Assembly (NCBI RefSeq): GCF_012849095.1
Contig: NZ_CP051680.1
Coordinates: 7,126,001-7,190,000, forward strand
Direction: 5' to 3'
From: Cohnella herbarum
Lineage (GTDB): Bacteria > Bacillota > Bacilli > Paenibacillales > Paenibacillaceae
DNA: 64,000 nucleotides
Part shown: positions 1 to 64,000 of the stretch, piece after piece
How the letters are laid out: each line of letters starts with the position of its first letter
Position numbering within the stretch: position 1 is the stretch's first letter
Notes under the pieces: generated by a model
The model's input: the letters and a program-made list of their open reading frames with translations, nothing else
The model's database searches: none
What the model was told of the DNA's origin: nothing
Program-made: the position numbers and the translations under genes

Positions 1-713
1 GCTCGTTGCATGCGAATGTTCAACAAGTATTGCGAAGGCGACAACCCGGTCGATTGCTTGAACAGCTTGCAAAGGTGAGTTCTATGGTAGCCTAGCATCC
101 CGGACAGATGCTCGATCGATATCGGCTGGGTATATTGCAAGGTCAGATATTGGATCGCTTGCTTAATGACCAGGTCGATCGCCGCAGTGGATTCGGGATG
201 GTTCTTCTCGAGCTTCTTGCGGGCGACTCCGAACTGTTGCAGCAAGAGACGAATCCATCCGCCGGCCTCGAGGTTGGCTAGTTCGGGAAGGGCAGCGGAA
301 TCGTAACAACCGATAAGCTTGTCATAATAGCTACGGATGTTCGGGTTAAGACTACCCGGGATAACCGGGTGATGGGGCGTAGCCCCCACTTGCGACATGA
401 CGTCGTCGGCTCCGCGGCCGATGAAGCCGACCCATACATAACTCCACGGCTCGCGTTCATCGGCTTGGTAGGAGAATAGCTCCCCAGGGAAAATAACGAA
501 AGTATCTCCCGCAACGCACGGATAGCTTGTATCCCGAATGATGAACTCCCCGCGACCGGACAGAACCGTGTGAACCAGGTAATAGTCGTGTATGGCCGGT
601 CCGATTTTATGCAAGCCCATCGGCTGGGCTTCTCCGCTGAAGAGGACGGAAAGCTCACCCTCCGCGGGAGAGGGATTCATGCTGACCGAATAGGAATGGT
701 GTTCGGAAGACAT
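1..713 (-). CDS. AraC-family transcriptional regulator (3' end cut by window edge)
   Basis: The frame is open from an ATG at 713 to the left edge, about 237 codons, so the end of the gene lies outside the window. An AGGTGA ribosome site precedes the ATG by five bases. The N-terminal half reads as an AraC-type cupin: a segment near residues 35-80 with HKIGPAIHDYYLVHTV, then GRGEF and GDTFVIFPGE. The C-terminal half holds the first helix-turn-helix of an AraC DNA-binding domain (SIEHLSGMLGYHRTHLCKLF) and the start of the second part. It is divergent from the alpha-galactosidase gene, so by analogy with MelR and MsmR it probably senses a galactoside and activates that gene. Family is secure; the ligand is inference. 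Confidence 0.85.
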   Translation of the reverse strand, partial: MSSEHHSYSVSMNPSPAEGELSVLFSGEAQPMGLHKIGPAIHDYYLVHTVLSGRGEFIIRDTSYPCVAGDTFVIFPGELFSYQADEREPWSYVWVGFIGRGADDVMSQVGATPHHPVIPGSLNPNIRSYYDKLIGCYDSAALPELANLEAGGWIRLLLQQFGVARKKLEKNHPESTAAIDLVIKQAIQYLTLQYTQPISIEHLSGMLGYHRTHLCKLFKQSTGLSPSQYLLNIRMQR

Positions 714-799
714 AGGCGTCACCTGTCTGAATTGTTTCTTTCTACTTTATCAAATAAACGACAAATGTCCATATAGATGCGCGAACCTTCCATACTCTT

Positions 800-827
800 T
801 TGATGACGCTTGCATTACATTTAGAAT
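800..827 (+). promoter_or_regulatory. predicted sigma-A promoter of melA
   Basis: TTGATG (800-805), a 16-base spacer and TAGAAT (822-827) fit a vegetative promoter. The predicted start of transcription, about 834, is some 28 bases before the melA start. It lies in the 148-base region shared with the divergent AraC gene. Prediction by eye only. Confidence 0.45.
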
Positions 828-861
828 AGCAGTTCACATTATTCATTCGGAGGTTTTGATC

Positions 862-2163
862 TTGTCCAAAATCACTTTTCTCGGCGCAGGAAGTACGGTA
901 TTCGCTAAAAACGTGCTCGGGGACGTCATGCTTACGCCAGCGTTGCAGGATTTCGAGATCGCGCTGTTCGATATCGACCCGGTAAGACTGAAAGATTCCG
1001 AGAACATGCTTAATAACATCAAAAAGACATCCGGAAGCACTTGCGTGATCAATGCCTTCACCGATCGCAAAGAAGCTCTTCGCGGATCTAAATTCGTAGT
1101 CAACGCGATTCAAGTAGGCGGATACGATCCGTGTACGATTACGGATTTCGAAATTCCGAAAAAATACGGCCACAGACAAACGATCGCGGATACGGTCGGG
1201 ATCGGCGGACTATTCCGCAATTTGCGCACGATTCCGGTTATGCTCGATTTCGCGGCGGACATTCGCGAAGTATGTCCGGATGCTTTGTTCTTGAATTATA
1301 CGAATCCGATGGCCGTTCTCACCAACGTGATGAATACTTACGGCGGCGTGAACACGGTTGGTCTCTGCCACAGCGTGCAGGCTTGCGTTCCCGAAATGTT
1401 CAAGCATCTAGGACTGGATCAGACGGGAGTGAAGTCGAAGATCGCGGGCATTAACCATATGGCATGGTTGCTGGAAGTGTCTAAAGACGGAGTGGACCTG
1501 TATCCGGAAATCAAGAGACGCGCGAAGGAGAAGCAGAAAGAAAAGCATAACGATATGGTTCGGTACGAGATGATGCTGAATTTCGGTTACTACATCACGG
1601 AATCTTCGGAGCATAATGCCGAGTACCATCCGTATTTCATCAAACGTAACTATCCGGAGCTGATCGAACGGTTCAACATTCCCCTCGACGAGTATCCGCG
1701 CCGCTGCATCGAGCAAATCAGCAGATGGAAAAACATGCGCGAAGAGCTTGTCAACGATGCAAACCTCGAGCACGTTCGCTCTCACGAATACGCTTCTTAC
1801 ATTTTCGAAGCGATCGAGACGGACGTCCCGTTCAAGATCGGCGGCAACGTCATGAACACGGGCGGCTTAATCGCCAACTTGCCTCGCGAAGCTTGCGTCG
1901 AAGTACCGTGCCTGGTCGATCGTTCCGGAGTCAACCCGACTTACATCGGCAATCTTCCGCCGCAGTTAGCCGCGCTGAACCGCACGAATATCAATACGCA
2001 ATTGTTAACGATCGAAGCCGCTATCACGGGTAAGAAAGAACATATCTATCACGCGGCGATGTTGGATCCGCATACGGCCGCCGAGCTCTCGATAGACGAT
2101 ATCGTCTCCATGTGCGACGATCTGATCGAGGCCCATGGGGATTGGCTTCCGAAGTACTCCTGA
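862..2163 (+). CDS. melA: alpha-galactosidase, glycoside hydrolase family 4
   Basis: NAD- and Mn-dependent GH4 enzyme that hydrolyses alpha-galactosides such as melibiose in the cytoplasm. The Rossmann motif FLGAGSTVFAKN opens the protein, followed by FDIDP, LNYTNPMA, the metal-binding Cys in GLCHSVQ and His in GINHMAW, and a C-terminal HAAMLDPHTAAELSIDDI block very like E. coli MelA. About 433 residues, normal family length. The start is set to TTG at 862: GGAGG at 849-853 leaves eight bases to it, but only two to an upstream in-frame TTG at 856. No transporter adjoins it inside the window. A hairpin terminator follows at once. GH4 subfamilies differ in substrate, but the CHSV motif fits alpha-galactosidase rather than 6-phospho-beta-glucosidase. 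Confidence 0.93.
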   Translation: MSKITFLGAGSTVFAKNVLGDVMLTPALQDFEIALFDIDPVRLKDSENMLNNIKKTSGSTCVINAFTDRKEALRGSKFVVNAIQVGGYDPCTITDFEIPKKYGHRQTIADTVGIGGLFRNLRTIPVMLDFAADIREVCPDALFLNYTNPMAVLTNVMNTYGGVNTVGLCHSVQACVPEMFKHLGLDQTGVKSKIAGINHMAWLLEVSKDGVDLYPEIKRRAKEKQKEKHNDMVRYEMMLNFGYYITESSEHNAEYHPYFIKRNYPELIERFNIPLDEYPRRCIEQISRWKNMREELVNDANLEHVRSHEYASYIFEAIETDVPFKIGGNVMNTGGLIANLPREACVEVPCLVDRSGVNPTYIGNLPPQLAALNRTNINTQLLTIEAAITGKKEHIYHAAMLDPHTAAELSIDDIVSMCDDLIEAHGDWLPKYS

Positions 2164-2200
2164 TTGAAATAGGCAATCCAGCGAATGAAGAGGATATGAA

Positions 2201-2240
2201 AGAAGGCAGTGCGGGAAATATTCCTGCGCTGCCTTCTTGT
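2201..2240. terminator. hairpin terminator between convergent melA and kinase genes
   Basis: AGAAGGCAGTGCGGGAA at 2201-2217 pairs with TTCCTGCGCTGCCTTCT at 2221-2237 with two mismatched positions. It lies 38 bases after melA and directly after the stop of the convergent kinase gene. T-tracts are weak on both sides. Confidence 0.7.
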
Positions 2241-2244
2241 GCTA

Positions 2245-4245
2245 TTAAGCCGAAGTCGACCGAGGCGACGACGGTAGAAGTAAAGGTAACGGAAAAGTAA
2301 TGGCAAGCTCGCATCCCATCGGAATGCCGTCAGCCCCTTCGGAGGATCCGACGGCAACCGTTCCGCCGAGGAGATGAACCCGTTCCATCATAGTCGTCAA
2401 GCCGAATCCCGGTTTAGCGAAGCCGAAAGGTTTGCCGTCGTTCCATAGTTTGATCTCCAATAAGTCTTCGCGAGGACGAATCGAATAACGGAACCAACTG
2501 CAGCCCGCATGGCGGATACCGTTCGTTAAGCCTTCTTGCAAAGCGTGATAGATGACTTTCTCCGTTAATTTCCCCATTTCGCACGGAAGTTCGATGTCCG
2601 CTTCGATGGCAACCTCCATCGTCTCGATCGTTTCGCGTATTAGCTCTCGAAGCGCAAATTCCAGCTTGACGGGGGGCGAATCGGACTTCAGCAGCCGCAC
2701 GGTTTTGCGAATATCCTCCAAGCCTTTACGGACAAGTCCGCTAACGGTGTCGAGCTTCTCGGAGGGAAGGTTGCCTTCTTTGGCCGCGAGCTTCTTACTC
2801 GCCTCCAATTGGACGATTGCCGCCGTCAGCGTATGGCCTACGACGTCATGCATGTCTTGCGCGATCCGGTTTCTTTCCTCTAATACGGACACTTCGGCCA
2901 ACGTTTCCGCTTTCTCCCGCAGCGTGATCGTTAAGGATCGGTTCGCTTCTTCCAGCTCTTGCGTGCGAGTTTCTACGATTTGCTCCAAATTCCGATAAAA
3001 CTGCTCGAGCTCGATGTTCTTCGTTTGCAGATCCCGGGCATTCCGTTCCGAATCTTGATAGATGTAGCCTACTCTATGAATGACGACGAATACCATGCAG
3101 GACATGAAGAGAAGAAGGCCGTTCGGGAGCAAGTTCGCGATTACGATATTGAAATAATGCCATAACTCGTTGAAAGGTTTGTATTGAGCGTATAGGTAAT
3201 TTGAGATCATATGGCCCAATCCGCTAATGACCAATATGACGTAACCCCGAAGCAACCATCTTCTTTCGTACTGCCGTTGGGCGCTATTCGGAAACCGTGC
3301 CAAGGCATAGGTCACTACGCCGATTGCGACGATCGCTAACCATGGTAAACCGTCGTTAAGCATTTTCCAATACCAAGTCGGGCTCCAAATTCCCGCGAAC
3401 AAAGACGCTATCGTGTATAGGAGCAAGGTAAGCTTAGTGATTCGGACGATGAGTCGCCTAGAAGCGCCTAACACTTCGCCATATAATCCGGTAAACGCGT
3501 ATACACCCAGCGTTAATAATAGATCTTTCCAGTAATACAAGGCTTGAACATCGAAGAACCATTGCAGAGAGTTGCATATCAGAAGGAGTCCGAAACCCGA
3601 GGATAACGTGAGCAGAGAGAACCAGAAGTATAGTTTTTCCCTTCGTCTGGCGAAGAAAATCAGACCTACGATGCCGACGGTTATATAAAGGACGGAATAA
3701 ATGTAACGCGAAGAGTCCTGTTGCAAAAAGCGGGTTAAGATGGAGTCGGGCTCTCCGACGACAATCCAGTTGTTCATCATGAAAGGCATGCGGTCCCATT
3801 CCATATGCAGGGAAAGTTCCTTTCCCTCGTCTTCCGGCTGGATCGGTATCGGATGCCAGGTCATGATGAAATGATTCCAGATAAGGCCGGGTTCCATATT
3901 GAAACGATAGACGGACTGCCCATCCAAGAAAACTTCGAATCTGTTCATTCCGGATAGGAATAAATACGGCTTATTCCAAGGCAGTTCGGGTAACGTACGT
4001 TTAACCCATAGAGAACCTTTGTAATGGCTTAGCTTATTCTGTTCCTCTTCGCCGAGAGCTTGCCAGCTATCGCCTTGGCCGGGTTGCTGCCCGAAACGGA
4101 CTTCCCAGTCGTTAACGAGACGGGCAGGCGGCGAACTCGATTGTTCGATAAATTTTTTATTGATAAAGAGCGAAGGCAGGAAAGCCCCCAAAACAATCGC
4201 GCATACGATTATCCAAATCCATAAGGAAGTCGACCTGCGTTTCAT
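2245..4245 (-). CDS. membrane sensor histidine kinase, 7TM-DISM sensor, NarL-type (HisKA_3)
   Basis: An N-terminal membrane anchor (residues 9-28) precedes an extracellular jelly-roll sensor domain (about 45-165, with LFLSGMNRFEVFLDGQSVYRF-like DISMED2 features), then about seven membrane helices (180-390) and a coiled coil (400-455). The HisKA_3 box EERNRIAQDMHDVVGH puts the phosphorylated histidine at residue 466. The ATPase domain has the N-box ALQEGLTNGIRHAG and the G-box GFGLTTMMERV, so the kinase looks intact. It overlaps its response regulator by four bases (ATGA), so the two are translationally coupled. DISM domains usually bind carbohydrates or related small ligands; the ligand here is unknown. 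Confidence 0.9.
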   Translation of the reverse strand: MKRRSTSLWIWIIVCAIVLGAFLPSLFINKKFIEQSSSPPARLVNDWEVRFGQQPGQGDSWQALGEEEQNKLSHYKGSLWVKRTLPELPWNKPYLFLSGMNRFEVFLDGQSVYRFNMEPGLIWNHFIMTWHPIPIQPEDEGKELSLHMEWDRMPFMMNNWIVVGEPDSILTRFLQQDSSRYIYSVLYITVGIVGLIFFARRREKLYFWFSLLTLSSGFGLLLICNSLQWFFDVQALYYWKDLLLTLGVYAFTGLYGEVLGASRRLIVRITKLTLLLYTIASLFAGIWSPTWYWKMLNDGLPWLAIVAIGVVTYALARFPNSAQRQYERRWLLRGYVILVISGLGHMISNYLYAQYKPFNELWHYFNIVIANLLPNGLLLFMSCMVFVVIHRVGYIYQDSERNARDLQTKNIELEQFYRNLEQIVETRTQELEEANRSLTITLREKAETLAEVSVLEERNRIAQDMHDVVGHTLTAAIVQLEASKKLAAKEGNLPSEKLDTVSGLVRKGLEDIRKTVRLLKSDSPPVKLEFALRELIRETIETMEVAIEADIELPCEMGKLTEKVIYHALQEGLTNGIRHAGCSWFRYSIRPREDLLEIKLWNDGKPFGFAKPGFGLTTMMERVHLLGGTVAVGSSEGADGIPMGCELAITFPLPLLLPSSPRSTSA

Positions 4246-4910
4246 GGGATCATATACTCCTTCAATCGGATAATCGCCGCGGTACGGTCGTTCGTACCGA
4301 TCTTGTTATAGATGACGCTAATATAATTGCGGATCGTTCCTTCGCTCATATAGAGGGTGGAGGCGATTTGTTTGTTCGGTTTATCTTGGACCATGAGCAG
4401 AATGATCTCCCTTTCCTTCTCGTTGAAGAAGAGGCCGTGCTGCTCCAGTGCATGCTCGTGAAACGGGCCAGGCTCCGTTTGATTCCAATAAGCGAGCCGT
4501 TCGGTAAGCTTGGCTGCTATAGGCGCAGGCAGGATAAGATGTCCTTTAATCGCTTCGCGAATCGTTTGGACGATATGTTCCCCCGCCATGTCCTTTAAGA
4601 GGAAGCCGTCGGCTCCGTTCGCCATAGCGCTAACAATAAGGGTGTCCTCGAGGAAAGTCGTCAGCATGAGGACGAGCACGCCGGGATGATTTTCCTTGAT
4701 GCGTTTCATACTGTCTATTCCGTTAAGAAGCGGCATCTTGATGTCCATTAGAATGAGGTTCGGTCGAAGATTAGAGGCCATCTCGACGGCTTCCAGACCG
4801 TTCGAAGCGAGGCCGACGGCTTGCATATCCTCTTCCAAATTTATAATCGTCTGCAAGCCTTCCCGCAGCAGGGTTTGGTCATCGACTATCAGCACTCGGA
4901 TCATGGGCAT
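4242..4910 (-). CDS. LuxR/NarL-type response regulator
   Basis: Receiver domain at residues 1-120 with the acidic pocket VDD, the phosphorylated Asp at 56 (LILMDIKMP) and the conserved Lys in FLLKDM, followed by a LuxR-type helix-turn-helix (FNEKEREIILLMVQDKPNKQIA, then EGTIRNYISVIYNKI). It is the cognate partner of the DISM kinase, whose start it overlaps by four bases. The start may be ATG 4910 or ATG 4904; AAGAAG is better spaced for the second. A perfect TGTGA-N6-TCACA palindrome lies 90 bases upstream, which suggests Fnr control of the pair. Confidence 0.9.
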   Translation of the reverse strand: MPMIRVLIVDDQTLLREGLQTIINLEEDMQAVGLASNGLEAVEMASNLRPNLILMDIKMPLLNGIDSMKRIKENHPGVLVLMLTTFLEDTLIVSAMANGADGFLLKDMAGEHIVQTIREAIKGHLILPAPIAAKLTERLAYWNQTEPGPFHEHALEQHGLFFNEKEREIILLMVQDKPNKQIASTLYMSEGTIRNYISVIYNKIGTNDRTAAIIRLKEYMIP

Positions 4911-4999
4911 CTTCTTTTCATTAGGATGCTTTCAGATTAACACAAGTGCGAACGAAATGGCTGTGCCTGAACTCATCTCATGACTAAAATGACAAAAGT

Positions 5000-5015
5000 T
5001 GTGACGTATGTCACA
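5000..5015. promoter_or_regulatory. Fnr/Crp-type palindrome upstream of the LuxR-kinase operon
   Basis: TGTGA-CGTATG-TCACA is a perfect match to the TGTGA-N6-TCACA consensus used by Bacillus-type Fnr and by Crp. It lies 90 bases before the response regulator start. No well-placed -10 is visible at the class II distance, so the effect could be activation from another position or repression. Confidence 0.65.
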
Positions 5016-5035
5016 GAAACGGGAGTCATGCAATC

Positions 5036-5080
5036 GGAAAAAGCCTCCGACCCCCGCTTAAAAAGCGTTGGTGAAGGCTC
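5036..5080 (-). terminator. intrinsic terminator of the beta-propeller lipoprotein gene
   Basis: On the minus strand AGCCTTCACCAACGC and GCGGGGGTCGGAGGCT form a stem with some G-U pairs and a TTTTTAA loop, followed by TTTTTCC. It sits about 50 bases after the lipoprotein stop. Confidence 0.7.
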
Positions 5081-5127
5081 GGCTCAACGGGCTGGGCTGT
5101 TATTGTCTAGGCAGTCATTGCCGATCT

Positions 5128-6375
5128 TTACTTCGGTTTCGCGAATGTATACGTTTTGTTCCAGTTCCGACCGCCGTCCGAAGACGTGTACATGATGGAG
5201 GATTCCGTGTTGTCGCTATTGATCCACCAAATATGCTTAGCATCCGCGGCCGCGATATATTGCTCTCCGTAACCCGCGAATTCGGCGGGAAGGTTCACCC
5301 ACGTTTTTCCTCCGTCCAAGGTTTTACCCATCGTATTCGGGAGATCGCATGCCATGCATTTCCCGCCCATGAAGGCGGTTTGGGAATTCACGACATAGAG
5401 AGTGCCAGGTCCGGCTCCCTTGTTATGGGGAACTTTCGTCGGCTTATCCATCTCGTAACCGGGAGCCGGTCCGGATCCGGCTTGGTTATTGGCCAAGACG
5501 GGAATCCAAGCGCGGCCTCCGTCCGCGGTATGGAAGAGGGAGTAGGATGTTTGGGACATGCCGGAATCGCCGATTAGTTCGACCCAAGCGTCATTATTGC
5601 CTGCCGATCGGATGACGACGCCGGTCACTGGGGATACCGTAGCTCGCGACATCGCGGACCGCCAAGTTTTCCCGCCGTCCGTCGTACGCATGATGTTGAA
5701 TTTATTCGTTCCCTGCGTAACCGCCCAGCCATTGTTCCGATCATGGAAATAGGCATCCCCCGCTATGGAATCGGGAACTTTGAGAGTGGTCCATGTTTGC
5801 CCGCCGTCCGTCGTACGCGCACTGCCGCTGAAAGCTTCCTTGGAAGTTACGAAATGGAGGAAATCATGATTAGGCACGCTGCCGTCCGTTATCCATTTCT
5901 TTCCTCCGTTTGTCGTGTGCAGCAATTGCAATCCTTTCGAATCGCCAATGTCGAGTGCGGCCCATGCTTCATTCCGGTTCAAAGCAAATAATTGATTAAC
6001 GATATACTTATGTTCTAATTGCTTCGTCCAGCTTTTGCCGCCGTTGTCCGTTCTCGCGATCCAGCCCTCGCCTCCGGCCCAACCGGACTGAAAGTCGGCT
6101 AATCGCAAGGCAGTCACCTTGCCGAGAGAAGCTTGGTCGGTAGCCGGGGGCGCCTCCGAAGCAGGCGAAGATGCGGTCTGCGTTGCTGAAGGCGACGGTG
6201 CGATACCGGACGAGGATGTACCGGTAGGAATGGTGGCGGTAGTTGCTTGCGAGGTCGTATTTCCGTCGGTCGAAGAGTTCATTCCGTTCCCGCTTTCGCT
6301 CTTCGAGCATCCAACGAGTAAGAGGACGAGCAACGACGCGACGAGGAGAAAGCGATATTTTCCGATGCTGGACAT
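5128..6375 (-). CDS. secreted lipoprotein with Asp-box (BNR/Ycf48-like) beta-propeller repeats
   Basis: The start is ATG 6375 (MSSIGKYRFLL), preceded by AAGGGAG nine bases upstream; the frame is open further but would bury the signal peptide. The signal peptide ends in the lipobox LLVGC, so the protein is lipid-anchored outside the membrane. A Ser/Thr/Ala-rich linker (to about residue 80) is followed by at least seven Asp-box turns of the form T-x-D/N-G-G-x-x-W (TDNGGKSW, TTNGGKKW, TTDGGQTW, TTDGGKTW, TADGGRAW, TLDGGKTW, SSDGGRNW). These mark a beta-propeller of the kind found in sialidases and Ycf48/HCF136. No sialidase catalytic Arg triad was identified, so a binding or assembly role is likelier than hydrolysis. 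A CxxC (KCMAC) near the C-terminal third is unexplained. Confidence 0.85.
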   Translation of the reverse strand: MSSIGKYRFLLVASLLVLLLVGCSKSESGNGMNSSTDGNTTSQATTATIPTGTSSSGIAPSPSATQTASSPASEAPPATDQASLGKVTALRLADFQSGWAGGEGWIARTDNGGKSWTKQLEHKYIVNQLFALNRNEAWAALDIGDSKGLQLLHTTNGGKKWITDGSVPNHDFLHFVTSKEAFSGSARTTDGGQTWTTLKVPDSIAGDAYFHDRNNGWAVTQGTNKFNIMRTTDGGKTWRSAMSRATVSPVTGVVIRSAGNNDAWVELIGDSGMSQTSYSLFHTADGGRAWIPVLANNQAGSGPAPGYEMDKPTKVPHNKGAGPGTLYVVNSQTAFMGGKCMACDLPNTMGKTLDGGKTWVNLPAEFAGYGEQYIAAADAKHIWWINSDNTESSIMYTSSDGGRNWNKTYTFAKPK

Positions 6376-6533
6376 GATGATCAGCTCCCTTTCTTGCCCG
6401 ATTAGACGATTGGAGCTTATACATGGTTCATTCCGATGACCCATGCTTGCTGCCTTTAGCTTTGTATCGTCGTCTAATCATCTTACCCAAGTATCGTCCA
6501 GGGTAATAAAGGGAGCGGCAATCAACCGGAAGC

Positions 6534-7298
6534 CTAGATGCGGCAAATCTCTTTCGAGCAACCGGGGCAACTCGGACATTGGCAAATGTCTTGCAGTGCT
6601 TTCAACTGGCGTATGATGATTTTGCCGTAACGGAAATCAAGGATTCCCTTTTCTTTGAACTCGTTCAGCATGCGATTGACGCTCTCGCGGGTCGCGCCGA
6701 TGAAGTCCGCAAGCTCCGAGTGCGTAAGCTTCATATCGATCCGGATTCCGTATGCTTCCATGACCCCGTAGGAATTGCTCAGGCGAATCAGCGTCGAAGC
6801 CAATGCTCCCGGCTTGCCGAAGAGGAGCAGATCCCTGAATTTGGATTGGGTTACCCGATGGGATAACGCCATCCAATGCATGAAACTGAGCGCCAGCTCA
6901 CCGTTATGCTGCATGAGCGCTTCCAGGGCATACCGTGAAATAACGCCGATCTCCGCGGCGTCCGTCACTTCCGCCGTGAAACCGTACTGAAGAAGCGAGA
7001 GACCGCTAACGTTCTCGCAGATCAAATCCCCCGATTGCAAGATCGTGAGAATGATTTCTTTGCCTTCTTCCGTCGATTTGCGAAGCTTCACTCTTCCGCT
7101 GCGAATATAATACAAATTGTCCGCTTCGTCGCCTTCCCAGAACAGGAATCCTCCCGAGGCAACGCGCATGGGAACCATTATGCTTTCGAGTTGTTGGAAT
7201 TGTCTAGGCGTACAGAAGCTCGCGAACCCCTTGCTTCCCGCGCTCGGATTCGTACTCTCTTCCAGATTGGTCGCCGTAGCTGGAAAATTGATGCTCAT
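6534..7298 (-). CDS. fnr: Fnr, oxygen-responsive Crp/Fnr-family regulator with C-terminal Fe-S ligands
   Basis: A cyclic-nucleotide-binding-like beta-barrel (about 25-140) and dimer helix precede a Crp-type winged helix. The recognition helix TRESVNRML keeps the R-E-x3-R pattern that in Crp reads TGTGA. The last residues carry C239, C241, C244, C247 and C252; C244-x2-C247-x4-C252 is the spacing of the [4Fe-4S] ligands of Bacillus subtilis Fnr, unlike the N-terminal ligands of E. coli FNR. The start is set to ATG 7298 because AAGGGGG lies nine bases before it but abuts the upstream ATG at 7307. A perfect Fnr box lies upstream at 7404-7419, so autoregulation is possible. The gene is divergent from the Nre-like operon. 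Confidence 0.92.
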   Translation of the reverse strand: MSINFPATATNLEESTNPSAGSKGFASFCTPRQFQQLESIMVPMRVASGGFLFWEGDEADNLYYIRSGRVKLRKSTEEGKEIILTILQSGDLICENVSGLSLLQYGFTAEVTDAAEIGVISRYALEALMQHNGELALSFMHWMALSHRVTQSKFRDLLLFGKPGALASTLIRLSNSYGVMEAYGIRIDMKLTHSELADFIGATRESVNRMLNEFKEKGILDFRYGKIIIRQLKALQDICQCPSCPGCSKEICRI

Positions 7299-7403
7299 TG
7301 CCGCCATCCCCCTTGTGAAATCTTAATACTATCGTACCCTGCGCAAGTAAATATTGTTATCGGGGAATACTCTGAATCGATAAGGGGAATTCCCCTATTT
7401 TGT

Positions 7404-7419
7404 TGTGAGGAAAATCACA
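7404..7419. promoter_or_regulatory. Fnr box between divergent fnr and nre-like operon
   Basis: TGTGA-GGAAAA-TCACA, perfect half sites. It is centred 113 bases before the fnr start and about 102 before the nreA-like start, so it could serve either direction. A weak TATCGA -10 for fnr sits near the class II distance. Confidence 0.7.
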
Positions 7420-7513
7420 CCCGTACGTAAAGTTAGGTGTTTTCCCGCGTTTCTTTCAGGGGATTCCCTGACTTACAACCGGGCGTCTACTCGATAAAAT
7501 AGAAGGAGGAAGC

Positions 7514-7966
7514 TTGAAGAGCGGGGGGATGGGGATGAGATTGCGCGCAGGGGATATTTTGAGCGGAATGAGAGAGCAGACGAGTTGCGACTTCTCCGCT
7601 CTTGCCGTTATCGACGGCAAAGAACGCTGCATTTCATGGAAATGGGCTTCCGGCAATCTGAACGATCGTTACTTGAACATTCGGGTTCGGCACGGGCAAG
7701 GCATCGAAGGAGAAATCATTAAGGTAGGCCGTGGAATGACGTGGGATAAAATGGATTCCAGGAAGGCCAACGTACATGCGAACTATTCGATTTGGCTGAC
7801 GGAACGCTTGGAGTCCGCATACGCCGTTCCCGTCTGGATAGGGAAAGAAATGAAAGGAATCTTGTTGATCGGTGACAGGAGCCCTCGTATATATGAAGTA
7901 AATCAACGCGAAACGGTCGATCGGGTTGCAACGGAATTAGCCGACAGTATGGAAGATTTGATATAG
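7514..7966 (+). CDS. nreA: NreA-like GAF-domain protein (possible nitrate sensor)
   Basis: A single small GAF domain fills the 150-residue protein, the same size and position as NreA, which in staphylococci binds nitrate and holds the NreB kinase in check. Visible features are DFSALAVIDGKERCISWKWASGN, then GIEGEIIKVGRG and YAVPVWIGKEMKGILLIGDR. The start is uncertain: TTG 7514 follows AAGGAGG closely, while ATG 7529 or 7535 follow G-rich stretches. It is the first gene of a three-gene set with a NarL-type regulator 23 bases downstream and a PAS kinase. The GAF fold and context support the name; nitrate binding itself is inference. Confidence 0.75.
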   Translation: MKSGGMGMRLRAGDILSGMREQTSCDFSALAVIDGKERCISWKWASGNLNDRYLNIRVRHGQGIEGEIIKVGRGMTWDKMDSRKANVHANYSIWLTERLESAYAVPVWIGKEMKGILLIGDRSPRIYEVNQRETVDRVATELADSMEDLI

Positions 7967-7989
7967 TAGTCGTATAAGGAGGCGGGACA

Positions 7990-8646
7990 ATGATCCGAAT
8001 ATTGCTAGTCGACGATCACGCCGTCGTTCGTTCCGGGCTCGCGATGTTGCTAGGCGCCAAGGAAGACATGGAAGTCGTCGGAGAAGCGGCGGAAGGCGAG
8101 GAAGCCATCGCGAAAGCAATGCAATACTTGCCCGATGTCGTGATCATGGACCTGAGCATGCCTCATGGGAAAGACGGCCTTAGCGCGACTGCCGAGTTGA
8201 AGAAGAGGCTTCCGAATACGGCCGTGTTGATTCTGACGATGCACGACGACGAGGAATATTTGTTTAGAGCGATTCATCAGGGAGCTTCCGGTTATATTCT
8301 GAAGAGCTCGCCGCATGAAGAGATGATTAGCGCGATTCGTCACGTTGCGGAGGGGAACGCGTATTTGCACCCGATGGCGACCAAACGATTGATGGGAGAA
8401 TACTTGGAGAAGCTGAAGAACGGCAACGATCAGGGCAGCTTCGAATCGTTATCGGATCGGGAGAAGGAAATATTGGCGAAGGTAGCCCAAGGTTACACGA
8501 ACAAGGACATTGCGGAGCAACTCGTCATCAGCGTCAAAACCGTTGAATCGCACAAAAGCAATCTGATGGACAAACTCAATCTGAAAACGAGACCGGATTT
8601 GGTCAGGTTCGCGATGAAAAAGGGGCTGTTGAACTTTGACGCATGA
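7990..8646 (+). CDS. nreC: NreC-like LuxR-type response regulator
   Basis: The receiver begins with [16 protein letters not shown], carries the phosphorylated Asp in VVIMDLSMP and the conserved Lys in YILKSS, and is followed by a LuxR helix-turn-helix ([22 protein letters not shown], then [16 protein letters not shown]). AGGAGGCGGG precedes the ATG. Domain order and length (218 residues) match NreC/NarL. Its end overlaps the kinase gene start by eleven bases. Likely targets are anaerobic respiration genes, none of which lie in this window. Confidence 0.88.
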
Positions 8647-9688
8647 GTACGGCAGGTACGATTCGGAATTCGACGGTTCGCTGGAACAGACGGTTAAGCA
8701 GCTGTCCGATCTGAAACACGCCTTGGACGAAGCTTCGATCGTTGCCGTCACGGACCGAATGGGGAAAATCCAATACGTGAACGACAGATTTTGCGAGATT
8801 TCCAGGTATTCCAGAGCGGAGCTTATCGGTCAAGATCATCGGATTATTAATTCAGGCCATCATAGCAAATCTTTCATGACCGAATTATGGCGTACGATCT
8901 CCTCCGGAAAAGTGTGGCGCGGAGAAATTAAGAATCGCAACAAGGACGGCGCTTACTATTGGGTCGATACGACGATCGTTCCGTTCTTGAACGACAAGGG
9001 CAAGCCCTATCAATATTTGGCGATCCGTCATGAAGTTACCGCCAGGAAAAACGGCGAGGAAGAGCTGCAGCTCTTGCTTTCCCAAATGATGCAGATCCAG
9101 GAGGAAGAGCGGCGGAGGTTTTCGCGCGACCTGCACGACGGCATCGGTCAAAGCTTGTTTTCGTTGCTGATTTCGATGGATACGATCATCTCCAGCGGCG
9201 AACATGACCGCTTGGGAGCGCTGCGGGAGGAAGTTGCCCATCTGATGGCGGACGTGAGAGGACTGGCATGGGAGCTTAGGCCGTCCGTTCTCGACGATCT
9301 CGGCGTCATCCCGGCGTTGCGTACTTATTTCGATACGTATTCCAAGCATTACGGAATTCGGGTCCAGTTTACGTCCGATCTGCGGAGAAGGTTAAGCATA
9401 CAAGAGGAAACGACCATTTACCGGATCATTCAAGAGGCGTTGATGAATCTCGGCAAACATGCGGACGTGGAGGAAGCCTCGGTTGCGGTGAAAGACTACG
9501 GAGCCTACGTCGAGGTCAAGATCGAGGATCGGGGCAAAGGCTTCTCAAGAGACGGCGGTACGAAAGGCGTCGGACTGTTCAGCATGGAGGAGCGGGCTCG
9601 TGCGATCGGAGGAGAGCTGCGCATCCGCTCGGTGCCAGGCTCGGGTACTCAAGTATCGCTGATCCTTCCTCAAGCGGCGAATAAATAA
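8636..9688 (+). CDS. nreB: NreB-like cytoplasmic PAS sensor histidine kinase
   Basis: No membrane helix. A PAS domain (about 30-140) with [32 protein letters not shown] is followed by a HisKA_3 box [19 protein letters not shown] with the phosphorylated His at 167, and an ATPase domain ([30 protein letters not shown]). NreB of Staphylococcus senses oxygen through a four-cysteine Fe-S cluster in its PAS domain; here the PAS holds only one cysteine (C53), so the sensing chemistry must differ. Translation appears to start at TTG 8636 inside the nreC-like gene. The order GAF-regulator-kinase differs from the nreABC order in staphylococci. Confidence 0.85.
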
Positions 9689-9708
9689 ATTCAGCGAGAT
9701 TGAAACGA

Positions 9709-10050
9709 GATGCTCGATTAGGAATCGAGTATCTCTTTCGTCTTTGGCTGTAGCGCCAAACTTGCAAGAATTACTCGAAAAAATCGAGTAACTCTTCGCC
9801 GTAGAGCCAAACTCGCAAGAATTACTCGAAATAATCGAGTAATTCTTCGCCGTAAAGCCAAATTCACGAGAATTACTCGAAAAAATCGAGTAACTCTTCA
9901 CCGTAGAGCCAAATTTACGAGAATTACTCGAAATAATCGAGTAACTCTTCGCCGTAGAGTCAAACTCGCAAGAATTACTCGAAAAAATCGAGTAATTCTT
10001 CGCCGTAAAGCCCAATTCACGAGAATTACTCGATTAAATCGAGTAATTTC
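9709..10050. repeat. 51-bp tandem hairpin array (family A), 6 copies plus one degenerate
   Basis: The arm GAATTACTCGA recurs at 9768, 9819, 9870, 9921, 9972 and 10023, exactly 51 bases apart each time. In each copy it is followed after a 3-5 base loop by TCGAGTAATTC or a close variant, making a stem of about 10 bp. The linkers between stems (CTTCGCCGTAAAGCCAA-type) are also conserved. A degenerate first unit begins near 9709 (GCTCGATTAGGAATCGAG). It fills the gap between the convergent nreB-like and bdr genes. The gap holds no convincing gene. Confidence 0.95.
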
Positions 10051-10076
10051 CAGCGTCACCCACCTTTCCCGCGCCA

Positions 10077-11096
10077 CTATTCCCTGAGTTGCCGGATACG
10101 CCGAGCGATCAGCTCGCCGTGGTGGCGTCCGCTTTCGATGAATATCTCGTTCGCTTCCCGTCCGGCGGCGATTACGCCCGCGATGAATAGACCGGGGACA
10201 TTCGATTCCATCGTCTCCGGATCGAAGGTCGGAATCGTCGACTCGGCATCGACTTCCGCTCCCGCATCCGTCAGCAATGTTCGCTCTGGCCGAAAACCGG
10301 TCAATGCAAGCACGAAATCGTTATCGAGCGTATAGGATTCGCTATCTTGATCGTTCGGCTGAACGGTGATCGTATTTTCCCCGATTCCGACCACTCGAGA
10401 AGAGAATATCATGCGGATATTCCCTTTATTAACCATGCCCTGAAATAGCGGTTTGACCCAAGGCTTAATGCTGGGCGAATAGTCTTCTCCTCGATAGACG
10501 ACCGTAATCTCGGCGCCTACCCGCAACAGTTCCATCGCCGCGTCCACCGCGGAGTTGTTTCCGCCGATGATCGCCACCTTCATCCCGGTATACGGATGCG
10601 CCTCGCCGAAGAAATGCGTAACCTTCGGGAGCTCTTCTCCCGGGATGCCAAGCAGGTTCGGGTGGTCGAAGTAGCCGGTCGCGACGACGACGTAAGGCGT
10701 CTCGTAGACGCGCTTTCCGCCGAACCGGTCGGAGGTTTCCACGCGGAATGCTCCGTCTTCTTGAGGTAGGATGGCAGTTGCCGCTTCATAAGCGCGGATG
10801 CGCAGTTGACGACGGAGAGCGACGTCCCGGTAATATTGCAGCGCTTCGCGGCGAGAGGGTTTGTCGTTCGGGCTCGTGAACGGAATGCCTCCGATCTCTA
10901 ACAATTCGGCGGTGCTGAAGAAGTTCATATAAGTCGGATATTGATAGATGGAATGGACGACCGCGTTTTTCTCGAGCAACAGGGGTTCGATCCCGATGGC
11001 TTGCAGTTCGAGCGCGGCGGATAATCCGCAGGGTCCGGCTCCTATGATAATGGCCTGCTCCTGCTTAGCGTTTAAGTTTGAGTTGTTTTCCTTCAT
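10077..11096 (-). CDS. ypdA: YpdA/Bdr, NADPH-dependent bacillithiol disulfide reductase
   Basis: Flavin disulfide reductase-like protein that reduces oxidised bacillithiol (BSSB). The FAD motif AIIIGAGPCGLSAALE carries the family's characteristic single Cys (C23, the counterpart of Cys14 in S. aureus YpdA) directly after the glycine motif. A second Rossmann motif, VAIIGGNNSAVDAAMEL, binds NADPH, and the C-terminal ATG-like motif VPGLFIAGVI is present. About 339 residues, normal. A GGAG site precedes the ATG. The gene is divergent from the DoxX-like gene, with an Fnr box in between, which suits a redox role. Confidence 0.9.
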   Translation of the reverse strand: MKENNSNLNAKQEQAIIIGAGPCGLSAALELQAIGIEPLLLEKNAVVHSIYQYPTYMNFFSTAELLEIGGIPFTSPNDKPSRREALQYYRDVALRRQLRIRAYEAATAILPQEDGAFRVETSDRFGGKRVYETPYVVVATGYFDHPNLLGIPGEELPKVTHFFGEAHPYTGMKVAIIGGNNSAVDAAMELLRVGAEITVVYRGEDYSPSIKPWVKPLFQGMVNKGNIRMIFSSRVVGIGENTITVQPNDQDSESYTLDNDFVLALTGFRPERTLLTDAGAEVDAESTIPTFDPETMESNVPGLFIAGVIAAGREANEIFIESGRHHGELIARRIRQLRE

Positions 11097-11169
11097 CGCA
11101 GGTAATCTCCAGTACGTTTTTCGACTATTGTATCACGTATTGCTGTCTTCAACATTTCGACACATAGTT

Positions 11170-11212
11170 TGTGATTTTATTCACACTATCTTTTTGACGA
11201 CGGGAGCATAAT
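11170..11212 (+). promoter_or_regulatory. class II Fnr-dependent promoter of the DoxX-like gene
   Basis: A perfect palindrome TGTGA-TTTTAT-TCACA (11170-11185, centre 11177.5) is followed by CATAAT at 11207-11212. The start of transcription expected seven bases further, about 11219, puts the palindrome at -41.5, the canonical position for Crp/Fnr class II activation, and there is no good -35. Confidence 0.75.
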
Positions 11213-11259
11213 GAGGGTGCAAGATCAACATAAGATTATCCGAATAGGAGATGGCTGCT

Positions 11260-11814
11260 ATGGTTTCGAAATTTCTGAAGGAAAACGTCTGGGCAGCAGT
11301 GGCGTTTACGTTTATACGCATCTATCTGGGTTGGCAGTGGATGGAGGCGGGCTGGCATAAATTAACCGGAAGCGAAGCATTCACCGCGGCGGGATTCTTG
11401 AAGAACGCGGTCGCGAATCCGATTGCGGACAAAGCGACCAAAGAAGCGATTTTCCCGACGTATACGGCATTCTTGGAGCATTTCGCGCTGCCGAACGTGA
11501 AGCTGATCGATTTCTTGATTCCCGTCGGGGAGTTTCTGGTCGGCTTGGGGCTTATCGTAGGGGGATTAACGGCCGCCGCCGCATTCTTCGGAGTGCTGAT
11601 GAACTTCCTGTTCTTGTTCGCCGGAACGGTGTCGACTAATCCTTGGCTTCTGCTTATCGGAATGATCGTGCTGGCGGGAGGGGCGAACGCGGGGAAATTC
11701 GGGCTCGACTACGTTCTGCTTCCATGGATTCGTAAAGGCTGGGCGGCCGTGACCAAGCGCAGAGCAGGAGGCAAAGCAGATAGGGACATCTTAACTCCCC
11801 GCACGCATTTGTAA
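11260..11814 (+). CDS. DoxX-family integral membrane protein
   Basis: Four predicted membrane helices with the DoxX signature RIYLGWQWMEAGWHKL near the N-terminus, then FLIPVGEFLVGLGLIVGGLTAAAAFFGVLMNFLFLFAG. DoxX-type proteins are quinone-linked subunits in thiosulfate oxidation or partners in membrane redox complexes with SodA and SseA; the exact role here is not visible. The start is ATG 11260, nine bases after GGAG; the ATG at 11251 abuts the ribosome site. A textbook Fnr-activated promoter precedes it, so it is likely induced when oxygen is low. A strong terminator follows. Confidence 0.85.
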   Translation: MVSKFLKENVWAAVAFTFIRIYLGWQWMEAGWHKLTGSEAFTAAGFLKNAVANPIADKATKEAIFPTYTAFLEHFALPNVKLIDFLIPVGEFLVGLGLIVGGLTAAAAFFGVLMNFLFLFAGTVSTNPWLLLIGMIVLAGGANAGKFGLDYVLLPWIRKGWAAVTKRRAGGKADRDILTPRTHL

Positions 11815-11825
11815 TAAAATAACGC

Positions 11826-11870
11826 AAAAAAGACTGATCGTTCCCTGTGCCGGAACGATCAGTCTTTTTT
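11826..11870. terminator. strong bidirectional terminator
   Basis: AAAAAAGACTGATCGTTCC and GGAACGATCAGTCTTTTTT form a perfect 19-bp stem with a seven-base loop. It separates the DoxX-like gene from the convergent padR gene. Confidence 0.95.
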
Positions 11871-11932
11871 GACTTTTACCTGAATAACCATCTATCTCGG
11901 GGCTACGAGCGCGCTCGGTGAGGAATGGCGTC

Positions 11933-12487
11933 TTATTTTTCCTCGGGGGGTATGACGGAAAGTACCCATTCGCACCATTCGATATTGGTTCGACAGCTCA
12001 TTAGCGCTTTGTTAAGCAAAATATAAGCTCCGAACAAGGGGGAGCGGTAGGAAGGAACTTCGCCTTCCTTCAAGCCATCGGCCTTTTGAATATTCGCGAT
12101 CTTATCTTTGTACCTTTGCAATTTCATATGGTAATACTCCAGACGATCAATGAACAGCTTACGGGAAATCGCCGGATCGACGAAAGAGACGCAATAGGCT
12201 TTAAGCATGAGTTCGTCCCTCATGACCGGGTCGGAAGCGGGCTCCGTCAACCACAGCTTCAGCGATTCTATTCCTTCTGCCGTTATGGAATAGACTTTTT
12301 TGTCCGGCTTGTCGCTTTGGGAAACCAGTTCGAACGTCACTTGGTTTTCCTTCTCCATGTTCGCGAGCAACGGGTAAATCTGACTGTGCTTGGCCGGCCA
12401 GAACGGCTGGATCTTCAGCATCAAGTCGTAACCGGACAAAGGCGAGTGGGAGATCAGGCTTAATAGTCCATAAGAGAGGGTATTCAT
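11933..12487 (-). CDS. PadR-family transcriptional repressor
   Basis: The start is ATG 12487 (MNTLSYGLLSLISH), seven bases after GGAGG; the open frame extends further upstream but lacks family similarity. The N-terminal winged helix (LLSLISHSPLSGYDLMLKI ... IYPLLANMEKENQVTFE ... KKVYSITAEGIESLKLWL) is a standard PadR domain, and the C-terminal helical Vir-like region provides dimer contacts. About 184 residues. It is divergent from a DHA2-family drug exporter, and an ATGT-N8-ACAT palindrome, the known PadR half-site pattern, sits just after that exporter's promoter. It most likely represses the exporter until a phenolic or drug ligand binds. Confidence 0.88.
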   Translation of the reverse strand: MNTLSYGLLSLISHSPLSGYDLMLKIQPFWPAKHSQIYPLLANMEKENQVTFELVSQSDKPDKKVYSITAEGIESLKLWLTEPASDPVMRDELMLKAYCVSFVDPAISRKLFIDRLEYYHMKLQRYKDKIANIQKADGLKEGEVPSYRSPLFGAYILLNKALMSCRTNIEWCEWVLSVIPPEEK

Positions 12488-12514
12488 GTCCGAGCCTCCA
12501 GGCGATAACAAACT

Positions 12515-12579
12515 TTGACAGATGGTAATTCCAGTAGTATGATAATTCTCCGTACCAATTTTTATGTAAAAATATACAT
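12515..12579 (+). promoter_or_regulatory. sigma-A promoter of the DHA2 exporter with PadR-type operator
   Basis: TTGACA (12515-12520), 17 bases, TATGAT (12538-12543) is a near-consensus promoter with start near 12550. ATGT-AAAAATAT-ACAT (12564-12579) follows at about +14 to +29 and matches the PadR pattern ATGT-N8-ACAT, a position fit for blocking elongation or promoter clearance. Confidence 0.75.
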
Positions 12580-12607
12580 AGTACTGTGGAGGGTGTGGAG
12601 TAGAGAG

Positions 12608-14068
12608 ATGAACAGCGGCAACACCAATCAAGAAATACGTTTTCTACCGGTAATGGTTGCAATTTTTATAGGTTCGTTCCTATGTATTCTTGCTTCTAGC
12701 ACGATTAACATCGCTTTGGAGATTTTGAAAGACCATTTCGATACGTCATTGGATACGATCACATGGACGTTAACCGGCTTTATGCTTGCCATGGGCACGA
12801 CGGCGCCGATCGTGGGTTATTTGGGCGAGAAGTTCAGCTACAAGAGATTGTACCTCTTCTCGTTGATCGGATTTACGTTATCTTCCGCGTTATGCGCCGC
12901 CGCATGGGATGAATCGTCCTTGATCGCGTTCCGCGTATTACAGGGCGCGTTCAGCGGATTGATCATTCCGGCAACGATGTCTATCATCTATCAGATTATA
13001 CCAAGGGAAAAACAACCGATGGCCATGGCGTTATGGGGACTGGCTTCCATGATGGCTCCGGCATTCGGGCCTACGCTTAGCGGTTGGCTGCTTGAACACT
13101 ACGATTGGCAGTGGTTGTTCCTGATGAACGTGCCGATCGGTTTAATCGCGATCTGGTGCGTCATCGCTTATATTCCTTATTATCGGCTTAGCGTTCCCAA
13201 GAGTTTCGACGCATTCGGACTCATTACCGTTATCGCGAGCAGTTCGGCCTTGTTGCTGGCGCTGGGACAAGGACATAATTGGGGCTGGGATTCTTGGGAA
13301 ATTATCTCCTTGCTCGTCGGGGGTTCGATCACTCTCGTTCTTTTCATATGGAGAGAGCTTACGGCCAAGACGCCTCTATTGAACTTACGAGTGTTCAAGA
13401 ACGGCAGATATACTCTAAATCTCATTATCGCCAACATTCTGACGATCAGCCTATACTCGGGAACTTTCCTTACCCCGGTATTCTTGCAAAGAATCCAGCA
13501 CGTGTCCGCGATGGACACCGGACTTATCCTGTTGCCGGCTTCGCTGGCCATGGCGCTCGTGATGCCGATCGTAGGCAAGCTCTACGGGATCGTCGGACCG
13601 CGCTGGCTCATGGTTACGGGGATCGTCCTGTTATCCGTAGGGTCGTTAACGTTAAGCTGGCTTAGCATCGACGTATCCCATTCCTACATTTTATTCTGGA
13701 TGATCGTTCGTAACCTCGGCATCGCGTTGGTCATGATGCCTTCCAGCAACGCGGGCATGGAACTGGTACCTCGCGAATTGTCCGGTCACGCGTCCGCCAT
13801 CATGAACTGGACGAGGAACGTGTTCGGCTCGTTCGCGATCGCCATCTTTACGACTTTGCTGGCAACGCGGTCCGTACACCACGGCATGGATTTCGCCATG
13901 GCGGGAGAAACCGATAAAGCATTTATCTCGATGATGTCCTTTACGATGAGCGTGAACGACGTTTACCTGATCGCGACCTTCATCGCGGTAGCCGCCCTGC
14001 CTCTAAGCTTACTCGTCGGGAAGGTCAAACACCCGCAAGAAGAAAACCTCAAGAAAGAGGCGGCTTAA
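12608..14068 (+). CDS. MFS drug exporter, DHA2 (EmrB/QacA) family
   Basis: Start ATG 12608 (MNSGNTNQEIRFLP) with GGAG seven bases upstream. About 486 residues with 14 predicted membrane helices. Motifs of the family are visible: TWTLTGFMLAMGTTAPIVGYL and LGEKFSYKRLYL after helix 2-3 (motif A), RVLQGAFSGLIIPATMSII (motif B/C region) and GPTLSGWLLEHYDWQWLFLMNVPIG. It uses the proton gradient to export toxic compounds. Expression is probably controlled by the divergent PadR protein through the operator in its 5' untranslated region. Confidence 0.9.
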   Translation: MNSGNTNQEIRFLPVMVAIFIGSFLCILASSTINIALEILKDHFDTSLDTITWTLTGFMLAMGTTAPIVGYLGEKFSYKRLYLFSLIGFTLSSALCAAAWDESSLIAFRVLQGAFSGLIIPATMSIIYQIIPREKQPMAMALWGLASMMAPAFGPTLSGWLLEHYDWQWLFLMNVPIGLIAIWCVIAYIPYYRLSVPKSFDAFGLITVIASSSALLLALGQGHNWGWDSWEIISLLVGGSITLVLFIWRELTAKTPLLNLRVFKNGRYTLNLIIANILTISLYSGTFLTPVFLQRIQHVSAMDTGLILLPASLAMALVMPIVGKLYGIVGPRWLMVTGIVLLSVGSLTLSWLSIDVSHSYILFWMIVRNLGIALVMMPSSNAGMELVPRELSGHASAIMNWTRNVFGSFAIAIFTTLLATRSVHHGMDFAMAGETDKAFISMMSFTMSVNDVYLIATFIAVAALPLSLLVGKVKHPQEENLKKEAA

Positions 14069-14092
14069 CCCCGATCGACAGTCGACTTATAC

Positions 14093-14139
14093 AAACGGAT
14101 GCGAGATGGAATGATATTCCGTCCCGCATTCGTTTTTTT
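14093..14139 (+). terminator. intrinsic terminator of the DHA2 exporter
   Basis: AACGGATGCGAGATGGAA pairs with TTCCGTCCCGCATTCGTT across a TGATA loop (three G-U or mismatch positions), followed by seven T. Confidence 0.85.
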
Positions 14140-14141
14140 CA

Positions 14142-14150
14142 TGCTATAAT
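14142..14150 (+). promoter_or_regulatory. extended -10 promoter of the queuosine transporter gene
   Basis: TGCTATAAT gives a TGn-extended, perfect TATAAT. The start of transcription would be about 14157, directly before the two hairpins of the leader. Confidence 0.6.
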
Positions 14151-14159
14151 AAGCCGTTC

Positions 14160-14214
14160 GCTCCGCAAAGCGGAGCCGCGGTTCGCAAACTCCCGCGTCA
14201 ACAAAACTAGGAGG
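14160..14214 (+). ncRNA. preQ1 class I riboswitch with 5' hairpin
   Basis: After a 5' hairpin (GCTCCGC-AAA-GCGGAGC, 14160-14176), the core has a 5-bp P1 stem CGCGG (14177-14181)/CCGCG (14193-14197), an 11-base loop and an A-rich tail TCAACAAAACTAGGAGG (14198-14214). Stem, loop size and the AACAAAACTA tail match the preQ1-I class as seen in the Thermoanaerobacter tengcongensis example. The tail runs straight into AGGAGG, the ribosome site for ATG 14223, so preQ1 binding would hide it and shut off translation. The downstream gene is a queuosine-precursor transporter, the expected target. Confidence 0.85.
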
Positions 14215-14222
14215 ATGGTTTA

Positions 14223-14903
14223 ATGTTTAACTTAGGTTGGGGCGTGTTATTCGTCCTGGTCAACTTTGCGTTGTTCTTGATCTGTTACCGGTTGTTCGGC
14301 AAGATGGGGCTGTACGCCTGGATCGCCGCGGCGGTCGTGCTCGCCAACATTCAAGTGGTCAAGACGATCGGAATGTTCGGCTTCGTCATGACGCTCGGCA
14401 ATACGATGTACGGCACGATCTACCTGACGACGGACTTGTTGAACGAGAAGTACGGAGAGAAGGAAGCGAAAAAAGCGGTTTGGTTCGGATTTTTCTTCTT
14501 GCTCATGTCTACGGCCATTATGCAGATGGTGCTCGTGTTCGAACCGCAGGAGACCGATTTCGGACATCCGGCGTTACAGACGATATTCGGTTTAGCTCCG
14601 CGTATCGCGCTTGGCAGCTTGGCCGCGTATCTGGTCAGCCAATTTCTCGACGTTAAGCTATTCAGCAAGCTCAAGGTCAAATATCCGACGAGGAGCCAGC
14701 TATGGATCCGCAACAACGGCAGCACGGGCGTTAGTCAATTGGTCGATACGCTCATTTTTTGCTCGATTGCTTTCGCCGGGGAATATCCGTGGGACGTTTG
14801 GTGGGAAATCGTAATTACGACTTATGTGCTGAAGTTTATTATTTCCGTCGCATCGACACCGATCATCTATTGGGCTAGAAACTTTAAGTTCAAGACGGAA
14901 TAG
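14223..14903 (+). CDS. queuosine precursor transporter (YhhQ/QPTR family)
   Basis: About 226 residues with six predicted membrane helices. The signature GNTMYGTIYLTTDLLNEKYGEKEAKKAV and the C-terminal RNNGSTGVSQLVDTLIFCSIAF are diagnostic for the COG1738 family that imports preQ0/preQ1 for tRNA queuosine modification. The 5' leader carries a preQ1-I riboswitch that overlaps the ribosome site, giving independent support for the substrate. It is monocistronic: a terminator follows within ten bases. Confidence 0.93.
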   Translation: MFNLGWGVLFVLVNFALFLICYRLFGKMGLYAWIAAAVVLANIQVVKTIGMFGFVMTLGNTMYGTIYLTTDLLNEKYGEKEAKKAVWFGFFFLLMSTAIMQMVLVFEPQETDFGHPALQTIFGLAPRIALGSLAAYLVSQFLDVKLFSKLKVKYPTRSQLWIRNNGSTGVSQLVDTLIFCSIAFAGEYPWDVWWEIVITTYVLKFIISVASTPIIYWARNFKFKTE

Positions 14904-14913
14904 ACCAAATACA

Positions 14914-14957
14914 AAACCGGCCCCAAGTCCATCGGCTTGCGGGCCGTTTATTATTTT
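14914..14957 (+). terminator. terminator after queuosine transporter gene
   Basis: AACCGGCCCCAAG and CTTGCGGGCCGTT pair with one bulged base, followed by TTATTATTTT. Confidence 0.7.
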
Positions 14958-15011
14958 ACGCGAATAAAATTTAAGGCGGGATGCAACCCGATCGCGAGGA
15001 GACGCATCTTA

Positions 15012-15596
15012 TTGTGTAGGAGAGGGGGAGCAGACCTGGATGTCGTTCGGAGATTACTAGAGAGAGACGAGCTGGCGCTTCAAGCCTTAATGGCGCAGTA
15101 CGGCGATGAATTGCAACGTACCGCCTTCTTGCTTGTGAAAGATCGGCAGGCGGCAGAGGAAGCGGTCATGGATACTTTTATACAAGCTTATCGCAAAATT
15201 CATCAGCTTAAAGAGCCGGATAAGCTCCGCGGTTGGCTCCTCCGAATCGTCGTGAATCGGTGCCGGATGAAAATGAGAACTTGGAGCTGGAGGAATCTGT
15301 TTCCCTCGGCTTCTATCGAACGGATGATCGAGGAAACCGAACCCGGTCCGGAAAATCTCTTGCTAGCGGAATGGCGCAATCAACGCTTGAGCGAGGCGAT
15401 CCATCGGCTTGATTATCGGTATCGAGAAGTCATTACGTTGTACTATTACAACGAACTTAGCGTGCTGGAGATCGCCGAGCACGTCAAGAGCAACGAGAAT
15501 ACGGTGAAAGCCAGATTGGCCAGAGGCCGAATGAGGCTGAGGCAAATGCTTGAGGAAGAGGGGGATGGGGATGAAGACGGAGCGGGAGCACTATAA
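15012..15596 (+). CDS. ECF-type RNA polymerase sigma factor
   Basis: Sigma region 2 (DELALQALMAQYGDELQRTAFLLVKDRQAAEEAVMDTFIQAY, cited in part) and region 4 (LDYRYREVITLYYYNELSVLEIAEHVKSNENTVKARL) are both clear. No ATG lies at the expected start: TTG 15012, ten bases after GAGGAG, gives a 194-residue protein; CTG 15036 after GGGGGAG is an alternative. The first gene of a three-gene set, it overlaps the next frame, which encodes a one-helix membrane protein placed where an anti-sigma factor is expected. Region 2.2 VMDTFIQAY has the usual DxF motif. Confidence 0.87.
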   Translation: MCRRGGADLDVVRRLLERDELALQALMAQYGDELQRTAFLLVKDRQAAEEAVMDTFIQAYRKIHQLKEPDKLRGWLLRIVVNRCRMKMRTWSWRNLFPSASIERMIEETEPGPENLLLAEWRNQRLSEAIHRLDYRYREVITLYYYNELSVLEIAEHVKSNENTVKARLARGRMRLRQMLEEEGDGDEDGAGAL

Positions 15597-15915
15597 AACA
15601 AAGCTGGACGAAGAACTTGGCCGGATGAGGTTTACGAAAGAAGCGGAAGTGTTGGGGCTCGCCCATCCCCGCACTTGGAGGCAGAAATGGAGCGCCTTGT
15701 GGAACAAGGAAATCGAAGTGTCGCTTCTTCCGCTCGGCATGAGCATGGCCGTCATTATTGCGATTATGGCGGTCGTTCAAGTACGGAATTCGGAAATTAG
15801 CGATGAAACGCGCCAAGGGGATCAAAGGCAACTCATAGAAGCCGGCGGCAACACCTATTGGAAAGATCAATACGAGAGGGCGGTGGCTTCGCTTGAAGGT
15901 GACCCTCAAGGTTAA
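15571..15915 (+). CDS. small single-pass membrane protein, probable anti-sigma factor
   Basis: Start ATG 15571 (MKTEREHYKTKLDEELGRM), about seven bases after a G-rich ribosome site; earlier in-frame ATGs sit inside that site. A charged cytoplasmic N-terminus of about 50 residues is followed by one membrane helix (VSLLPLGMSMAVIIAIMAVV) and a short outer tail. No zinc-binding HxxxCxxC motif is present. Overlap of 26 bases with the ECF sigma gene and the topology suggest it holds the sigma factor at the membrane. Sequence family not recognised; the role is inference from position. Confidence 0.6.
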   Translation: MKTEREHYKTKLDEELGRMRFTKEAEVLGLAHPRTWRQKWSALWNKEIEVSLLPLGMSMAVIIAIMAVVQVRNSEISDETRQGDQRQLIEAGGNTYWKDQYERAVASLEGDPQG

Positions 15916-18154
15916 GCACTTGGTCATGGGAGTTGCTGCGATCGGCATCCTCCTATCTTTGCTTCAATTCGTCGTTATCCCGAAGCTTCAGGTAAGCACG
16001 GCCGTCAAGGACTACGAAGCCGGGAACGTCGGAGGGAAGAAAAGCCTGCTGGCCGCGCTGGAGAATGCGGCTTCCCCATCCAAGAAGTGGGAGCTGATAC
16101 GCGAATACATGATCGGCTACGGATCGGATTCTCCGGCGCACAGCTTCGACGTATACGTAGGCTCCGGTTCGATCATGAGCCATTCTACCGAAAGGGAAAG
16201 CCGTATCTGGAGCTGGGAGGAGAAGCTTCCTTATTTGCGGCAGTATTTGGATGAAGGTCCCGATGACATCTATCGAATCAGCGCGGCGAATCAACTCGTT
16301 CAATACTTCGTTAGCGATGACCGTACGGACGAGGCGCTGGCGATATTGGAAGAGACGGAGTCGCGTTCAGGACGCTCGACGTCGGATAAACTGAAGTTCG
16401 AACGAGCGAAGTTACTTTCGAACGCCGGCGAATCGGGCGAAGCTATGCGGCTTATAAGCGAACTAGAAGCAAAGCGGCCTTCGGTCGATCTCGATTTCGA
16501 TGGAAAGGTTGCGCAGTTAAAGGCGCAATTGCTCGTGGGGGAAGGCAGGGCGGATTTCGCGCTTAAGGAAATCGATCGAGAGTTGGACGAGACCAGGAAG
16601 TGGATGGCGGACGAGAAAAAGAAGTTTCCCGAAATGGACGAATTTACGCCGGTTAAGTTGGAACAGCTCACCTCGTTCCGGGAGCAATTGGTGCGCGCAT
16701 TGAACGACAATGCGCAAACCGAGACGGCAACCGTGTCGGGTACCGTGAAACGAAGCGATGGCACGGCTATGGCTCGCGTAGGCGTATTCTTAAGGGCTGA
16801 ACAAGACGTTAGCCATAGCGTAACGGACGGAGAACCGTACCAGATGATTACGGACTCCCATGGGAGATATGAGTTCAAGAACGTCATCCCGGGCAATTAT
16901 CAATTGTATATCGGGCTACTGTACGATCAGATCGATGGTTGGACATGGCCGACGATGGTTGACGATTGGATTGCGGTCGGTAACGGACACTCGGTCGCCC
17001 AGGACGTGACGCTGCGTCCGCTGATCGAAATTCAGGAGCCGGCTAACGATGCGACCCTCACCGGAAGAACGGTGAAGTTCCGCTGGAAACCCGTCGAAGG
17101 GGCGGCGTACTATGCGCTATATGGGAAAGCGCCGCTCGAAAGCGGCGTATCGAATTTGCGATTGCAAGATCGAATCGCGGACGCTTCCGCGGACGTACCC
17201 GTCGAAACCCTTTACCAAGCATCCGGTGGGTTCTCGCTAAGGGAAGTGGACGGCAAGATGGTCGTCACGGCTAAGGATTTGCTCGGTTTAGCGAATCCGA
17301 ACAACCGCTATTCATGGTACGTTGAGGCCTATGACGCCAACGACCGAATGATCACGAGAAGCGATGGCTATCGGTTAAACGAAAATACGATGGGAGCTTT
17401 GCCGTTCTTCTATTTGAAGGAGCGCACCCTTACCGCCGCGGATGAATTTATGATCAACGAGCAGTTGGATTTGGCTCTGTCTGCATATAAGAAAGACTTC
17501 GCAGCCGACCGGTCGGATCGGCACAGCCTGCATATGATCATCCGCATTCTAGGGGCACAAGCTTCCATGGCCCGAGAATATGAGTTGTCCGAGGAGGCGA
17601 TCTCTTATCTCGAGAAAATGCAGGAGTTGAATCCGGGGAGCAGGGATATATTGTTTCAATTATTCGATGTTTACGAAAGCCGGCGGAATTGGGCGAAAGC
17701 CGATGAGTACTACCATAGGTATCTTATCGCGAACGGAGGCAAACCGGAGGGTTACACCCAGTCCCGGTATGCGTCCGCGCTAATGATGCAACGACGGTTT
17801 GCGGATGCGGCAGAACAGTTCCGGGAGGCGATGGAGAGCGACCGGTCTCATCGCTTTATCGGCAATTACTTGGCGGTCGAACTGTACGTCGCGGGCTCGA
17901 TCGAAACCGCCGCGAGATTAGCCGAGGAGTACCCCGAGTGGGCTCCCTTGGAGCGAGGTGTCCCAAATTGGAGCGGACTGGTCATGACCCTCGAACGAGA
18001 AAGCCGCTTAGATGAACGCGGTTATATCGAGGAACTGAGACGCGTTCTGGAATATTTTTTCGACGGGGAACAAGCGCAATTGGACAAATGGTCGTCCTCG
18101 ACGGACAAGAAGGGGATAAAGGCTTTCATTGACGCTTTGCTGAAAGTAGATTGA
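15893..18154 (+). CDS. membrane-anchored TPR protein with carboxypeptidase-regulatory-like domain
   Basis: An N-terminal membrane helix (LVMGVAAIGILLSLLQFVV) anchors a large extracellular protein. An alpha-helical TPR-like region (about 90-250) precedes a CarboxypepD_reg beta-sandwich (ATVSGTVKRSDGTAMARVGVF ... DSHGRYEFKNVIPGNYQLY), then a fibronectin-like segment (VKFRWKPVEGAAYYALYGKAPL) and C-terminal TPR repeats from about 530 (ELSEEAISYLEKMQELNPG, WAKADEYYHRYL, ADAAEQFREAMESD). The start is TTG 15893 or GTG 15899, within the end of the upstream gene. Third gene of the ECF sigma set; it may sense or execute an envelope stress response. No catalytic domain is seen. Confidence 0.78.
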   Translation: MKVTLKVKHLVMGVAAIGILLSLLQFVVIPKLQVSTAVKDYEAGNVGGKKSLLAALENAASPSKKWELIREYMIGYGSDSPAHSFDVYVGSGSIMSHSTERESRIWSWEEKLPYLRQYLDEGPDDIYRISAANQLVQYFVSDDRTDEALAILEETESRSGRSTSDKLKFERAKLLSNAGESGEAMRLISELEAKRPSVDLDFDGKVAQLKAQLLVGEGRADFALKEIDRELDETRKWMADEKKKFPEMDEFTPVKLEQLTSFREQLVRALNDNAQTETATVSGTVKRSDGTAMARVGVFLRAEQDVSHSVTDGEPYQMITDSHGRYEFKNVIPGNYQLYIGLLYDQIDGWTWPTMVDDWIAVGNGHSVAQDVTLRPLIEIQEPANDATLTGRTVKFRWKPVEGAAYYALYGKAPLESGVSNLRLQDRIADASADVPVETLYQASGGFSLREVDGKMVVTAKDLLGLANPNNRYSWYVEAYDANDRMITRSDGYRLNENTMGALPFFYLKERTLTAADEFMINEQLDLALSAYKKDFAADRSDRHSLHMIIRILGAQASMAREYELSEEAISYLEKMQELNPGSRDILFQLFDVYESRRNWAKADEYYHRYLIANGGKPEGYTQSRYASALMMQRRFADAAEQFREAMESDRSHRFIGNYLAVELYVAGSIETAARLAEEYPEWAPLERGVPNWSGLVMTLERESRLDERGYIEELRRVLEYFFDGEQAQLDKWSSSTDKKGIKAFIDALLKVD

Positions 18155-18190
18155 AGCCCAGGGATAAGGAAAGAGATCGATTGTTGCCTA

Positions 18191-18237
18191 ATGTCACAAT
18201 GTCATTCCTTGACATCAAGGAACTCCGCTCCTAAACT
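18191..18237 (+). promoter_or_regulatory. promoter of Fsr-like exporter with palindromic operator over the -35
   Basis: TTGACA (18209-18214), 17 bases, TAAACT (18232-18237). The -35 is embedded in ATGTCA-TTCCT-TGACAT (18199-18215), a perfect 6-bp inverted repeat, and a further direct ATGTCA lies at 18191. This arrangement fits a repressor binding site; the regulator is unknown. Confidence 0.6.
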
Positions 18238-18275
18238 TGATATTCATAAGCTTTATCTCATCGGAGGAATGACTC

Positions 18276-19502
18276 GTGGCTTCAAACGTTGGTTCCAATT
18301 CGGCGGCATCGCAGGGAACCAAAGCCGTAATGCCCGTGCTCTTGGCGATTAGCTTAGTGCACATGCTTAACGATTCCATGCAAGCGGTCGTGCCGGCTTT
18401 GTACCCGATCTTGGAAGATTCTTTGGACTTGTCGCTCATGCAGGTCGGCTGGATCGGTTTTATGTTGAATATGACTTCATCCGTTATGCAACCCGTCGTC
18501 GGCGCCTATTCCGACCGCCGATCGATGCCGATCATGCTCCCGATCGGGATGGGCCTAAGCATGATCGGTATGATAGGCATCGCTTTCGCTCCGCAGTTCT
18601 GGTTCTTGCTGATTGCGGTCGTCTTCATCGGATTAGGTTCGGCGATCTTTCACCCCGAGGGCTCGAGAGTGGTGTATTTCGCGGCCGGAGGCAAGCGCGG
18701 ATTCGCCCAATCGGTCTATCAAGTCGGAGGGAACGCGGGTAGCTCCTTGGCTCCCCTGATGACGGCATTCATTTTCGTGCCGCTCGGACAATTCGGCGCG
18801 ATCTGGGGAACTTTGTTCGCGGGATTCGCGATTGCGGTATTGCTCGGACTCTTACCTTGGTATAGACGCAAGCTGGCGGAGTGGGAGACGGAACGGTCGA
18901 GGGCGGCAGCGGGCAAGGCTGGTTCGACGCTAGTCGAGAAAATGAGCCATCCGCGGGTCAAATTCGCGATGGCGATGCTCGTGTTTCTGGTATTTGCCCG
19001 TTCGTGGTACCATGCGGCAATTAGCAGCTTCTATCAGTTTTTCCTGAAGGATCACTATGGGCTCACGACGCAGCAAGCCCAGATTCCGGTGTTCCTGTTT
19101 CTAGCGGCGGGCGTGCTCGGCACTTATTTCGGCGGGGTTCTCGCGGATAAGCTCGGGTTGAAGAACATGATCGTGTTCTCCATAGCCGGTGCGGCCCCGA
19201 TCGCCCTCGTTCTCCCTCATCTTCCGCTATTCTGGATCTATCCCGTCATTACGGTGCTCGGATTCGTCGTATTATCCGGCTTCTCCGTCAGCGTCGTATA
19301 CGCGCAATTCCTTATGCCGGCGAACGTCGGCATGGCTTCCGGTTTGACGACCGGATTAGCCTTCGGCATGGGAGCTATCGGAGCTGTCGCGCTAGGAAAA
19401 GCGGCGGACGTTTATGGACTGTACGACGTGATGCTCGCTTGCAGCTTCCTTCCGCTCGTTGGACTGTTCGCTCTTTGGCTTCCGTCCGATCGTAAGAAAT
19501 AA
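18276..19502 (+). CDS. MFS exporter, fosmidomycin-resistance (Fsr) type
   Basis: A GTG start at 18276 follows GGAGG by eight bases. About 408 residues with 12 predicted helices. The N-terminal SLVHMLNDSMQAVVPALYPIL, the helix 2-3 loop GAYSDRRSMPIM and FIGLGSAIFHPEGSRVVYFAAGGKRGFAQSVYQVGGNAGSSL (in part) are typical of the Fsr/NarK-like branch. It exports small molecules with proton exchange; actual substrate unknown. It stands alone between its own promoter and a strong terminator. Confidence 0.87.
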   Translation: MASNVGSNSAASQGTKAVMPVLLAISLVHMLNDSMQAVVPALYPILEDSLDLSLMQVGWIGFMLNMTSSVMQPVVGAYSDRRSMPIMLPIGMGLSMIGMIGIAFAPQFWFLLIAVVFIGLGSAIFHPEGSRVVYFAAGGKRGFAQSVYQVGGNAGSSLAPLMTAFIFVPLGQFGAIWGTLFAGFAIAVLLGLLPWYRRKLAEWETERSRAAAGKAGSTLVEKMSHPRVKFAMAMLVFLVFARSWYHAAISSFYQFFLKDHYGLTTQQAQIPVFLFLAAGVLGTYFGGVLADKLGLKNMIVFSIAGAAPIALVLPHLPLFWIYPVITVLGFVVLSGFSVSVVYAQFLMPANVGMASGLTTGLAFGMGAIGAVALGKAADVYGLYDVMLACSFLPLVGLFALWLPSDRKK

Positions 19503-19503
19503 C

Positions 19504-19556
19504 GAAAAGCCCCGCCGGTTTGCCATCAAGGCAAATCGGCGGGGCTTTTCGTTTTG
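19504..19556. terminator. strong terminator after Fsr-like exporter
   Basis: GAAAAGCCCCGCCG..TTTGCC and GGCAAA..CGGCGGGGCTTTTC form a stem of about 20 bp with one mismatch and end in TTTTC-GTTTT. Confidence 0.95.
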
Positions 19557-19600
19557 GAAGTGGAACATTACCTTTCAGGAAACAATCTTGACCGAATAGG

Positions 19601-19624
19601 CGGTATAAAGTCCGGTATAAAGTC
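19601..19624. repeat. two perfect 12-bp tandem copies
   Basis: CGGTATAAAGTC occurs twice head to tail at 19601-19612 and 19613-19624, between the exporter terminator and the beta-helix gene promoter. It may be a direct-repeat regulator site; nothing else supports this. Confidence 0.5.
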
Positions 19625-19698
19625 GCCCCTCAATAATAAGTTATCAAAAGACTATAAAAGATGGGAAATTACAATAGTTGGCAGTACGTTGCGCTCGG

Positions 19699-19704
19699 TA
19701 TAAT
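19699..19704 (+). promoter_or_regulatory. -10 element of the beta-helix gene
   Basis: A perfect TATAAT lies 69 bases before the start codon; upstream TAGTTG at an 18-base spacing or TTGGCA at 15 could act as -35. Confidence 0.45.
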
Positions 19705-19773
19705 AGGATTAATTGCCCTCGGGGCGTCATTTCGCGGGGCTAACTAGATAACGATATCCGAGGAGGAACCGAA

Positions 19774-20949
19774 ATGAACGGAAACCACGTGTTAAAGAGC
19801 AGAAAACAACCGATTACGGTCGGAGGTCCGGACAGCGACTTCCCGGGTTTTACCTCCCAGGCGATCCAATCGGCCGTCGAAGCGGCTTCGCGGTCGGGCG
19901 GGGGCGGCGTTCTGCTGGATAAAGGCATCTTTCGGATGGACGGGCCGGTTCGGCTCGTAGACGGCTTAACCTTGCAAGGATCGGGTCCGGAGACGGTGCT
20001 GCGCAAGGCGGACGGCTTCCGAAGCCGCTTTACGCTTGACGCCGATTACGGAGAGCTACGAGCGGAGGTCGAGGACGCCTCCGGGTTCCGCGTCGGCATG
20101 GGCTTGCAAATCTTCGACGACTCGCAAAAATACGGCTGGGACGAAAGCACGGCGGTCGTGACAGCCATCGAAGGCAACGTGCTGCATTTCGACCGTTATC
20201 TGGTCCGGGATTACGAAGCGGATAACGGGGGTACCGTCACGAACGCCTGCTCGATCATCGAAGGAACGGAAATCGGGCACGTCCTGATCTCCGACTTGAC
20301 GATAGACGGCAACAAAGCCGCGAACGGGCCGATTGGCGGTTGTCGAGCCGGCGGCATCTATTTATACAAAGCGAACAATTGCCGGATCGAAAGGGTATCC
20401 GTCTTGGACTTCAACGGGGACGGAATCAGCTGGCAGATTACGGAGAACATCTCCCTACATCGCTGCGTCGTCCGGCGTTGCGCCGATTCCGGATTGCACC
20501 CCGGTTCGGGATCTCTGTACTCGCGCGTGACGGAATGCGATTGCAGCGACAACGGTCGGGCGGGATTGTTCATTTGCTGGCGCGTGCAGCATGGAGATTT
20601 CTCGCGCAATACGTTTTCCGGCAACGGAGAATGCGGCATCTCGATCGGGCATAAGGATAGCGACAATCTGTTCGACGGCAACGAGTTCCGAGGCAACGCC
20701 AAAAGCGGCATTATTTTCAGACCGGAGAAAACGGGCAACGGCGCGAACCGGAATATCTGGACGAACAACGTCGTCGAGGATAACGGCAACGAGCAGTCCG
20801 GATATGGCATCTATGCAGAGGGGGCGTCCGCCGACAACGTCTTTCGCGGCAACGCGATTCGCGATACGGGAACAAATCTGCAGAAGACCGGTGTCTGGCT
20901 GGCGGATCACGTCCACGGATTCACGTTCGACGGCGGGGACGGAGCATGA
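19774..20949 (+). CDS. right-handed parallel beta-helix protein (pectate lyase-like fold)
   Basis: About 391 residues; ATG follows GAGGAGG by eight bases. The N-terminus resembles the entry segment of pectate-lyase-3/polygalacturonase-type proteins (FTSQAIQSAVEAASRSGGGGVLLDKGIFRM). From about 170 onwards, repeated coils with N-R-I/F and G-N-x-F/I patterns (NCRIERVSVLDFNGDGISW, GNGECGISIGHKDSDNLFDGNEF, ADNVFRGNAIRDTG) mark a beta-helix. No signal peptide is visible, so it may act on imported oligosaccharides or leave by another path. It opens a locus with a sugar ABC importer, a YesM/YesN pair and an agarase-like hydrolase. Lyase or hydrolase activity is plausible but no catalytic residues were assigned. 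Confidence 0.8.
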   Translation: MNGNHVLKSRKQPITVGGPDSDFPGFTSQAIQSAVEAASRSGGGGVLLDKGIFRMDGPVRLVDGLTLQGSGPETVLRKADGFRSRFTLDADYGELRAEVEDASGFRVGMGLQIFDDSQKYGWDESTAVVTAIEGNVLHFDRYLVRDYEADNGGTVTNACSIIEGTEIGHVLISDLTIDGNKAANGPIGGCRAGGIYLYKANNCRIERVSVLDFNGDGISWQITENISLHRCVVRRCADSGLHPGSGSLYSRVTECDCSDNGRAGLFICWRVQHGDFSRNTFSGNGECGISIGHKDSDNLFDGNEFRGNAKSGIIFRPEKTGNGANRNIWTNNVVEDNGNEQSGYGIYAEGASADNVFRGNAIRDTGTNLQKTGVWLADHVHGFTFDGGDGA

Positions 20950-21258
20950 AGCTGCCTCTTTGCAGCATTGGCGGATGAGACCCGCGGCGACCAGTTGACC
21001 GATACGACGGACGAGACGGGGATGGACAATGTCAAGGTAAGGACTTCTACAATCTGCATCAGGCCGGCGAAGCCTCTCTTGAGGCTTGTACCGGTCTTTT
21101 CCCTATGTCGGCAACGCGCATCAAAGAGCGAAGCGGCATGGATTAGAAGTTGGCTAACAGAAACCAATGAATGTTAAGCGGTTACAATATACCACGGCGA
21201 TTAGGATGTCTATACTGAATTTTGTAGCTTAATATATCGCTGATAAGGGGTGTCTTGC
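20950..21258. other. intergenic stretch: terminator, cre-like site, weak promoter
   Basis: The 309 bases between the beta-helix and binding-protein genes hold a hairpin terminator (21061-21100), a degenerate cre-like sequence GTTAAGCGGTTACA (21173-21186, 12 of 14 consensus positions) and a TATACT (21211-21216) that may be the -10 of the transporter operon. No gene was recognised in it. Confidence 0.5.
21061..21100 (+). terminator. terminator after beta-helix gene
   Basis: GGCCGGcGAAGCCTC-TCTT-GAGGCTTgtaCCGGTC forms an interrupted stem followed by TTTTCCC. Confidence 0.65.
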
Positions 21259-22959
21259 ATGCAATACCAATGGCGTAAACGGTTCAGCCTGGTTTTGGCG
21301 GTTATTCTGATCGCGGGTTTGGTCGCCGGTTGTTCGGGGAATGGCAATTCGTCTCCGTCCGCTTCGGGGGAAGCGGGCGCAGCATCGAACGGAGCAGCGG
21401 GAGAGGGAGATTCGTTGCCCGAAATCGATGGCAAATTCGTCCCGGAAGTGACGCTTACGAACGTCCGTGCGCTCGGGGACGACGTCAAGTTCAAGGACGG
21501 GGAGACGATCGACAACAACGTGTATACGAAGTGGATGAAAGAGCGGCTCGGAATCAACGTTAAGTATTTATGGACGACTCCGAAGGCCAACGATGCCTTC
21601 AAGACGAAGCTGACTCTGTCGATGACGGCCAATGAAGAGTTTCCCGACATTATTGAAGTTCCGGGAACGGAAGCCCACGCGTTGATCGAATCGGGTAAAT
21701 TCCAGGATGCGGGGGCGCTGTTCGACAAATACGCTTCGGAAGCTTACAAGAAAGCGATGGCCGAAGTGCCGGACGCTTGGCTTCCTTACGTTAGGGACGG
21801 AAAGCGAATGGCGATCCCGGGAATCGATTATATCATGCAGCACGACGACGCGATGTTTATTCGCCAGGATTGGCTGGATAAGCTCGGCTTAAAGGCGCCG
21901 ACGACGATCGACGAGATGGAGAAGGTCATGGACGCCTTCGTGAATCAAGATCCGGACGGCAACAGCAAGAAGGATACGTACGGTATGATCTCGACCATGA
22001 AGGAAAGCTATAACGCTTGGATCGGTACCGGAGAAATCTTCGGAGCGTTCGGAGCGGTGCCGCAAATCTGGGAGAAGGACGAGAGCGGCGAGGTTGTGTA
22101 CGGCTCGGTGCGACCGGAAATCAAGCAGGCGCTAGGCAAGCTGAAGGAATGGATCGAGAAGGGCTATCTGCATAAGGAGGTCGCGCTCCAGGATGAAATG
22201 AAGGCAGCCGAGCTGTTCATCTCCGGCAAGGCGGGCATCGCCTTCGGTCCGACATGGTTGTATAACTGGCCGCTGCAAGACGTCGTTAAGAACGTACCGG
22301 AAGCGGTCGTGAAGCCTTATCCGCTGCCTGCGGGACCGGACGGTAAAATAGGCCAGGCTAGCGAAGGCACGCACGTGTTGGTCACGTTGATTAACAAAGA
22401 CATGAAACATCCGGAAATCTATTTCAAGTATATCAACTATATGTACGACCATTATAACGATCCGGTGGCAGGCGGCGAGTTCGAATACGGTTTCGCCAAG
22501 GGCTACGACTACGATATCGTCGACGGCAAACCGGTGTTCGAGGGGAACATTCCGGGCGGATACATCGATCCGGCGAAATATTTCCTCGGCATCCCGCCGC
22601 GCACGCCATCCATGTTCGTCAAGACGCTGGCGGAGCTTTACGATGGCAAGGAGCCTTCGACGCCGTATGAGAAGAAGCTCGCGCTCTCTTCCACGAAGCA
22701 ACAGTTGGAAGCGGCGTCGATCGTCTCCAGCCAGCATCAGTATACGCTCGACAATCTGTTTACCGGCGCTCCGACACCGACTTACAAGGACAAATGGGAG
22801 AACCTGAAGCGGATGGAGATTACCGCCTTCACGAAAATCCTGTACGGCAACGCTAGCCTGGACTCCTTCGACGACTTCGTCAAGGATTGGAATGCTGCCG
22901 GTGGCGCACAAGTCACCAAGGAAATCCAAGAATGGTACAAATCAGCAGGGGGCAAGTAA
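21259..22959 (+). CDS. extracellular sugar-binding lipoprotein of ABC importer (LplA-like)
   Basis: Start ATG 21259 (MQYQWRKRFSL) nine bases after AAGGGG. The signal peptide ends in LVAGC, a lipobox, then a Gly/Ser/Ala-rich linker. About 566 residues, the large type of family-1 binding protein found with LplB/LplC permeases in Paenibacillus (motifs DFPDIIEV-like, QDWLDKLGLKAPTTIDEMEKVMDAF, DPDGNSKKDTYG with a calcium-like loop). It captures an oligosaccharide outside the cell for the permeases encoded downstream. A strong hairpin without a T-tract follows its stop and may stabilise its mRNA so that it is made in excess over the permeases. Confidence 0.9.
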   Translation: MQYQWRKRFSLVLAVILIAGLVAGCSGNGNSSPSASGEAGAASNGAAGEGDSLPEIDGKFVPEVTLTNVRALGDDVKFKDGETIDNNVYTKWMKERLGINVKYLWTTPKANDAFKTKLTLSMTANEEFPDIIEVPGTEAHALIESGKFQDAGALFDKYASEAYKKAMAEVPDAWLPYVRDGKRMAIPGIDYIMQHDDAMFIRQDWLDKLGLKAPTTIDEMEKVMDAFVNQDPDGNSKKDTYGMISTMKESYNAWIGTGEIFGAFGAVPQIWEKDESGEVVYGSVRPEIKQALGKLKEWIEKGYLHKEVALQDEMKAAELFISGKAGIAFGPTWLYNWPLQDVVKNVPEAVVKPYPLPAGPDGKIGQASEGTHVLVTLINKDMKHPEIYFKYINYMYDHYNDPVAGGEFEYGFAKGYDYDIVDGKPVFEGNIPGGYIDPAKYFLGIPPRTPSMFVKTLAELYDGKEPSTPYEKKLALSSTKQQLEAASIVSSQHQYTLDNLFTGAPTPTYKDKWENLKRMEITAFTKILYGNASLDSFDDFVKDWNAAGGAQVTKEIQEWYKSAGGK

Positions 22960-22972
22960 CCCAGGAAGACGG

Positions 22973-23020
22973 GCGGAACGATCCTTGAGCCCGCCGTGCG
23001 CGGCTCAAGGATCGTTCCGC
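22973..23020 (+). other. intercistronic hairpin without T-tract
   Basis: GCGGAACGATCCTTGAGCC pairs perfectly with GGCTCAAGGATCGTTCCGC (19 bp) between the binding protein and permease genes. Lacking a T-run (GTTTTGCGG follows), it is more likely an mRNA-end protector or partial attenuator than a full terminator. Confidence 0.8.
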
Positions 23021-23053
23021 GTTTTGCGGCCGAGAACCGGAGGAGGCAGGAGC

Positions 23054-23980
23054 ATGAAAAAAGCGACATACGAACCGAAGATCGGCTGGAATTGGAGAAG
23101 AAACTGGCAGCTTCACGCGATGATGGTTCCTGCCGTGATCGCGGTGTTCATCTTCGCGTATTTGCCCATGGCGGGAGTGATCATGGCTTTCCAGGATTTC
23201 AAGCCTTGGCTGGGAATCGGGGGCTCGCCTTGGGTAGGCTTCAATAACTTTCACAAATTGTTCGGCCAGCAGGACAGCGTTCAGGTAATCTGGAACACGG
23301 TCGTCATCTCGGCTTGGAAAATCGTAGCCGGACTCGTCGTGCCCTTCCTGTTCGCGCTATTGCTGAACGAAGTGCGCAAAGCCGCGTTCAAGAGAACGGT
23401 GCAAACGCTGGTCTATTTGCCCCATTTTCTGTCGTGGGTCATTCTCGGGGGGATCTTAATCGACATGCTATCGGTCGATGGAGGGATGATCAACCGGTTG
23501 CTGTATAACTTGTTCGGAATAGATCCGATCTTCTTCTTGGGCGACGGCAATTGGTTCCGGTTCACGATCGTCGTCAGCCACGTGTGGAAGGAATTCGGCT
23601 TTAGCACGATCGTTTTCCTAGCTACGCTGGCGGGCATAAACCCGACTTTGTACGAAGCGGCGCTGGTGGACGGGGCGAACCGGTGGAAACAAACGCTGCA
23701 TATTACCGTGCCCGCCATGATACCCATTACGATCGTCGTCGGAACGCTGGCGCTCGGAGGCATTCTGAACGCGGGCTTCGATCAAATCTTTAACCTGTAC
23801 AATTCTATGGTGTACGAAAAAGGGGACATTATCGACACTTACGTCTATCGAACCGCGCTCGTGCAAGGAAACTTGGGGTTCGGCACGGCGGTCGGCCTAT
23901 TCAAGTCGATCATCGGCATGTTTCTCATCGTGACGGCTTACCGGATGGCATACGTCTGGGCCAACTATCGCATCTTCTAA
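23054..23980 (+). CDS. ABC sugar permease, LplB/MalF type
   Basis: Start ATG 23054 (MKKATYEPKIGW) after GGAGGCAGG. About 308 residues, six membrane helices (VPAVIAVFIFAYLPMAGVIMAF first) and the EAA loop YEAALVDGANRWKQTLHITVPAMIP that contacts the ATPase. Typical of the CUT1 subfamily in Paenibacillus, in which the ATPase is usually encoded elsewhere; none is present in this window. Its partner permease gene starts 198 bases downstream, separated by a MITE-like element. Confidence 0.92.
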   Translation: MKKATYEPKIGWNWRRNWQLHAMMVPAVIAVFIFAYLPMAGVIMAFQDFKPWLGIGGSPWVGFNNFHKLFGQQDSVQVIWNTVVISAWKIVAGLVVPFLFALLLNEVRKAAFKRTVQTLVYLPHFLSWVILGGILIDMLSVDGGMINRLLYNLFGIDPIFFLGDGNWFRFTIVVSHVWKEFGFSTIVFLATLAGINPTLYEAALVDGANRWKQTLHITVPAMIPITIVVGTLALGGILNAGFDQIFNLYNSMVYEKGDIIDTYVYRTALVQGNLGFGTAVGLFKSIIGMFLIVTAYRMAYVWANYRIF

Positions 23981-23986
23981 GAGGAT

Positions 23987-24147
23987 GTTCAAAAAGCCCA
24001 ATTTTGATCACGAAGCTAATCGGGAAGCGGATTCGACGTCTAATCTTGAATTCAGCCGGATCTTCCGGTAATCATGTAGGTTTGCCTACATTCTGTTCCT
24101 CATCACCGGTCTTCATCCAACCTTCTTGAAAATCAGACTTTTTGAAC
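23987..24147. mobile_element. 161-bp MITE-like element with imperfect terminal inverted repeats
   Basis: GTTCAAAAAGCCCAATTTTG at 23987 and GAAAATCAGACTTTTTGAAC ending at 24147 are inverted repeats matching at about 15-16 of 20 positions, perfect over the outer ten. The interior has no open reading frame and includes smaller palindromes (GGATCTTCCGG, GTAGGTTTGCCTAC). It splits two permease genes that are normally adjacent. No transposase is seen in the window. Confidence 0.55.
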
Positions 24148-24178
24148 TCGTACTTCTAAGTGAAACGAGGGGTTTCCC

Positions 24179-25057
24179 GTGATTGACAAATCTTTGGGTT
24201 ATCGGACTTTTACGGTGGTCAATATCGCGTTTCTCGCGTTGCTGTCCCTCGCGTGCATTTTGCCCATGATTCATATTTTGGCGGTCGCTTTTAGCGGCAA
24301 GGCGGCGGCGAACGCCAATCTGGTTGATTTCTGGCCGGTCGACTTCACGATAGACGCGTTCCGCAAGACGTTCGAGAACCGGAATTTCGTGAACGCGATG
24401 GCCATCTCGACGATTCGCACGCTACTGGGCACGTTTATTTTTCTGGTATTGCTGCTCGTTACGAGTTATCCTTTATCGAAAGAACAGCGCTCTTTCAAGG
24501 GGCGCAGCCTATATATTTGGTATTTCGTCTTCACAATGCTGTTCAGCGGTGGGCTGGTGCCGAGTTATATGTTGATGATCAAGCTCGGACTGAACAATTC
24601 GATCTGGGCGCTCGTGCTTCCGGGAGCGGTGGACGTGTTTTCGCTAATCCTGATGCTTAATTTCTTCCGGGCTATCCCGAAGGAATTGGAAGAAGCGTCC
24701 TTGATCGACGGGGCGAACCATTTTACGACGTTGTGGCGGGTGTATTTCCCCCTTTCGTTGCCCGCGATCGCGACCTTGGCGCTGTTCACGATGGTCGGTC
24801 ATTGGAACTCGTGGTTCGACGGGATGATCTATAACACGAAAGCCGAGAATTATCCGCTGGCGACCTTGCTGCAGACGATCATCGTGCAGCAGGACTTTAG
24901 CAAGATTACGATGGACCCGCGCGCGCTCGAGGACATCTCCAACCGGACGGTCAAAGCGGCGCAAATCTTCATCGGGGCGCTACCGATTCTGCTCGTGTAC
25001 CCGTTCCTGCAAAAATATTTCGTTAAAGGGGTCATTATGGGCGCGGTGAAGGAGTAG
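24179..25057 (+). CDS. ABC sugar permease, LplC/YtcP type
   Basis: A GTG start at 24179 follows CGAGGGG. About 292 residues, six membrane helices, and the EAA loop ELEEASLIDGANHFTTLWRVYFPLSLPAI. The C-terminal QKYFVKGVIMGAVKE is characteristic of the LplC/YtcP group. Second half of the transport channel with the permease encoded upstream of the MITE-like element. The kinase gene begins 36 bases after its stop, so the transport and sensing genes are probably co-transcribed. Confidence 0.92.
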   Translation: MIDKSLGYRTFTVVNIAFLALLSLACILPMIHILAVAFSGKAAANANLVDFWPVDFTIDAFRKTFENRNFVNAMAISTIRTLLGTFIFLVLLLVTSYPLSKEQRSFKGRSLYIWYFVFTMLFSGGLVPSYMLMIKLGLNNSIWALVLPGAVDVFSLILMLNFFRAIPKELEEASLIDGANHFTTLWRVYFPLSLPAIATLALFTMVGHWNSWFDGMIYNTKAENYPLATLLQTIIVQQDFSKITMDPRALEDISNRTVKAAQIFIGALPILLVYPFLQKYFVKGVIMGAVKE

Positions 25058-25093
25058 GGTACGCAGAAAAAAAGGAAGAGGAGGCGCAAGGGA

Positions 25094-26851
25094 TTGAACG
25101 AGACGAGATGGACAATCTTCCATAAAATCTTTTTCTTTATCGTGCTATTGTTAATCCTGGTCGTTCTCCTCTATTCCTATTCGAACGTTGTTTCCGTAAG
25201 GGTTGTGAAGGAAACCGTCAGTGAATCGCTGATCAGCCGGCTGGGGTTCCTGCAGAATCGGATGAACACGCAGGTCAACCATATGTCCCGCAGCGGCTTT
25301 CTGCTCAGCTCGGATCCTTCGTTGCGCTCGGTGGATACGCTGGAAAGCTTCAAGGATTATTTCAACGTCATCCAATTCAAACAGCAGCTCGAAGCCCGCA
25401 TCGCCGTGCAAAGCAATACGATGGAGTGGCCGATGGACATCAGCGTTTATTTCCCGCTGTCTTCGCAGGCGATCTCGCCGGCTTCCGGCGTGGTTTACGA
25501 TCCCGACTATTTGAAGAGCCGGGTAGCCAGCCACTGGAAGGCTTGGCCTTCGTCGGCCGATCGGCCTGGCCGGTTCGACTTTTACTTCTACGCGGCCACG
25601 CCGTATTCGGCCTACTATAATCCGCTTAAAGCGGACAATATCGTCGAAATCCGGTTTTCCGACGCCAACTTGATCGGCATGTTGGATGAATACAAGCTAT
25701 CCGCTCAGGGAGAGCCGTTCCTCTACGACCCGGATTCCGGTATCATTGCCAACAGCAGCGCCGACCGGAAGACCGTCGAGCTGGTCGCCGGCGTGTTGAA
25801 CGACAGACCGACGAAAAAACTCGACTCCTTCAACGTCAAGCTGAGCGGGGAAACGTATTTGGTGAACAGCATCGACAGTCCCGCCCTGGGCTGGAGACTT
25901 GTCGATTTCGTGCCGATGCAGCACGTGCTGCTGCCGATGAAGATGAGCAACCGGCTGTTCTACGCCTCGATCGGCCTGTTGCTCGTCATGGGATTCATCG
26001 TCGCGTTTCTCTTGTACCGGCACGTTCAGCATCCTCTGCGGATTTTGCTTAGAAGCTTGAAGAGCGTGAAGAGGGGAGATTTCACGACGCGGATTCTGAA
26101 CCGCCCGCCGAACGAATTCCGTTTCGTGTTTCAGCAGTTCAACGAGATGACCGGCCAGATCGGCGATCTCGTGGAGCGGGTCTACCGGGAGGAACTGACG
26201 ACGCGGGACGCCCAATTAAAGCAGCTGCAATCGCAGATCAATCCCCATTTCCTCTATAACTGCCTCTATTACATCGTGAACATGGCAAGGCTCGGCAGAG
26301 AAGAAGCGGTAGAGAAGATGGCGATGAATCTCGGAGACTATTACAAGTACACGACCCGGTCCGAAAAGCCGGAAGCGACGGTGGAAGAGGAAATTCGGCT
26401 CGTGGAAAATTACTTGGCCATTCAGGCGCTGAGACTGAAGCGGATCCGGTACGAAATCGAGCTGTCCGAAGAGATGGCGAGCTTGGAGGTGCCTCGGCTG
26501 CTGCTTCAGCCCGTCGTCGAGAACGCCGTCGTGCACGGTCTGGAGCCGCTCGTCGAAGGCGGTCTCATCCGCATCGCGGTCAGGCGGACGGGAGATCGGG
26601 CCGAGATTGAAGTCGCGGACGACGGAGTCGGCGTCCCGCCGGAGAAGCTCGCGGAATTGACGCAGCAGCTCGGCTTGCCCATGCGGCAAGGCATGGGGTA
26701 CGGCATCTGGAACGTGAACCAGAGGCTGAAGCTCGGCTTCGGCGACAAATCCGGCGTCCGGTACTCGAATACGCCCGGAGGCGGATTGACGGTGACGTTG
26801 AGCTGGCAGCTCCGAACGGCCAGGGACGGCGAAGACGCCGCGAACGCATAA
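25094..26851 (+). CDS. YesM-type membrane sensor histidine kinase
   Basis: TTG start at 25094 about eight bases after GAGGAGG. Two membrane helices (about 12-30 and 292-312) flank a 250-residue extracellular Cache-like sensor. A HAMP linker (HPLRILLRSLKSVKRGDF) leads to the His_kinase domain with the phosphorylated His in QSQINPHFLYNCLYYI and an ATPase domain with N-box QPVVENAVVHG, G1 DDGVGV and G2 GMGYGIWNVNQRL. All key residues are intact. It signals to the YesN-like regulator 25 bases downstream; the pair likely reports extracellular sugar and induces the surrounding transporter and hydrolases. Confidence 0.92.
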   Translation: MNETRWTIFHKIFFFIVLLLILVVLLYSYSNVVSVRVVKETVSESLISRLGFLQNRMNTQVNHMSRSGFLLSSDPSLRSVDTLESFKDYFNVIQFKQQLEARIAVQSNTMEWPMDISVYFPLSSQAISPASGVVYDPDYLKSRVASHWKAWPSSADRPGRFDFYFYAATPYSAYYNPLKADNIVEIRFSDANLIGMLDEYKLSAQGEPFLYDPDSGIIANSSADRKTVELVAGVLNDRPTKKLDSFNVKLSGETYLVNSIDSPALGWRLVDFVPMQHVLLPMKMSNRLFYASIGLLLVMGFIVAFLLYRHVQHPLRILLRSLKSVKRGDFTTRILNRPPNEFRFVFQQFNEMTGQIGDLVERVYREELTTRDAQLKQLQSQINPHFLYNCLYYIVNMARLGREEAVEKMAMNLGDYYKYTTRSEKPEATVEEEIRLVENYLAIQALRLKRIRYEIELSEEMASLEVPRLLLQPVVENAVVHGLEPLVEGGLIRIAVRRTGDRAEIEVADDGVGVPPEKLAELTQQLGLPMRQGMGYGIWNVNQRLKLGFGDKSGVRYSNTPGGGLTVTLSWQLRTARDGEDAANA

Positions 26852-26876
26852 GGCTCGAGGAACGGAGGGGAACGCG

Positions 26877-28508
26877 GTGTTTCAACTGATGATCGTTGAC
26901 GACGAGGAGTCGGTGCGCGAGGGGATCGCGTACACGGTTCCGTGGGAGCAGCTCGACGTCGAGTACGTCCACCAAGCCGCATCCGGCTACGAAGCGTTGG
27001 AGCTGATGAAGCGGCATCCCATCGATATCGTCATAACGGATATCCGGATGCCGGGCATGAGCGGATTGGAGCTGCTGCAAGCGATTCAGGACGGCTGGAC
27101 GGGGACGAGATGCATTATCCTGTCCGGGCACGCGGAATTCCAATACGCCCGGGAAGCGATCCGCTCCCAGACGATGGATTATTTGGTCAAGCCGGTGCGT
27201 GTGGAAGATCTGGTCTTCGCCGTCCGCGAGGTGCAGGAGAAGCTGAAGCGGGAATGGGAGCAGGTCAGCTCCGTCCAGCAAACGATGTCGAAGCTGTACG
27301 AGCATCGTCCGCTTATGCGAGGGCAACTGCTAAGCGAATTGCTGAACGGTCACTACTTGTCCTTGGAACGGCTGGAGGAACAGATGACATTCCTGGAAAT
27401 CCCTTTCGCGGACGGGGACGAGGCGGCCGTCATGATTCTTCGGCTGGAGGACGAATTCGTCCAATACGCCGATAACGGCCTGGATCTGCTGGCTTATGCC
27501 GTGTGCAATATTACGGAAGAAATATTCGGCAAACATTTTCGGCTATGGTATCACAAGGACGCGCACGATTTTCTCGTGTTCGCGATCAAGCAGGACGATC
27601 GTTACGACCGAGGGCAGCCTTCGGAGGAAAGGGCCGCGGAAAGGCAACGGCTGGTGGAACGGCTCGCTTCGCAGCTCCAGAGAAGCGTTCAAACCTATTT
27701 GCGGGGACGCATCTCTCTTATGCTCAGCCGGTGGGGACAGTTTCCGTCAGACGTTAGACCGTTGTACCGGGCGTCCCTGTCCGCTCTGCGGACCCGCGTC
27801 GGCAGCGACCGGGGATACTTTTTCACGATGACGGACGAACCCGGCAAGACGAAGGCGAACTCGCTGGACGAGCTGTACCGGACGCCGACGCTGCTGCATC
27901 TGCTGGAAGCCGGCAGATGGGAAGAAGGGGAAGAAAAGCTGAACAGGATCACGGCCGAAATCGACGATTCGTTCGGGGATTCGCGCGAGCATCTGCTCGA
28001 AGCGTTCTACGTCGTGTATGCCGCCTTCTCCAATATGGCGCATCAGAACGGCCAACGGCTGGCCCCGATCATCGACGACGATTTCCGGATCGCGGGCAAG
28101 GCGGACGATCTGCGTTCGGGGAAACAGCTCAGAAGCTGGTCGCTGCGCGTCATGCGAAGGCTGAAGGACGATCTGGCAAGCCGCACGAAAAGCGCGCGGA
28201 CGACGATCCTCGACCAAGTGAAAGCGTTCGTGGAATCCCGGATGGCCGAAGACGTCTCGCTCGTCGCGATCGCGGAGCACGTCCACCTGCATCCCGTCTA
28301 CCTCTCCAAAGTGTTCAAGACGGAGACGGGGACGACGTTGACCGACTACCTGTTCCGGCAGAAGCTAGGAAAAGCCGCGACGCTGCTTAAGCAGACGGAC
28401 TTGAGAATCTACGAAATCGCGGCTAGGGTCGGATACGAGAGCACGTATTTCATGAAGGTGTTCAAGAAGCACTTCGGCATTACCCCTCAGGAATACCGGG
28501 ACGGCTAA
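26877..28508 (+). CDS. YesN-type response regulator with AraC DNA-binding domain
   Basis: GTG start after GGAGGGG. The receiver (1-120) has MIVDDEESVREG, the phosphorylated Asp in IVITDIRMPGMSG and the Lys in YLVKPV. A variable middle region of about 300 residues follows, and the C-terminal AraC domain (ILDQVKAFVESRMAEDVSLVAIAEHVHLHPVYLSKVFKTETG, shown in part; then IYEIAARVGYESTYFMKVFKKHFGITPQEYR) is complete. Partner of the upstream kinase; probably activates the transporter operon starting at 21259 and perhaps the beta-helix gene. Confidence 0.92.
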   Translation: MFQLMIVDDEESVREGIAYTVPWEQLDVEYVHQAASGYEALELMKRHPIDIVITDIRMPGMSGLELLQAIQDGWTGTRCIILSGHAEFQYAREAIRSQTMDYLVKPVRVEDLVFAVREVQEKLKREWEQVSSVQQTMSKLYEHRPLMRGQLLSELLNGHYLSLERLEEQMTFLEIPFADGDEAAVMILRLEDEFVQYADNGLDLLAYAVCNITEEIFGKHFRLWYHKDAHDFLVFAIKQDDRYDRGQPSEERAAERQRLVERLASQLQRSVQTYLRGRISLMLSRWGQFPSDVRPLYRASLSALRTRVGSDRGYFFTMTDEPGKTKANSLDELYRTPTLLHLLEAGRWEEGEEKLNRITAEIDDSFGDSREHLLEAFYVVYAAFSNMAHQNGQRLAPIIDDDFRIAGKADDLRSGKQLRSWSLRVMRRLKDDLASRTKSARTTILDQVKAFVESRMAEDVSLVAIAEHVHLHPVYLSKVFKTETGTTLTDYLFRQKLGKAATLLKQTDLRIYEIAARVGYESTYFMKVFKKHFGITPQEYRDG

Positions 28509-28550
28509 CGATTCCGGAAAGGATAGTGAAGAAATGGGAGGACGATAGGA

Positions 28551-29807
28551 ATGGGCGCATTTTATCGGATTAACAAAGAAATAGACGGACGATGGCGGCT
28601 GACGGACGGCGACGGCAACCCTTTCTATTCGTTGGGCGTGAACTGCTTCAACTACGGCTTGGGCGTTCCGATGGAACGGAAGCTGATGGACAAATACGGC
28701 GGTCCCGGCTGGTACGGGCGCTGGGCGGATGCGAAGCTGTCGGAAGTATGGGAGCTCGGGTTCAATACGTTGGCGGCCTGGCACGATGCTTCTTTCTCCC
28801 GGCGGGCGCTGCCCAAGACGATCGAGATCCGCTGCTCCGCCAAGTCGAAAATGGTGAATAACGGTTGGGGAGGATACGGCTTCCCCGACGTCTTCGATCC
28901 GAGCTTCGCCGATTCCGCGCACGAGGCGATGGTCGAGGCTTACTGCAACCGAAGCTCGGATCTAGCGGACGACCCGACGTTGATCGGGGTGTATACGGAC
29001 AACGAGCTGCATTGGTGGGGGACGTCCGGACAATGGGGGATGAACGATCCCGGCAAGGGGAAGAACGAAACGAACCTCGTCGAAGATTACATCCGGTTGC
29101 CCGCGGACGCGAGCGGCAAGAAAGCGTGGGTATCTTTTTTGCGGGAGCGCTACGGCACGATCGAACGTTTAAACGAGGATTGGGCGGCGGAGTACGAGGA
29201 CTTCGAGGATTTGCTGTGGATCAAGGAATACCGGACGGTCGAAGCCGTCTACGAACGGGATAAGCTGGAATTCCTCGGACGGATCGCGGAAACGTATTTC
29301 CGCACGACGACGGAGATTCTGCGGACGTACGACGCGAATCACCTGATCCTCGGTTGCCGGCTGGTCGGAACGAGCACGCCGGAAATCGTGCTGGAGGCGA
29401 TGGGGAGATACGTCGACGTCATGTCGGTCAATTTCTACAGCTTCGACATCCCCGAGGAGTATTTAAATCGCGCCTACGGAATCGCCGGTAAACCGATGAT
29501 GATCACGGAGTTCAGCTTCGGGGCGGGACGCAGCGCCGGGTTCGACCTGATCACGAACGGCGCCCAACTGACCCACGTGCGCGATCAGAAGCGCCGCGGG
29601 GAATGCTATCGCGATTTCGTGACTCAAGCCGCCCGATTGCCTTATATGATCGGCACGCATTGGTTTTCCCTGTACGACTTCTGGGATCGCCAAGGTTTGA
29701 TCGGCAATTACGGCTTGTACGACAAGGAAGACCGGCTCTGGACGGAGTTCGCGGACGCTGTGCGGGGAACCCACGAGGAGTTGCGGGGCATAACCGTCAA
29801 GTCTTAA
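28551..29807 (+). CDS. clan GH-A glycoside hydrolase, agarase (GH50)-like
   Basis: About 418 residues without a signal peptide, so it should act on imported oligosaccharides. The N-terminal block SLGVNCFNYGLG and GWYGRWADAKLSEVWELGFNTLAAW resembles the catalytic barrel of beta-agarases. The candidate acid/base is E152 in VYTDNELHWW and the nucleophile E320 in MMITEFSFGAGRS; the late motif LPYMIGTHWFSLYDFWD also fits. GH50-type enzymes cut beta-galactosidic bonds, but a terrestrial Paenibacillus-like host suggests another beta-linked substrate. It ends the locus that starts at 19774 and a terminator follows. Confidence 0.75.
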   Translation: MGAFYRINKEIDGRWRLTDGDGNPFYSLGVNCFNYGLGVPMERKLMDKYGGPGWYGRWADAKLSEVWELGFNTLAAWHDASFSRRALPKTIEIRCSAKSKMVNNGWGGYGFPDVFDPSFADSAHEAMVEAYCNRSSDLADDPTLIGVYTDNELHWWGTSGQWGMNDPGKGKNETNLVEDYIRLPADASGKKAWVSFLRERYGTIERLNEDWAAEYEDFEDLLWIKEYRTVEAVYERDKLEFLGRIAETYFRTTTEILRTYDANHLILGCRLVGTSTPEIVLEAMGRYVDVMSVNFYSFDIPEEYLNRAYGIAGKPMMITEFSFGAGRSAGFDLITNGAQLTHVRDQKRRGECYRDFVTQAARLPYMIGTHWFSLYDFWDRQGLIGNYGLYDKEDRLWTEFADAVRGTHEELRGITVKS

Positions 29808-29841
29808 TGAATATCTTCATTTAACAGCAGACCAGTCAATG

Positions 29842-29883
29842 AAACAAGCCGCTCTTCCCCTTAGTGGGATGAGCGGCTTGTTG
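29842..29883. terminator. bidirectional terminator
   Basis: AACAAGCCGCTC and GAGCGGCTTGTT form a 12-bp perfect stem, between the agarase-like gene and the convergent small membrane protein gene. Confidence 0.85.
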
Positions 29884-29898
29884 GCAGGGTTCGTTGAA

Positions 29899-30312
29899 TT
29901 ACATGCATTTTTGTTCTACGTCGACGGTGCCATCGGCGCGAAGGGTGACCTTGGAGTAGCCCGAAGCATATTCCGTGTACCCGCATACGACGACGTCCTT
30001 CGTTTCGCCGTTCTCGTACGTAAATTTCTGATAAATGCTGCTTTCTCCGCTGACGGTGAGCCTTGGTTTGATTTTAACGCTCTCTCCCGCATCGATGACT
30101 TCTTCGTAATCGTGCTTTGAGACATCGGAGGTGTTAGGGCTCCCCGTATTAATTCCGGTTTCCACCGCAACGATAGGACGTCCGGATTCATTATGAACCG
30201 TCACGGTAAAGGATCGGAACGGCTCGAGCAGATTGATCGCCCATTTTCCTGCAAAAAGAAGAAGGACAAAGGCGAGAGCCGCAATCAAAACGAAACGGTA
30301 TTTCATGCTCAT
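29899..30312 (-). CDS. small membrane-anchored protein of unknown function
   Basis: ATG 30312, eight bases after AAGGGG, gives 137 residues; a second ATG lies two codons on. One N-terminal membrane helix or uncleaved signal (YRFVLIAALAFVLLLFAG) is followed by an exported beta-rich domain (FTVTVHNESGRPIVAVETG, then VDVEQKCM at the end). Family not recognised. It is the last gene after a MacB-like ABC ATPase and permease, 40 bases from the latter, so it may be an accessory or a substrate of that exporter. Confidence 0.65.
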   Translation of the reverse strand: MSMKYRFVLIAALAFVLLLFAGKWAINLLEPFRSFTVTVHNESGRPIVAVETGINTGSPNTSDVSKHDYEEVIDAGESVKIKPRLTVSGESSIYQKFTYENGETKDVVVCGYTEYASGYSKVTLRADGTVDVEQKCM

Positions 30313-30352
30313 AAGATGGCCCCTTTGCGAGCGTATTGCGATGCTGCACGGC

Positions 30353-31684
30353 TTATAAATCCCTGCGAAGAGCGCGTAAGACGTCAATGCGCGTAGCCCG
30401 TTTGGCAGGACGCGATCCCGATAATAAGGCGACCCCCAGAGAGATCAAGCAAGCTACGATAGCAAGCGTCGGAGGGATCGAGGAGAAGACGAAATCCGAC
30501 GGTACCTTCTCGTCCATGAATCCTTCGATGATCATAGGCAATCCCGCATTGACGGCTATGGAAATGACATAGGCGACAATCGTTCCGATGATCGCTCCGA
30601 GCAAGCCGATCAGGCTGCTTTCCAGAAGGAAGATGCGCCGGATCGCGGAAGGATGCGCGCCGATGGCTTTCATAATGCCGATATCCTGCGCCCGTTCGGT
30701 GACCGCCATCGTCATCGTATTGAATATCCCGATAGAGGCAATGAGCACGGCGATGGTGCCGACGAACCCGAGTCCGATTTTCATAATCAAAAATATAAGG
30801 TTGATCTGGTCCAACTCGTCCGCGATCGAATGGATGAAGTACCCTTGCTCCCGTATTTCTTTGGAGATCGCTTTGACGTGATTCGCCCGGTCGGCGATGA
30901 CTTGCACTTGGCTGTATCCGCGTGGGTCCTGCAATCCAGGGGGCTCGTAGCCTTCCGGATTATTTTTGTCGGGAACGATTCTGGTTTCTCCCCATTGCGT
31001 CTTCGTATAGCTTTCGATCTTAGACAATAAATCGTTTCCGATGTAGATTTTCGCGTCCGTCAGCCATTCCCGGGACGGCTTCTGGCCGATACCCACGATG
31101 GTGACGGGGATTGTTTTCTTAGTCAGAGTGCCGTCCTTCTCTAGCTGTTGTACCTCGAGATCCATCTTTTGGCCAAGCCAGTCCTTAGCGGCCGGAGGCT
31201 CCTCGTTCGGTTTGGCCTCATTGGATATGCGGATATGGTACCCGACGACGACCTCGTTTCCGGCTTGAGGCAACCTGCCGGCGCTTAGCTCGAAACCAGC
31301 CTTCGTCTCGGCATCGAAGTCGAGGTGAGTCGTTCCGTTATTATTCACGGGGACGCCATCTACGGAAGGATTCAAGGATTGGCGAATAGGGTTGCGATAC
31401 GTAACCGCCTTGACGTTCTTCAGAGATCGCAGGCTTTCGACGTTCTTCTGGCCGATCTGCCTCTCCACTTCGTTAGAGGATTCCATCCCGTATATTTCTA
31501 TCGCGGTAACCATTCGATCCCCAACCGCTTTGTCTACGATGCTCTTCTGCAAGCCGAAGCCGACGGAAGCGAGCACGATAAGGAAAGAGCAGCCCATAGC
31601 CGTCGCTAGCACGGTCATGAACAGCCGCGTTTTGTTTTTCTTCATGTTTTGCCGGACAAACCGGAATTGATCAGTGAGTTTCAT
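30353..31684 (-). CDS. MacB/FtsX-type ABC exporter permease
   Basis: About 443 residues. An N-terminal helix (TRLFMTVLATAMGCSFLIVLASVGFG in part) precedes a 230-residue extracellular MacB periplasmic-core-like domain, and three C-terminal helices carry the FtsX motif (GIFNTMTMAVTERAQDIGIMKAIGAHPSAIRRIFLLES in part). These type VII exporters move peptides or lipoproteins by mechanotransmission. It overlaps the ATPase gene by 14 bases. Confidence 0.9.
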   Translation of the reverse strand: MKLTDQFRFVRQNMKKNKTRLFMTVLATAMGCSFLIVLASVGFGLQKSIVDKAVGDRMVTAIEIYGMESSNEVERQIGQKNVESLRSLKNVKAVTYRNPIRQSLNPSVDGVPVNNNGTTHLDFDAETKAGFELSAGRLPQAGNEVVVGYHIRISNEAKPNEEPPAAKDWLGQKMDLEVQQLEKDGTLTKKTIPVTIVGIGQKPSREWLTDAKIYIGNDLLSKIESYTKTQWGETRIVPDKNNPEGYEPPGLQDPRGYSQVQVIADRANHVKAISKEIREQGYFIHSIADELDQINLIFLIMKIGLGFVGTIAVLIASIGIFNTMTMAVTERAQDIGIMKAIGAHPSAIRRIFLLESSLIGLLGAIIGTIVAYVISIAVNAGLPMIIEGFMDEKVPSDFVFSSIPPTLAIVACLISLGVALLSGSRPAKRATRIDVLRALRRDL

Positions 31685-32387
31685 AGGCGTGAACCCCTCC
31701 TTTGTGGACCGCGTTCAAGAGATGCCCATCCCTCAGCGTAATCGTACGATGCGCGATCGATGCGACTTGATCGTCATGGGTAATCAAGACGAAAGTTGTT
31801 CCCCGATCCTGATTCAGATGGCGTATAAGCGCAAGAAGCTGGTGTTCGTTGTCGCTGTCCAAGCTTCCGGTAGGCTCGTCCGCAAGCACGATAGGCGGAT
31901 TCAGCATTAACGATCTGGCGACGGAAACCCGTTGCTGTTGCCCCCCGGACAATTCGCCCGGATAATGGCCTGCGTATTCGGCGATTCCGACTTGCTCCAG
32001 AAGTTCCATGGCCCGTTTCTTGCGTTGGGCGACGGGCAAGCCTTTAAGCACGAGCGGAAGCTCGGCGTTCTCGAAGGCGGTCATGCTCGGGATCAATTGG
32101 AAGCTCTGGAACATGAAGCCCAGATGCGCCAACCGGAAGTTCGCCCAATCGCCTTCGCTTAAGCCGGTAACGTCTTGTCCGGCCAAGCGGATCGATCCGG
32201 AAGTCGGCCGGATATACCCGGACATGAGATTAAGCAACGTCGATTTGCCGGAACCGCTGCGTCCGACGATCGCGACGATCTCGCTTTGCTTAACATGAAG
32301 ATCGATATCGTGAAGCACGGGAACGACTCGTTCCTTCCCTTTTTTGCCAATCGCGAATTGATGGTTTATTTGAATCATTTCAATCAT
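31671..32387 (-). CDS. ABC exporter ATP-binding protein, MacB/LolD type
   Basis: Walker A GRSGSGKST, Q-loop FMFQSFQLIPSMTAFEN, signature LSGGQQQRVSVARSL, Walker B PPIVLADEPTGSLDS and H-loop FVLITHDD are all present. 238 residues. The phrase LNLMSGYIRPTSG and the MacB-type EPTGSLDS fit the exporter family. First gene of a three-gene operon with the permease and a small exported protein. The divergent neighbour encodes a secreted protein. Confidence 0.93.
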   Translation of the reverse strand: MIEMIQINHQFAIGKKGKERVVPVLHDIDLHVKQSEIVAIVGRSGSGKSTLLNLMSGYIRPTSGSIRLAGQDVTGLSEGDWANFRLAHLGFMFQSFQLIPSMTAFENAELPLVLKGLPVAQRKKRAMELLEQVGIAEYAGHYPGELSGGQQQRVSVARSLMLNPPIVLADEPTGSLDSDNEHQLLALIRHLNQDRGTTFVLITHDDQVASIAHRTITLRDGHLLNAVHKGGVHAYETH

Positions 32388-32597
32388 CGTATTCCCTCCG
32401 TTCTAGTCTGATTATACAGGTTCAATCCTTAATGAATTGGAAATAAGACCTGAAGAAAATCTTAAGATTAGGGGAGTAAACGTTCAGATAACATTCAGTT
32501 GGGCCTTATGTTCCGTTAAGGTTGGTTTCATCCCGGCTTCAGGATCGGTGCGAATAATGAAAGAGGTAAGGCGACTATAGGAATAGGAGGAAAAACA

Positions 32598-33392
32598 ATG
32601 AAAAGATCGGTAAAAACACTAGGAATTACTGCAGCGTTAGCGGTTATGATTCCCTTCTCCGCTTATGCCGCGACTACGGGCACATCTTCGGGAGAGACGA
32701 CGGAGAAACCGGCATGGTCGGTTAAAGGCGGCTCGTTCGAGGGACGCGGCGGCATCGTTAGCCAAGAGGTTCTGGATCTGCTCAAGCTCGATCAAGCGGC
32801 TTTAAACGAGAAGACCGGAACGGGGAAAACGTTGGCTCAGATTGCAGAAGAGCAGGGTGTTTCGCGCGAAAGCCTCAAGAGCGTCATGACGGCAGCTTAC
32901 AATAAGAAACTCGAGGAAAGAAAACAGGATTTCGCGAATAATTTGGACAAGGCGATCGATTCCGAGCTGAAACCGGACAAGCATGGCCGCATGGGAGGCG
33001 GGTTCCGCGGAGAGCGGGACCTAACGGCGGTTGCGAAGCTGCTTGGCTTAAGCGCCGATGAACTGAAGGAGCAGTTGAAAGAGGGCAAATCGTTAGCGGA
33101 ACTAGCGACTGAAAAAGGCGTTGAAGCGCAGAAGTTGATCGATGCCCAAGCGGCTTCCATGACCGCAACCATCAACGAGGCGCTAAAGGCAGGCAAGCTG
33201 ACGCAGGAACAAGCGGATAAGCAATTGGCGAACGCAGCCGATATCGCCGAGAAAATCGTCAACGGCAAAGGGTTCGGAGAAGGACGTCATCATGGCGGCG
33301 GCAAAGGAAGGGGCTTCGAAGGCGGAGAGAAGCGGCCGGCGGACGCGGGTACGAGCGCGGAGCAATCGGCGGAACCCTCTGAAGCGTCCTAA
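32598..33392 (+). CDS. secreted protein with duplicated helical repeat and Gly/His-rich tail
   Basis: ATG follows AGGAGG. The signal peptide ends at AYA-ATT (about residue 25). Two related helical repeats are visible: one with LLKLDQAALNEK..GKTLAQIAEEQGVS and one with LLGLSADELKEQ..GKSLAELATEKGVE. A linker between them, GRMGGGFRGE, and the C-terminal EGRHHGGGKGRGFEGG are rich in Gly and His and might bind metal. 264 residues. Similar repeats occur in Bacillales exported proteins of unknown function. It is divergent from the MacB-like exporter operon. Confidence 0.75.
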   Translation: MKRSVKTLGITAALAVMIPFSAYAATTGTSSGETTEKPAWSVKGGSFEGRGGIVSQEVLDLLKLDQAALNEKTGTGKTLAQIAEEQGVSRESLKSVMTAAYNKKLEERKQDFANNLDKAIDSELKPDKHGRMGGGFRGERDLTAVAKLLGLSADELKEQLKEGKSLAELATEKGVEAQKLIDAQAASMTATINEALKAGKLTQEQADKQLANAADIAEKIVNGKGFGEGRHHGGGKGRGFEGGEKRPADAGTSAEQSAEPSEAS

Positions 33393-33402
33393 ATCGGAAA
33401 AC

Positions 33403-33447
33403 GACTTGCCTAGACCCCGATTTTGGGGCTAAGCAAGTCTTTTTTTT
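33403..33447 (+). terminator. terminator after secreted protein gene
   Basis: GACTTGCcTAGaCCCCgatttTGGGGcTAaGCAAGTC followed by eight T. Confidence 0.93.
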
Positions 33448-33491
33448 GAAGAAATCGAAAGACTTATCAGAATGCAGGGCGATTTCGCCGA

Positions 33492-34358
33492 TCAAGCTGC
33501 GATCGTAAGCCGAATCTCGATGCCGGAGGGATCGTTAACCCGCCAATAATCGGCTTCCTGAGCGAAAGGGATACCGGAGGTTCCCAACTGCGCGAGAATA
33601 CGTTCGAGTTCCCCCTCGGTTGGCAGCACGATCGTATAGAAGGCTAAGCCGGTACTGTTGGCCGGAGGCTGCGGCGCGCCTACTCCCGCCCAGATGTTCA
33701 TGCCGATATGGTGGTGATAACCTCCGGCGGAGATGAAGTACGCCCCCATTTTTTTCGAAACATCGGCGACTACGTCAAACCCTAAGATGTCGCAATAGAA
33801 CGTTTTGGACGCGGAAAGCTCGCTTACGTGCAGATGGATGTGCCCGAGAATCGTCTCCGGAGACAAGCCGGTCCAAGGCTTATTTCCCGCCAATTCGAGC
33901 AGCCCCTTAATATCCACGGGATCCGTTCCCATGATATAGTTCCCTTCCGCATCCTTCTTCCATTCGGAGCGAGGACGGTCGCGGTAGATTTCGATGCCGT
34001 TATGATCGGGGTCGGAGAGATATAAGGCTTCGCTTACGAGATGGTCTCCTTGCCCGACTTGGACTCCGGACTCTGCCAACTTGCGTAGGGACAAGCCCAG
34101 TTGTTCCCGCGTCGGTACGAGTATTGCGAAATGATATAGCCCGGTAGTGGATCTTCGCGCAACGGGCGCGGCATCTTGTACTTCCTCGAGAATCAGGAAG
34201 GTCGATTTGCCATTAACGGTCATATGGGCTATTCCCGCCTCTTCCCTAAGTACTCGGAAGCCGATGATTTCCTTATAGAAGCGGATAGAGCGTTGAAGAT
34301 CTCTTACCTTTAGCTTAAGTTGCCCGAGAACCGTATCGGCATGAATGGATTGAGACAT
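33492..34358 (-). CDS. catE: CatE-like extradiol ring-cleavage dioxygenase (two VOC modules)
   Basis: About 288 residues made of two VOC (glyoxalase fold) modules. The N-terminal module (GQLKLKVRDLQRSIRFYKEIIGF) is structural; the C-terminal module has the iron ligands in GHIHLHVSEL, GYHHHIGMNIW and GIEIRL (His, His, Glu). Architecture and size match Bacillus subtilis CatE, catechol-2,3-dioxygenase, which detoxifies catechol. The ATG follows GGGGG eight bases upstream. Other extradiol substrates are possible. Monocistronic. Confidence 0.85.
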   Translation of the reverse strand: MSQSIHADTVLGQLKLKVRDLQRSIRFYKEIIGFRVLREEAGIAHMTVNGKSTFLILEEVQDAAPVARRSTTGLYHFAILVPTREQLGLSLRKLAESGVQVGQGDHLVSEALYLSDPDHNGIEIYRDRPRSEWKKDAEGNYIMGTDPVDIKGLLELAGNKPWTGLSPETILGHIHLHVSELSASKTFYCDILGFDVVADVSKKMGAYFISAGGYHHHIGMNIWAGVGAPQPPANSTGLAFYTIVLPTEGELERILAQLGTSGIPFAQEADYWRVNDPSGIEIRLTIAA

Positions 34359-34461
34359 TTGTCATACCCCCACAACGATTAGTTACTTAATGTAAGTTAC
34401 TATATCAAATAAATTAAAGGATGTAAATCCGTTCGCTCGTCGTAGTCTCTCCGATCCACCC

Positions 34462-34501
34462 GAAAATAAATAAACCCGCGAAGCCGATTCGGCATCGCGG
34501 G
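34462..34501 (-). terminator. terminator of the DUF4062 operon
   Basis: On the minus strand CCCGCGATGCCGA and TCGGCTTCGCGGG pair with one mismatch, followed by TTTATTTATTTT. It lies 18 bases after the small downstream gene. Confidence 0.85.
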
Positions 34502-34518
34502 CAGTTATCGAATCTTAT

Positions 34519-34704
34519 TTAATGACGCTGAGTCGCTTTGGCGAACCGTTCTTGAATGAGGGTATTGCTTAGCTTCCAAGCGGACAGATTCTCGTTAAGC
34601 AGTTGCGTCGACGATTTCTTGGAAGGAGCGAACAGAAGCGCGTCCTTCGGTTGAGCTCCGACCGCGAGACTAACCTTGCCGTTCTTGGATACGTATACGC
34701 TCAT
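34519..34704 (-). CDS. 61-residue protein coupled to DUF4062 gene
   Basis: MSVYVSKNGKVSLAVGAQ starts a small soluble protein with a predicted beta-hairpin, then a Ser/Lys segment and a helix (NENLSAWKLSNTLIQERF). No family recognised. Its ATG overlaps the DUF4062 stop by four bases (ATGA), so it is translationally coupled, and a strong terminator follows. Coupling argues that it is a real gene and a functional partner, perhaps an inhibitor or subunit. Confidence 0.7.
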   Translation of the reverse strand: MSVYVSKNGKVSLAVGAQPKDALLFAPSKKSSTQLLNENLSAWKLSNTLIQERFAKATQRH

Positions 34705-35849
34705 GATTGCATGCCTCCTAAGAACATTTTGATCATCACGACCAAGTAAGGATTTTTATTAATTATAGCATCATTTACGCTCTCTTGGTAGGTCATGTAC
34801 TTGTGATTATCCCAGTCCGAATTCGCGGGAAAATGCAGCGTAAGCACGTAGTCGCCTTGTTTGAAGCAGCAATAGAACATTTGTTTCGCCTGCGTATAAT
34901 GAACGGTATCCTTACCTAAATTATAAGTTAACGCAACGTATGAGCTTTTGTCTTCGAGCCTGAAGGAACGGTTCCAGGCGACGTCGGAACATTTGGCCAC
35001 GTATTTCATTTTGTCGTTTTCGTTCGTGTATAGGGTCGCTCCGATGCAAGCTTTGTAAGAGCCGATAACTTCGGTCATATATTTCCCGTATCGATGTTCG
35101 ATTAGTCCTCCAGACATTCTATGCATGATCGCCGTTAATATCGCTTCGTAATTCGAGGCATCGGGCGATTGCGTAAGCAAGGACAGTTGAGACAGAAACC
35201 GGAAAGCGTCCTCGGATTGTTCCAGTCTTTTGCCGTTTTCCATAATGGAATGCTGAAGCGGAAGCAACATGGATCCTCTGCGGAGCAGATCGCTGAAATA
35301 TTCTTTCCAATCGATTCTAACGCCTAACGAGATATCGTCCATATACACGTTTCGAATGGTTAAGTCATGGAGCAGGAACCAGACATACGGATCGATATGA
35401 GCGGGAATGTCGGAATTAAGCTTAAGAGCGGTCATCATGACTTCGGGAGAGGGATGCTGGTTCGATTCGCTTATGTATTGCTCCAGGAAGTCGTCTATCC
35501 ATTTCTTGATGCGTCCGAAGAATAAAGCTTTTACCGTGACGTCCACGAAAACGAGAATCGTTTTGTCCCGGTCGTAAGCTTTAATGAACTCCATGTGGGT
35601 AACCGTTCTCTGCGCCGGCTTATGGTAGGTACCTCCGTTATTCCCGATGAACAGCAAGAAAATATCGGATTCCTCGACCGCTTCGAGGCATTTGACGACG
35701 GGATCGATATTCGCCGGCCAAGGGCCGAGATTCTCTTCCCACATGAGCGGTTCGTGCCCGAGATCCCTGAGTTCGGCGAACGCATCCCTGCGCAGCCGTT
35801 TAAGCCCGTCCTCGTTGACTGAACTAATAAAAATTTTCGTTTTCGCCAA
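34701..35849 (-). CDS. DUF4062-domain protein with unrecognised C-terminal sensor-like domain
   Basis: The N-terminal 110 residues match the DUF4062 pattern, a TIR- or nucleoside-deoxyribosyltransferase-like Rossmann fold: KTKIFISSV at the first strand, AFAELRDLGHEPLMWE, CLEAVEESDIFLLFIGNNGG and the conserved acidic helix THMEFIKAY. DUF4062 is often fused to NTPase or effector modules in bacterial defence and signalling proteins. Here it is followed by a helical part and a C-terminal region (about 250-375) that looks GAF-like (CIGATLYTNEND ... YVLTLHFPAN) but was not assigned. TTG start at 35849 with GGGGGG about eleven bases upstream. Two-gene operon with the 61-residue protein. Function is open. 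Confidence 0.75.
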   Translation of the reverse strand: MAKTKIFISSVNEDGLKRLRRDAFAELRDLGHEPLMWEENLGPWPANIDPVVKCLEAVEESDIFLLFIGNNGGTYHKPAQRTVTHMEFIKAYDRDKTILVFVDVTVKALFFGRIKKWIDDFLEQYISESNQHPSPEVMMTALKLNSDIPAHIDPYVWFLLHDLTIRNVYMDDISLGVRIDWKEYFSDLLRRGSMLLPLQHSIMENGKRLEQSEDAFRFLSQLSLLTQSPDASNYEAILTAIMHRMSGGLIEHRYGKYMTEVIGSYKACIGATLYTNENDKMKYVAKCSDVAWNRSFRLEDKSSYVALTYNLGKDTVHYTQAKQMFYCCFKQGDYVLTLHFPANSDWDNHKYMTYQESVNDAIINKNPYLVVMIKMFLGGMQS

Positions 35850-35993
35850 TCGTCAACACGCCCCCCGTCATCTTACAGGCTTCCCCCCATTATAACCCAA
35901 CGGGACCGGCTCTTGATATTCGATTTTTGCAGTATCGTAGCGCATCCCCCTTCATAGAGTAGCAATAGCGAATCAATGCCGGGAGGGGACGTA

Positions 35994-36917
35994 ATGGCGA
36001 TTAAACCATTGGCGTTGCAGCAAGGAGATACGGTAGGAATCGTTACGTTGGGCAGTCCTCTCGCGCCGGAGACGATCAACGCCCGCGTTGCGTACTTGCG
36101 TTCGATGGGGCTAAACGTTATTCTAGGCCGCTACGCGTTCGAAGAGAACGGTTTTTTGGCCGGGACGGATAGGCAGCGTGCCGAGGATCTTATGGATATG
36201 TTCGCTAACGATAGCGTGAGGTTAATCCTTCCATCCCGCGGAGGGGTCGGCGTGGAGGGAATTCTTCCTTTCCTGGATTATTCGTTTATTCGTCGTCATC
36301 CGAAGATCGTTAGCGGATACAGCGATATTACAGTGCTGTTAAACGTGCTCTCGCAATTATCCGGTATCATTACGTTGCACAGCCTGTTGCTCCTCGATTT
36401 TAAACCGGAGACGCCTCCGTACAATTTCGAGCAGTTTTTTACGGCTACCTCATCGAATAAAGTGCCACGCGCGATCGATAATCCTCCGGGAAAACCGCTT
36501 GTCGGCAAAGTGCCCGGAAGCGCGACCGGAACTCTCGTAGGAGGGAATTTAACCTCGTTCGTGGGTTCTCTCGGCACGCCGTTCGAGATCGATACGAAAG
36601 GTAAAATATTGTTTCTGGAGGAAGTCCATGAACCGGTAAACACCGTGTATCGTTACCTATTGCAGCTTAGTCTCGCAGGGAAGTTCAAGGATTGCGTCGG
36701 GATTATCATGGGAGAATGCACGGGCTGCCAAGATGCTTACGGGCAAACGTACGAAGATTTAATCGAAGATTATATCGTGCCGTTCGGCAAGCCGCTGATC
36801 GCCGACTTGGCGACCGGTCATGGCATTTACAAAGCGGCTCTGCCGATCGGAGCATTGGTGAATATGAACGCGAACAACGGAACGATTACCATTCTAGAGC
36901 CGGCGATTCGCTATTGA
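35994..36917 (+). CDS. LD-carboxypeptidase (peptidase S66, LdcA/MccF family)
   Basis: Start ATG 35994, five bases after GGGAGGGG. Removes the terminal D-Ala from muropeptide tetrapeptides during cell-wall recycling, or acts MccF-like on peptide antibiotics. The nucleophile is S110 in SGYSDITVLL, the Glu lies in FLEEVHEP (about 209-213) and the His in ATGHGIYKAA is H276, matching the Ser-Glu-His triad. 307 residues, normal. SRGGVGVEGILPFLDY is the S66 oxyanion-side motif. No signal peptide, so cytoplasmic. Confidence 0.9.
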   Translation: MAIKPLALQQGDTVGIVTLGSPLAPETINARVAYLRSMGLNVILGRYAFEENGFLAGTDRQRAEDLMDMFANDSVRLILPSRGGVGVEGILPFLDYSFIRRHPKIVSGYSDITVLLNVLSQLSGIITLHSLLLLDFKPETPPYNFEQFFTATSSNKVPRAIDNPPGKPLVGKVPGSATGTLVGGNLTSFVGSLGTPFEIDTKGKILFLEEVHEPVNTVYRYLLQLSLAGKFKDCVGIIMGECTGCQDAYGQTYEDLIEDYIVPFGKPLIADLATGHGIYKAALPIGALVNMNANNGTITILEPAIRY

Positions 36918-37060
36918 GACTGGCTTTGGTTATCATCGATCCGCCGAAAAGAAGTTTTGCATTTTTAATCAAATCGAATAAAATTAAGAAACAACCTCTT
37001 GAATCTTATGGTTTCATGGTTGGTATGTTTGGTTTGAATGGGAAGCGAGGAGTGAGATCT

Positions 37061-37654
37061 ATGTCTATCGTAAGTAACATTATGGAGCATAACCAGCAGT
37101 TCGTTGAGCAGAAGAAGTACGAGAAATATTTAACGGACAAGTTCCCGGAGAAGAAAGTAGCCATCTTAACGTGCATGGATACGCGTCTTGTCGAGCTGTT
37201 GCCCAAAGCGCTGAACTTGCGCAACGGGGACGCGAAAATAATCAAGAATGCGGGCGCGATCTTAACCCAGCCTTTCGGAAGCGCGATGCGGAGCATATTG
37301 ATCGCGATTCATGAAATGGGAGTGAAAGAGGTGCTTGTCATCGGGCATCACGGTTGCGGCATGACCCAGCTAGACTCGGCCTCGCTCGTGGAGAAATTCA
37401 AGGCGAACGGGATTTCGGAGACGGTAATCGAAACGTTGGAAAACTCGGGCATCCGGATGGATCGTTTCCTGAGAGGGTTCGATCGTCCCGAAGAAGGCGT
37501 GAAACACAGCATCGATATGATCCGCAGACATCCGTTGGTTCCTTCCTTTATCCCGGTGCATGGTTTTGTTATGGATCCGACAACCGGTAAGCTTGAGCTG
37601 ATTTGCGACGGTTATGCCGCTATGGAGGCGAAAAAAGCGGGGGCTACCGAGTGA
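37061..37654 (+). CDS. beta-class carbonic anhydrase
   Basis: Start ATG 37061 after GAGGAG. 197 residues. The zinc ligands C38, H96 and C99 sit in CMDTRL and GHHGCGM, and the catalytic dyad D40-R42 in CMDTR. The protein resembles the YtiB/YvdA-type short enzymes of Bacillales. It interconverts CO2 and bicarbonate in the cytoplasm. The upstream frame continues open through the previous gene's end but the ribosome site and family start fix this ATG. Confidence 0.92.
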   Translation: MSIVSNIMEHNQQFVEQKKYEKYLTDKFPEKKVAILTCMDTRLVELLPKALNLRNGDAKIIKNAGAILTQPFGSAMRSILIAIHEMGVKEVLVIGHHGCGMTQLDSASLVEKFKANGISETVIETLENSGIRMDRFLRGFDRPEEGVKHSIDMIRRHPLVPSFIPVHGFVMDPTTGKLELICDGYAAMEAKKAGATE

Positions 37655-37733
37655 AATGCGGGGAGTTTGGCAAGTACGAACCGTGAATATTCGTTAGTGG
37701 CAAGTGGCTTCCACTAAAGGCAGTTAAGGTCAG

Positions 37734-37760
37734 GGCTCCCGTAAGGGAGCTTCTTTGTTT
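37734..37760 (+). terminator. terminator after carbonic anhydrase gene
   Basis: GGCTCCC-GTAA-GGGAGC followed by TTCTTTGTTT. A second small hairpin TTAGTGG/CCACTAA lies at 37694-37717. Confidence 0.75.
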
Positions 37761-37881
37761 AACAATCAATCCCTGGTCCCTCTAACGGATGGACGCCGCA
37801 ATTTGCCAAAACGGATTCATTTGGGCACAATAAGGATAAGGACATAAGAGAAAATAGCGAGAGCTACGATGGAGGAAAACG

Positions 37882-38445
37882 ATGAAACGTTCAACGATTA
37901 CGTGGATTGTCGTTGCGGCATTGGTGCTTATCGTCGTGATGTCGACGGTGGGCTCCTACAACAGACTCGTCTCGTCGGAAACGGCGGTAGACAACAAGGA
38001 AGCGCAGATCGATACCCAGCTTCAGCGTCGGGAGGACGTCATTCCGAATTTGGTCAATACGGTCAAAGGATACGCGGCCCACGAGAAGGAAGTATTCCAA
38101 GCGATCGCCGACGCGCGAAGCAAGCTTGCGGGTGCAGGCACCACCACGGAGAAAGCGGCGGCTAACGCCGAACTCGAAGGGGCCTTGTCGAGATTGCTCG
38201 TCGTCGTCGAGAATTATCCGACATTGAAGGCGGATGCGCAGTTTACCCGCTTGATGGATGAACTGTCGGGAACGGAAAACCGCATCGCGGTCGCCCGCCA
38301 GGATTATAACAATTCCGTCACGGATTTTAATACAAGGATCAAGAAGTTCCCGACCGCTCTCTATGCATCGCTATTCGGCTTCGAGAAGAAAGACCTGTTC
38401 AAGGCGGCGCCGGGCGCGGAAACCGTGCCTGAAGTACAGTTCTGA
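37882..38445 (+). CDS. LemA-family membrane protein
   Basis: 187 residues; ATG after GGAGG. An N-terminal membrane helix (TWIVVAALVLIVVMSTV) leads into the conserved LemA coiled-coil domain: YNRLVSSETAVDNKEAQIDTQLQRREDVIPNLVNTVKGY (in part) and YNNSVTDFNTRIKKFPTALYASLFGF. Function of LemA is not settled; it is commonly paired with TPM-domain proteins, as here, where the next gene starts inside the LemA stop codon. Confidence 0.92.
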   Translation: MKRSTITWIVVAALVLIVVMSTVGSYNRLVSSETAVDNKEAQIDTQLQRREDVIPNLVNTVKGYAAHEKEVFQAIADARSKLAGAGTTTEKAAANAELEGALSRLLVVVENYPTLKADAQFTRLMDELSGTENRIAVARQDYNNSVTDFNTRIKKFPTALYASLFGFEKKDLFKAAPGAETVPEVQF

Positions 38446-39242
38446 TGATGGCTCGGATAAGACTTAGCGTGAGGAAATACGCGTTAAGCTTGTTGATCTT
38501 GATCCCGCTCTTGCTCACGTTGGCAGGAGCAGGAGGAGTCCATGTCCACGCGCAAACGGATAGCCGTTACGGCGTCTATGTTCAGGATGAAGCTAATGTC
38601 CTTTCTTCGCAAACGCGCAGCGAACTATACGCAAGGGCGAAATGGCTGAAAGAGAACACCGGAACGGCGCAAATCGGTATCGTAACGATTCGATCTCTGG
38701 ACGGACAGACGCTCGAAGATGTGGCGGTCGCGACCTTCCGCAAGCTGGGACTTGGAGATTCGGCGAGGAACGACGGCGTGTTGCTGCTGTACTCCGCATC
38801 CGACGGCCACGTAAGGATGGAAGTCGGATACGGGCTGGAAGGACGTATTCCGGACGGGAAAGCCGGGGCGATCCTGGATCAATACTTTGTCCCTAATCGC
38901 GACTCGGGGCAACTCGACGCGGCTTTCTTACAGACGCAAAGCGCGATCTTGAACGAGATCGCCGCGGAATACGGTTTGGACTCATCGGGGGTTACGGAAG
39001 AGCTTGCGCCTCCTATGGGAGTTAGCGACGGCAGCAATTTCTTCGAAAGCATTCCCGGCTACATGAAGGTGTTGCTTGGCTTGGGGATCGCATTGCTCAT
39101 TTTCCTCGACTTCAAGTTTACGGGAGGAGCGATTACCTTTTCCGTGATCAACTTGTTAGGCCGCAGAGGAGGATCCGGAGGCGGTGCCGGCGGCGGACGA
39201 GGCGGCGGCGGATCGTCCGGAGGCGGAGGCGCGAGCAGGTAA
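38445..39242 (+). CDS. TPM-domain protein (YgcG-like)
   Basis: 265 residues with a signal peptide (KYALSLLILIPLLLTLAGAGG), an extracellular TPM domain (YVQDEANVLSSQTRSEL, IGIVTIRSLDGQTLEDVA, NDGVLLLYS, VGYGLEGRIPDG) and one C-terminal membrane helix (VLLGLGIALLIFLDFKF) followed by a Gly/Ser-rich cytoplasmic tail. TPM domains have been linked to phosphatase activity and photosystem repair in plants. ATG and the LemA TGA share one base, so the pair is coupled. Confidence 0.9.
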   Translation: MMARIRLSVRKYALSLLILIPLLLTLAGAGGVHVHAQTDSRYGVYVQDEANVLSSQTRSELYARAKWLKENTGTAQIGIVTIRSLDGQTLEDVAVATFRKLGLGDSARNDGVLLLYSASDGHVRMEVGYGLEGRIPDGKAGAILDQYFVPNRDSGQLDAAFLQTQSAILNEIAAEYGLDSSGVTEELAPPMGVSDGSNFFESIPGYMKVLLGLGIALLIFLDFKFTGGAITFSVINLLGRRGGSGGGAGGGRGGGGSSGGGGASR

Positions 39243-39261
39243 GACGATCATAGGTTTGCGG

Positions 39262-39293
39262 AAGAGTCCGGATGAAACCGTCCGGACTCTTTG
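39262..39293 (+). terminator. terminator after LemA-TPM operon
   Basis: AAGAGTCCGGA and TCCGGACTCTT form a perfect 11-bp stem with an 8-base loop; the T-tract is short (CTTTGCGTT). Confidence 0.65.
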
Positions 39294-39345
39294 CGTTGTG
39301 CAGGAACCGCCGTTCGCGATGTAGAATTTTATAGAAAAAGCACGA

Positions 39346-42300
39346 ATGCGAGCTAGAATAACGGGTGAAGTCGTGAAACGTAAATTAGGAATCGTTATCG
39401 CGGTATTTATCGCGTTGATCGGCATAAGAAGCTTATGGATATACGTAGGGGGAACGCAGCAACCTCCTCAGGCTAAAGCCGGCGTCTTGGACTTGTCGGA
39501 ATGGAATGTCGGAGCTTCCTCCGCGGCGGATATCCAAACCGCGGGCGACGTCTTAAGCCTGCGCGGGGAATGGGAATTCTATCCCGGCAAGCTCATCGAG
39601 CCCGGAAGCGGTCCGTTTCCGATTGAAGATGAACGGGTGCGTTATTTGCAAGTGCCGGGTGCTTGGGATACGGCCATAGCTCCGGGCAACCCGACTCCGT
39701 TCGGCTACGGCACATACAGGCTTCGAATTTTGTTGCCTCGTCAAGGGGCGGACGAATATGCGATTCAAGCGCAAGTCATAAGAACCGCTCACAAGTTGTT
39801 CGTGGACGGTAAGCTCGTCGGACAACAGGGCGTACCGGGAATAGACCGAGAGCATTCCGAGCCTCGCGTAATGCCTTATACGGTTAAGGTTACCCCAGAT
39901 GCGGACGGCATGATGGAGCTTGTCATAGTTGCTTCTAATTTCGATTACGGCAGCCTAGGCGGTATTTTCCAGAATATCCAATTCGGTTCATCGGAAGCGG
40001 TCGAACGTAACGTTCAGCTCCGGTTAGTCGGGAATAATCTGTTGATGGGCTTCTATATCGTGAGCGGCCTATACTTCATGTTCCTGTATTTATTCCGCAG
40101 GCAAAACAAAGAACTGCTGTACTTCGGTCTCTTCTTCTGGATGTCGCTGCTCTTCTGGGCGTCGCACGGAGAAAGGCTGTTATTCTGGCTGTTTCCCGAT
40201 ATCGGCTATAATTGGCAAACGAAGCTGCAGATGCTTCCTTCCATCGGTCTGTACTCGAGCTTGTTCCTATTCGTTCTCGCCATGTTTCCCGGGTACGGCA
40301 ACAAGCGGGTCATCCGGTTTATTATGGCGTTGGCGATAGGAATGGCAGGCGCGGTCGTCGTCGCGGACGCTTCTTTGTTCTCCCAATGGGATACGCAGTT
40401 GATCGTAGGCGAAAGCATCGTGTTCTTCTACTCTCTCTATATTTTGCTTGCGGGCAGCTTCCGCCGGGAGAGCGAATCCGTATTCTCCTTAATCGCGGCG
40501 GTCTGCATTCTGATGGAAAGTTTAGTACACGCCTTCCGCTATTTAGGATTCGATACGGATGTTGCCGTCCCCCCGTTCGAAAGATTGTTGTTCGTGATTA
40601 TGATGGCTTTGTTTATCGCGAAAAGGTTCTTTACGAATATGGAGCAAGTGGAGATATTGTCGAAAAGGTTGCTGGTCGCGGATCGATTGAAGAACGATTT
40701 TCTTGCGAACACGTCCCAAGAAATCCGCGTGCCCTTGCACGGCATCATTAACCTGGCTCAAATTATGATCGACGAGGGGGAGCTTCAAGGAAAACGGCAA
40801 GAGGAACGTTTGTCGCTGATGGTCGCGACCGGGAGGAAGCTCGCCTATTTGTTGAACGATATTCTCGACTTATCCAAGCTAAATGACGGCGGGGTCGAAT
40901 TGGAGCTTCGCGCGGTCGACGCTCGTATGGCGATTAACGGGGTATTGGAAGTTATGCGGTATATGAGCGACAATGACGTCGTTAGCTTCGAGAACCGTAC
41001 GGAACCGGGCGTTCCGCATGTGTTGGCGGATGAACAGAGGCTTATGCAGATTTTGTTTAATCTGCTCCACTATACGGTTAAATCCGGAGCGGAAGGCTTG
41101 ATCGTCGTGAAAGCGGAGCTAACCGGAGACCCCGGCAAGGCGTCGGTGATTATTCATGCCGATCGTAACGGTAATTTGCCTAAGGAAACGTTATCGGACA
41201 CCGAAATGAATCTTGAAATTAGCGAAAAGCTGATTGAAATGCACGGGGGGACCTTAGCTGTCTCGACCTCGACCTCGGCCGAGAATGCTCAGGAGCTTCG
41301 ATTCGAGCTCCCGTTATCCGCCGAACAGGACGAAGTGCCGGATTCAATCGCTAGATTGCTTGGCGATGAAGAGGGCGATGACGACGACGTTAATTCGCTC
41401 ATCGCGGCTACCTCCAACGCCTTTGCCGAGGTTCATCCATCCCCGGATGCCCCCAAAGCTTTGATCGTTGACGACGATCCCGTGGGGCTGAAGATCATGG
41501 CGGATATTCTTCGTCAGGAAGGATTGCGCGTAACCGCCGTCTCGGACGGCATGCAGGGGCTTCAAGCATGGGAGAGGGAATCGGACTGGGATCTGGTCGT
41601 ATTGGACGTTATGCTCCCCCGGTTGTCCGGCTACGAGCTATGCCGCCATATCCGGACAAGAAACTCTTTCTACGACTTGCCGGTGCTTTTCTTGACGTCC
41701 CGCAATCTGCCTGCCGACCTGCTCGTCGGCTTCAATGCCGGAGCCAACGATTATGTCACCCAACCGATCGACGCATCCGAATTCAAAGCCCGAACGAGAA
41801 CCTTGTTGAGAATGAAGCAATCGATTCGGGATCAGCTCCATATGGAGATGGCGCTCATCCAAGCTCAGATTAAACCGCATTTTCTGTATAATACCTTAAA
41901 CACGATCGCGAGCTTAAGCGAGATAGATCCGGAAAGAACCCGGGAGCTTCTGAACGACTTCGGCAGCTATTTGCGCAACAGCTTCGATCTCCGCAACTTG
42001 GACAAGCTCGTAACCTTCGAGAAGGAGTGGACGCTTGTGCGGTCGTACTTGCAGATCGAGCAGGCTCGGTTCGGCAATCGGATACGCGTGAAGGTGGCGT
42101 TACCCGATCGCCTTCAATTCATGCTTCCGCCGTTAACGATTCAGCCCATCGTCGAAAATGCTCTAAGACATGGCATTCTGCCGCGATTCGAGGGCGGAGA
42201 GCTTCGGATCGAGGTTGAGGAGGAAACGGGGGGGTACCGGGTGATCGTACGGGATGACGGGGTCGGATTCAAGCCCGAGAAGATCGAGTCCGTGTTGTCG

Positions 42301-42450
42301 GGAGCTTATCGTTCCGGAATAGGACTGTTTAACGTACATCGCCGTTTGATTAACGCGCATGGCACGGGATTAAATATTAGCAGCGAGACGGGGGCGGGAA
42401 CCGAAGTCAGCTTTCGGATTCCGACCAAGGCGAAGGAGGAAATTTCTTGA
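39346..42450 (+). CDS. fused sensor: DISM sensor, degenerate HisKA kinase, degenerate receiver, LytS-type kinase
   Basis: 1034 residues. Order: membrane helix (14-33); DISMED2 jelly-roll (about 50-215); seven helices (230-430); HisKA-like region with NTSQEIRVPLHGI, where Q458 replaces the phosphorylated His; an ATPase-like domain (560-655) lacking the DxGxG and GxGxG boxes; a receiver (704-822) with the acidic pair and D754 but TQP (Q806) in place of the conserved Lys; and a His_kinase domain with H845 in QIKPHFLYNTL, N-box TIQPIVENALRHG, G1 DDGVGF and G2 GIGLFNVHRRL intact. Only the last module should phosphorylate. It overlaps the downstream response regulator by four bases. The start could also be GTG 39373. 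Confidence 0.88.
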   Translation: MRARITGEVVKRKLGIVIAVFIALIGIRSLWIYVGGTQQPPQAKAGVLDLSEWNVGASSAADIQTAGDVLSLRGEWEFYPGKLIEPGSGPFPIEDERVRYLQVPGAWDTAIAPGNPTPFGYGTYRLRILLPRQGADEYAIQAQVIRTAHKLFVDGKLVGQQGVPGIDREHSEPRVMPYTVKVTPDADGMMELVIVASNFDYGSLGGIFQNIQFGSSEAVERNVQLRLVGNNLLMGFYIVSGLYFMFLYLFRRQNKELLYFGLFFWMSLLFWASHGERLLFWLFPDIGYNWQTKLQMLPSIGLYSSLFLFVLAMFPGYGNKRVIRFIMALAIGMAGAVVVADASLFSQWDTQLIVGESIVFFYSLYILLAGSFRRESESVFSLIAAVCILMESLVHAFRYLGFDTDVAVPPFERLLFVIMMALFIAKRFFTNMEQVEILSKRLLVADRLKNDFLANTSQEIRVPLHGIINLAQIMIDEGELQGKRQEERLSLMVATGRKLAYLLNDILDLSKLNDGGVELELRAVDARMAINGVLEVMRYMSDNDVVSFENRTEPGVPHVLADEQRLMQILFNLLHYTVKSGAEGLIVVKAELTGDPGKASVIIHADRNGNLPKETLSDTEMNLEISEKLIEMHGGTLAVSTSTSAENAQELRFELPLSAEQDEVPDSIARLLGDEEGDDDDVNSLIAATSNAFAEVHPSPDAPKALIVDDDPVGLKIMADILRQEGLRVTAVSDGMQGLQAWERESDWDLVVLDVMLPRLSGYELCRHIRTRNSFYDLPVLFLTSRNLPADLLVGFNAGANDYVTQPIDASEFKARTRTLLRMKQSIRDQLHMEMALIQAQIKPHFLYNTLNTIASLSEIDPERTRELLNDFGSYLRNSFDLRNLDKLVTFEKEWTLVRSYLQIEQARFGNRIRVKVALPDRLQFMLPPLTIQPIVENALRHGILPRFEGGELRIEVEEETGGYRVIVRDDGVGFKPEKIESVLSGAYRSGIGLFNVHRRLINAHGTGLNISSETGAGTEVSFRIPTKAKEEIS

Positions 42451-43571
42451 AAGCTATCGTGATCGATGACGAGCCTTTGGCGGTCGACAGCATGGTTCGG
42501 ATACTGCAGCGCTATCAAGTCGAGGTGGTCGGAGCTTTCGTGGATCCGAGAGAAGCTCTTAAGCAACAGGAACATTTACGCGCGGACGTCGCCTTCGTGG
42601 ACATTGAAATGCCGGAATGGAACGGCTTGGAGCTGGCTTCCCGTCTTCAGTCCGCCAATCCGGAGCTGCATATCGTGTTCGTGACCGCTTACGAGCAATA
42701 CGCGATCGATGCTTTCGAGCTCGCGGCCGTCGATTATTTGTTGAAGCCGATTCAATTGAAAAGGCTGGACGTCACCTTGAAGCGGCTCGCGGCGATGCGC
42801 CCGGGCGGAAGCGAACCGCGCGAGGACGGTTTAGCGATGCTCTGTCTGCTGCACCATTTAAGCTTTCAAGACGCCCGGGGAGGGGCGATGGAAATTCCTT
42901 GGAGAACGACGAAAGCCAAGGAATTGTTCGCTTTCATGATCCATCTGGCAGATAAGACGCCGAACAAGGACGAACTGCTGGACCGGATTTGGCCGGAAGG
43001 GGATCTGGATAAATCCGTTACGTATTTGCATACGGCCATCTATCAAATCCGCCAGGCGTTTAAGACCGCCAACATTCCTCTAAAAATCGAATATAAGGAA
43101 GGTCGCTATCGGTTAGATCTTCCCGCGAACGTTCAAGTCGACGCAAGAGCGTGGGAGAATGCGGTTAAGGCGGCGGCCGAGGAGAACCAACCGGAAAAAA
43201 TGGTTCAGTTGCTGGTCAAAGAATATCGCGGAGATTATTTGGAGACGGAAGACTTCCATTGGGCGGCGAACGAGAGAGAGCGCTTGAGGGCATTATGGCT
43301 GGAACACGCTCTGAAGAACGCAAGCCAATTGGAAGCGGCGGGTTCTTCCGGAGACGCCATTTCCTTGTTTCAACAAATTCAAGTGCGGTTTCCGGAAATC
43401 GAAGAAAGCTATTTCGGTTTGATGAGACTATACGACAAGCTTGGCAATACCTCCGAAGTTAATCATCAATACGAGTTGCTGACGGACATGTTAAACGAGG
43501 ATTTCGGAGTGCGTCCGTCGGGCATCGTGACGGAATGGTTCGAAAGCCGCAACGATCGGATGCCATCATAA
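42447..43571 (+). CDS. response regulator with winged helix and BTAD domain (SARP-like)
   Basis: 374 residues; TTG start after AAGGAGG inside the kinase stop. Receiver (1-120): AIVIDDEPLAVDSM, Asp in VAFVDIEMPEWNG, Lys in YLLKPIQ. A winged helix (about 145-225, TTKAKELFAFMIHLADKTPNKDELLDRIWPE in part) and a bacterial transcriptional activation domain of TPR-like helices follow (DFHWAANERERLRALWLEH to the end). This order is that of SAPR/SARP-type response regulators paired in Paenibacillus with DISM kinases. It should receive phosphate from the LytS-type core of the fused kinase. Confidence 0.88.
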   Translation: MKAIVIDDEPLAVDSMVRILQRYQVEVVGAFVDPREALKQQEHLRADVAFVDIEMPEWNGLELASRLQSANPELHIVFVTAYEQYAIDAFELAAVDYLLKPIQLKRLDVTLKRLAAMRPGGSEPREDGLAMLCLLHHLSFQDARGGAMEIPWRTTKAKELFAFMIHLADKTPNKDELLDRIWPEGDLDKSVTYLHTAIYQIRQAFKTANIPLKIEYKEGRYRLDLPANVQVDARAWENAVKAAAEENQPEKMVQLLVKEYRGDYLETEDFHWAANERERLRALWLEHALKNASQLEAAGSSGDAISLFQQIQVRFPEIEESYFGLMRLYDKLGNTSEVNHQYELLTDMLNEDFGVRPSGIVTEWFESRNDRMPS

Positions 43572-43745
43572 GCGGATTTGTTCAGAATTTGTTGAGTCCT
43601 GTCGGGTATGATCATAACAAAGGTTACGATCAACTATCGGAAAGTATAAAATTCAATGACTTTATACTCATCCGATCGCTCGATACAAACGCGTACCGCC
43701 GTCTCGAAGAGGGCGACGTCGTTTTACTTGGGGAGGTAGGCTCAA

Positions 43746-44108
43746 TTGGCAAAAATCATGGTAGTAGACGATGCGGCGTTCTTGCGCGCAATGCTTAAAG
43801 ATATATTGGTGAAGGCAGGTCACGAGGTCATCTTCGAAGCCGCGAACGGTCAAGAGGCCGTGGATAGGTATAAGGCGGTTCGGCCCGATCTCGTAACGAT
43901 GGATATTACGATGCCCGTGATGGAGGGCGTCGAAGCCGTTAAAGAAATACGAAAGCTCGACCCTACGGCCAGCATCGTGATGTGCTCCGCAATGGGGCAA
44001 CGAAATCTCATTATCGAAGCCATCCAGAGCGGGGCCAAGGACTTTATCGTCAAGCCGTTCCAAGCGAATCGGGTTGTCGAAGCGGTGAATAAAGCGATCG
44101 GTTACTAG
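43746..44108 (+). CDS. cheY: stand-alone CheY-like response regulator
   Basis: 120 residues, receiver only, TTG start after GGGAGG. IMVVDDAAFLRAMLKDIL, the Asp in LVTMDITMPVMEG, the Thr/Ser in IVMCSAMGQ and the Lys in FIVKPFQ match Bacillus CheY closely. No other chemotaxis gene is nearby; the kinase that drives it must be elsewhere, or it works with the fused kinase upstream. The 174-base gap before it holds no clear promoter. Confidence 0.85.
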   Translation: MAKIMVVDDAAFLRAMLKDILVKAGHEVIFEAANGQEAVDRYKAVRPDLVTMDITMPVMEGVEAVKEIRKLDPTASIVMCSAMGQRNLIIEAIQSGAKDFIVKPFQANRVVEAVNKAIGY

Positions 44109-44227
44109 GTCGCTCCGAGAAAATAGGCTTGGGAACTATAATTCCGGCCGACAATGGCCGATAGGTCATTCCATGACCGCTTTGCGAGCAACGCAGCAGA
44201 GCGGATTTTCGTATGCTCTCCGTTCCT

Positions 44228-45118
44228 CTAGGGATGTCCCATGAGCTTCCTGCGGAAGGCAAGCGGAGCGATCCCTTCTTTATTGGAGAAACAGAACGTG
44301 AAATAGGAGCCATGCTGGAAGCCGACTTCCTCCGCGATGCGTCCGACGGACCAATCCGTTTGGACGAGCAGCTTCTTGGCTTGCTCCAACCTATATTGAA
44401 GCAAATAATCCATCGGCGTCATTCCGTACACTTTCAACATGCATTTGGCCAAATAATTAGGATGATAGTTCAGTTCCTCCTGCAACGTTGCGTTGGTTAG
44501 CTTATTCGTGTAATTTTGCCGGATGAACAGTTCGATCTTCTCGGCTAAGTGAAATGCGGTACCGTCCGAAGTAGAAGCGAGTTCGCGGTCTAGATGTTGG
44601 ATGAAGAGTTGAAAGGCGGATTGCCGCTTCCAGTTGCGCAGCGATCGGGGCTCGTCTTCCAATTGGAAAAATTGATTTAAGATTTCAAGAGCCTTCGGCT
44701 TCAGCTTCACGTGTTTCGGGATGAATACCGAGCATACCTCGGTATGATTCAAATACGCGGTTTGCTTATGGCTGGCGATAAGCGCCGACTGGTTTTCCAA
44801 ACATTTGTTCATCCCGCCGCATTCATCCCAAGCCCCGAAAGTATGGAAATGAATCCAGATGATCTCCGTTTCTTCGGTGCACGGCTCGGTCCCGTAATGA
44901 TTGGCATCGGGCCGCAGGATGAAGGCTTCTCCCGGTTCGATCGTCCATTCGGTCGAGCCTTCTCCCAGATTCAATCTCCCCTTCGTAACGACGACTAAAT
45001 CGAACACTCCGATATGATTCCGACTGACATGGCGATCTCCGATCCGGTAGTAAGCACGGCCGCAATCGATGAAGTAAGGCACGGGCGGCGAGATGAAATG
45101 CAGGATAGGCGTACTCAA
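44228..45118 (-). CDS. AraC-family transcriptional regulator
   Basis: Start TTG 45118 (M-STPILHFISP), eight bases after AGGAGG; an upstream ATG would add an unrelated leader. The N-terminal cupin (GVFDLVVVTKGRLNLGEG, WTIEPGEAFILRPDANHYG) should bind a sugar. The C-terminal AraC domain (LQEELNYHPNYLAKCMLKVYGMTPMDYLLQYRLEQAKKLL in part; VGRIAEEVGFQHGSYFTFCF) is complete. Divergent from the GH127 gene, whose expression it most likely controls. Confidence 0.88.
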   Translation of the reverse strand: MSTPILHFISPPVPYFIDCGRAYYRIGDRHVSRNHIGVFDLVVVTKGRLNLGEGSTEWTIEPGEAFILRPDANHYGTEPCTEETEIIWIHFHTFGAWDECGGMNKCLENQSALIASHKQTAYLNHTEVCSVFIPKHVKLKPKALEILNQFFQLEDEPRSLRNWKRQSAFQLFIQHLDRELASTSDGTAFHLAEKIELFIRQNYTNKLTNATLQEELNYHPNYLAKCMLKVYGMTPMDYLLQYRLEQAKKLLVQTDWSVGRIAEEVGFQHGSYFTFCFSNKEGIAPLAFRRKLMGHP

Positions 45119-45197
45119 ATTCGTTCCCTCCTGTTGGTTGTAATTTTTAAAAATGTGGTTGTAATTGAATATATAAATCCCATGATAACACATGTAT

Positions 45198-45219
45198 TAT
45201 ACTTAATATAGCGCTTACA
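45198..45219 (+). promoter_or_regulatory. -10 element and cre-like site before the GH127 gene
   Basis: TATACT at 45198-45203 is followed by ATATAGCGCTTACA at 45206-45219; read on the minus strand, TGTAAGCGCTATAT matches the CcpA cre consensus at 12 of 14 positions. It would sit over the start of transcription, a position that fits carbon catabolite repression. Confidence 0.5.
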
Positions 45220-45256
45220 TCTTAGGTGGGATTTATAAAATAAAGGGGCATATTTG

Positions 45257-47224
45257 ATGCGAAATTTATCCGACTCCACAGCCATTTCTCTTAAGCAGGT
45301 AATCATTCAGGATGATTTTTGGTCCCCCTATATTTCATTAGTCCGCGACGTAGTCGTTCCTTATCAATGGGAGGCGCTTAACGACAGGATCGAGGGGACG
45401 GAGCCGAGCCGAGCGATTCGGAATTTCAAAATCGCGGCGGGTTTGGAGCAGGGCGAGTTTTACGGAATGGTGTTCCAAGACAGCGATGTATCGAAATGGC
45501 TTGAAGCCGTCGGATATTTGTTAGCCCTTCAACCGGACCGAGAACTGGAGAACATCGCCGATGAGGTTATCGAAATTATAGCCAAAGCGCAGCATGAGGA
45601 CGGTTACCTGAACACGTACTTCACGCTTAAGGAGCCGGACGGCAGATGGACGAATCTTGCGGAATGCCACGAGTTATATTGCGCCGGGCATTTAATAGAA
45701 GCCGCCGTCGCATACAGCTCGGCGACGGGGAAGAGGCTTCTTCTGGACGTAGCATGCAAGCTTGCCGATTGCATCGACGAAGCCTTCGGTCCGGAGGAAG
45801 GCAAAATCAAGGGTTACGATGGACATCAGGAAATCGAACTGGCTCTTATGAAGTTATATCGCGCGACCGGTCAAGACAAGTATTTGCGGCTGGCCAAGTT
45901 TTTCTTGGACGAGAGAGGGAAGCTTCCGCACTTCTACGACGAAGAATACGATCGGCGCGACGGAGCGACCCACTTCAAGAGCTTGCGAATGTCCAAAGAC
46001 AAATCATACAGTCAAGCGCATCTTCCGGTTAGGCTGCAACAGACGGCGGAAGGCCATGCGGTCAGGGTCGTCTACATGCTCTCGGGAATGGCGGACGTCG
46101 CGGCCGTGACGGGAGACGAAAGTTTACTGCAAGCCTGCCGTACGCTCTGGCATAACATCGTGTCCAAGCGAATGTATATTACGGGCGCGATCGGTTCCAT
46201 GGCTCACGGCGAATCTTTTACTCTCGATTACGATCTGCCAAGCGATACCGCTTACGCGGAAACGTGCGCTTCGATCGGATTGATCTTTTTCGCGCAACGA
46301 ATGCTTCGAATCCGACCGATAAGCGAATACGCAGACATCATGGAACGCGCTCTGTACAATACGGTCATCGGAGGGATGTCGCGCGACGGAAAGCATTTCT
46401 TCTACGTGAATCCGCTCGAGGTTTGGCCTGAAGGCAATGCGAAAAACAAAAATTTCGAGCATGTGAAGGCAGAGCGTCAGAGATGGTTCGGTTGCGCATG
46501 CTGCCCGCCTAACATCGCGAGATTGATTGCATCGTTAGGTTCCTATATTTATTCGGTCAAAGAGAATACGGCATACGTGCATCTCTATATCGGAAGCCAA
46601 GTCCAATTCGAACTTGCGGATCGGAAAATTCAATTGGTGCAGCATTCGGAGTTACCTTGGGAAGGGAATATCCGATTCGAGGTTTTGCCGCAGCAAGCCG
46701 CCAGGTTTACGCTGGCGCTGCGAATTCCGGAATGGAGCAAGGTACCCGAGATTTCCGTTAACGGTCAGTGGATCGAAATCTCCGACGAGCAACGGAAAGA
46801 CGGCTACGTTCATCTCGACAGGGAATGGTTGCCGGGAGACATTGTCCATCTCGTTCTTCCGATGACCACCCGTTTCATGAAGGGTAATCCTCTTATTCGC
46901 GAGACGATCGGGAAAGTATCCCTGCAGAGAGGCCCGATGGTTTACTGCTTAGAAGAAGCGGATAACGGTCCTCATCTGCATCGAATGATTATCGAGCCTG
47001 ACGGCCAATCGCAGTCAAGCTTTGATGATAGCCTTCTCGGCGGGCTGCAGACGATTTCGGTCCCCGCATATCGAATACGGGACGAAGGCTGGAAGGATAA
47101 GCTCTATCAAGCAAACGTCGATGTTCGGCTTGAGCCCGCGACGGCTCGGTTCATTCCCTACTTTGCATGGGCTAACAGGGGCGCGGGGGAAATGAGAGTA
47201 TGGATTTCCGAGAAATGGCACTAA
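45257..47224 (+). CDS. GH127 beta-L-arabinofuranosidase
   Basis: 655 residues from ATG 45257. Cysteine-zinc glycosidase fold: E335-x-C337 (AETCAS) and C415-C416 (GCACCPPN) are the four zinc ligands, with C415 the nucleophile, and E319 (AHGES) the acid/base; these line up with E338, C340, C417, C418 and E322 of Bifidobacterium HypBA1. The N-terminal all-helical barrel (VIIQDDFWSPYISLVRDVVVPYQWEALND in part) and C-terminal beta-domains are present. No signal peptide, so it trims imported arabinosides. Next to a binding-protein-dependent importer and a divergent AraC regulator. Confidence 0.92.
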   Translation: MRNLSDSTAISLKQVIIQDDFWSPYISLVRDVVVPYQWEALNDRIEGTEPSRAIRNFKIAAGLEQGEFYGMVFQDSDVSKWLEAVGYLLALQPDRELENIADEVIEIIAKAQHEDGYLNTYFTLKEPDGRWTNLAECHELYCAGHLIEAAVAYSSATGKRLLLDVACKLADCIDEAFGPEEGKIKGYDGHQEIELALMKLYRATGQDKYLRLAKFFLDERGKLPHFYDEEYDRRDGATHFKSLRMSKDKSYSQAHLPVRLQQTAEGHAVRVVYMLSGMADVAAVTGDESLLQACRTLWHNIVSKRMYITGAIGSMAHGESFTLDYDLPSDTAYAETCASIGLIFFAQRMLRIRPISEYADIMERALYNTVIGGMSRDGKHFFYVNPLEVWPEGNAKNKNFEHVKAERQRWFGCACCPPNIARLIASLGSYIYSVKENTAYVHLYIGSQVQFELADRKIQLVQHSELPWEGNIRFEVLPQQAARFTLALRIPEWSKVPEISVNGQWIEISDEQRKDGYVHLDREWLPGDIVHLVLPMTTRFMKGNPLIRETIGKVSLQRGPMVYCLEEADNGPHLHRMIIEPDGQSQSSFDDSLLGGLQTISVPAYRIRDEGWKDKLYQANVDVRLEPATARFIPYFAWANRGAGEMRVWISEKWH

Positions 47225-47387
47225 TCCTGTTTTGGTGAAAGAGTACGATTCCGACTCTGGTCAGGGAGGGAAGGGCATGGAGCAATCGTTCCTCGGAATA
47301 ACCGCCTTATAGACAGATGAAATATTCCCCGCCGACGCGGGAGGAATTCAGGAAAGACAACGAAATTTATATGATGGAGGGGTTAAT

Positions 47388-48812
47388 GTGAAGGCAATGA
47401 AGAAAGGATTCATGATTAGCGTAGCTATGATCTTGATCTTGGCCTTGATCGTGGGATGCAGCTCCAAAAATAACGAAAATACAAACGCATCGCCATCGGG
47501 AGAAGGGGCTTCGAAATCGCCGGAGAGTTCGCCGGCGCAAGAGCCTTCCAAGACCGAGAAAGTCAAAATTATCTACTCGATGTGGGGAAGCGCGGAAGAA
47601 GGAAGCAAAACCCAGGAAGTGGCCGACAAGTTTAATGCTTCCCAAGAAAACATCGAAGTAGAAGTGCAAGCGATTCCTTGGGAAAACTACATGACCAAGT
47701 TGAATACGATGGCAACGGCAGGTCAATTGCCGGATACGGGGATGATGCGGGAGGATGGCGTCATCCAGTGGTCCTCCGAAGGCATGCTGAACGATGTAAG
47801 CGCCATGTACGAAGGAAGCGACAGCAAACCGCTGGATAGCCTGGCTTACAAACATCAAGGCAAAACCGTAGCCTATGCCTCCGCGAACGAAATCCTCCTT
47901 CTTTATTACAACAAAGACATGTTCGACAAAGCGAGCGTGCCTTATCCTCCGAACGCGTTGGATAAAGCATGGACATGGGACGAATTCGTAGCAACGGCCA
48001 AGAAGCTGACGATCGACAAGAATGGCAAACATCCTGACGAGGATGGCTTTGATTCGCAGAGCATCGTTCAGTACGGCGCATCCGTCGAAAATCTGCCGTG
48101 GCAGTTAGAAACTTGGGCGCTCAGCAATGGCGGCGGTTTCTATAACGCCGACGGGACAGAAGTGAAAATCGGGGATGACGCCAGCACCGAAGCGATTCAG
48201 AAAGTCGCGGATCTGTATTTGAAAGATCATGTTGCCCCGTTGTCCGTCGGACAAACCGACGACGGCATTCAGCGCACCATTATTGCGGGAACGGTCGCCA
48301 TGGCCACGAACGGCCAGTGGAACGTAGGAACAAGCTTGAATGCCGCCAAAGCGGAAGGGTTGAATTATGGCGTAGCCGTATTGCCTTACATGAAGGAAAA
48401 GGTTACCCTCAATACGGGCGGCGCTAATGTCGTATTCTCCCAGACTAAACATCCGAAAGAAGCGATGGAATGGCTCAAGTGGTACGGTTCGGAAGAAAAC
48501 AACTGGGGACTCATTGAATCGGGAATCTGGATGCCGGTGCTGGAAAAGTGGTATAAGGATGAAACTCTCACCCATAAATGGGTCGACAATCCGAACTTCC
48601 CTCCGTACGAGGAATATAAATCCGCGGTAGTCGATTATGCGCAATCCTCGGCAGCGAGACCGGCTTCCTGGTTCTTTACGAATTATACGACGGAATTCAA
48701 CACCTTGCTCGGATCGACTCTGGGGGATGTGTGGACCGGAAAGACGACCGCCAAGGAAGCCATTTCCAAAAATCTCGAAGCTTTGAAAGCAGCCAATAAA
48801 GGCGAAAAATAA
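47388..48812 (+). CDS. sugar-binding lipoprotein of ABC importer (CUT1)
   Basis: GTG start after GGAGGGG. The signal peptide ends in LIVGC (lipobox), then an Asn/Ser/Pro linker. 474 residues of family-1 binding protein: YSMWGSAEEGSKTQEVADKFNASQENIEVEVQAIPW in part, YYNKDMFDKASVPYPP and TWDEFVATAKKLT. It should capture arabino- or rhamno-oligosaccharides judging by the flanking GH127 and GH78 genes. A 13-bp hairpin without a T-tract separates it from the permease genes. Confidence 0.9.
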   Translation: MKAMKKGFMISVAMILILALIVGCSSKNNENTNASPSGEGASKSPESSPAQEPSKTEKVKIIYSMWGSAEEGSKTQEVADKFNASQENIEVEVQAIPWENYMTKLNTMATAGQLPDTGMMREDGVIQWSSEGMLNDVSAMYEGSDSKPLDSLAYKHQGKTVAYASANEILLLYYNKDMFDKASVPYPPNALDKAWTWDEFVATAKKLTIDKNGKHPDEDGFDSQSIVQYGASVENLPWQLETWALSNGGGFYNADGTEVKIGDDASTEAIQKVADLYLKDHVAPLSVGQTDDGIQRTIIAGTVAMATNGQWNVGTSLNAAKAEGLNYGVAVLPYMKEKVTLNTGGANVVFSQTKHPKEAMEWLKWYGSEENNWGLIESGIWMPVLEKWYKDETLTHKWVDNPNFPPYEEYKSAVVDYAQSSAARPASWFFTNYTTEFNTLLGSTLGDVWTGKTTAKEAISKNLEALKAANKGEK

Positions 48813-48820
48813 CGAATAAG

Positions 48821-48860
48821 AAGGATGACCGCCAAGATCGCGCAAGTGGCGGTCGTCCTT
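48821..48860 (+). other. intercistronic hairpin without T-tract
   Basis: AAGGATGACCGCC and GGCGGTCGTCCTT pair (one G-U) across a 14-base loop between binding protein and first permease. CGTACATGAGG follows, so it is not a full terminator. Confidence 0.75.
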
Positions 48861-48884
48861 CGTACATGAGGTGGGGAGCGAGAA

Positions 48885-49808
48885 ATGGAAACCTTTAATC
48901 AACCGCCGCAACGTCGTTCCCGCATTCATTCAAGCGAGGCAAGGGTTGCTTATATATGCTTGATTCCGGCATTCCTCGGACTGATTTTCCTGACCTATCT
49001 CCCTCTTCTGGGAGTGCTGGGAATCAGCATGACGAATTGGACAGGGTTAGCAAATCCCGAATTTATCGGCCTCAATAATTATATCAAGATCTTTACTACC
49101 GATCCTTATATCAAAGATTCGATTATCGCGACGATCTACTTCGCCGTTTTATCCGTAGCCGGAAGCATGGTTTATTCGCTTTTCATCGCTATGCTGTTGA
49201 ATCGTAAAATTCCGGCAAGAGGTTTTTTTAGAGCCGTATTTTATGTGCCGTATGTTTTGCCGGCCGTTGCCATATACGTAGGGTGGTCCTGGCTGTACGA
49301 GGCGAACTTTGGATTTTTCAATTATCTCCTCTCCGAGATGGGGTTGGATAAAGTTCTCTTTATTGCGGATTCCAATTACGTGGTCCCCTCTCTATCCTTG
49401 ATTGCGGTCTGGCTGTCCGGGAACTTGATCGTTATTTTTTTGGCCGGGCTTCAGAACGTTCCGAGAGTCTATCATGAAGCGGCTGAAATGGACGGCGCGA
49501 ATGGCTGGAAACGCTTCAGGCATATTACCTTGCCCAGTATCTCGCCGATCATCTTCTACAACTTGTTGATGAGCCTGATCGCTAATCTCCAAGTCATTAC
49601 GCCGGCCCTTGCTCTAACGAACGGAGGTCCGGGCAATTCTTCCCGATTCATGACTTATCTGATGTACGATCAGGCTTTCGTCAATTACAAGCTGGGTTAT
49701 GCCTGCGCGACGACCTTTATCATTTTCGCCATCCTTGCCGCCTTTACCGCCGTGCTGTTCAAGACGTCGAACCGGTGGATCTTTTCCGAAGGGGGCGACG
49801 ACAAATGA
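48885..49808 (+). CDS. ABC sugar permease, MalF/UgpA type
   Basis: 307 residues with six membrane helices and the EAA loop VYHEAAEMDGANGWKRFRHITLPSISPII. The N-terminal YICLIPAFLGLIFLTYLPLLGVLGISMTNW and the NGGPGNSSRFMTYLMYDQAF motif are typical of UgpA/LacF relatives. Co-transcribed with its binding protein and partner permease, whose ATG overlaps its TGA. The ATPase must be encoded elsewhere. Confidence 0.92.
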   Translation: METFNQPPQRRSRIHSSEARVAYICLIPAFLGLIFLTYLPLLGVLGISMTNWTGLANPEFIGLNNYIKIFTTDPYIKDSIIATIYFAVLSVAGSMVYSLFIAMLLNRKIPARGFFRAVFYVPYVLPAVAIYVGWSWLYEANFGFFNYLLSEMGLDKVLFIADSNYVVPSLSLIAVWLSGNLIVIFLAGLQNVPRVYHEAAEMDGANGWKRFRHITLPSISPIIFYNLLMSLIANLQVITPALALTNGGPGNSSRFMTYLMYDQAFVNYKLGYACATTFIIFAILAAFTAVLFKTSNRWIFSEGGDDK

Positions 49809-50674
49809 GCGAAGCCGTATATGGCAGACTAAAGAGCAAAAAACGCAATGATCGAATGATGAACGTCCTAACGCTTGTCGTTGTCGTATTCTGCGCCGTT
49901 CTCGTACTCTTTCCGATTTGGTGGATATTCCGTACGTCGCTGATGACGAATGCCGAGATTTACAGATTTCCGCCTTCGCTCCTACCGAATAATTGGCTGT
50001 TTTCCAACTATGAAAAAACTTTGGAAATATTCAAATTTTGGAAATATTTGTGGAATACGATGGTCATTATCGTTCCTTCCTGTTTGGCGGGAACGTTTAC
50101 GGCCACCTTGTGCGGATATGCCTTTGCGAGGTTGCGGTTTCGGGGCAAAAGTTTGATCTGGGCGCTTTGCATCGGTTCGATGCTTTTACCTACCATGGTT
50201 ACGCTCATTCCGCTGTACATTGGGTGGACGCGGGGTCTGGGGCTTCATGATAGCTATCTGCCTTTGATTTTGCCTTATTTCTGCGGGGGCGGCGCCTTCA
50301 ATATCTTTTTGATCCGACAGTTTATTCTCTCCATACCGAGAGAACTCGACCAAGCGGCAACGATCGACGGCGCCGGATACTTCCGCATCTTGTTCAGCAT
50401 TATTATCCCGGCGATCAAGCCGGCCATGATTGTCGTCGCGTTGTTTATTTTCATCGGCCTATGGAACGATTTGCTCCAACAGATGATTTACATTAATTCG
50501 AGCGATAAATATACCATTGCGTTGGGGCTTACCAATTTCAGAGGTCAATTAAAGTCGGACTGGTCTCTGACGATGGCAGCCACGTGTCTGTCCTTTGCTC
50601 CGGGCGTGATTTTCTACCTGGTCGGTCAAAAGTATTTCGTAGAGGGAATCACGATGACCGGAATAAAAAGTTAG
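49805..50674 (+). CDS. ABC sugar permease, MalG/UgpE type
   Basis: ATG 49805 overlaps the upstream stop by four bases. About 289 residues, six helices, EAA loop PRELDQAATIDGAGYFRILFSIIIPAIKPA. The C-terminal GQKYFVEGITMTGIKS is the usual end of this group. Last gene of the importer operon; a terminator follows. Confidence 0.92.
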   Translation: MSEAVYGRLKSKKRNDRMMNVLTLVVVVFCAVLVLFPIWWIFRTSLMTNAEIYRFPPSLLPNNWLFSNYEKTLEIFKFWKYLWNTMVIIVPSCLAGTFTATLCGYAFARLRFRGKSLIWALCIGSMLLPTMVTLIPLYIGWTRGLGLHDSYLPLILPYFCGGGAFNIFLIRQFILSIPRELDQAATIDGAGYFRILFSIIIPAIKPAMIVVALFIFIGLWNDLLQQMIYINSSDKYTIALGLTNFRGQLKSDWSLTMAATCLSFAPGVIFYLVGQKYFVEGITMTGIKS

Positions 50675-50705
50675 GCGGAGGATGGCGTGCCGGCAAGTTA
50701 TGTCC

Positions 50706-50747
50706 ATGTCGATCAGGGATAATCTTATCCCGGATCGGCTTTTTTTG
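50706..50747 (+). terminator. terminator of the sugar importer operon
   Basis: GATCaGGGATAA-TC-TTATCCCgGATC stem followed by seven T. Confidence 0.9.
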
Positions 50748-51008
50748 TTGTATAGGAAGTAGAATTTTGTTTGATTCTTCAATATTTAGCTCCTGAGCAA
50801 AGTACACATATTCATTTATATAGACGAGTACTAAAAAATCCATATTTTTTTAACTCAAAGCTTGTCGATACTTTCTATTGGTCTATCAGTTATTTCGTCA
50901 ATAAAGCCTTTTAACAGCAGCGCTTAAAGATTTCCCGGAATGTTATCTATCGCCTATCTATGCTTAATAAAAATACATACTCGATTCTCACAACACTCAA
51001 AATTTAAT

Positions 51009-51195
51009 TGTAAAATGTACATTTAGTTTCGTCCAAATTCCTCGTTTCCACCTTCTAAATGTAAAAAGTGCACCTAGATTGATTGATTTCGTCTGTGATC
51101 GAAATATTCACCTAATCTAGTTGTAGGTTTTACACTTAGTCATTTGAGAAAGAAAAATTCCCCCGAACTAGTTGTAGATTGTACACTTAAGTGTA
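51009..51195. repeat. tandem repeat family B, four diverged units of 51/62/51 bp
   Basis: A block of the form TGTAnAnTGTACACTTAG, preceded in later units by CTAGT, starts at 51009, 51060, 51122 and 51173. Intervals are 51, 62 and 51 bases. Linkers are less conserved than in family A. The last unit contains the palindrome TGTACACTTAAGTGTACA. Confidence 0.7.
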
Positions 51196-51358
51196 CAAGA
51201 TTTCCAGGTTTACTCTAAATTGCTGAGTCGCTTAATTCAAAAAACACTTTTAATTTTATGACTGATTTTGCATTCATTTATAGAGAACCCTTAATGCCGT
51301 CTATATAGTCACTCGTTATTGTGATTTTGTTACAAGTTTCGGAAAGTAAAAATTCGCG

Positions 51359-52243
51359 CTACTTATCCGAAACTCGTGAATGGGCCTTCCGATAAGCGCT
51401 GGGAGTCATGCCCGCGATTCGTTTGAAAACGGTCAAGAACGAGGCTATGTCCTTATAACCCGTCATTTCGGCGATCGTGTTGACCTTGAACGTCGAATTT
51501 CTTAACAGTTCGCAGCTTCTGCGCACGCGCAGCGATTGCAGGTACCGGTTGAAGGATTGAGAGGTATGCTGCATGAACAAGCGTTGAAGATGCCGTTCGC
51601 TCCATCGGCTGATTTGCGCGAGGCGGGCGAGCGACAGTTCTTGGGACAAATTCCGTTCCATATACGTCAACAGATGGTCGAAGTCGGAGAATTTACGTAT
51701 CGGCGGAGAATGCGGGACATGTTTTCCCCGGTTGACGACAATGAGCAATTGAAGCAGCAATGCGTGCAAATAATCCGCCGATCCACCTAGAGGCAACGAA
51801 TATTCGCGATGGAGCTGAACGAATAACTTCTCTATGGAATCTCCCGCCTCCGCGAGGTGGAAGTATGATTGCGCGCCTTCATGAAGGGCCGATATGAAAG
51901 CTTTAACATGGCCGTCGGAGACGAAGTCGCCTAATTTCGTTAGAAGTCGCGGGCTAAAGACGCAATTAAAGACGGTGAGCGGATGTTTGGTCAGATTCGC
52001 CGATATGGGACGGAAAACATGGGGAGTGCCGATGGGAATATAGCAGAGCTGCCCTTTGCTTACTTCGTGAACTTGATCGAAGACATGGTGAAATCCGTTG
52101 CCTTCGGCAATATAAGCGAATTCGATAAAATCATGATCGTGCATCGGCGAGTTGAAATCTTCCGAAGCCCGGTTCACGTAAAGAAGCATATCTTTTTGAA
52201 ACATTCCTTCGCTCTTAAATGTCTCTACCGGCCTGTTGCTCAT
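51359..52243 (-). CDS. AraC-family regulator (RhaS/RhaR-like)
   Basis: 294 residues. The cupin domain (MHDHDFIEFAYIAEGNGFHHV, GQLCYIPIGTPHVFRP) and the C-terminal AraC domain (LARLAQISRWSERHLQRLFMQHTSQSFNRYLQSLRVRRSCELL in part; INTIAEMTGYKDIASFLTVFKRIAGMTPSAYRK in part) are complete. Divergent from the GH78 alpha-L-rhamnosidase gene, so it is the probable rhamnose-responsive activator; ligand is inference from position. Confidence 0.88.
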   Translation of the reverse strand: MSNRPVETFKSEGMFQKDMLLYVNRASEDFNSPMHDHDFIEFAYIAEGNGFHHVFDQVHEVSKGQLCYIPIGTPHVFRPISANLTKHPLTVFNCVFSPRLLTKLGDFVSDGHVKAFISALHEGAQSYFHLAEAGDSIEKLFVQLHREYSLPLGGSADYLHALLLQLLIVVNRGKHVPHSPPIRKFSDFDHLLTYMERNLSQELSLARLAQISRWSERHLQRLFMQHTSQSFNRYLQSLRVRRSCELLRNSTFKVNTIAEMTGYKDIASFLTVFKRIAGMTPSAYRKAHSRVSDK

Positions 52244-52382
52244 CCGTTTCTCCGCTCCCTTTTACCGATCAACAATGTCCGTTTTACAAATATAAGATGT
52301 CCGTAATGCCGCAATACATGCGAGTGGCTCCATTATATCATAAAGAGATAAATCGCCTGTCATTCAGAGAGGAGTTAACTCA

Positions 52383-55052
52383 GTGATGTTGGAAGTTATC
52401 GAGCTGCGTTGCGAATACAAAATCAATCCGGTAGGGCTGGACGTAACGAACCCCCGGATCAGTTGGAAGCTAAAATCCGACGAGAGAGCCGTCATGCAAT
52501 CGGCTTACGAAATCGAAGTCGCCGAAGAGCAGGACTTTCATGCCGTCGTGTGGGGATCGGGCAAGGTGATATCGGAACAGTCCGTTCACGTGGAATTGGA
52601 CGGCTTAAACGTGGTTTCGCGTAAACTCTATCATTACCGGATTCGAGTCTGGAGCACTAGCGGGGACAACTCCGGCTGGTCGGAAACGGCTTATTTCGAA
52701 ACGGGAATATTGGATAATACGGAATGGCGGGCGGAATGGATCGGCGTTATCAAGAACGAGGCGGAGTTGGAAGGGAAACCGGAATCTCCTTCGGAACGAA
52801 GCCCGTTGCTACGCAAAGGGTTCGAAGTAAAGGGCGGCGTAAAACAAGCTCGCGTATACGCATCCGCTTTGGGAATATACGAACTGGAGATCAATGGCTC
52901 CAGGGTGGGCGACAGTTATTTTACCCCGGGCTGGACGAGTTATAAGCATCGGCTTCAAGTTCAGACATATGACGTAACGCACCAACTCGCAACCGGAGAG
53001 AACGCCATCGGCGCAATGCTCGGCAACGGTTGGTACAAGGGACCGCTTGCTTGGGAAAATCATCATTGCTTGTACGGTAATCGCCAAGCGCTATTTTTGG
53101 AGTTGCACATCTCTTACGCGGACGGGACGGAACAGATCGTAACGACGGATGCAAGCTGGCGGACGGGGGGAAGCCCGATCCTCATGTCCGAACTCTATCA
53201 CGGAGAAACGTACGACGCGAGATTGGAGCAACCGGGATGGAGCAGCGCGGGATTCGATGACGACGGGTGGGACGAAGTAGCGGTTATCGCTCAATCCAAT
53301 GAGGTCCTGATCGCCCAAGAAAACGAAACCGTCAAAAAAATAGAAGAGATTAAAGCGATCGAACTGATTAAGACGCCGCTCGGAGAAACCGTCATCGATT
53401 TCGGTCAGAACATGGTCGGTTGGGTACGTTTTACGGTAGAGGGTGCCGCGGGCAGGGAAGTCGAAATTCACCACGCGGAAGTGCTTGATTCGGAAGGTAA
53501 CTTCTACACCGAGAACATGCGCGCCGCGAAGCAGACCATTAAGTATGTGCTGAAAGGCGGAGAGCCGGAAACATTCGAGCCGCGCTTCACGTTCCAAGGC
53601 TTCCGATACGTTCGATTGGTCGGTTTCCCGGAGCCGATTCGGTTGGAGGATTTCACCGGAGTCGTGCTTCATTCGGATATGGCTTCGACCGGCCGATTCG
53701 AGTGCTCCGATCCGCTCGTGAATCAATTGCAGCACAACATCGAATGGGGCCTAAAAGGCAATTTCCTCGATGTGCCGACGGATTGCCCGCAACGGGACGA
53801 AAGGCTCGGATGGACGGGCGATGCCCAGATGTTCATTCGCACGGCTGCTTACTTAAAGAACGTCGCTCCTTTCTTCACGAAATGGAACCGCGATCTGGCA
53901 GCCGATCAGAGGGAAGACGGAGGCGTTCCGTTCGTCATTCCGCACGTGCTGAACGAAGATTCCCATTCCTCTGCCGCTTGGGGGGACGCCGCCGTTATCT
54001 GTCCGTGGACGATCTACCTGTGTTATGGGGATAAAAGAATACTGGAAGAGCAATACGGCAGCATGAAAGCTTGGGTCGAATATATTCGCCGCCAAGGCGA
54101 CAACGAATATCTATGGAATACGGGATTCCACTTCGGCGATTGGCTGGGACTCGATTCCAAGCCGGATACGTACGTCGGAGCGACCGACAGGGATTATATC
54201 GCGACGGCGTTCTACGCTTATTCGGTTTCCTTGCTGCAGAAAGCGGCGGCGGTCATCGGAGAAACGGAAGATGCATCAAAGTACGGGGAGCTGTACGAGA
54301 AAATCGTAGCCGCTTTCGCGGAAGAGTTCTTCACCCCGTCGGGCCGATCTTCGGTTCCGACCCAGACGGCGCAAGTGCTCGGCCTCACCTTCGGAATCCT
54401 CGATGACAAGGCTAAGAAACGGGCTACGGCCAAGCTGATGGAGCTGCTGGAAGAAAGCAAATTCCATCTGACGACCGGATTCGTGGGTACTCCGTACTTG
54501 AACCATGCGTTAAGCGACAACGGCCAGAACGACGCGGCTTATAAGCTGCTTCTGCAACAGGATTATCCTTCGTGGCTGTACCCGGTAACGAAAGGCGCGA
54601 CGACGATCTGGGAGCATTGGGACGGAATCAAGGAAGACGGCAGCTTCTGGAGCAAAGACATGAACTCTTTCAACCACTACGCTTACGGCGCGATCGGCGA
54701 TTGGCTCTACCGTTCCGTAGCGGGTATCGATACGGACGAGCAAGCGGCCGGTTACAAGCGCATCGTGATTCGTCCTCGGCCGGGTGACGGACTGACTTGG
54801 GCGGATGGACGATTGGATTCGATGTACGGGGAAATTCGTTCGTATTGGAAGAAGACGGATGGAGGAATGGAGCTCGAGGTGTCCGTTCCGGCGAACACGA
54901 CCGCGGAAATTCATCTTCCGGGGGCCGATCTGGCATCGGTCAAAGAGAGCGGGAAATCGTTAGATGCCGCGGTCGGCGTGGTCTCCTCGAAGCAAGTGGA
55001 AGGCTCCGTCGCTCTGGCGGTTGGTTCCGGGCAGTATAAGTTTAGCTGGTAA
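52383..55052 (+). CDS. GH78 alpha-L-rhamnosidase
   Basis: 889 residues from GTG 52383 or ATG 52386, with GGAG eight bases before the GTG. Multi-domain: N-terminal fibronectin-like and CBM67-like beta-domains (RISWKLKSDERAVMQSAYEIEV, YASALGIYELEINGSRVGDSYFTPGWTSY in part), then an (alpha/alpha)6 barrel with the family signature DVPTDCPQRDERLGWTGDAQ, whose Glu in RDERLGW is the general acid, and LYPVTKGATTIWEHWDG holding the second conserved Glu. No signal peptide, so intracellular. Cleaves rhamnose from pectin side chains or plant glycosides. Confidence 0.93.
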   Translation: MMLEVIELRCEYKINPVGLDVTNPRISWKLKSDERAVMQSAYEIEVAEEQDFHAVVWGSGKVISEQSVHVELDGLNVVSRKLYHYRIRVWSTSGDNSGWSETAYFETGILDNTEWRAEWIGVIKNEAELEGKPESPSERSPLLRKGFEVKGGVKQARVYASALGIYELEINGSRVGDSYFTPGWTSYKHRLQVQTYDVTHQLATGENAIGAMLGNGWYKGPLAWENHHCLYGNRQALFLELHISYADGTEQIVTTDASWRTGGSPILMSELYHGETYDARLEQPGWSSAGFDDDGWDEVAVIAQSNEVLIAQENETVKKIEEIKAIELIKTPLGETVIDFGQNMVGWVRFTVEGAAGREVEIHHAEVLDSEGNFYTENMRAAKQTIKYVLKGGEPETFEPRFTFQGFRYVRLVGFPEPIRLEDFTGVVLHSDMASTGRFECSDPLVNQLQHNIEWGLKGNFLDVPTDCPQRDERLGWTGDAQMFIRTAAYLKNVAPFFTKWNRDLAADQREDGGVPFVIPHVLNEDSHSSAAWGDAAVICPWTIYLCYGDKRILEEQYGSMKAWVEYIRRQGDNEYLWNTGFHFGDWLGLDSKPDTYVGATDRDYIATAFYAYSVSLLQKAAAVIGETEDASKYGELYEKIVAAFAEEFFTPSGRSSVPTQTAQVLGLTFGILDDKAKKRATAKLMELLEESKFHLTTGFVGTPYLNHALSDNGQNDAAYKLLLQQDYPSWLYPVTKGATTIWEHWDGIKEDGSFWSKDMNSFNHYAYGAIGDWLYRSVAGIDTDEQAAGYKRIVIRPRPGDGLTWADGRLDSMYGEIRSYWKKTDGGMELEVSVPANTTAEIHLPGADLASVKESGKSLDAAVGVVSSKQVEGSVALAVGSGQYKFSW

Positions 55053-55057
55053 GCGGC

Positions 55058-55240
55058 GATAGAGTTATGGGGAGTTTAATGGGCTTATTGTGAGGGGCTC
55101 GGGTGACTTGGTTTCTGGGAATAAGCTCGTGTGGCGGTACTGATGGGTTTTTGGGAGGCTCGGTTTCTGGGAATAAGCACGTGTGATGGTACTCATGGTG
55201 CTTGGATGACTCGGTTTCTGGGAATTTTTATGTGGGAAGT
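55058..55240. repeat. tandem repeat family C, three units of 51-52 bp
   Basis: CTCGGTTTCTGGGAATAAGC-type blocks start (GGTTTC) at 55110, 55162 and 55213, intervals 52 and 51. GTGTG..GGTACT-ATGG follows in the first two. A vaguer unit precedes from about 55058. Confidence 0.85.
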
Positions 55241-55351
55241 TGTAGACATAGGCTATTATTTATGAGATATAAGAGGAATAAACCGTAAAGGTGGATTCTT
55301 GCCGAAGACTAGATAGAGAGTGACGGAAAGACGCTGAGGCTTTAGGGCATT

Positions 55352-55490
55352 CAGCGTCTTTGGCAATTTGCGATAGTGACAGGGTGTGAACGGAGCTCCC
55401 TGCCATTGTCGCAAAATGCGACAATAGCGCGCTGTGGATGGTGCATTCCCCTCCCATTGTCGCGAAATGCGACAATGGCGAGACAACCGC
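55352..55490. repeat. tandem hairpin repeat family D, two clear and one degenerate 51-bp unit
   Basis: CCATTGTCGC-AAA-TGCGACAAT at 55403 and CCATTGTCGCGAAATGCGACAATGG at 55454 are perfect or near-perfect hairpins exactly 51 bases apart. A degenerate unit with TTTGCGATAGTGACAGGG precedes them. Confidence 0.9.
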
Positions 55491-55524
55491 AGCACCTACA
55501 TCCTTAAATGAGGTGGAAACGAGT

Positions 55525-56355
55525 ATGCGAGTAAAGTTGGACAGGTTTCCGGATGGCAAGAGAATGGCGTTAACGATGAGTTATGACGATGGCATCTATC
55601 ACGATCGCAGGCTCGTGGAGACGATGAATCGTTACGGCCTTCGCGGAACGTTTCATTTGAATTCAGGGATGTTGGGCAAGAAAGATTACTTGGAGCGGGA
55701 TGAGATTGCGACGTTGTTCGCGGGGCACGAGATATCGGCGCATACCGTGACTCATCCGTTTCTGCCTTTTATTCCGAAGGAGCAAGCGGTACAGGAATTG
55801 CTGAACGACCGAATCGCTTTGGAAGAATTGGCGGGGTACCCGGTTCGAGGTCTATCCTATCCTTTCGGCTCGTGGGATGGTTCCATCGTATCAATGTTGG
55901 ATTCCGTCGGGATCGAATACGCCCGGACGGTAGACAGTCATGGCTCTTATCGGATGCCGGACAACTTTCAGCAATGGTCTCCGACATGCCATCACCGCGA
56001 TATGATCGGACATGCCGAGAAATGGCTTAGCGACAATAAGGTATTTCCGACAATGGCACTCCTGTACGTGTGGGGGCATAGCCATGATTTCGATCGGGAG
56101 AACAATTGGGAGCTGCTGGACCAGTTCGGGCAACTCGTTGGCAACCGCTCCGACATCTGGTATGCGACGAACATGGAAATCGTGCTTTATTCCAAAGCGT
56201 TGAAGGGATTACGGTTCTCGGCGTCGGGACATCTGGCGCACAATCCTTCCGCTATTCCGGTATGGGTTGCCGTAGATAACCGCGAAATACGAATAGATGG
56301 CGGCGCGACCGTCCATTTGAAGGAGGACGCGGAACCGGATGGAAGGCGCTTATAA
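55525..56355 (+). CDS. polysaccharide deacetylase (NodB homology, CE4)
   Basis: Start ATG 55525 (MRVKLDRFPDGKRMAL) after GAGGTGG. 276 residues, no signal peptide. The CE4 metal site is D22 (with D21) in TMSYDDG, H73 and H77 in SAHTVTHPF, and the motif YPFGSWDG follows. Removes acetyl groups from N- or O-acetylated sugars; an intracellular site suggests oligosaccharides rather than cell wall. The next gene starts 17 bases before its end. Confidence 0.88.
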   Translation: MRVKLDRFPDGKRMALTMSYDDGIYHDRRLVETMNRYGLRGTFHLNSGMLGKKDYLERDEIATLFAGHEISAHTVTHPFLPFIPKEQAVQELLNDRIALEELAGYPVRGLSYPFGSWDGSIVSMLDSVGIEYARTVDSHGSYRMPDNFQQWSPTCHHRDMIGHAEKWLSDNKVFPTMALLYVWGHSHDFDRENNWELLDQFGQLVGNRSDIWYATNMEIVLYSKALKGLRFSASGHLAHNPSAIPVWVAVDNREIRIDGGATVHLKEDAEPDGRRL

Positions 56356-57292
56356 GTCGAAGCTGAGCGAACGGCAGCTTAATGAAGTTATCCAAGCCAA
56401 GATGAATAGTACCATTCGGTCTTACTCCGAGCTTACCGAGGGATGGGCGAACAGCGCGTATTCGATCGAAATGGAGGATGGGAAAAAGGTAGTTCTCAAA
56501 GCGCGTCCTCCCGCGGACATCCGATACATGCGGTGCGAAGTCGACCAGATGAAAACGGAAGTTGATGCGATGCGGCGATTGGCATCAAACCGATCCTTAC
56601 CGATTCCTCATATTTACGTCTACGATCAATCGCTTGAGCTTCTTCCGGTCGAATATTTCATTATGGAGCATCTTGAAGGTAAGCCTTACAATCAAGTGAA
56701 GGCCGAGTTGCCAGAGGAACAAAGGGATGCGATTGAACGCCGGCTGGGGGAGCTCAACTATCAAATCAACGAGTGTATTGGAGAAGGCTTCGGCTTCTAT
56801 TCCAGGCCAACCGACCGTTCATGGCGTGATACGTTCAAAGAAATGATCTTCGGGGTTCTTGAGGACGGGAAGGAAGCGGGAGTGTCGTTGCCTATCGCTT
56901 ACCCGGAATTGGAACGCCTCATTGAAGAGCGATTATATTCGTTAGACGAGGTCATTGAGCCGAGACTGTTACATTGGGATCTATGGGATGGCAACGTGTT
57001 CGTAAAAGACGGGCAGCTCTCCGGCATTATCGATTTCGAGCGGGCGATATGGGGCGATCCGATCATGGAGCATTATTTTAGCCACTTTAATCCATCGGTC
57101 CCTTTCAGGCAAGGGTACGGGATTTCCTTGACCGAACCTTCGCAGCTCGCCAGAAGAAAACTATACGATCTTTACCTTGACCTGATTCTGTATATCGAAT
57201 GCGCTTTTCGCAAGTATGATAACGAGAACCATGTAAAATGGGCCTATGATAACCTAGCGCAAGGCTTGGAACGCTTCTGCGCATCCGAATAA
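56339..57292 (+). CDS. APH-family (aminoglycoside phosphotransferase-like) kinase
   Basis: 317 residues. A kinase-like fold with the ATP-anchoring Lys in KKVVLKARPP, the catalytic loop LLHWDLWDGNVFV (H212, D214, N219; Trp where most relatives have Gly or His) and the metal motif GIIDFERAIWGDP (D232). Family members phosphorylate aminoglycosides, homoserine, methylthioribose or sugars; co-translation with a polysaccharide deacetylase favours a sugar-related or small-molecule substrate over drug resistance. Confidence 0.82.
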   Translation: MEGAYKSKLSERQLNEVIQAKMNSTIRSYSELTEGWANSAYSIEMEDGKKVVLKARPPADIRYMRCEVDQMKTEVDAMRRLASNRSLPIPHIYVYDQSLELLPVEYFIMEHLEGKPYNQVKAELPEEQRDAIERRLGELNYQINECIGEGFGFYSRPTDRSWRDTFKEMIFGVLEDGKEAGVSLPIAYPELERLIEERLYSLDEVIEPRLLHWDLWDGNVFVKDGQLSGIIDFERAIWGDPIMEHYFSHFNPSVPFRQGYGISLTEPSQLARRKLYDLYLDLILYIECAFRKYDNENHVKWAYDNLAQGLERFCASE

Positions 57293-57378
57293 TAGATTGA
57301 ATCGCCGATGTTACCGAAAGCGTTGAAGACGATTCAAAGAGAACTTTAATCTCAGCGATAACCAATCCCGTTCCCGAT

Positions 57379-57402
57379 AATCCCGGCGTGCGGGATTTTT
57401 AT
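57379..57402 (+). terminator. terminator after APH-like kinase gene
   Basis: AATCCCG-GCGTG-CGGGATT followed by TTTATTC. Confidence 0.85.
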
Positions 57403-57514
57403 TCGATCGGCTAATATCGCACGCTTTTATTTAACATTGTCTCATTGTCCCTCCGTAGCTCGGGATTTAAGATAGAGGCGGACTGAGTAAAGGGGCGAGA
57501 GGGGATTAATAAGG

Positions 57515-58351
57515 ATGCGTACAATCGCGGTTACGGGCGGGAGTGGCAAGCTGGGAGTTTGGGTGGTCGATGATCTGCTTCGCCAAGGTTATCAAGTCGT
57601 ATCGTTGGACGAGAAGCGGTCCGACAAATTACGTTGCAAGCAACTGAAGGTGGATCTATCCGATTTCGGTCAAGTCGTCGGAGCGCTGCACGGTTCGGAT
57701 GCGATCATCCATCTCGCTGCGATTCCGGCGCCGTTAGGATATACGAACGATTATATTTTCTCGAACAACGTTAGATCGACTTATCATGTGCTTGAAGCCG
57801 CGTCCGTACTAGGAATCGATAAAGTCGTCACCGGTTCGAGCGAATCGGCTTATGGCTTCTGCTGGGCGAAGACGCCATTCTCGCCGAACTACGTACCCGT
57901 CGATGAGCTTCATCCCGCGTTGCCTCAAGAATGCTACGGACTATCGAAGATCGTCGGGGAGCAAACGGCGGAGATGTTCCATCGCCGAACCGGCATGCGG
58001 GTTTACTCGCTGAGGTTCTCCATGATCGTGACGCCGCAGGAATATTCGCGTTCCGCCATCTCCGAGCCTGAAAGGTACAAACGCATTCTCTGGAGCTACA
58101 TCGATATCCGCGATGCCGTTCAGGCATGTATCGCGTCTTTGAGATCGGACGATGAGGGCTGCCATACGTTAAACATCACGAGTAACGATACGTTGAGCGA
58201 TTGGCCGACGGAAAGGCTATTGTCGCATTTCTATCCCGAGATTACGGATCGACGTCAAACTTTCGCGGGCAGAGAAGCCATCGTAAGCAATGCGGGAGCC
58301 AAGAGCATCTTGAATTGGACCCCGGAGTTCACCTGGGAACAGAATAAATAA
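57515..58351 (+). CDS. NAD-dependent epimerase/dehydratase (extended SDR)
   Basis: 278 residues. The N-terminal TGGSGKLG (residues 7-14) binds NAD(P), KVDLSD follows, and the catalytic set includes S109/S111 in VVTGSSESAYG and Y141-x3-K145 in ECYGLSKIVGEQ. Similar to short UDP-sugar epimerase-like and uronate dehydrogenase-like proteins of Paenibacillus. Likely oxidises or epimerises a sugar from the surrounding catabolic routes; the substrate cannot be read from sequence. Confidence 0.85.
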   Translation: MRTIAVTGGSGKLGVWVVDDLLRQGYQVVSLDEKRSDKLRCKQLKVDLSDFGQVVGALHGSDAIIHLAAIPAPLGYTNDYIFSNNVRSTYHVLEAASVLGIDKVVTGSSESAYGFCWAKTPFSPNYVPVDELHPALPQECYGLSKIVGEQTAEMFHRRTGMRVYSLRFSMIVTPQEYSRSAISEPERYKRILWSYIDIRDAVQACIASLRSDDEGCHTLNITSNDTLSDWPTERLLSHFYPEITDRRQTFAGREAIVSNAGAKSILNWTPEFTWEQNK

Positions 58352-58360
58352 ATACCGGAA

Positions 58361-58392
58361 AGTTTAAGATTACCCCCGTGTAATCTTAAACT
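58361..58392. promoter_or_regulatory. perfect 13-bp inverted repeat without T-tract
   Basis: AGTTTAAGATTAC-CCCCGT-GTAATCTTAAACT. It sits ten bases after the SDR stop and 70 before the YesN start. GAATTCGG follows, so as a terminator it is incomplete; an operator is possible. Confidence 0.6.
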
Positions 58393-58413
58393 GAATTCGG
58401 TTATGATTGTTCT

Positions 58414-58427
58414 TGTAAGCGTTTTCC
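58414..58427 (+). promoter_or_regulatory. cre-like CcpA site upstream of yesN-yesM pair
   Basis: TGTAAGCGTTTTCC matches the cre consensus TGNAARCGNWWNCA at 13 of 14 positions. It lies 36 bases before the response regulator ATG. Confidence 0.6.
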
Positions 58428-58462
58428 AGAATGCTAACCCAATAGCGGGAAGGGGATGGATT

Positions 58463-60100
58463 ATGTTGCGCGCTCTCATAGTGGACGATGAGTTCGAGAT
58501 TCGGGAAGGCTTGCGCAAGAGAGTGCCCTGGTTGGATTACGGGATCGAGGAAGTGTTCGTTGCCGATGACGGCGATACGGCACTGGCGATCGCCCTGGAG
58601 AAGAAGCCGGATATTATCGTAACCGATATTAAGATGAGCCGGTTGTCCGGTCTGGAATTTCTCGGAGCTCTGTACCGCGAGAACGAATATTTATGGAAAG
58701 CCGTCGTCATAAGCGGTTATGACGATTTCGAATTGGTGAAGCAAGCGATGCAGCTCGGCGCGATGGACTATATTCTCAAGCCGATCAATACGGAAGAACT
58801 TGGACGAATCGTACGCAAAGCTTCGGATCAAATCATGCGGGAGAGAATGGATCAGCACAACCAAGCCCAGATGAAAAATCAGATGCAGCTAGCCGTGCCG
58901 AAATTGCGGGAAGAGCTGCTTCGCGAAATTATAGAGCACGAATACGATCCTTATCGGGAAACCAGAATCGTTCATCGCCTCCAAGCTTTGGATCTGGAAT
59001 GGATGACGCAACAGCCGTTGCTCATGATGATCGTGGAAGTTGACGATCTGAAAGCGATCGTTAATCGGGCCGGGTATACGAACGAGAAGGAGCTGGTGTT
59101 ATTCGGTATTGGCAACGTCGTTAACCAGACGCTGACCGAGGAATTTCCGTTCCCGTTCGCCTTGTTCAGCGATTCCGGCTTGAGGTGGGGGGCGGTTCTT
59201 AGCTGCAAAAATCCGGAACAGATTCTGCTCGGCAATTCGGTAGCTCAGATCTGTCTGAGGAGAATCAACGAATTCGTTAAGGTGAAGGCCAGTATCGGAA
59301 TCAGCTCGATGCCCAAGGATTTGAAGCATATCCACGAGATGTTCTTGGAGTCGGGCGAACTGTTGGACAGGAAAATCGTATACGGAGGCAATCGGATTTT
59401 TACGGAACAAGACTTCGAATTCGACGGAGAGAGGGCGGAGTTTTCCCTTCGAGAGTCCGAAGAAGTACTCGATCTTGTCAAATACGGCTCGGATGAAGAG
59501 ATCAGCGTCTCGATGAACGGATTCGTGGACATGGTGCAGTCTTGGAGACTGGCCAATCTCAAGGATGTTCAGCAACAAATATTCAAATGGTTGATGGGAA
59601 TCTTTCGGAGCGCGGCAGCGGCCGGATGGCCGGATCGAAGTTGGGAACGAAACCCGATCTCTCTCTGGGAGCAGTTAGAGCAATTCGATAACTTGCAGTC
59701 CCTTCGGGCTAAGACCGAAGGGTTTCTTCTCTCGATGGCAGCCGATTTCCGCAAACTGACGGCTTCTCCTAGCCAGATCGTGTTGGAGGCGGAGAAGATG
59801 ATACGCAAAAGGTATTCGGAAAATCTTTCTCTCCAGATCGTAGCCGACGAGGTGCATGTGACGCCGGTGTGGCTCAGCAAGCTATTCAAGAAGGAGAAGA
59901 AGCAAACCTTTTTGGAATATTTGACCGAGGTCAGAATTATGAAGGCGAAAGATATGCTCGGGGACGTCAAATACAAGATTTATCAGATTTCGTATCAAGT
60001 CGGATATAAGGACCCGGTTCACTTCACTAAGCTATTCAAGAAACAGTCCGGGTTCACGCCCAAAGAGTATCGGAAACAAAGGGGAATCGCGGATGATTAA
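58463..60100 (+). CDS. YesN-type response regulator with AraC domain
   Basis: Start ATG 58463 (MLRALIVDDEFEIREG) after GGGAAGGGG. 545 residues: receiver with Asp in IIVTDIKMSRLSG and Lys in YILKPINT, a GGDEF-like degenerate middle region of about 260 residues, and a C-terminal AraC domain (LQIVADEVHVTPVWLSKLFKKEKKQTFLEYL in part; IYQISYQVGYKDPVHFTKLFKKQSGFTPKEYRK in part). It overlaps the kinase gene by eight bases; here the regulator comes before the kinase, the reverse of the pair at 25094-28508. Confidence 0.92.
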   Translation: MLRALIVDDEFEIREGLRKRVPWLDYGIEEVFVADDGDTALAIALEKKPDIIVTDIKMSRLSGLEFLGALYRENEYLWKAVVISGYDDFELVKQAMQLGAMDYILKPINTEELGRIVRKASDQIMRERMDQHNQAQMKNQMQLAVPKLREELLREIIEHEYDPYRETRIVHRLQALDLEWMTQQPLLMMIVEVDDLKAIVNRAGYTNEKELVLFGIGNVVNQTLTEEFPFPFALFSDSGLRWGAVLSCKNPEQILLGNSVAQICLRRINEFVKVKASIGISSMPKDLKHIHEMFLESGELLDRKIVYGGNRIFTEQDFEFDGERAEFSLRESEEVLDLVKYGSDEEISVSMNGFVDMVQSWRLANLKDVQQQIFKWLMGIFRSAAAAGWPDRSWERNPISLWEQLEQFDNLQSLRAKTEGFLLSMAADFRKLTASPSQIVLEAEKMIRKRYSENLSLQIVADEVHVTPVWLSKLFKKEKKQTFLEYLTEVRIMKAKDMLGDVKYKIYQISYQVGYKDPVHFTKLFKKQSGFTPKEYRKQRGIADD

Positions 60101-61910
60101 GGCTTCGTTGCGTCTCGCTTCCTCTTTTCGGAATAAAATGATTCTTATTTTCTTCGCGATTACGATCGTTCCGTTCATCATATTCGCTTACTACGCTTAT
60201 ATGAAATCGATCGAGGGCATCAAGAACGCGAACGCGACGTTCTCCATGAGTTATTTGCAGCAAGCCAAAATGAACTTCGAAACGTATCTGGATCAATTGA
60301 ACGATCAGGTCAACGACTTGATCGGCAACAGATCCGTGCAGCAATGGTTGGAACGCGAGCCTTGGAGCAACGAAGAGGAAGAGGCTTTCGCCGTGAACAT
60401 GTTAGGGTTCGTCTATCAGCGGAAGCCGCAGATCGATGCGCTCAGAGTTCGGATCCTGCCGTTGAATCCGTCCCGTTATCCGACCTATATGAACACGATG
60501 GGGGAATCGATCGAGGTCGGCGAAGAGGAATGGTTCAGGAAGTCGAAGGCTACCGTCGTACCGACCTGGCATCTGTCTATGCCTAAGGAAGGTCTCTACG
60601 GGAGACCTTTGCTTTCCTATATTAAGAGGTTTACGGGCTTATATGACCGCATTCCTCGGGGGATGATCGTAACGGACCTTGCCGAGGATCACTTAAAGAG
60701 ATTCTTTTCTCCTTCGGAGAGCATGGAAGGCCAGAAGTTTCTCATCGTCGGCGCGGATGGCCGGGTGCTGTTCGACTCCTTCGACAATGAATGGACGGGG
60801 GACGTCATTCCGTCGAAGAAATTTCTGCAGATTCGGGAAACATCCCCCGAGGGTGCGGAAACGCTGATGATGGACGGGGAAAAGAAACTGATCACGTATA
60901 CGAAAATGAATAACGAGCCGTGGACGATCGTAAGCATGACGCCATTACATGCGTTGACGCAACCGATCAATGTCATGAATCGGCTGCTGATCTTTTTTAT
61001 CGCGGTCTATTTGATCTGTTCCGTCGGCGTCGTCATCTATATCACTTTGAACTTTACCCAACCTGTCGTTAGGCTCGTCCGTCTGATGAGAAGGCTGGAG
61101 GAAGGGGATTTCGAATACAAGGTTCCCATGTCGGCCCGTAAGGATGAGATCGGCTGGCTGTATCGCGGATTCGGAAGCATGATCAAGAAGATCGAAGGTT
61201 TGATCGAGCAAACGTCCCGTTCGGAAAGAAACAAGAAGGAGCTGGAATTCCAAGTTTTGAGCCACCAAATTAATCCCCATTTTCTATACAATACGCTGGA
61301 GTCGATTCGATGGAAGGCGGAGAATCACGGGAGAAGCGATATCGGAGAGATGGTTTCCGCGCTAGGGAATTTGCTGCGGCTTAGCTTGAATCAAGGGAAG
61401 GACATTACGACGGTCGGACGCGAGATCGAACAGGTGAAAGCATACGTGCAGATCGAACAAGCCCGTATCGGGATGCCGCTAAGGGTTCTGTATTTCTTCG
61501 ACGAGGAAATGCTGGAGCTGCCGTTCATGAGACTGCTTCTGCAGCCGCTCGTCGAGAATGCGATTCAGCATAGTATCCGGGATAATTTCGAGAAAGGTAA
61601 AGTCATCATGTCCGGTTACGTGGAAGATCAGGATCTCGTTATCGAAATTACGGATAATGGCAAAGGGATTCCGGAGTCGGTTCTGACGCAGTTGGATGCC
61701 GAGGATACCGGAGGAAGAGGCAAACGTCGCCAAGGCGTCGGATTGCGTAACGTCAATGAGCGCTTGAAACTCTACTTCGGGAACAACTACAAGTTGCTCA
61801 TCGAAACCGGCGAGAGCATGGGGACGAAGATCACGATCCGTCACCCGATTCTGGATTCGCTCGGGGAAGCGGATACGGATGGTGATGAGAGAGCGAGGCA
61901 AATCCTCTAG
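60093..61910 (+). CDS. YesM-type membrane sensor histidine kinase
   Basis: 605 residues. Two membrane helices (about 16-36 and 290-312) bracket a Cache-like extracellular sensor; HAMP (LVRLMRRLEEGDFEYKVPM), then the phosphorylated His in SHQINPHFLYNTLESI and an ATPase domain with QPLVENAIQHS, DNGKGI and GVGLRNVNERL. All key residues are intact. Cognate kinase of the overlapping YesN-like regulator; the alpha-mannosidase gene on the other strand is the nearest candidate target. Confidence 0.92.
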   Translation: MIKASLRLASSFRNKMILIFFAITIVPFIIFAYYAYMKSIEGIKNANATFSMSYLQQAKMNFETYLDQLNDQVNDLIGNRSVQQWLEREPWSNEEEEAFAVNMLGFVYQRKPQIDALRVRILPLNPSRYPTYMNTMGESIEVGEEEWFRKSKATVVPTWHLSMPKEGLYGRPLLSYIKRFTGLYDRIPRGMIVTDLAEDHLKRFFSPSESMEGQKFLIVGADGRVLFDSFDNEWTGDVIPSKKFLQIRETSPEGAETLMMDGEKKLITYTKMNNEPWTIVSMTPLHALTQPINVMNRLLIFFIAVYLICSVGVVIYITLNFTQPVVRLVRLMRRLEEGDFEYKVPMSARKDEIGWLYRGFGSMIKKIEGLIEQTSRSERNKKELEFQVLSHQINPHFLYNTLESIRWKAENHGRSDIGEMVSALGNLLRLSLNQGKDITTVGREIEQVKAYVQIEQARIGMPLRVLYFFDEEMLELPFMRLLLQPLVENAIQHSIRDNFEKGKVIMSGYVEDQDLVIEITDNGKGIPESVLTQLDAEDTGGRGKRRQGVGLRNVNERLKLYFGNNYKLLIETGESMGTKITIRHPILDSLGEADTDGDERARQIL

Positions 61911-62000
61911 CCCGGCTGGGCCGGGTTACAGCGGGGAAATGCAGCGTATGGGCGAATTAGCCCGGGTGGACCGGGTTACAGCGAGGAAAAACAGCGCGGA
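61908..62000. repeat. tandem repeat family E, two 50-bp units
   Basis: TAGCCCGGnTGGnCCGGG begins at 61908 and 61958, 50 bases apart, each followed by TTACAGCGnGGAAA and CAGCG. The CCCGG..CCGGG arms form a hairpin. The first unit begins with the stop codon of the kinase gene. Confidence 0.85.
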
Positions 62001-62013
62001 AGCAATGAAATCG

Positions 62014-62055
62014 TAACGAGGCTGCCCAAGATGACATAGGGGCAGCCTCGTTTTT
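62014..62055 (+). terminator. terminator after second YesM gene
   Basis: AACGAGGCTGCCC and GGGCAGCCTCGTT form a 13-bp perfect stem followed by TTTTTATT; it also ends at the stop of the convergent mannosidase gene. Confidence 0.9.
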
Positions 62056-62056
62056 A

Positions 62057-64000
62057 TTAGTTGCGCAGTCCGACGGTTACGATTTGATAGGGGCCTACAG
62101 GGAATTGTCCGTTAACCGCATCGTGGCTATTGTCTTCGAGAATGTTGCTAACGTACGCTTGACCGTCCCGCGCCGTAACTAGCCTGACTTCGCTTGGCGC
62201 CCCGTTCGCGTTGTACCATCGCGCCATCCAGTCTCCTCGTTGCTCGTTCGTCTTGAGGTTGGAGAACAAAATGCCTTCCCCTTCCCAACGAAGGAACTCG
62301 AACCGCGGCGGGACAGTTCCGGCATGCAAGCCGGTCTGGCAAACCGTCAACGGCACAGGAAAACGGTGCGCTTCCCGGTAGGCATCGATTCGATCGCTCC
62401 CGCCGTGAGGTAGGATCATCCACTCGGCGGAGTGGTTGCCGAGGCATTGCGCTTCCGGCGTCTCGAAGACGCCCCAATCGCCAAGCTCACCGACGGATCG
62501 CAGAAGGGTGACCGCCAGCGTGCTCCTTCCGTCGAGCAGCGTCTCATACTCGTTCAAGCCTTTGCCGGCGACGGTCAGCCCGCGCTGGGAATCGTGAGCA
62601 TCGACGAACGCTTGCATATGCTGGCAGTTGCTCGGATTTTGCCACTCCCGGGACGGGGTGTTCTGTCGCTCGGCTACCTCGAAGATAGAGTCGGCGAAAT
62701 GGGTCGAAGATCGGACGTCGGTTGGATAGAGCGCCCGCAGGCGGTGATCCTTGGCCGGATTGTCGTAAGATACGCTAACTTGGACGCCTTTGCCTAACCG
62801 CTCCAAGCTCACTCTCGTTGTCAGAACGAGGGGCACCCGCTTAACCGAGCGACCCGATTTCCGATCGAGGATCGAAACCATCGTCCGAACCTCTTGATCC
62901 AACCTTTCATCCGCGGATACGGGAATACTCATCTCCTGTACGATCTCGATCGTTGCCCGGTAAGGGGCATCTTCGACGACGCGAATCCGAGCGTTGCCGC
63001 CCTTCGTCGTAATGGGAACGTCGCCGTCCGGTTGTCTGAAAATATACTCGTTGCCAACGTCGCCCGCATCCTCGTAGTGCCCCAGATCCAAGAACGTTTG
63101 ACCGCTCCTCTTATCTAGCAACGTCATACCGCCATCCGCTTCGATCGATAAACGCAAATTGGCGTTCTCCAATGTCGCTTCTCCCGTGACGAGAGAAGCG
63201 ACTCCCGAACTTCCCGTAGCTTGCTCCTCGCCAATAGCCGAAATCCAAGCAAATACCAAGTGTCCCATTGCCGGCATGATTCCCGTCTCGAAAGTCAGCC
63301 GTACGAATCTTGCCATATAAGGCTGCCTGAATTTATCGTCGGGCAGGTCATACCCGAACTTCACTCCTAAATCCTCGGAAGCGAAATCTACGGGCTCTCC
63401 CCGATGATTAATCAACGATCCGTCCGCGGTCGTTCTTTGGCGGACTTCCTCCGCGACTCGAACCGGGTTCTCGCTTTGCTTGAAGTATCTCCTACTTAAC
63501 TCGACATCGAAACTCGTAACCGAGGAGCCTTTGTAACCGCTCGTGTTATACGCGACGAACGGCGCGGCGGCGCTTCCATAAACTTCGAAGCCGCTTGTAT
63601 CGACTCGTTCGCTTAAGTGTCGCGCGCTTTCCCGAATGATCGCTTTCGCGACTTCGGTACTCTTAGCGAACCGGGTTTCCATCTCGCGATACACCTCGTC
63701 GACGCTGCAACCGCAGATGCTGTCGTGAGGGTGGTTCTGCATTAATGTTTTCCAAGAATAGTTGAACAGAGCATGAGGGTAGGGCTTGCCTTCGACAAGC
63801 GCGAGAGAAGCGAGCGGTTCCGCCACCTTCTCCAACAGAGTCTGGTTTCGCTGGTTGAGCTGTTTAATCGGAACCCGCGCGGACGCGGTATTCACGAGGG
63901 TGAACCATCCGTCCGTTTTCTGTCCGCGGAGTTCACCGCGCGTCGTGCTAAGCTTCGGCGGCAGAGTAGCTAGGACATCGTTAATATAATCGTCGAAATT
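62057..64000 (-). CDS. GH38 alpha-mannosidase (5' end cut by window edge)
   Basis: The frame stays open from the stop at 62057 to the right edge, 648 codons, and the edge falls on a codon boundary; a GTG at 63895 is internal. The segment starts in the catalytic domain's end (LRGQKTDGWFTLVNTASARVPIKQLNQ, cited in part), passes the zinc-side motif LMQNHPHDSICGCSVDEVYREM (in part) and continues through the central and C-terminal beta-domains. The N-terminal nucleophile region is outside the window. The bacterial MngB-like type of this motif suggests intracellular release of mannose from alpha-mannosides. Confidence 0.9.
   Translation of the reverse strand, partial: NFDDYINDVLATLPPKLSTTRGELRGQKTDGWFTLVNTASARVPIKQLNQRNQTLLEKVAEPLASLALVEGKPYPHALFNYSWKTLMQNHPHDSICGCSVDEVYREMETRFAKSTEVAKAIIRESARHLSERVDTSGFEVYGSAAAPFVAYNTSGYKGSSVTSFDVELSRRYFKQSENPVRVAEEVRQRTTADGSLINHRGEPVDFASEDLGVKFGYDLPDDKFRQPYMARFVRLTFETGIMPAMGHLVFAWISAIGEEQATGSSGVASLVTGEATLENANLRLSIEADGGMTLLDKRSGQTFLDLGHYEDAGDVGNEYIFRQPDGDVPITTKGGNARIRVVEDAPYRATIEIVQEMSIPVSADERLDQEVRTMVSILDRKSGRSVKRVPLVLTTRVSLERLGKGVQVSVSYDNPAKDHRLRALYPTDVRSSTHFADSIFEVAERQNTPSREWQNPSNCQHMQAFVDAHDSQRGLTVAGKGLNEYETLLDGRSTLAVTLLRSVGELGDWGVFETPEAQCLGNHSAEWMILPHGGSDRIDAYREAHRFPVPLTVCQTGLHAGTVPPRFEFLRWEGEGILFSNLKTNEQRGDWMARWYNANGAPSEVRLVTARDGQAYVSNILEDNSHDAVNGQFPVGPYQIVTVGLRN

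What the first reader, a model, noticed from the sequence alone, without database searches (positions are those of the whole stretch)
9709..62000. Five unrelated intergenic tandem-repeat families share a 50-52 bp unit
Arrays at 9709-10050 (51,51,51,51,51), 51009-51195 (51,62,51), 55058-55240 (52,51), 55352-55490 (51) and 61908-62000 (50) differ in sequence yet have the same unit length. Three of five sit between convergent genes, and at least three form hairpins in each unit. A common length without common sequence argues for a shared mechanism of amplification or a spacing need such as helical phasing (51 bp is close to five turns), loosely like BIMEs of enterobacteria. I know of no named class that fits.
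Basis: seen in the sequence. Interest (0 to 1): 0.82.

Follow-up and report, generated by a model that had tools for sequence, protein, structure and literature searches.

The report
Evenly spaced DNA hairpins host transposons
A bacterium of the genus Cohnella carries many short DNA arrays between genes whose repeat units differ in sequence but are nearly always 51 bases long, often hold a small hairpin, and are favoured landing sites of several jumping genes, one of which inserts at a fixed distance from the hairpin.

Summary
In 80 sampled 20-kb blocks of the host genome (a Cohnella), 29 of 44 non-coding tandem arrays have a 50-52 bp unit, and 17 of 18 arrays with at least five copies are exactly 51 bp. 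All seven non-coding arrays in ten named Cohnella loci are 51 or 52 bp; ten arrays in 70 Paenibacillus-type loci range from 33 to 106. Arrays favour convergent gaps (8 of 25 against 140 of 1244, p 0.004). The families are not wholly unrelated: of 18 non-redundant hairpins 14 have TA at both feet, 19-21 bp apart, and arms vary by compensatory change. In 6 of 7 IS256-type copies with an 8-bp target duplication, its centre lies 20.5 and 30.5 bp from the flanking hairpin centres. Best reading: a new variant of REP/BIME-like extragenic palindromes, with pitch held near five helical turns. What holds the pitch is not proven.

The parts
9707..9735 (.). single hairpin before array 1, perhaps the terminator of the upstream gene; resembles the array palindrome
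   Evidence: sequence read by eye
9767..10046 (.). array 1: 5.5 units of 51 bp, family A, palindrome of the type TTACTCGA(A/T)nTCGAGTAA in each unit
   Evidence: TRF; core spacing 51 x5; ssDNA hairpin z -4.46; sister arrays
51004..51190 (.). array 2: four 23-bp palindromes CTAnnTGTAnnnnnTACAnnTAG-like, spaced 51, 62, 51; part of a dispersed element of about 200 bp or more with 22 matches in the genome, its own included
55105..55225 (.). array 3: 2.4 units of 51-52 bp, no clear hairpin; distant relative of the L044 array
55404..55477 (.). array 4: two hairpins ATTGTCGC(A/G)AAATGCGACAAT, 51 bp apart; family also in L245, L246
61908..61978 (.). array 5: two TA-footed 21-bp hairpins TAGCCCGG...CCGGGTTA, 50 bp apart; the first begins in the stop codon of the predicted upstream gene; family also in L068
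8636..9688 (+). sensor histidine kinase gene (PAS, HisKA_3, HATPase_c), left neighbour of array 1
10077..11096 (-). pyridine nucleotide-disulphide oxidoreductase gene (PF13738), convergent with the kinase across array 1

Best explanation
The arrays are REP/BIME-like extragenic palindromes. The typical unit is a 19-21 bp imperfect hairpin, usually with TA at both feet, plus a spacer, repeated head to tail at 51 (50-52) bp, close to five turns of B-DNA. They sit towards the 3' ends of genes and are enriched between convergent genes. SHOWN on samples: the sharp pitch; compensatory change in hairpin arms within one homologous family; the gene context; strong targeting by three IS3-type elements and one IS256-type element; insertion of the IS256-type element at 20.5/30.5 bp from hairpin centres despite unrelated target letters. 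INFERRED: the hairpin is used as a DNA structure or a bound DNA site on one face of the helix, so neighbours must stay in register, which holds the pitch while letters drift; IS elements have come to use the array as a harmless, recognisable dock; arrays grow and shrink by slippage or recombination and spread within a genome by copying.
For: Pitch: 26 of 44 non-coding arrays exactly 51 bp and 29 of 44 at 50-52 (two pairs of these, in L041 and L083, are one array split by an IS); 12-mer lag 51 dominates; all 7 arrays in ten named Cohnella loci are 51 or 52. Context: 8 of 25 array gaps convergent against 140 of 1244, p 0.004; 13 of 17 arrays in tandem gaps lie nearer the upstream gene's 3' end. 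Hairpin: in family G, chosen by sequence, pairs +-5 and +-4 are 20 of 20 Watson-Crick with three pair types each, 12 expected; among 21-bp hairpins in the host's non-coding DNA the TA-footed are commonest (46, next AT 19; units of one array count several times), in coding DNA they are not among the top five. IS dock: 23 of 28 sites against 246 of 3953, p about 1e-23 (copies in one array are not independent); three different IS in one array; other Cohnella genomes 19 of 30 sites. Register: IS256-type offsets; secondary spacings 62 and 72.
Against: Under strict scoring only 14 of 37 array consensuses have an inverted repeat that at most 5 of 100 shuffles match, and units of window arrays 2 and 3 fold poorly. 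Non-homologous hairpin pairs show no 51-bp peak. Rayleigh tests for 10.5-bp periodicity over all repeat lags: Cohnella p 0.91 and 0.53; Paenibacillus 0.026 over 15-130 bp but 0.27 over 36-95 bp. The phasing V-test was chosen after seeing the data. No binding protein is identified. Five of 28 host IS sites lack a 50-52 repeat at the score used; IS3-type relatives in G012 (1 of 4) and G042 (2 of 4) often do not use arrays. Two of the six fitting IS256-type sites (L291, L293) have weak hairpins (best centres score 5-7 of 9), and outside the host only L297 gives a clear automatic offset.
Confidence: 0.6

Rival explanations
1. Length inherited by descent. All arrays derive from one ancestral 51-bp tandem repeat copied about the genome; the letters drifted and the length stayed because unit-length changes cannot easily spread through an array. 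No function or helical constraint is needed.
For: Hairpin-bearing families share TA feet; families A and G contain many diverged members; 51 bp in the host and 51 or 52 in relatives for the same family.
Against: With the indel/substitution ratio measured on dispersed family B copies (21 events to 686 substitutions), or higher ones, a drift-only simulation keeps 16 families all within 50-52 bp with probability from 0.03 to below 0.001. The ratio comes from one family and the count of 16 families is my own reading, so this is only moderate. Pairs at 62 and 72 bp are not explained.
Confidence: 0.18
2. A fixed-length amplification machine. An enzyme acting at one hairpin (nick, flap or hairpin processing) duplicates about 51 bp at a time, so every new array gets the same unit length whatever its sequence.
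For: Same junction, different array family: the convergent reductase/kinase gap carries a different 51-bp array in L130 than in the host, and none in L131, L132 and L135; L134 also has another 51-bp family just 3' of the reductase.
Against: 62 and 72 bp spacings and 47-bp arrays exist; no candidate enzyme was found; no Y1 transposase in the host.
Confidence: 0.2
3. RNA-level function: the hairpins work in transcripts at gene 3' ends (mRNA stability, attenuation or termination), and the DNA pitch is incidental.
For: 3' end and convergent location; compensatory change in arms.
Against: RNA does not explain a rigid 51-bp pitch or a base-exact IS256-type insertion offset. No Rfam family matches in the window. 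Orientation of units relative to transcription was looked at by eye in a handful of arrays only (family A 3 of 3 with transcription, family G mixed) and decides nothing.
Confidence: 0.12
4. Chance or artefact of repeat finding.
For: Two of the five window arrays have only two units.
Against: Repeat-lag events in the host's non-coding segments: 186 against 3 after shuffling; the peak is found by independent methods and in independently assembled named genomes.
Confidence: 0.01

Closest known systems
REP / PU elements and BIMEs (GTAG- and CGTC-tagged extragenic palindromes)
   Same: short extragenic imperfect hairpins in many copies, downstream of genes and between unidirectional and convergent genes, clustered (PMC3733652 abstract); targets of IS elements (PMC1525189 abstract and passages)
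   Different: TA at both feet and no GTAG/CGTC tag seen; head-to-tail units at a 51-bp pitch and not alternating; letters vary widely between families in one genome; no Y1 transposase in the host
REP-targeting IS: IS1397, ISKpn1, ISPsy8 (IS3 family), IS621 (IS110) and others; families IS3, IS110, IS4, IS256, IS5 per PMC1525189 (passages)
   Same: several IS families use extragenic palindromes as targets
   Different: here an IS256-type element inserts outside the hairpin, 20.5/30.5 bp from hairpin centres, with unrelated target letters; I did not compare with the exact insertion points of the known ones
Streptococcal BOX elements and mycobacterial MIRU-VNTRs (recalled, not tested)
   Same: intergenic tandem units of some tens of bp
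   Different: as recalled, no shared pitch across unrelated families
Eukaryotic satellite DNA whose unit length matches the nucleosome (recalled, analogy only)
   Same: common unit length without common sequence
   Different: no nucleosomes; pitch near five turns

Membership tests
REP (tagged extragenic palindrome) | 20-40 bp imperfect palindrome in many extragenic copies | tested here: met
   hairpins of 19-21 bp, not in every family
REP (tagged extragenic palindrome) | unpaired GTAG or CGTC tag at one foot | tested here: not met
   18 non-redundant hairpins read by eye and by column composition: TA at both feet in 14 of 18, no common tag; no formal tag search was run
REP (tagged extragenic palindrome) | Y1 (RAYT) transposase in the genome (GTAG type) | tested here: not met
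   PF01797: 0 hits in host, 5 of 14 controls; 12 of 37 Cohnella genomes (host included in the 37) have a hit, others with arrays such as G023 and G003 have none
REP (tagged extragenic palindrome) | preference for gene 3' ends and convergent gaps | tested here: met
REP (tagged extragenic palindrome) | target of IS elements | tested here: met
BIME | palindromes in alternating orientation (abstract of PMC2817692 in the listing) | tested here: not met
   arrays are direct head-to-tail repeats, spacer included
BIME | binding of gyrase or IHF (recalled) | not testable with these tools
   no binding data
CRISPR array | identical repeats with unique spacers | tested here: not met
   the whole 51-bp unit repeats, spacer included
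Known structured RNA (Rfam 15) | match above gathering score | tested here: not met
   0 matches in the window; arrays outside the window not searched

The most novel reading that the evidence does not exclude
Cohnella chromosomes carry a structure-coded lattice: hairpins held in phase at five helical turns at gene 3' ends, recognised by a host factor or by their DNA shape, on which unrelated transposases dock with base-pair precision, so that pitch and hairpin form, and not sequence, are what selection keeps.
Probability: 0.3. Interest if true: 0.92.

Novelty: new variant of a known kind. Interest (0 to 1): 0.77.

Why it matters
A repeat class defined by pitch and hairpin form more than by letters would be missed by sequence-based repeat databases. 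It gives a natural, replicated set of insertion sites in which target choice by an IS256-type transposase can be measured to the base pair relative to a hairpin, which makes hairpin-directed target choice and helical phasing directly testable. It also offers a bacterial parallel to the question why satellite units keep a length when the sequence does not.

Tried and rejected
Y1/RAYT-driven REP movement: no Y1 domain in the host. Rfam: nothing in the window. Spacing rule between any two hairpins: no 51 peak for non-homologous pairs (a small excess at 62 in the host, 9 pairs, was not tested). 10.5-bp periodicity over all repeat lags in Cohnella: not significant. Register across borders of adjacent unrelated arrays, read by eye: mixed (50, 62, 41 and 92 bp, but also 20, 60, 69 and 104), so not used as evidence. 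Coding explanation (51 = 17 codons): 26 of the 27 arrays of 51 bp lie outside predicted genes, and sister arrays in relatives have 52 bp. The idea that genes between twin arrays were cargo cassettes: they proved to be transposases. Literature: nothing on such arrays in Cohnella or Paenibacillus in the listings; subscription journals are mostly not held. PMC3733652 and PMC1525189 were seen as abstract and passages; all other papers as search listings only.

Rows dropped before counts: of 35 transposase-domain hits in the host (27, 8) 28 were analysed; dropped were L266 (right end unresolved), L268 and L269 (alike over the whole stretch) and L283-L286 (fragments or single copies). In other genomes L298, L327 and L349 gave no boundaries; 13 single-copy loci were only scanned for arrays (3 of 13 have one); L308, L315, L319 and L323 were not analysed. 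No random-position control was run for the other genomes, and lags of 50-53 were allowed there. Whether G040, whose distant IS256-type element hit 0 of 4, has 51-bp arrays at all was not established (none in its four loci), so it is an incomplete control. Covariation is on palindromes chosen for pairing, so the sequence-chosen families are the fair test. The word 'most' for TA feet rests on hairpins that passed a pairing score: 60 of 100 units, 18 after removing redundancy.
Full report
OBSERVATION. All five arrays are present with the spacings reported: 51 x5; 51, 62, 51; 52 and 51; 51; and 50. Tandem Repeats Finder alone reports only the first and third, because the others are two to four diverged units. 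A small hexamer gene finder trained on host blocks puts arrays 1, 2 and 5 between convergent genes, and arrays 3 and 4 in one gap between co-directional genes.

HOST. The window is bases 7126001-7190000 of an 8.35-Mb contig. The reductase beside array 1 has its best named relatives in ten Cohnella records at 75-85% identity, so the host is taken as a Cohnella.

UNIT LENGTH. Of 44 non-coding arrays in those blocks (TRF score 80 or more, period 20-160), 26 have period 51, two 50 and one 52. Among arrays with at least five copies 17 of 18 are 51, the other 47. Two pairs among the 29, in L041 and L083, are single arrays split by an insertion sequence. Eight more arrays overlap predicted genes; one of these is 51. 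Counting identical 12-mers by distance in the first 60 blocks gives 2108 pairs at 51 and 55 at 52; most other strong lags are multiples of 51 or multiples of 9 that I attribute to one collagen-like coding repeat. Other Cohnella samples: period 50-52 in 4 of 6 non-coding arrays of G023, 3 of 4 of G012, 2 of 3 of G003 and 0 of 1 of G009, although IS-bearing loci of G009 do show 51-52 bp repeats. In ten named Cohnella loci all seven non-coding arrays, found in five of the loci, are 51 or 52 bp. In 70 named Paenibacillus-type loci ten arrays have periods 33, 36, 36, 39, 41, 42, 42, 50, 50 and 106. As arrays, the rule is thus a Cohnella feature; but pairs of homologous palindromes in the Paenibacillus-type loci also favour 51-53 bp (7 of 14 segment-spacings).

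SEQUENCE FAMILIES. 59 units, relatives included, fall into 23 clusters at a threshold above every reversed-sequence control. Centred on their palindromes, many look alike. Of 100 units 60 have a hairpin of odd centre above the score used; of 18 non-redundant ones, 14 have TA at both feet, 21 bp apart in 10 and 19 bp in 4. This set was chosen for pairing, not for TA. In family G, chosen by sequence, pairs +-5 and +-4 are Watson-Crick in 20 of 20 distinct palindromes with three pair types each, against 12 expected; position +-8 is a conserved A-C mismatch (14 of 20). In family A pair +-7 shows 7 C-G and 5 G-C but 8 of 21 non-pairs, so the constraint is real but not strict. Among 21-bp hairpins in the host's non-coding DNA the TA-footed are the commonest (46, next AT 19); in coding DNA they are not in the top five. 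Under strict scoring only 14 of 37 array consensuses beat at least 95 of 100 shuffles, and some window units do not fold: not every family has a clear hairpin.

CONTEXT. 8 of 25 array-bearing gaps are convergent, against 140 of 1244 gaps in all (Fisher p 0.004); two are divergent. In co-directional gaps 13 of 17 arrays lie nearer the 3' end of the upstream gene. The convergent gap of array 1 is 63, 33 and 75 bp without an array in L131, L132 and L135, and 494 bp with a different 51-bp family in L130; L134 also has a 51-bp array just 3' of the reductase. Arrays are thus gained or lost whole at a conserved junction.

INSERTION SEQUENCES. Genes found between twin arrays proved to be transposases. 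All PF00665 and PF00872 hits in the host were then taken (27 and 8); other transposase families were not examined. In 28 resolved copies of one IS256-type and three IS3-type elements, 23 empty sites carry a 50-52 bp repeat, and 25 carry that or a TA-footed hairpin within 35 bp; random non-coding positions do so in 246 and 299 of 3953 cases. Three different elements lie in one array (C1:4846743-4851002). The 8-bp target duplications of the IS256-type element share no letters (for example CGAAAACA, CCATGTGT, AGGAATTC), yet in 6 of 7 copies that have one its centre is 20.5 bp from one hairpin centre and 30.5 bp from the next. Four of the six have strong hairpins; in L291 and L293 they are weak. 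The seventh (L290) sits between hairpins 62 bp apart, at 30.5 and 31.5; the eighth copy (L287) has lost one side and its remaining hairpin is at the same distance. IS3-type elements, where a hairpin was found, cut at its centre, at 5-6, or at 10-11.5 bp. In other Cohnella genomes 19 of 30 resolved sites carry a 50-53 bp repeat: close IS256 relatives 7 of 8, IS3-type relatives 12 of 18, and a distant IS256-type element of G040 (about 37% identical) 0 of 4; whether G040 has such arrays is not known. Outside the host the IS256 offset is clear automatically only in L297 (-30.5 and 22.5); L299, L310 and L318 are compatible with weak hairpins, and L312, L322 and L311 are not clear.

WHAT HOLDS THE PITCH. 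Fifty-one bp is close to five turns. Homologous palindrome spacings other than 48-54 bp are few (17 in 194 blocks and loci) but lean to whole turns, 62 and 72 above all; a V-test referred to 51.5 gives p 0.0014 at 10.5 bp and 0.001-0.004 for the five periods tried, chosen after seeing the data. Against this, tests over all repeat lags show no periodicity in Cohnella (p 0.91 and 0.53) and p 0.026 or 0.27 in Paenibacillus, depending on the range, and hairpin pairs without homology show no 51 peak. Drift of length by descent alone is unlikely but not excluded: probability 0.03 to below 0.001, depending on divergence and indel rate assumed. An amplification ruler would also give one length, but not 62 and 72. 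I hold phasing most likely, at moderate confidence.

COMPARISON. The closest class is REP/BIME. Shared: extragenic hairpins, 3' ends, convergent gaps, and IS targeting by several IS families including IS3 and IS256 (PMC3733652 and PMC1525189, abstracts and passages). Not shared: the GTAG/CGTC tag (by reading), alternating orientation, a Y1 transposase in the host (12 of 37 Cohnella genomes have one). So it works like a REP system but fails defining features and is best called a new variant. No description was found in the searches.

Noticed in passing
window 51004-51190; L010-L017: Array 2 belongs to a dispersed element of about 200 bp, longer in some copies, with 22 matches in the genome and four palindromes spaced 51, 62, 51; it looks like a small mobile element, but its ends and target duplication were not determined.
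   Followed up: partly
G000 C1:4846743-4851002 (L273, L292, L281): Three different insertion sequences lie in one 51-bp array.
   Followed up: yes
L059:10474-10687, L065:15543-15972: A separate 47-bp tandem family containing GGGATAATGGC; one of its two arrays is the only non-51 array with five or more copies in the sampled non-coding DNA.
   Followed up: no
L052:13973-18573: Very long coding repeat (27-bp unit, about 160 copies) that looks collagen-like.
   Followed up: no
window 55438-55564: The longest ORF of the polysaccharide deacetylase gene starts inside array 4; the coding model prefers a start at 55564, so annotations may call the start too early.
   Followed up: partly
L126:8556-8816 (G025, another family of the order): A 77-bp non-coding tandem array, not of the 51-bp class.
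   Followed up: no
L242:4432: A 51-bp array with a family G hairpin is called as part of a gene by the simple gene finder; probably a false gene call.
   Followed up: no
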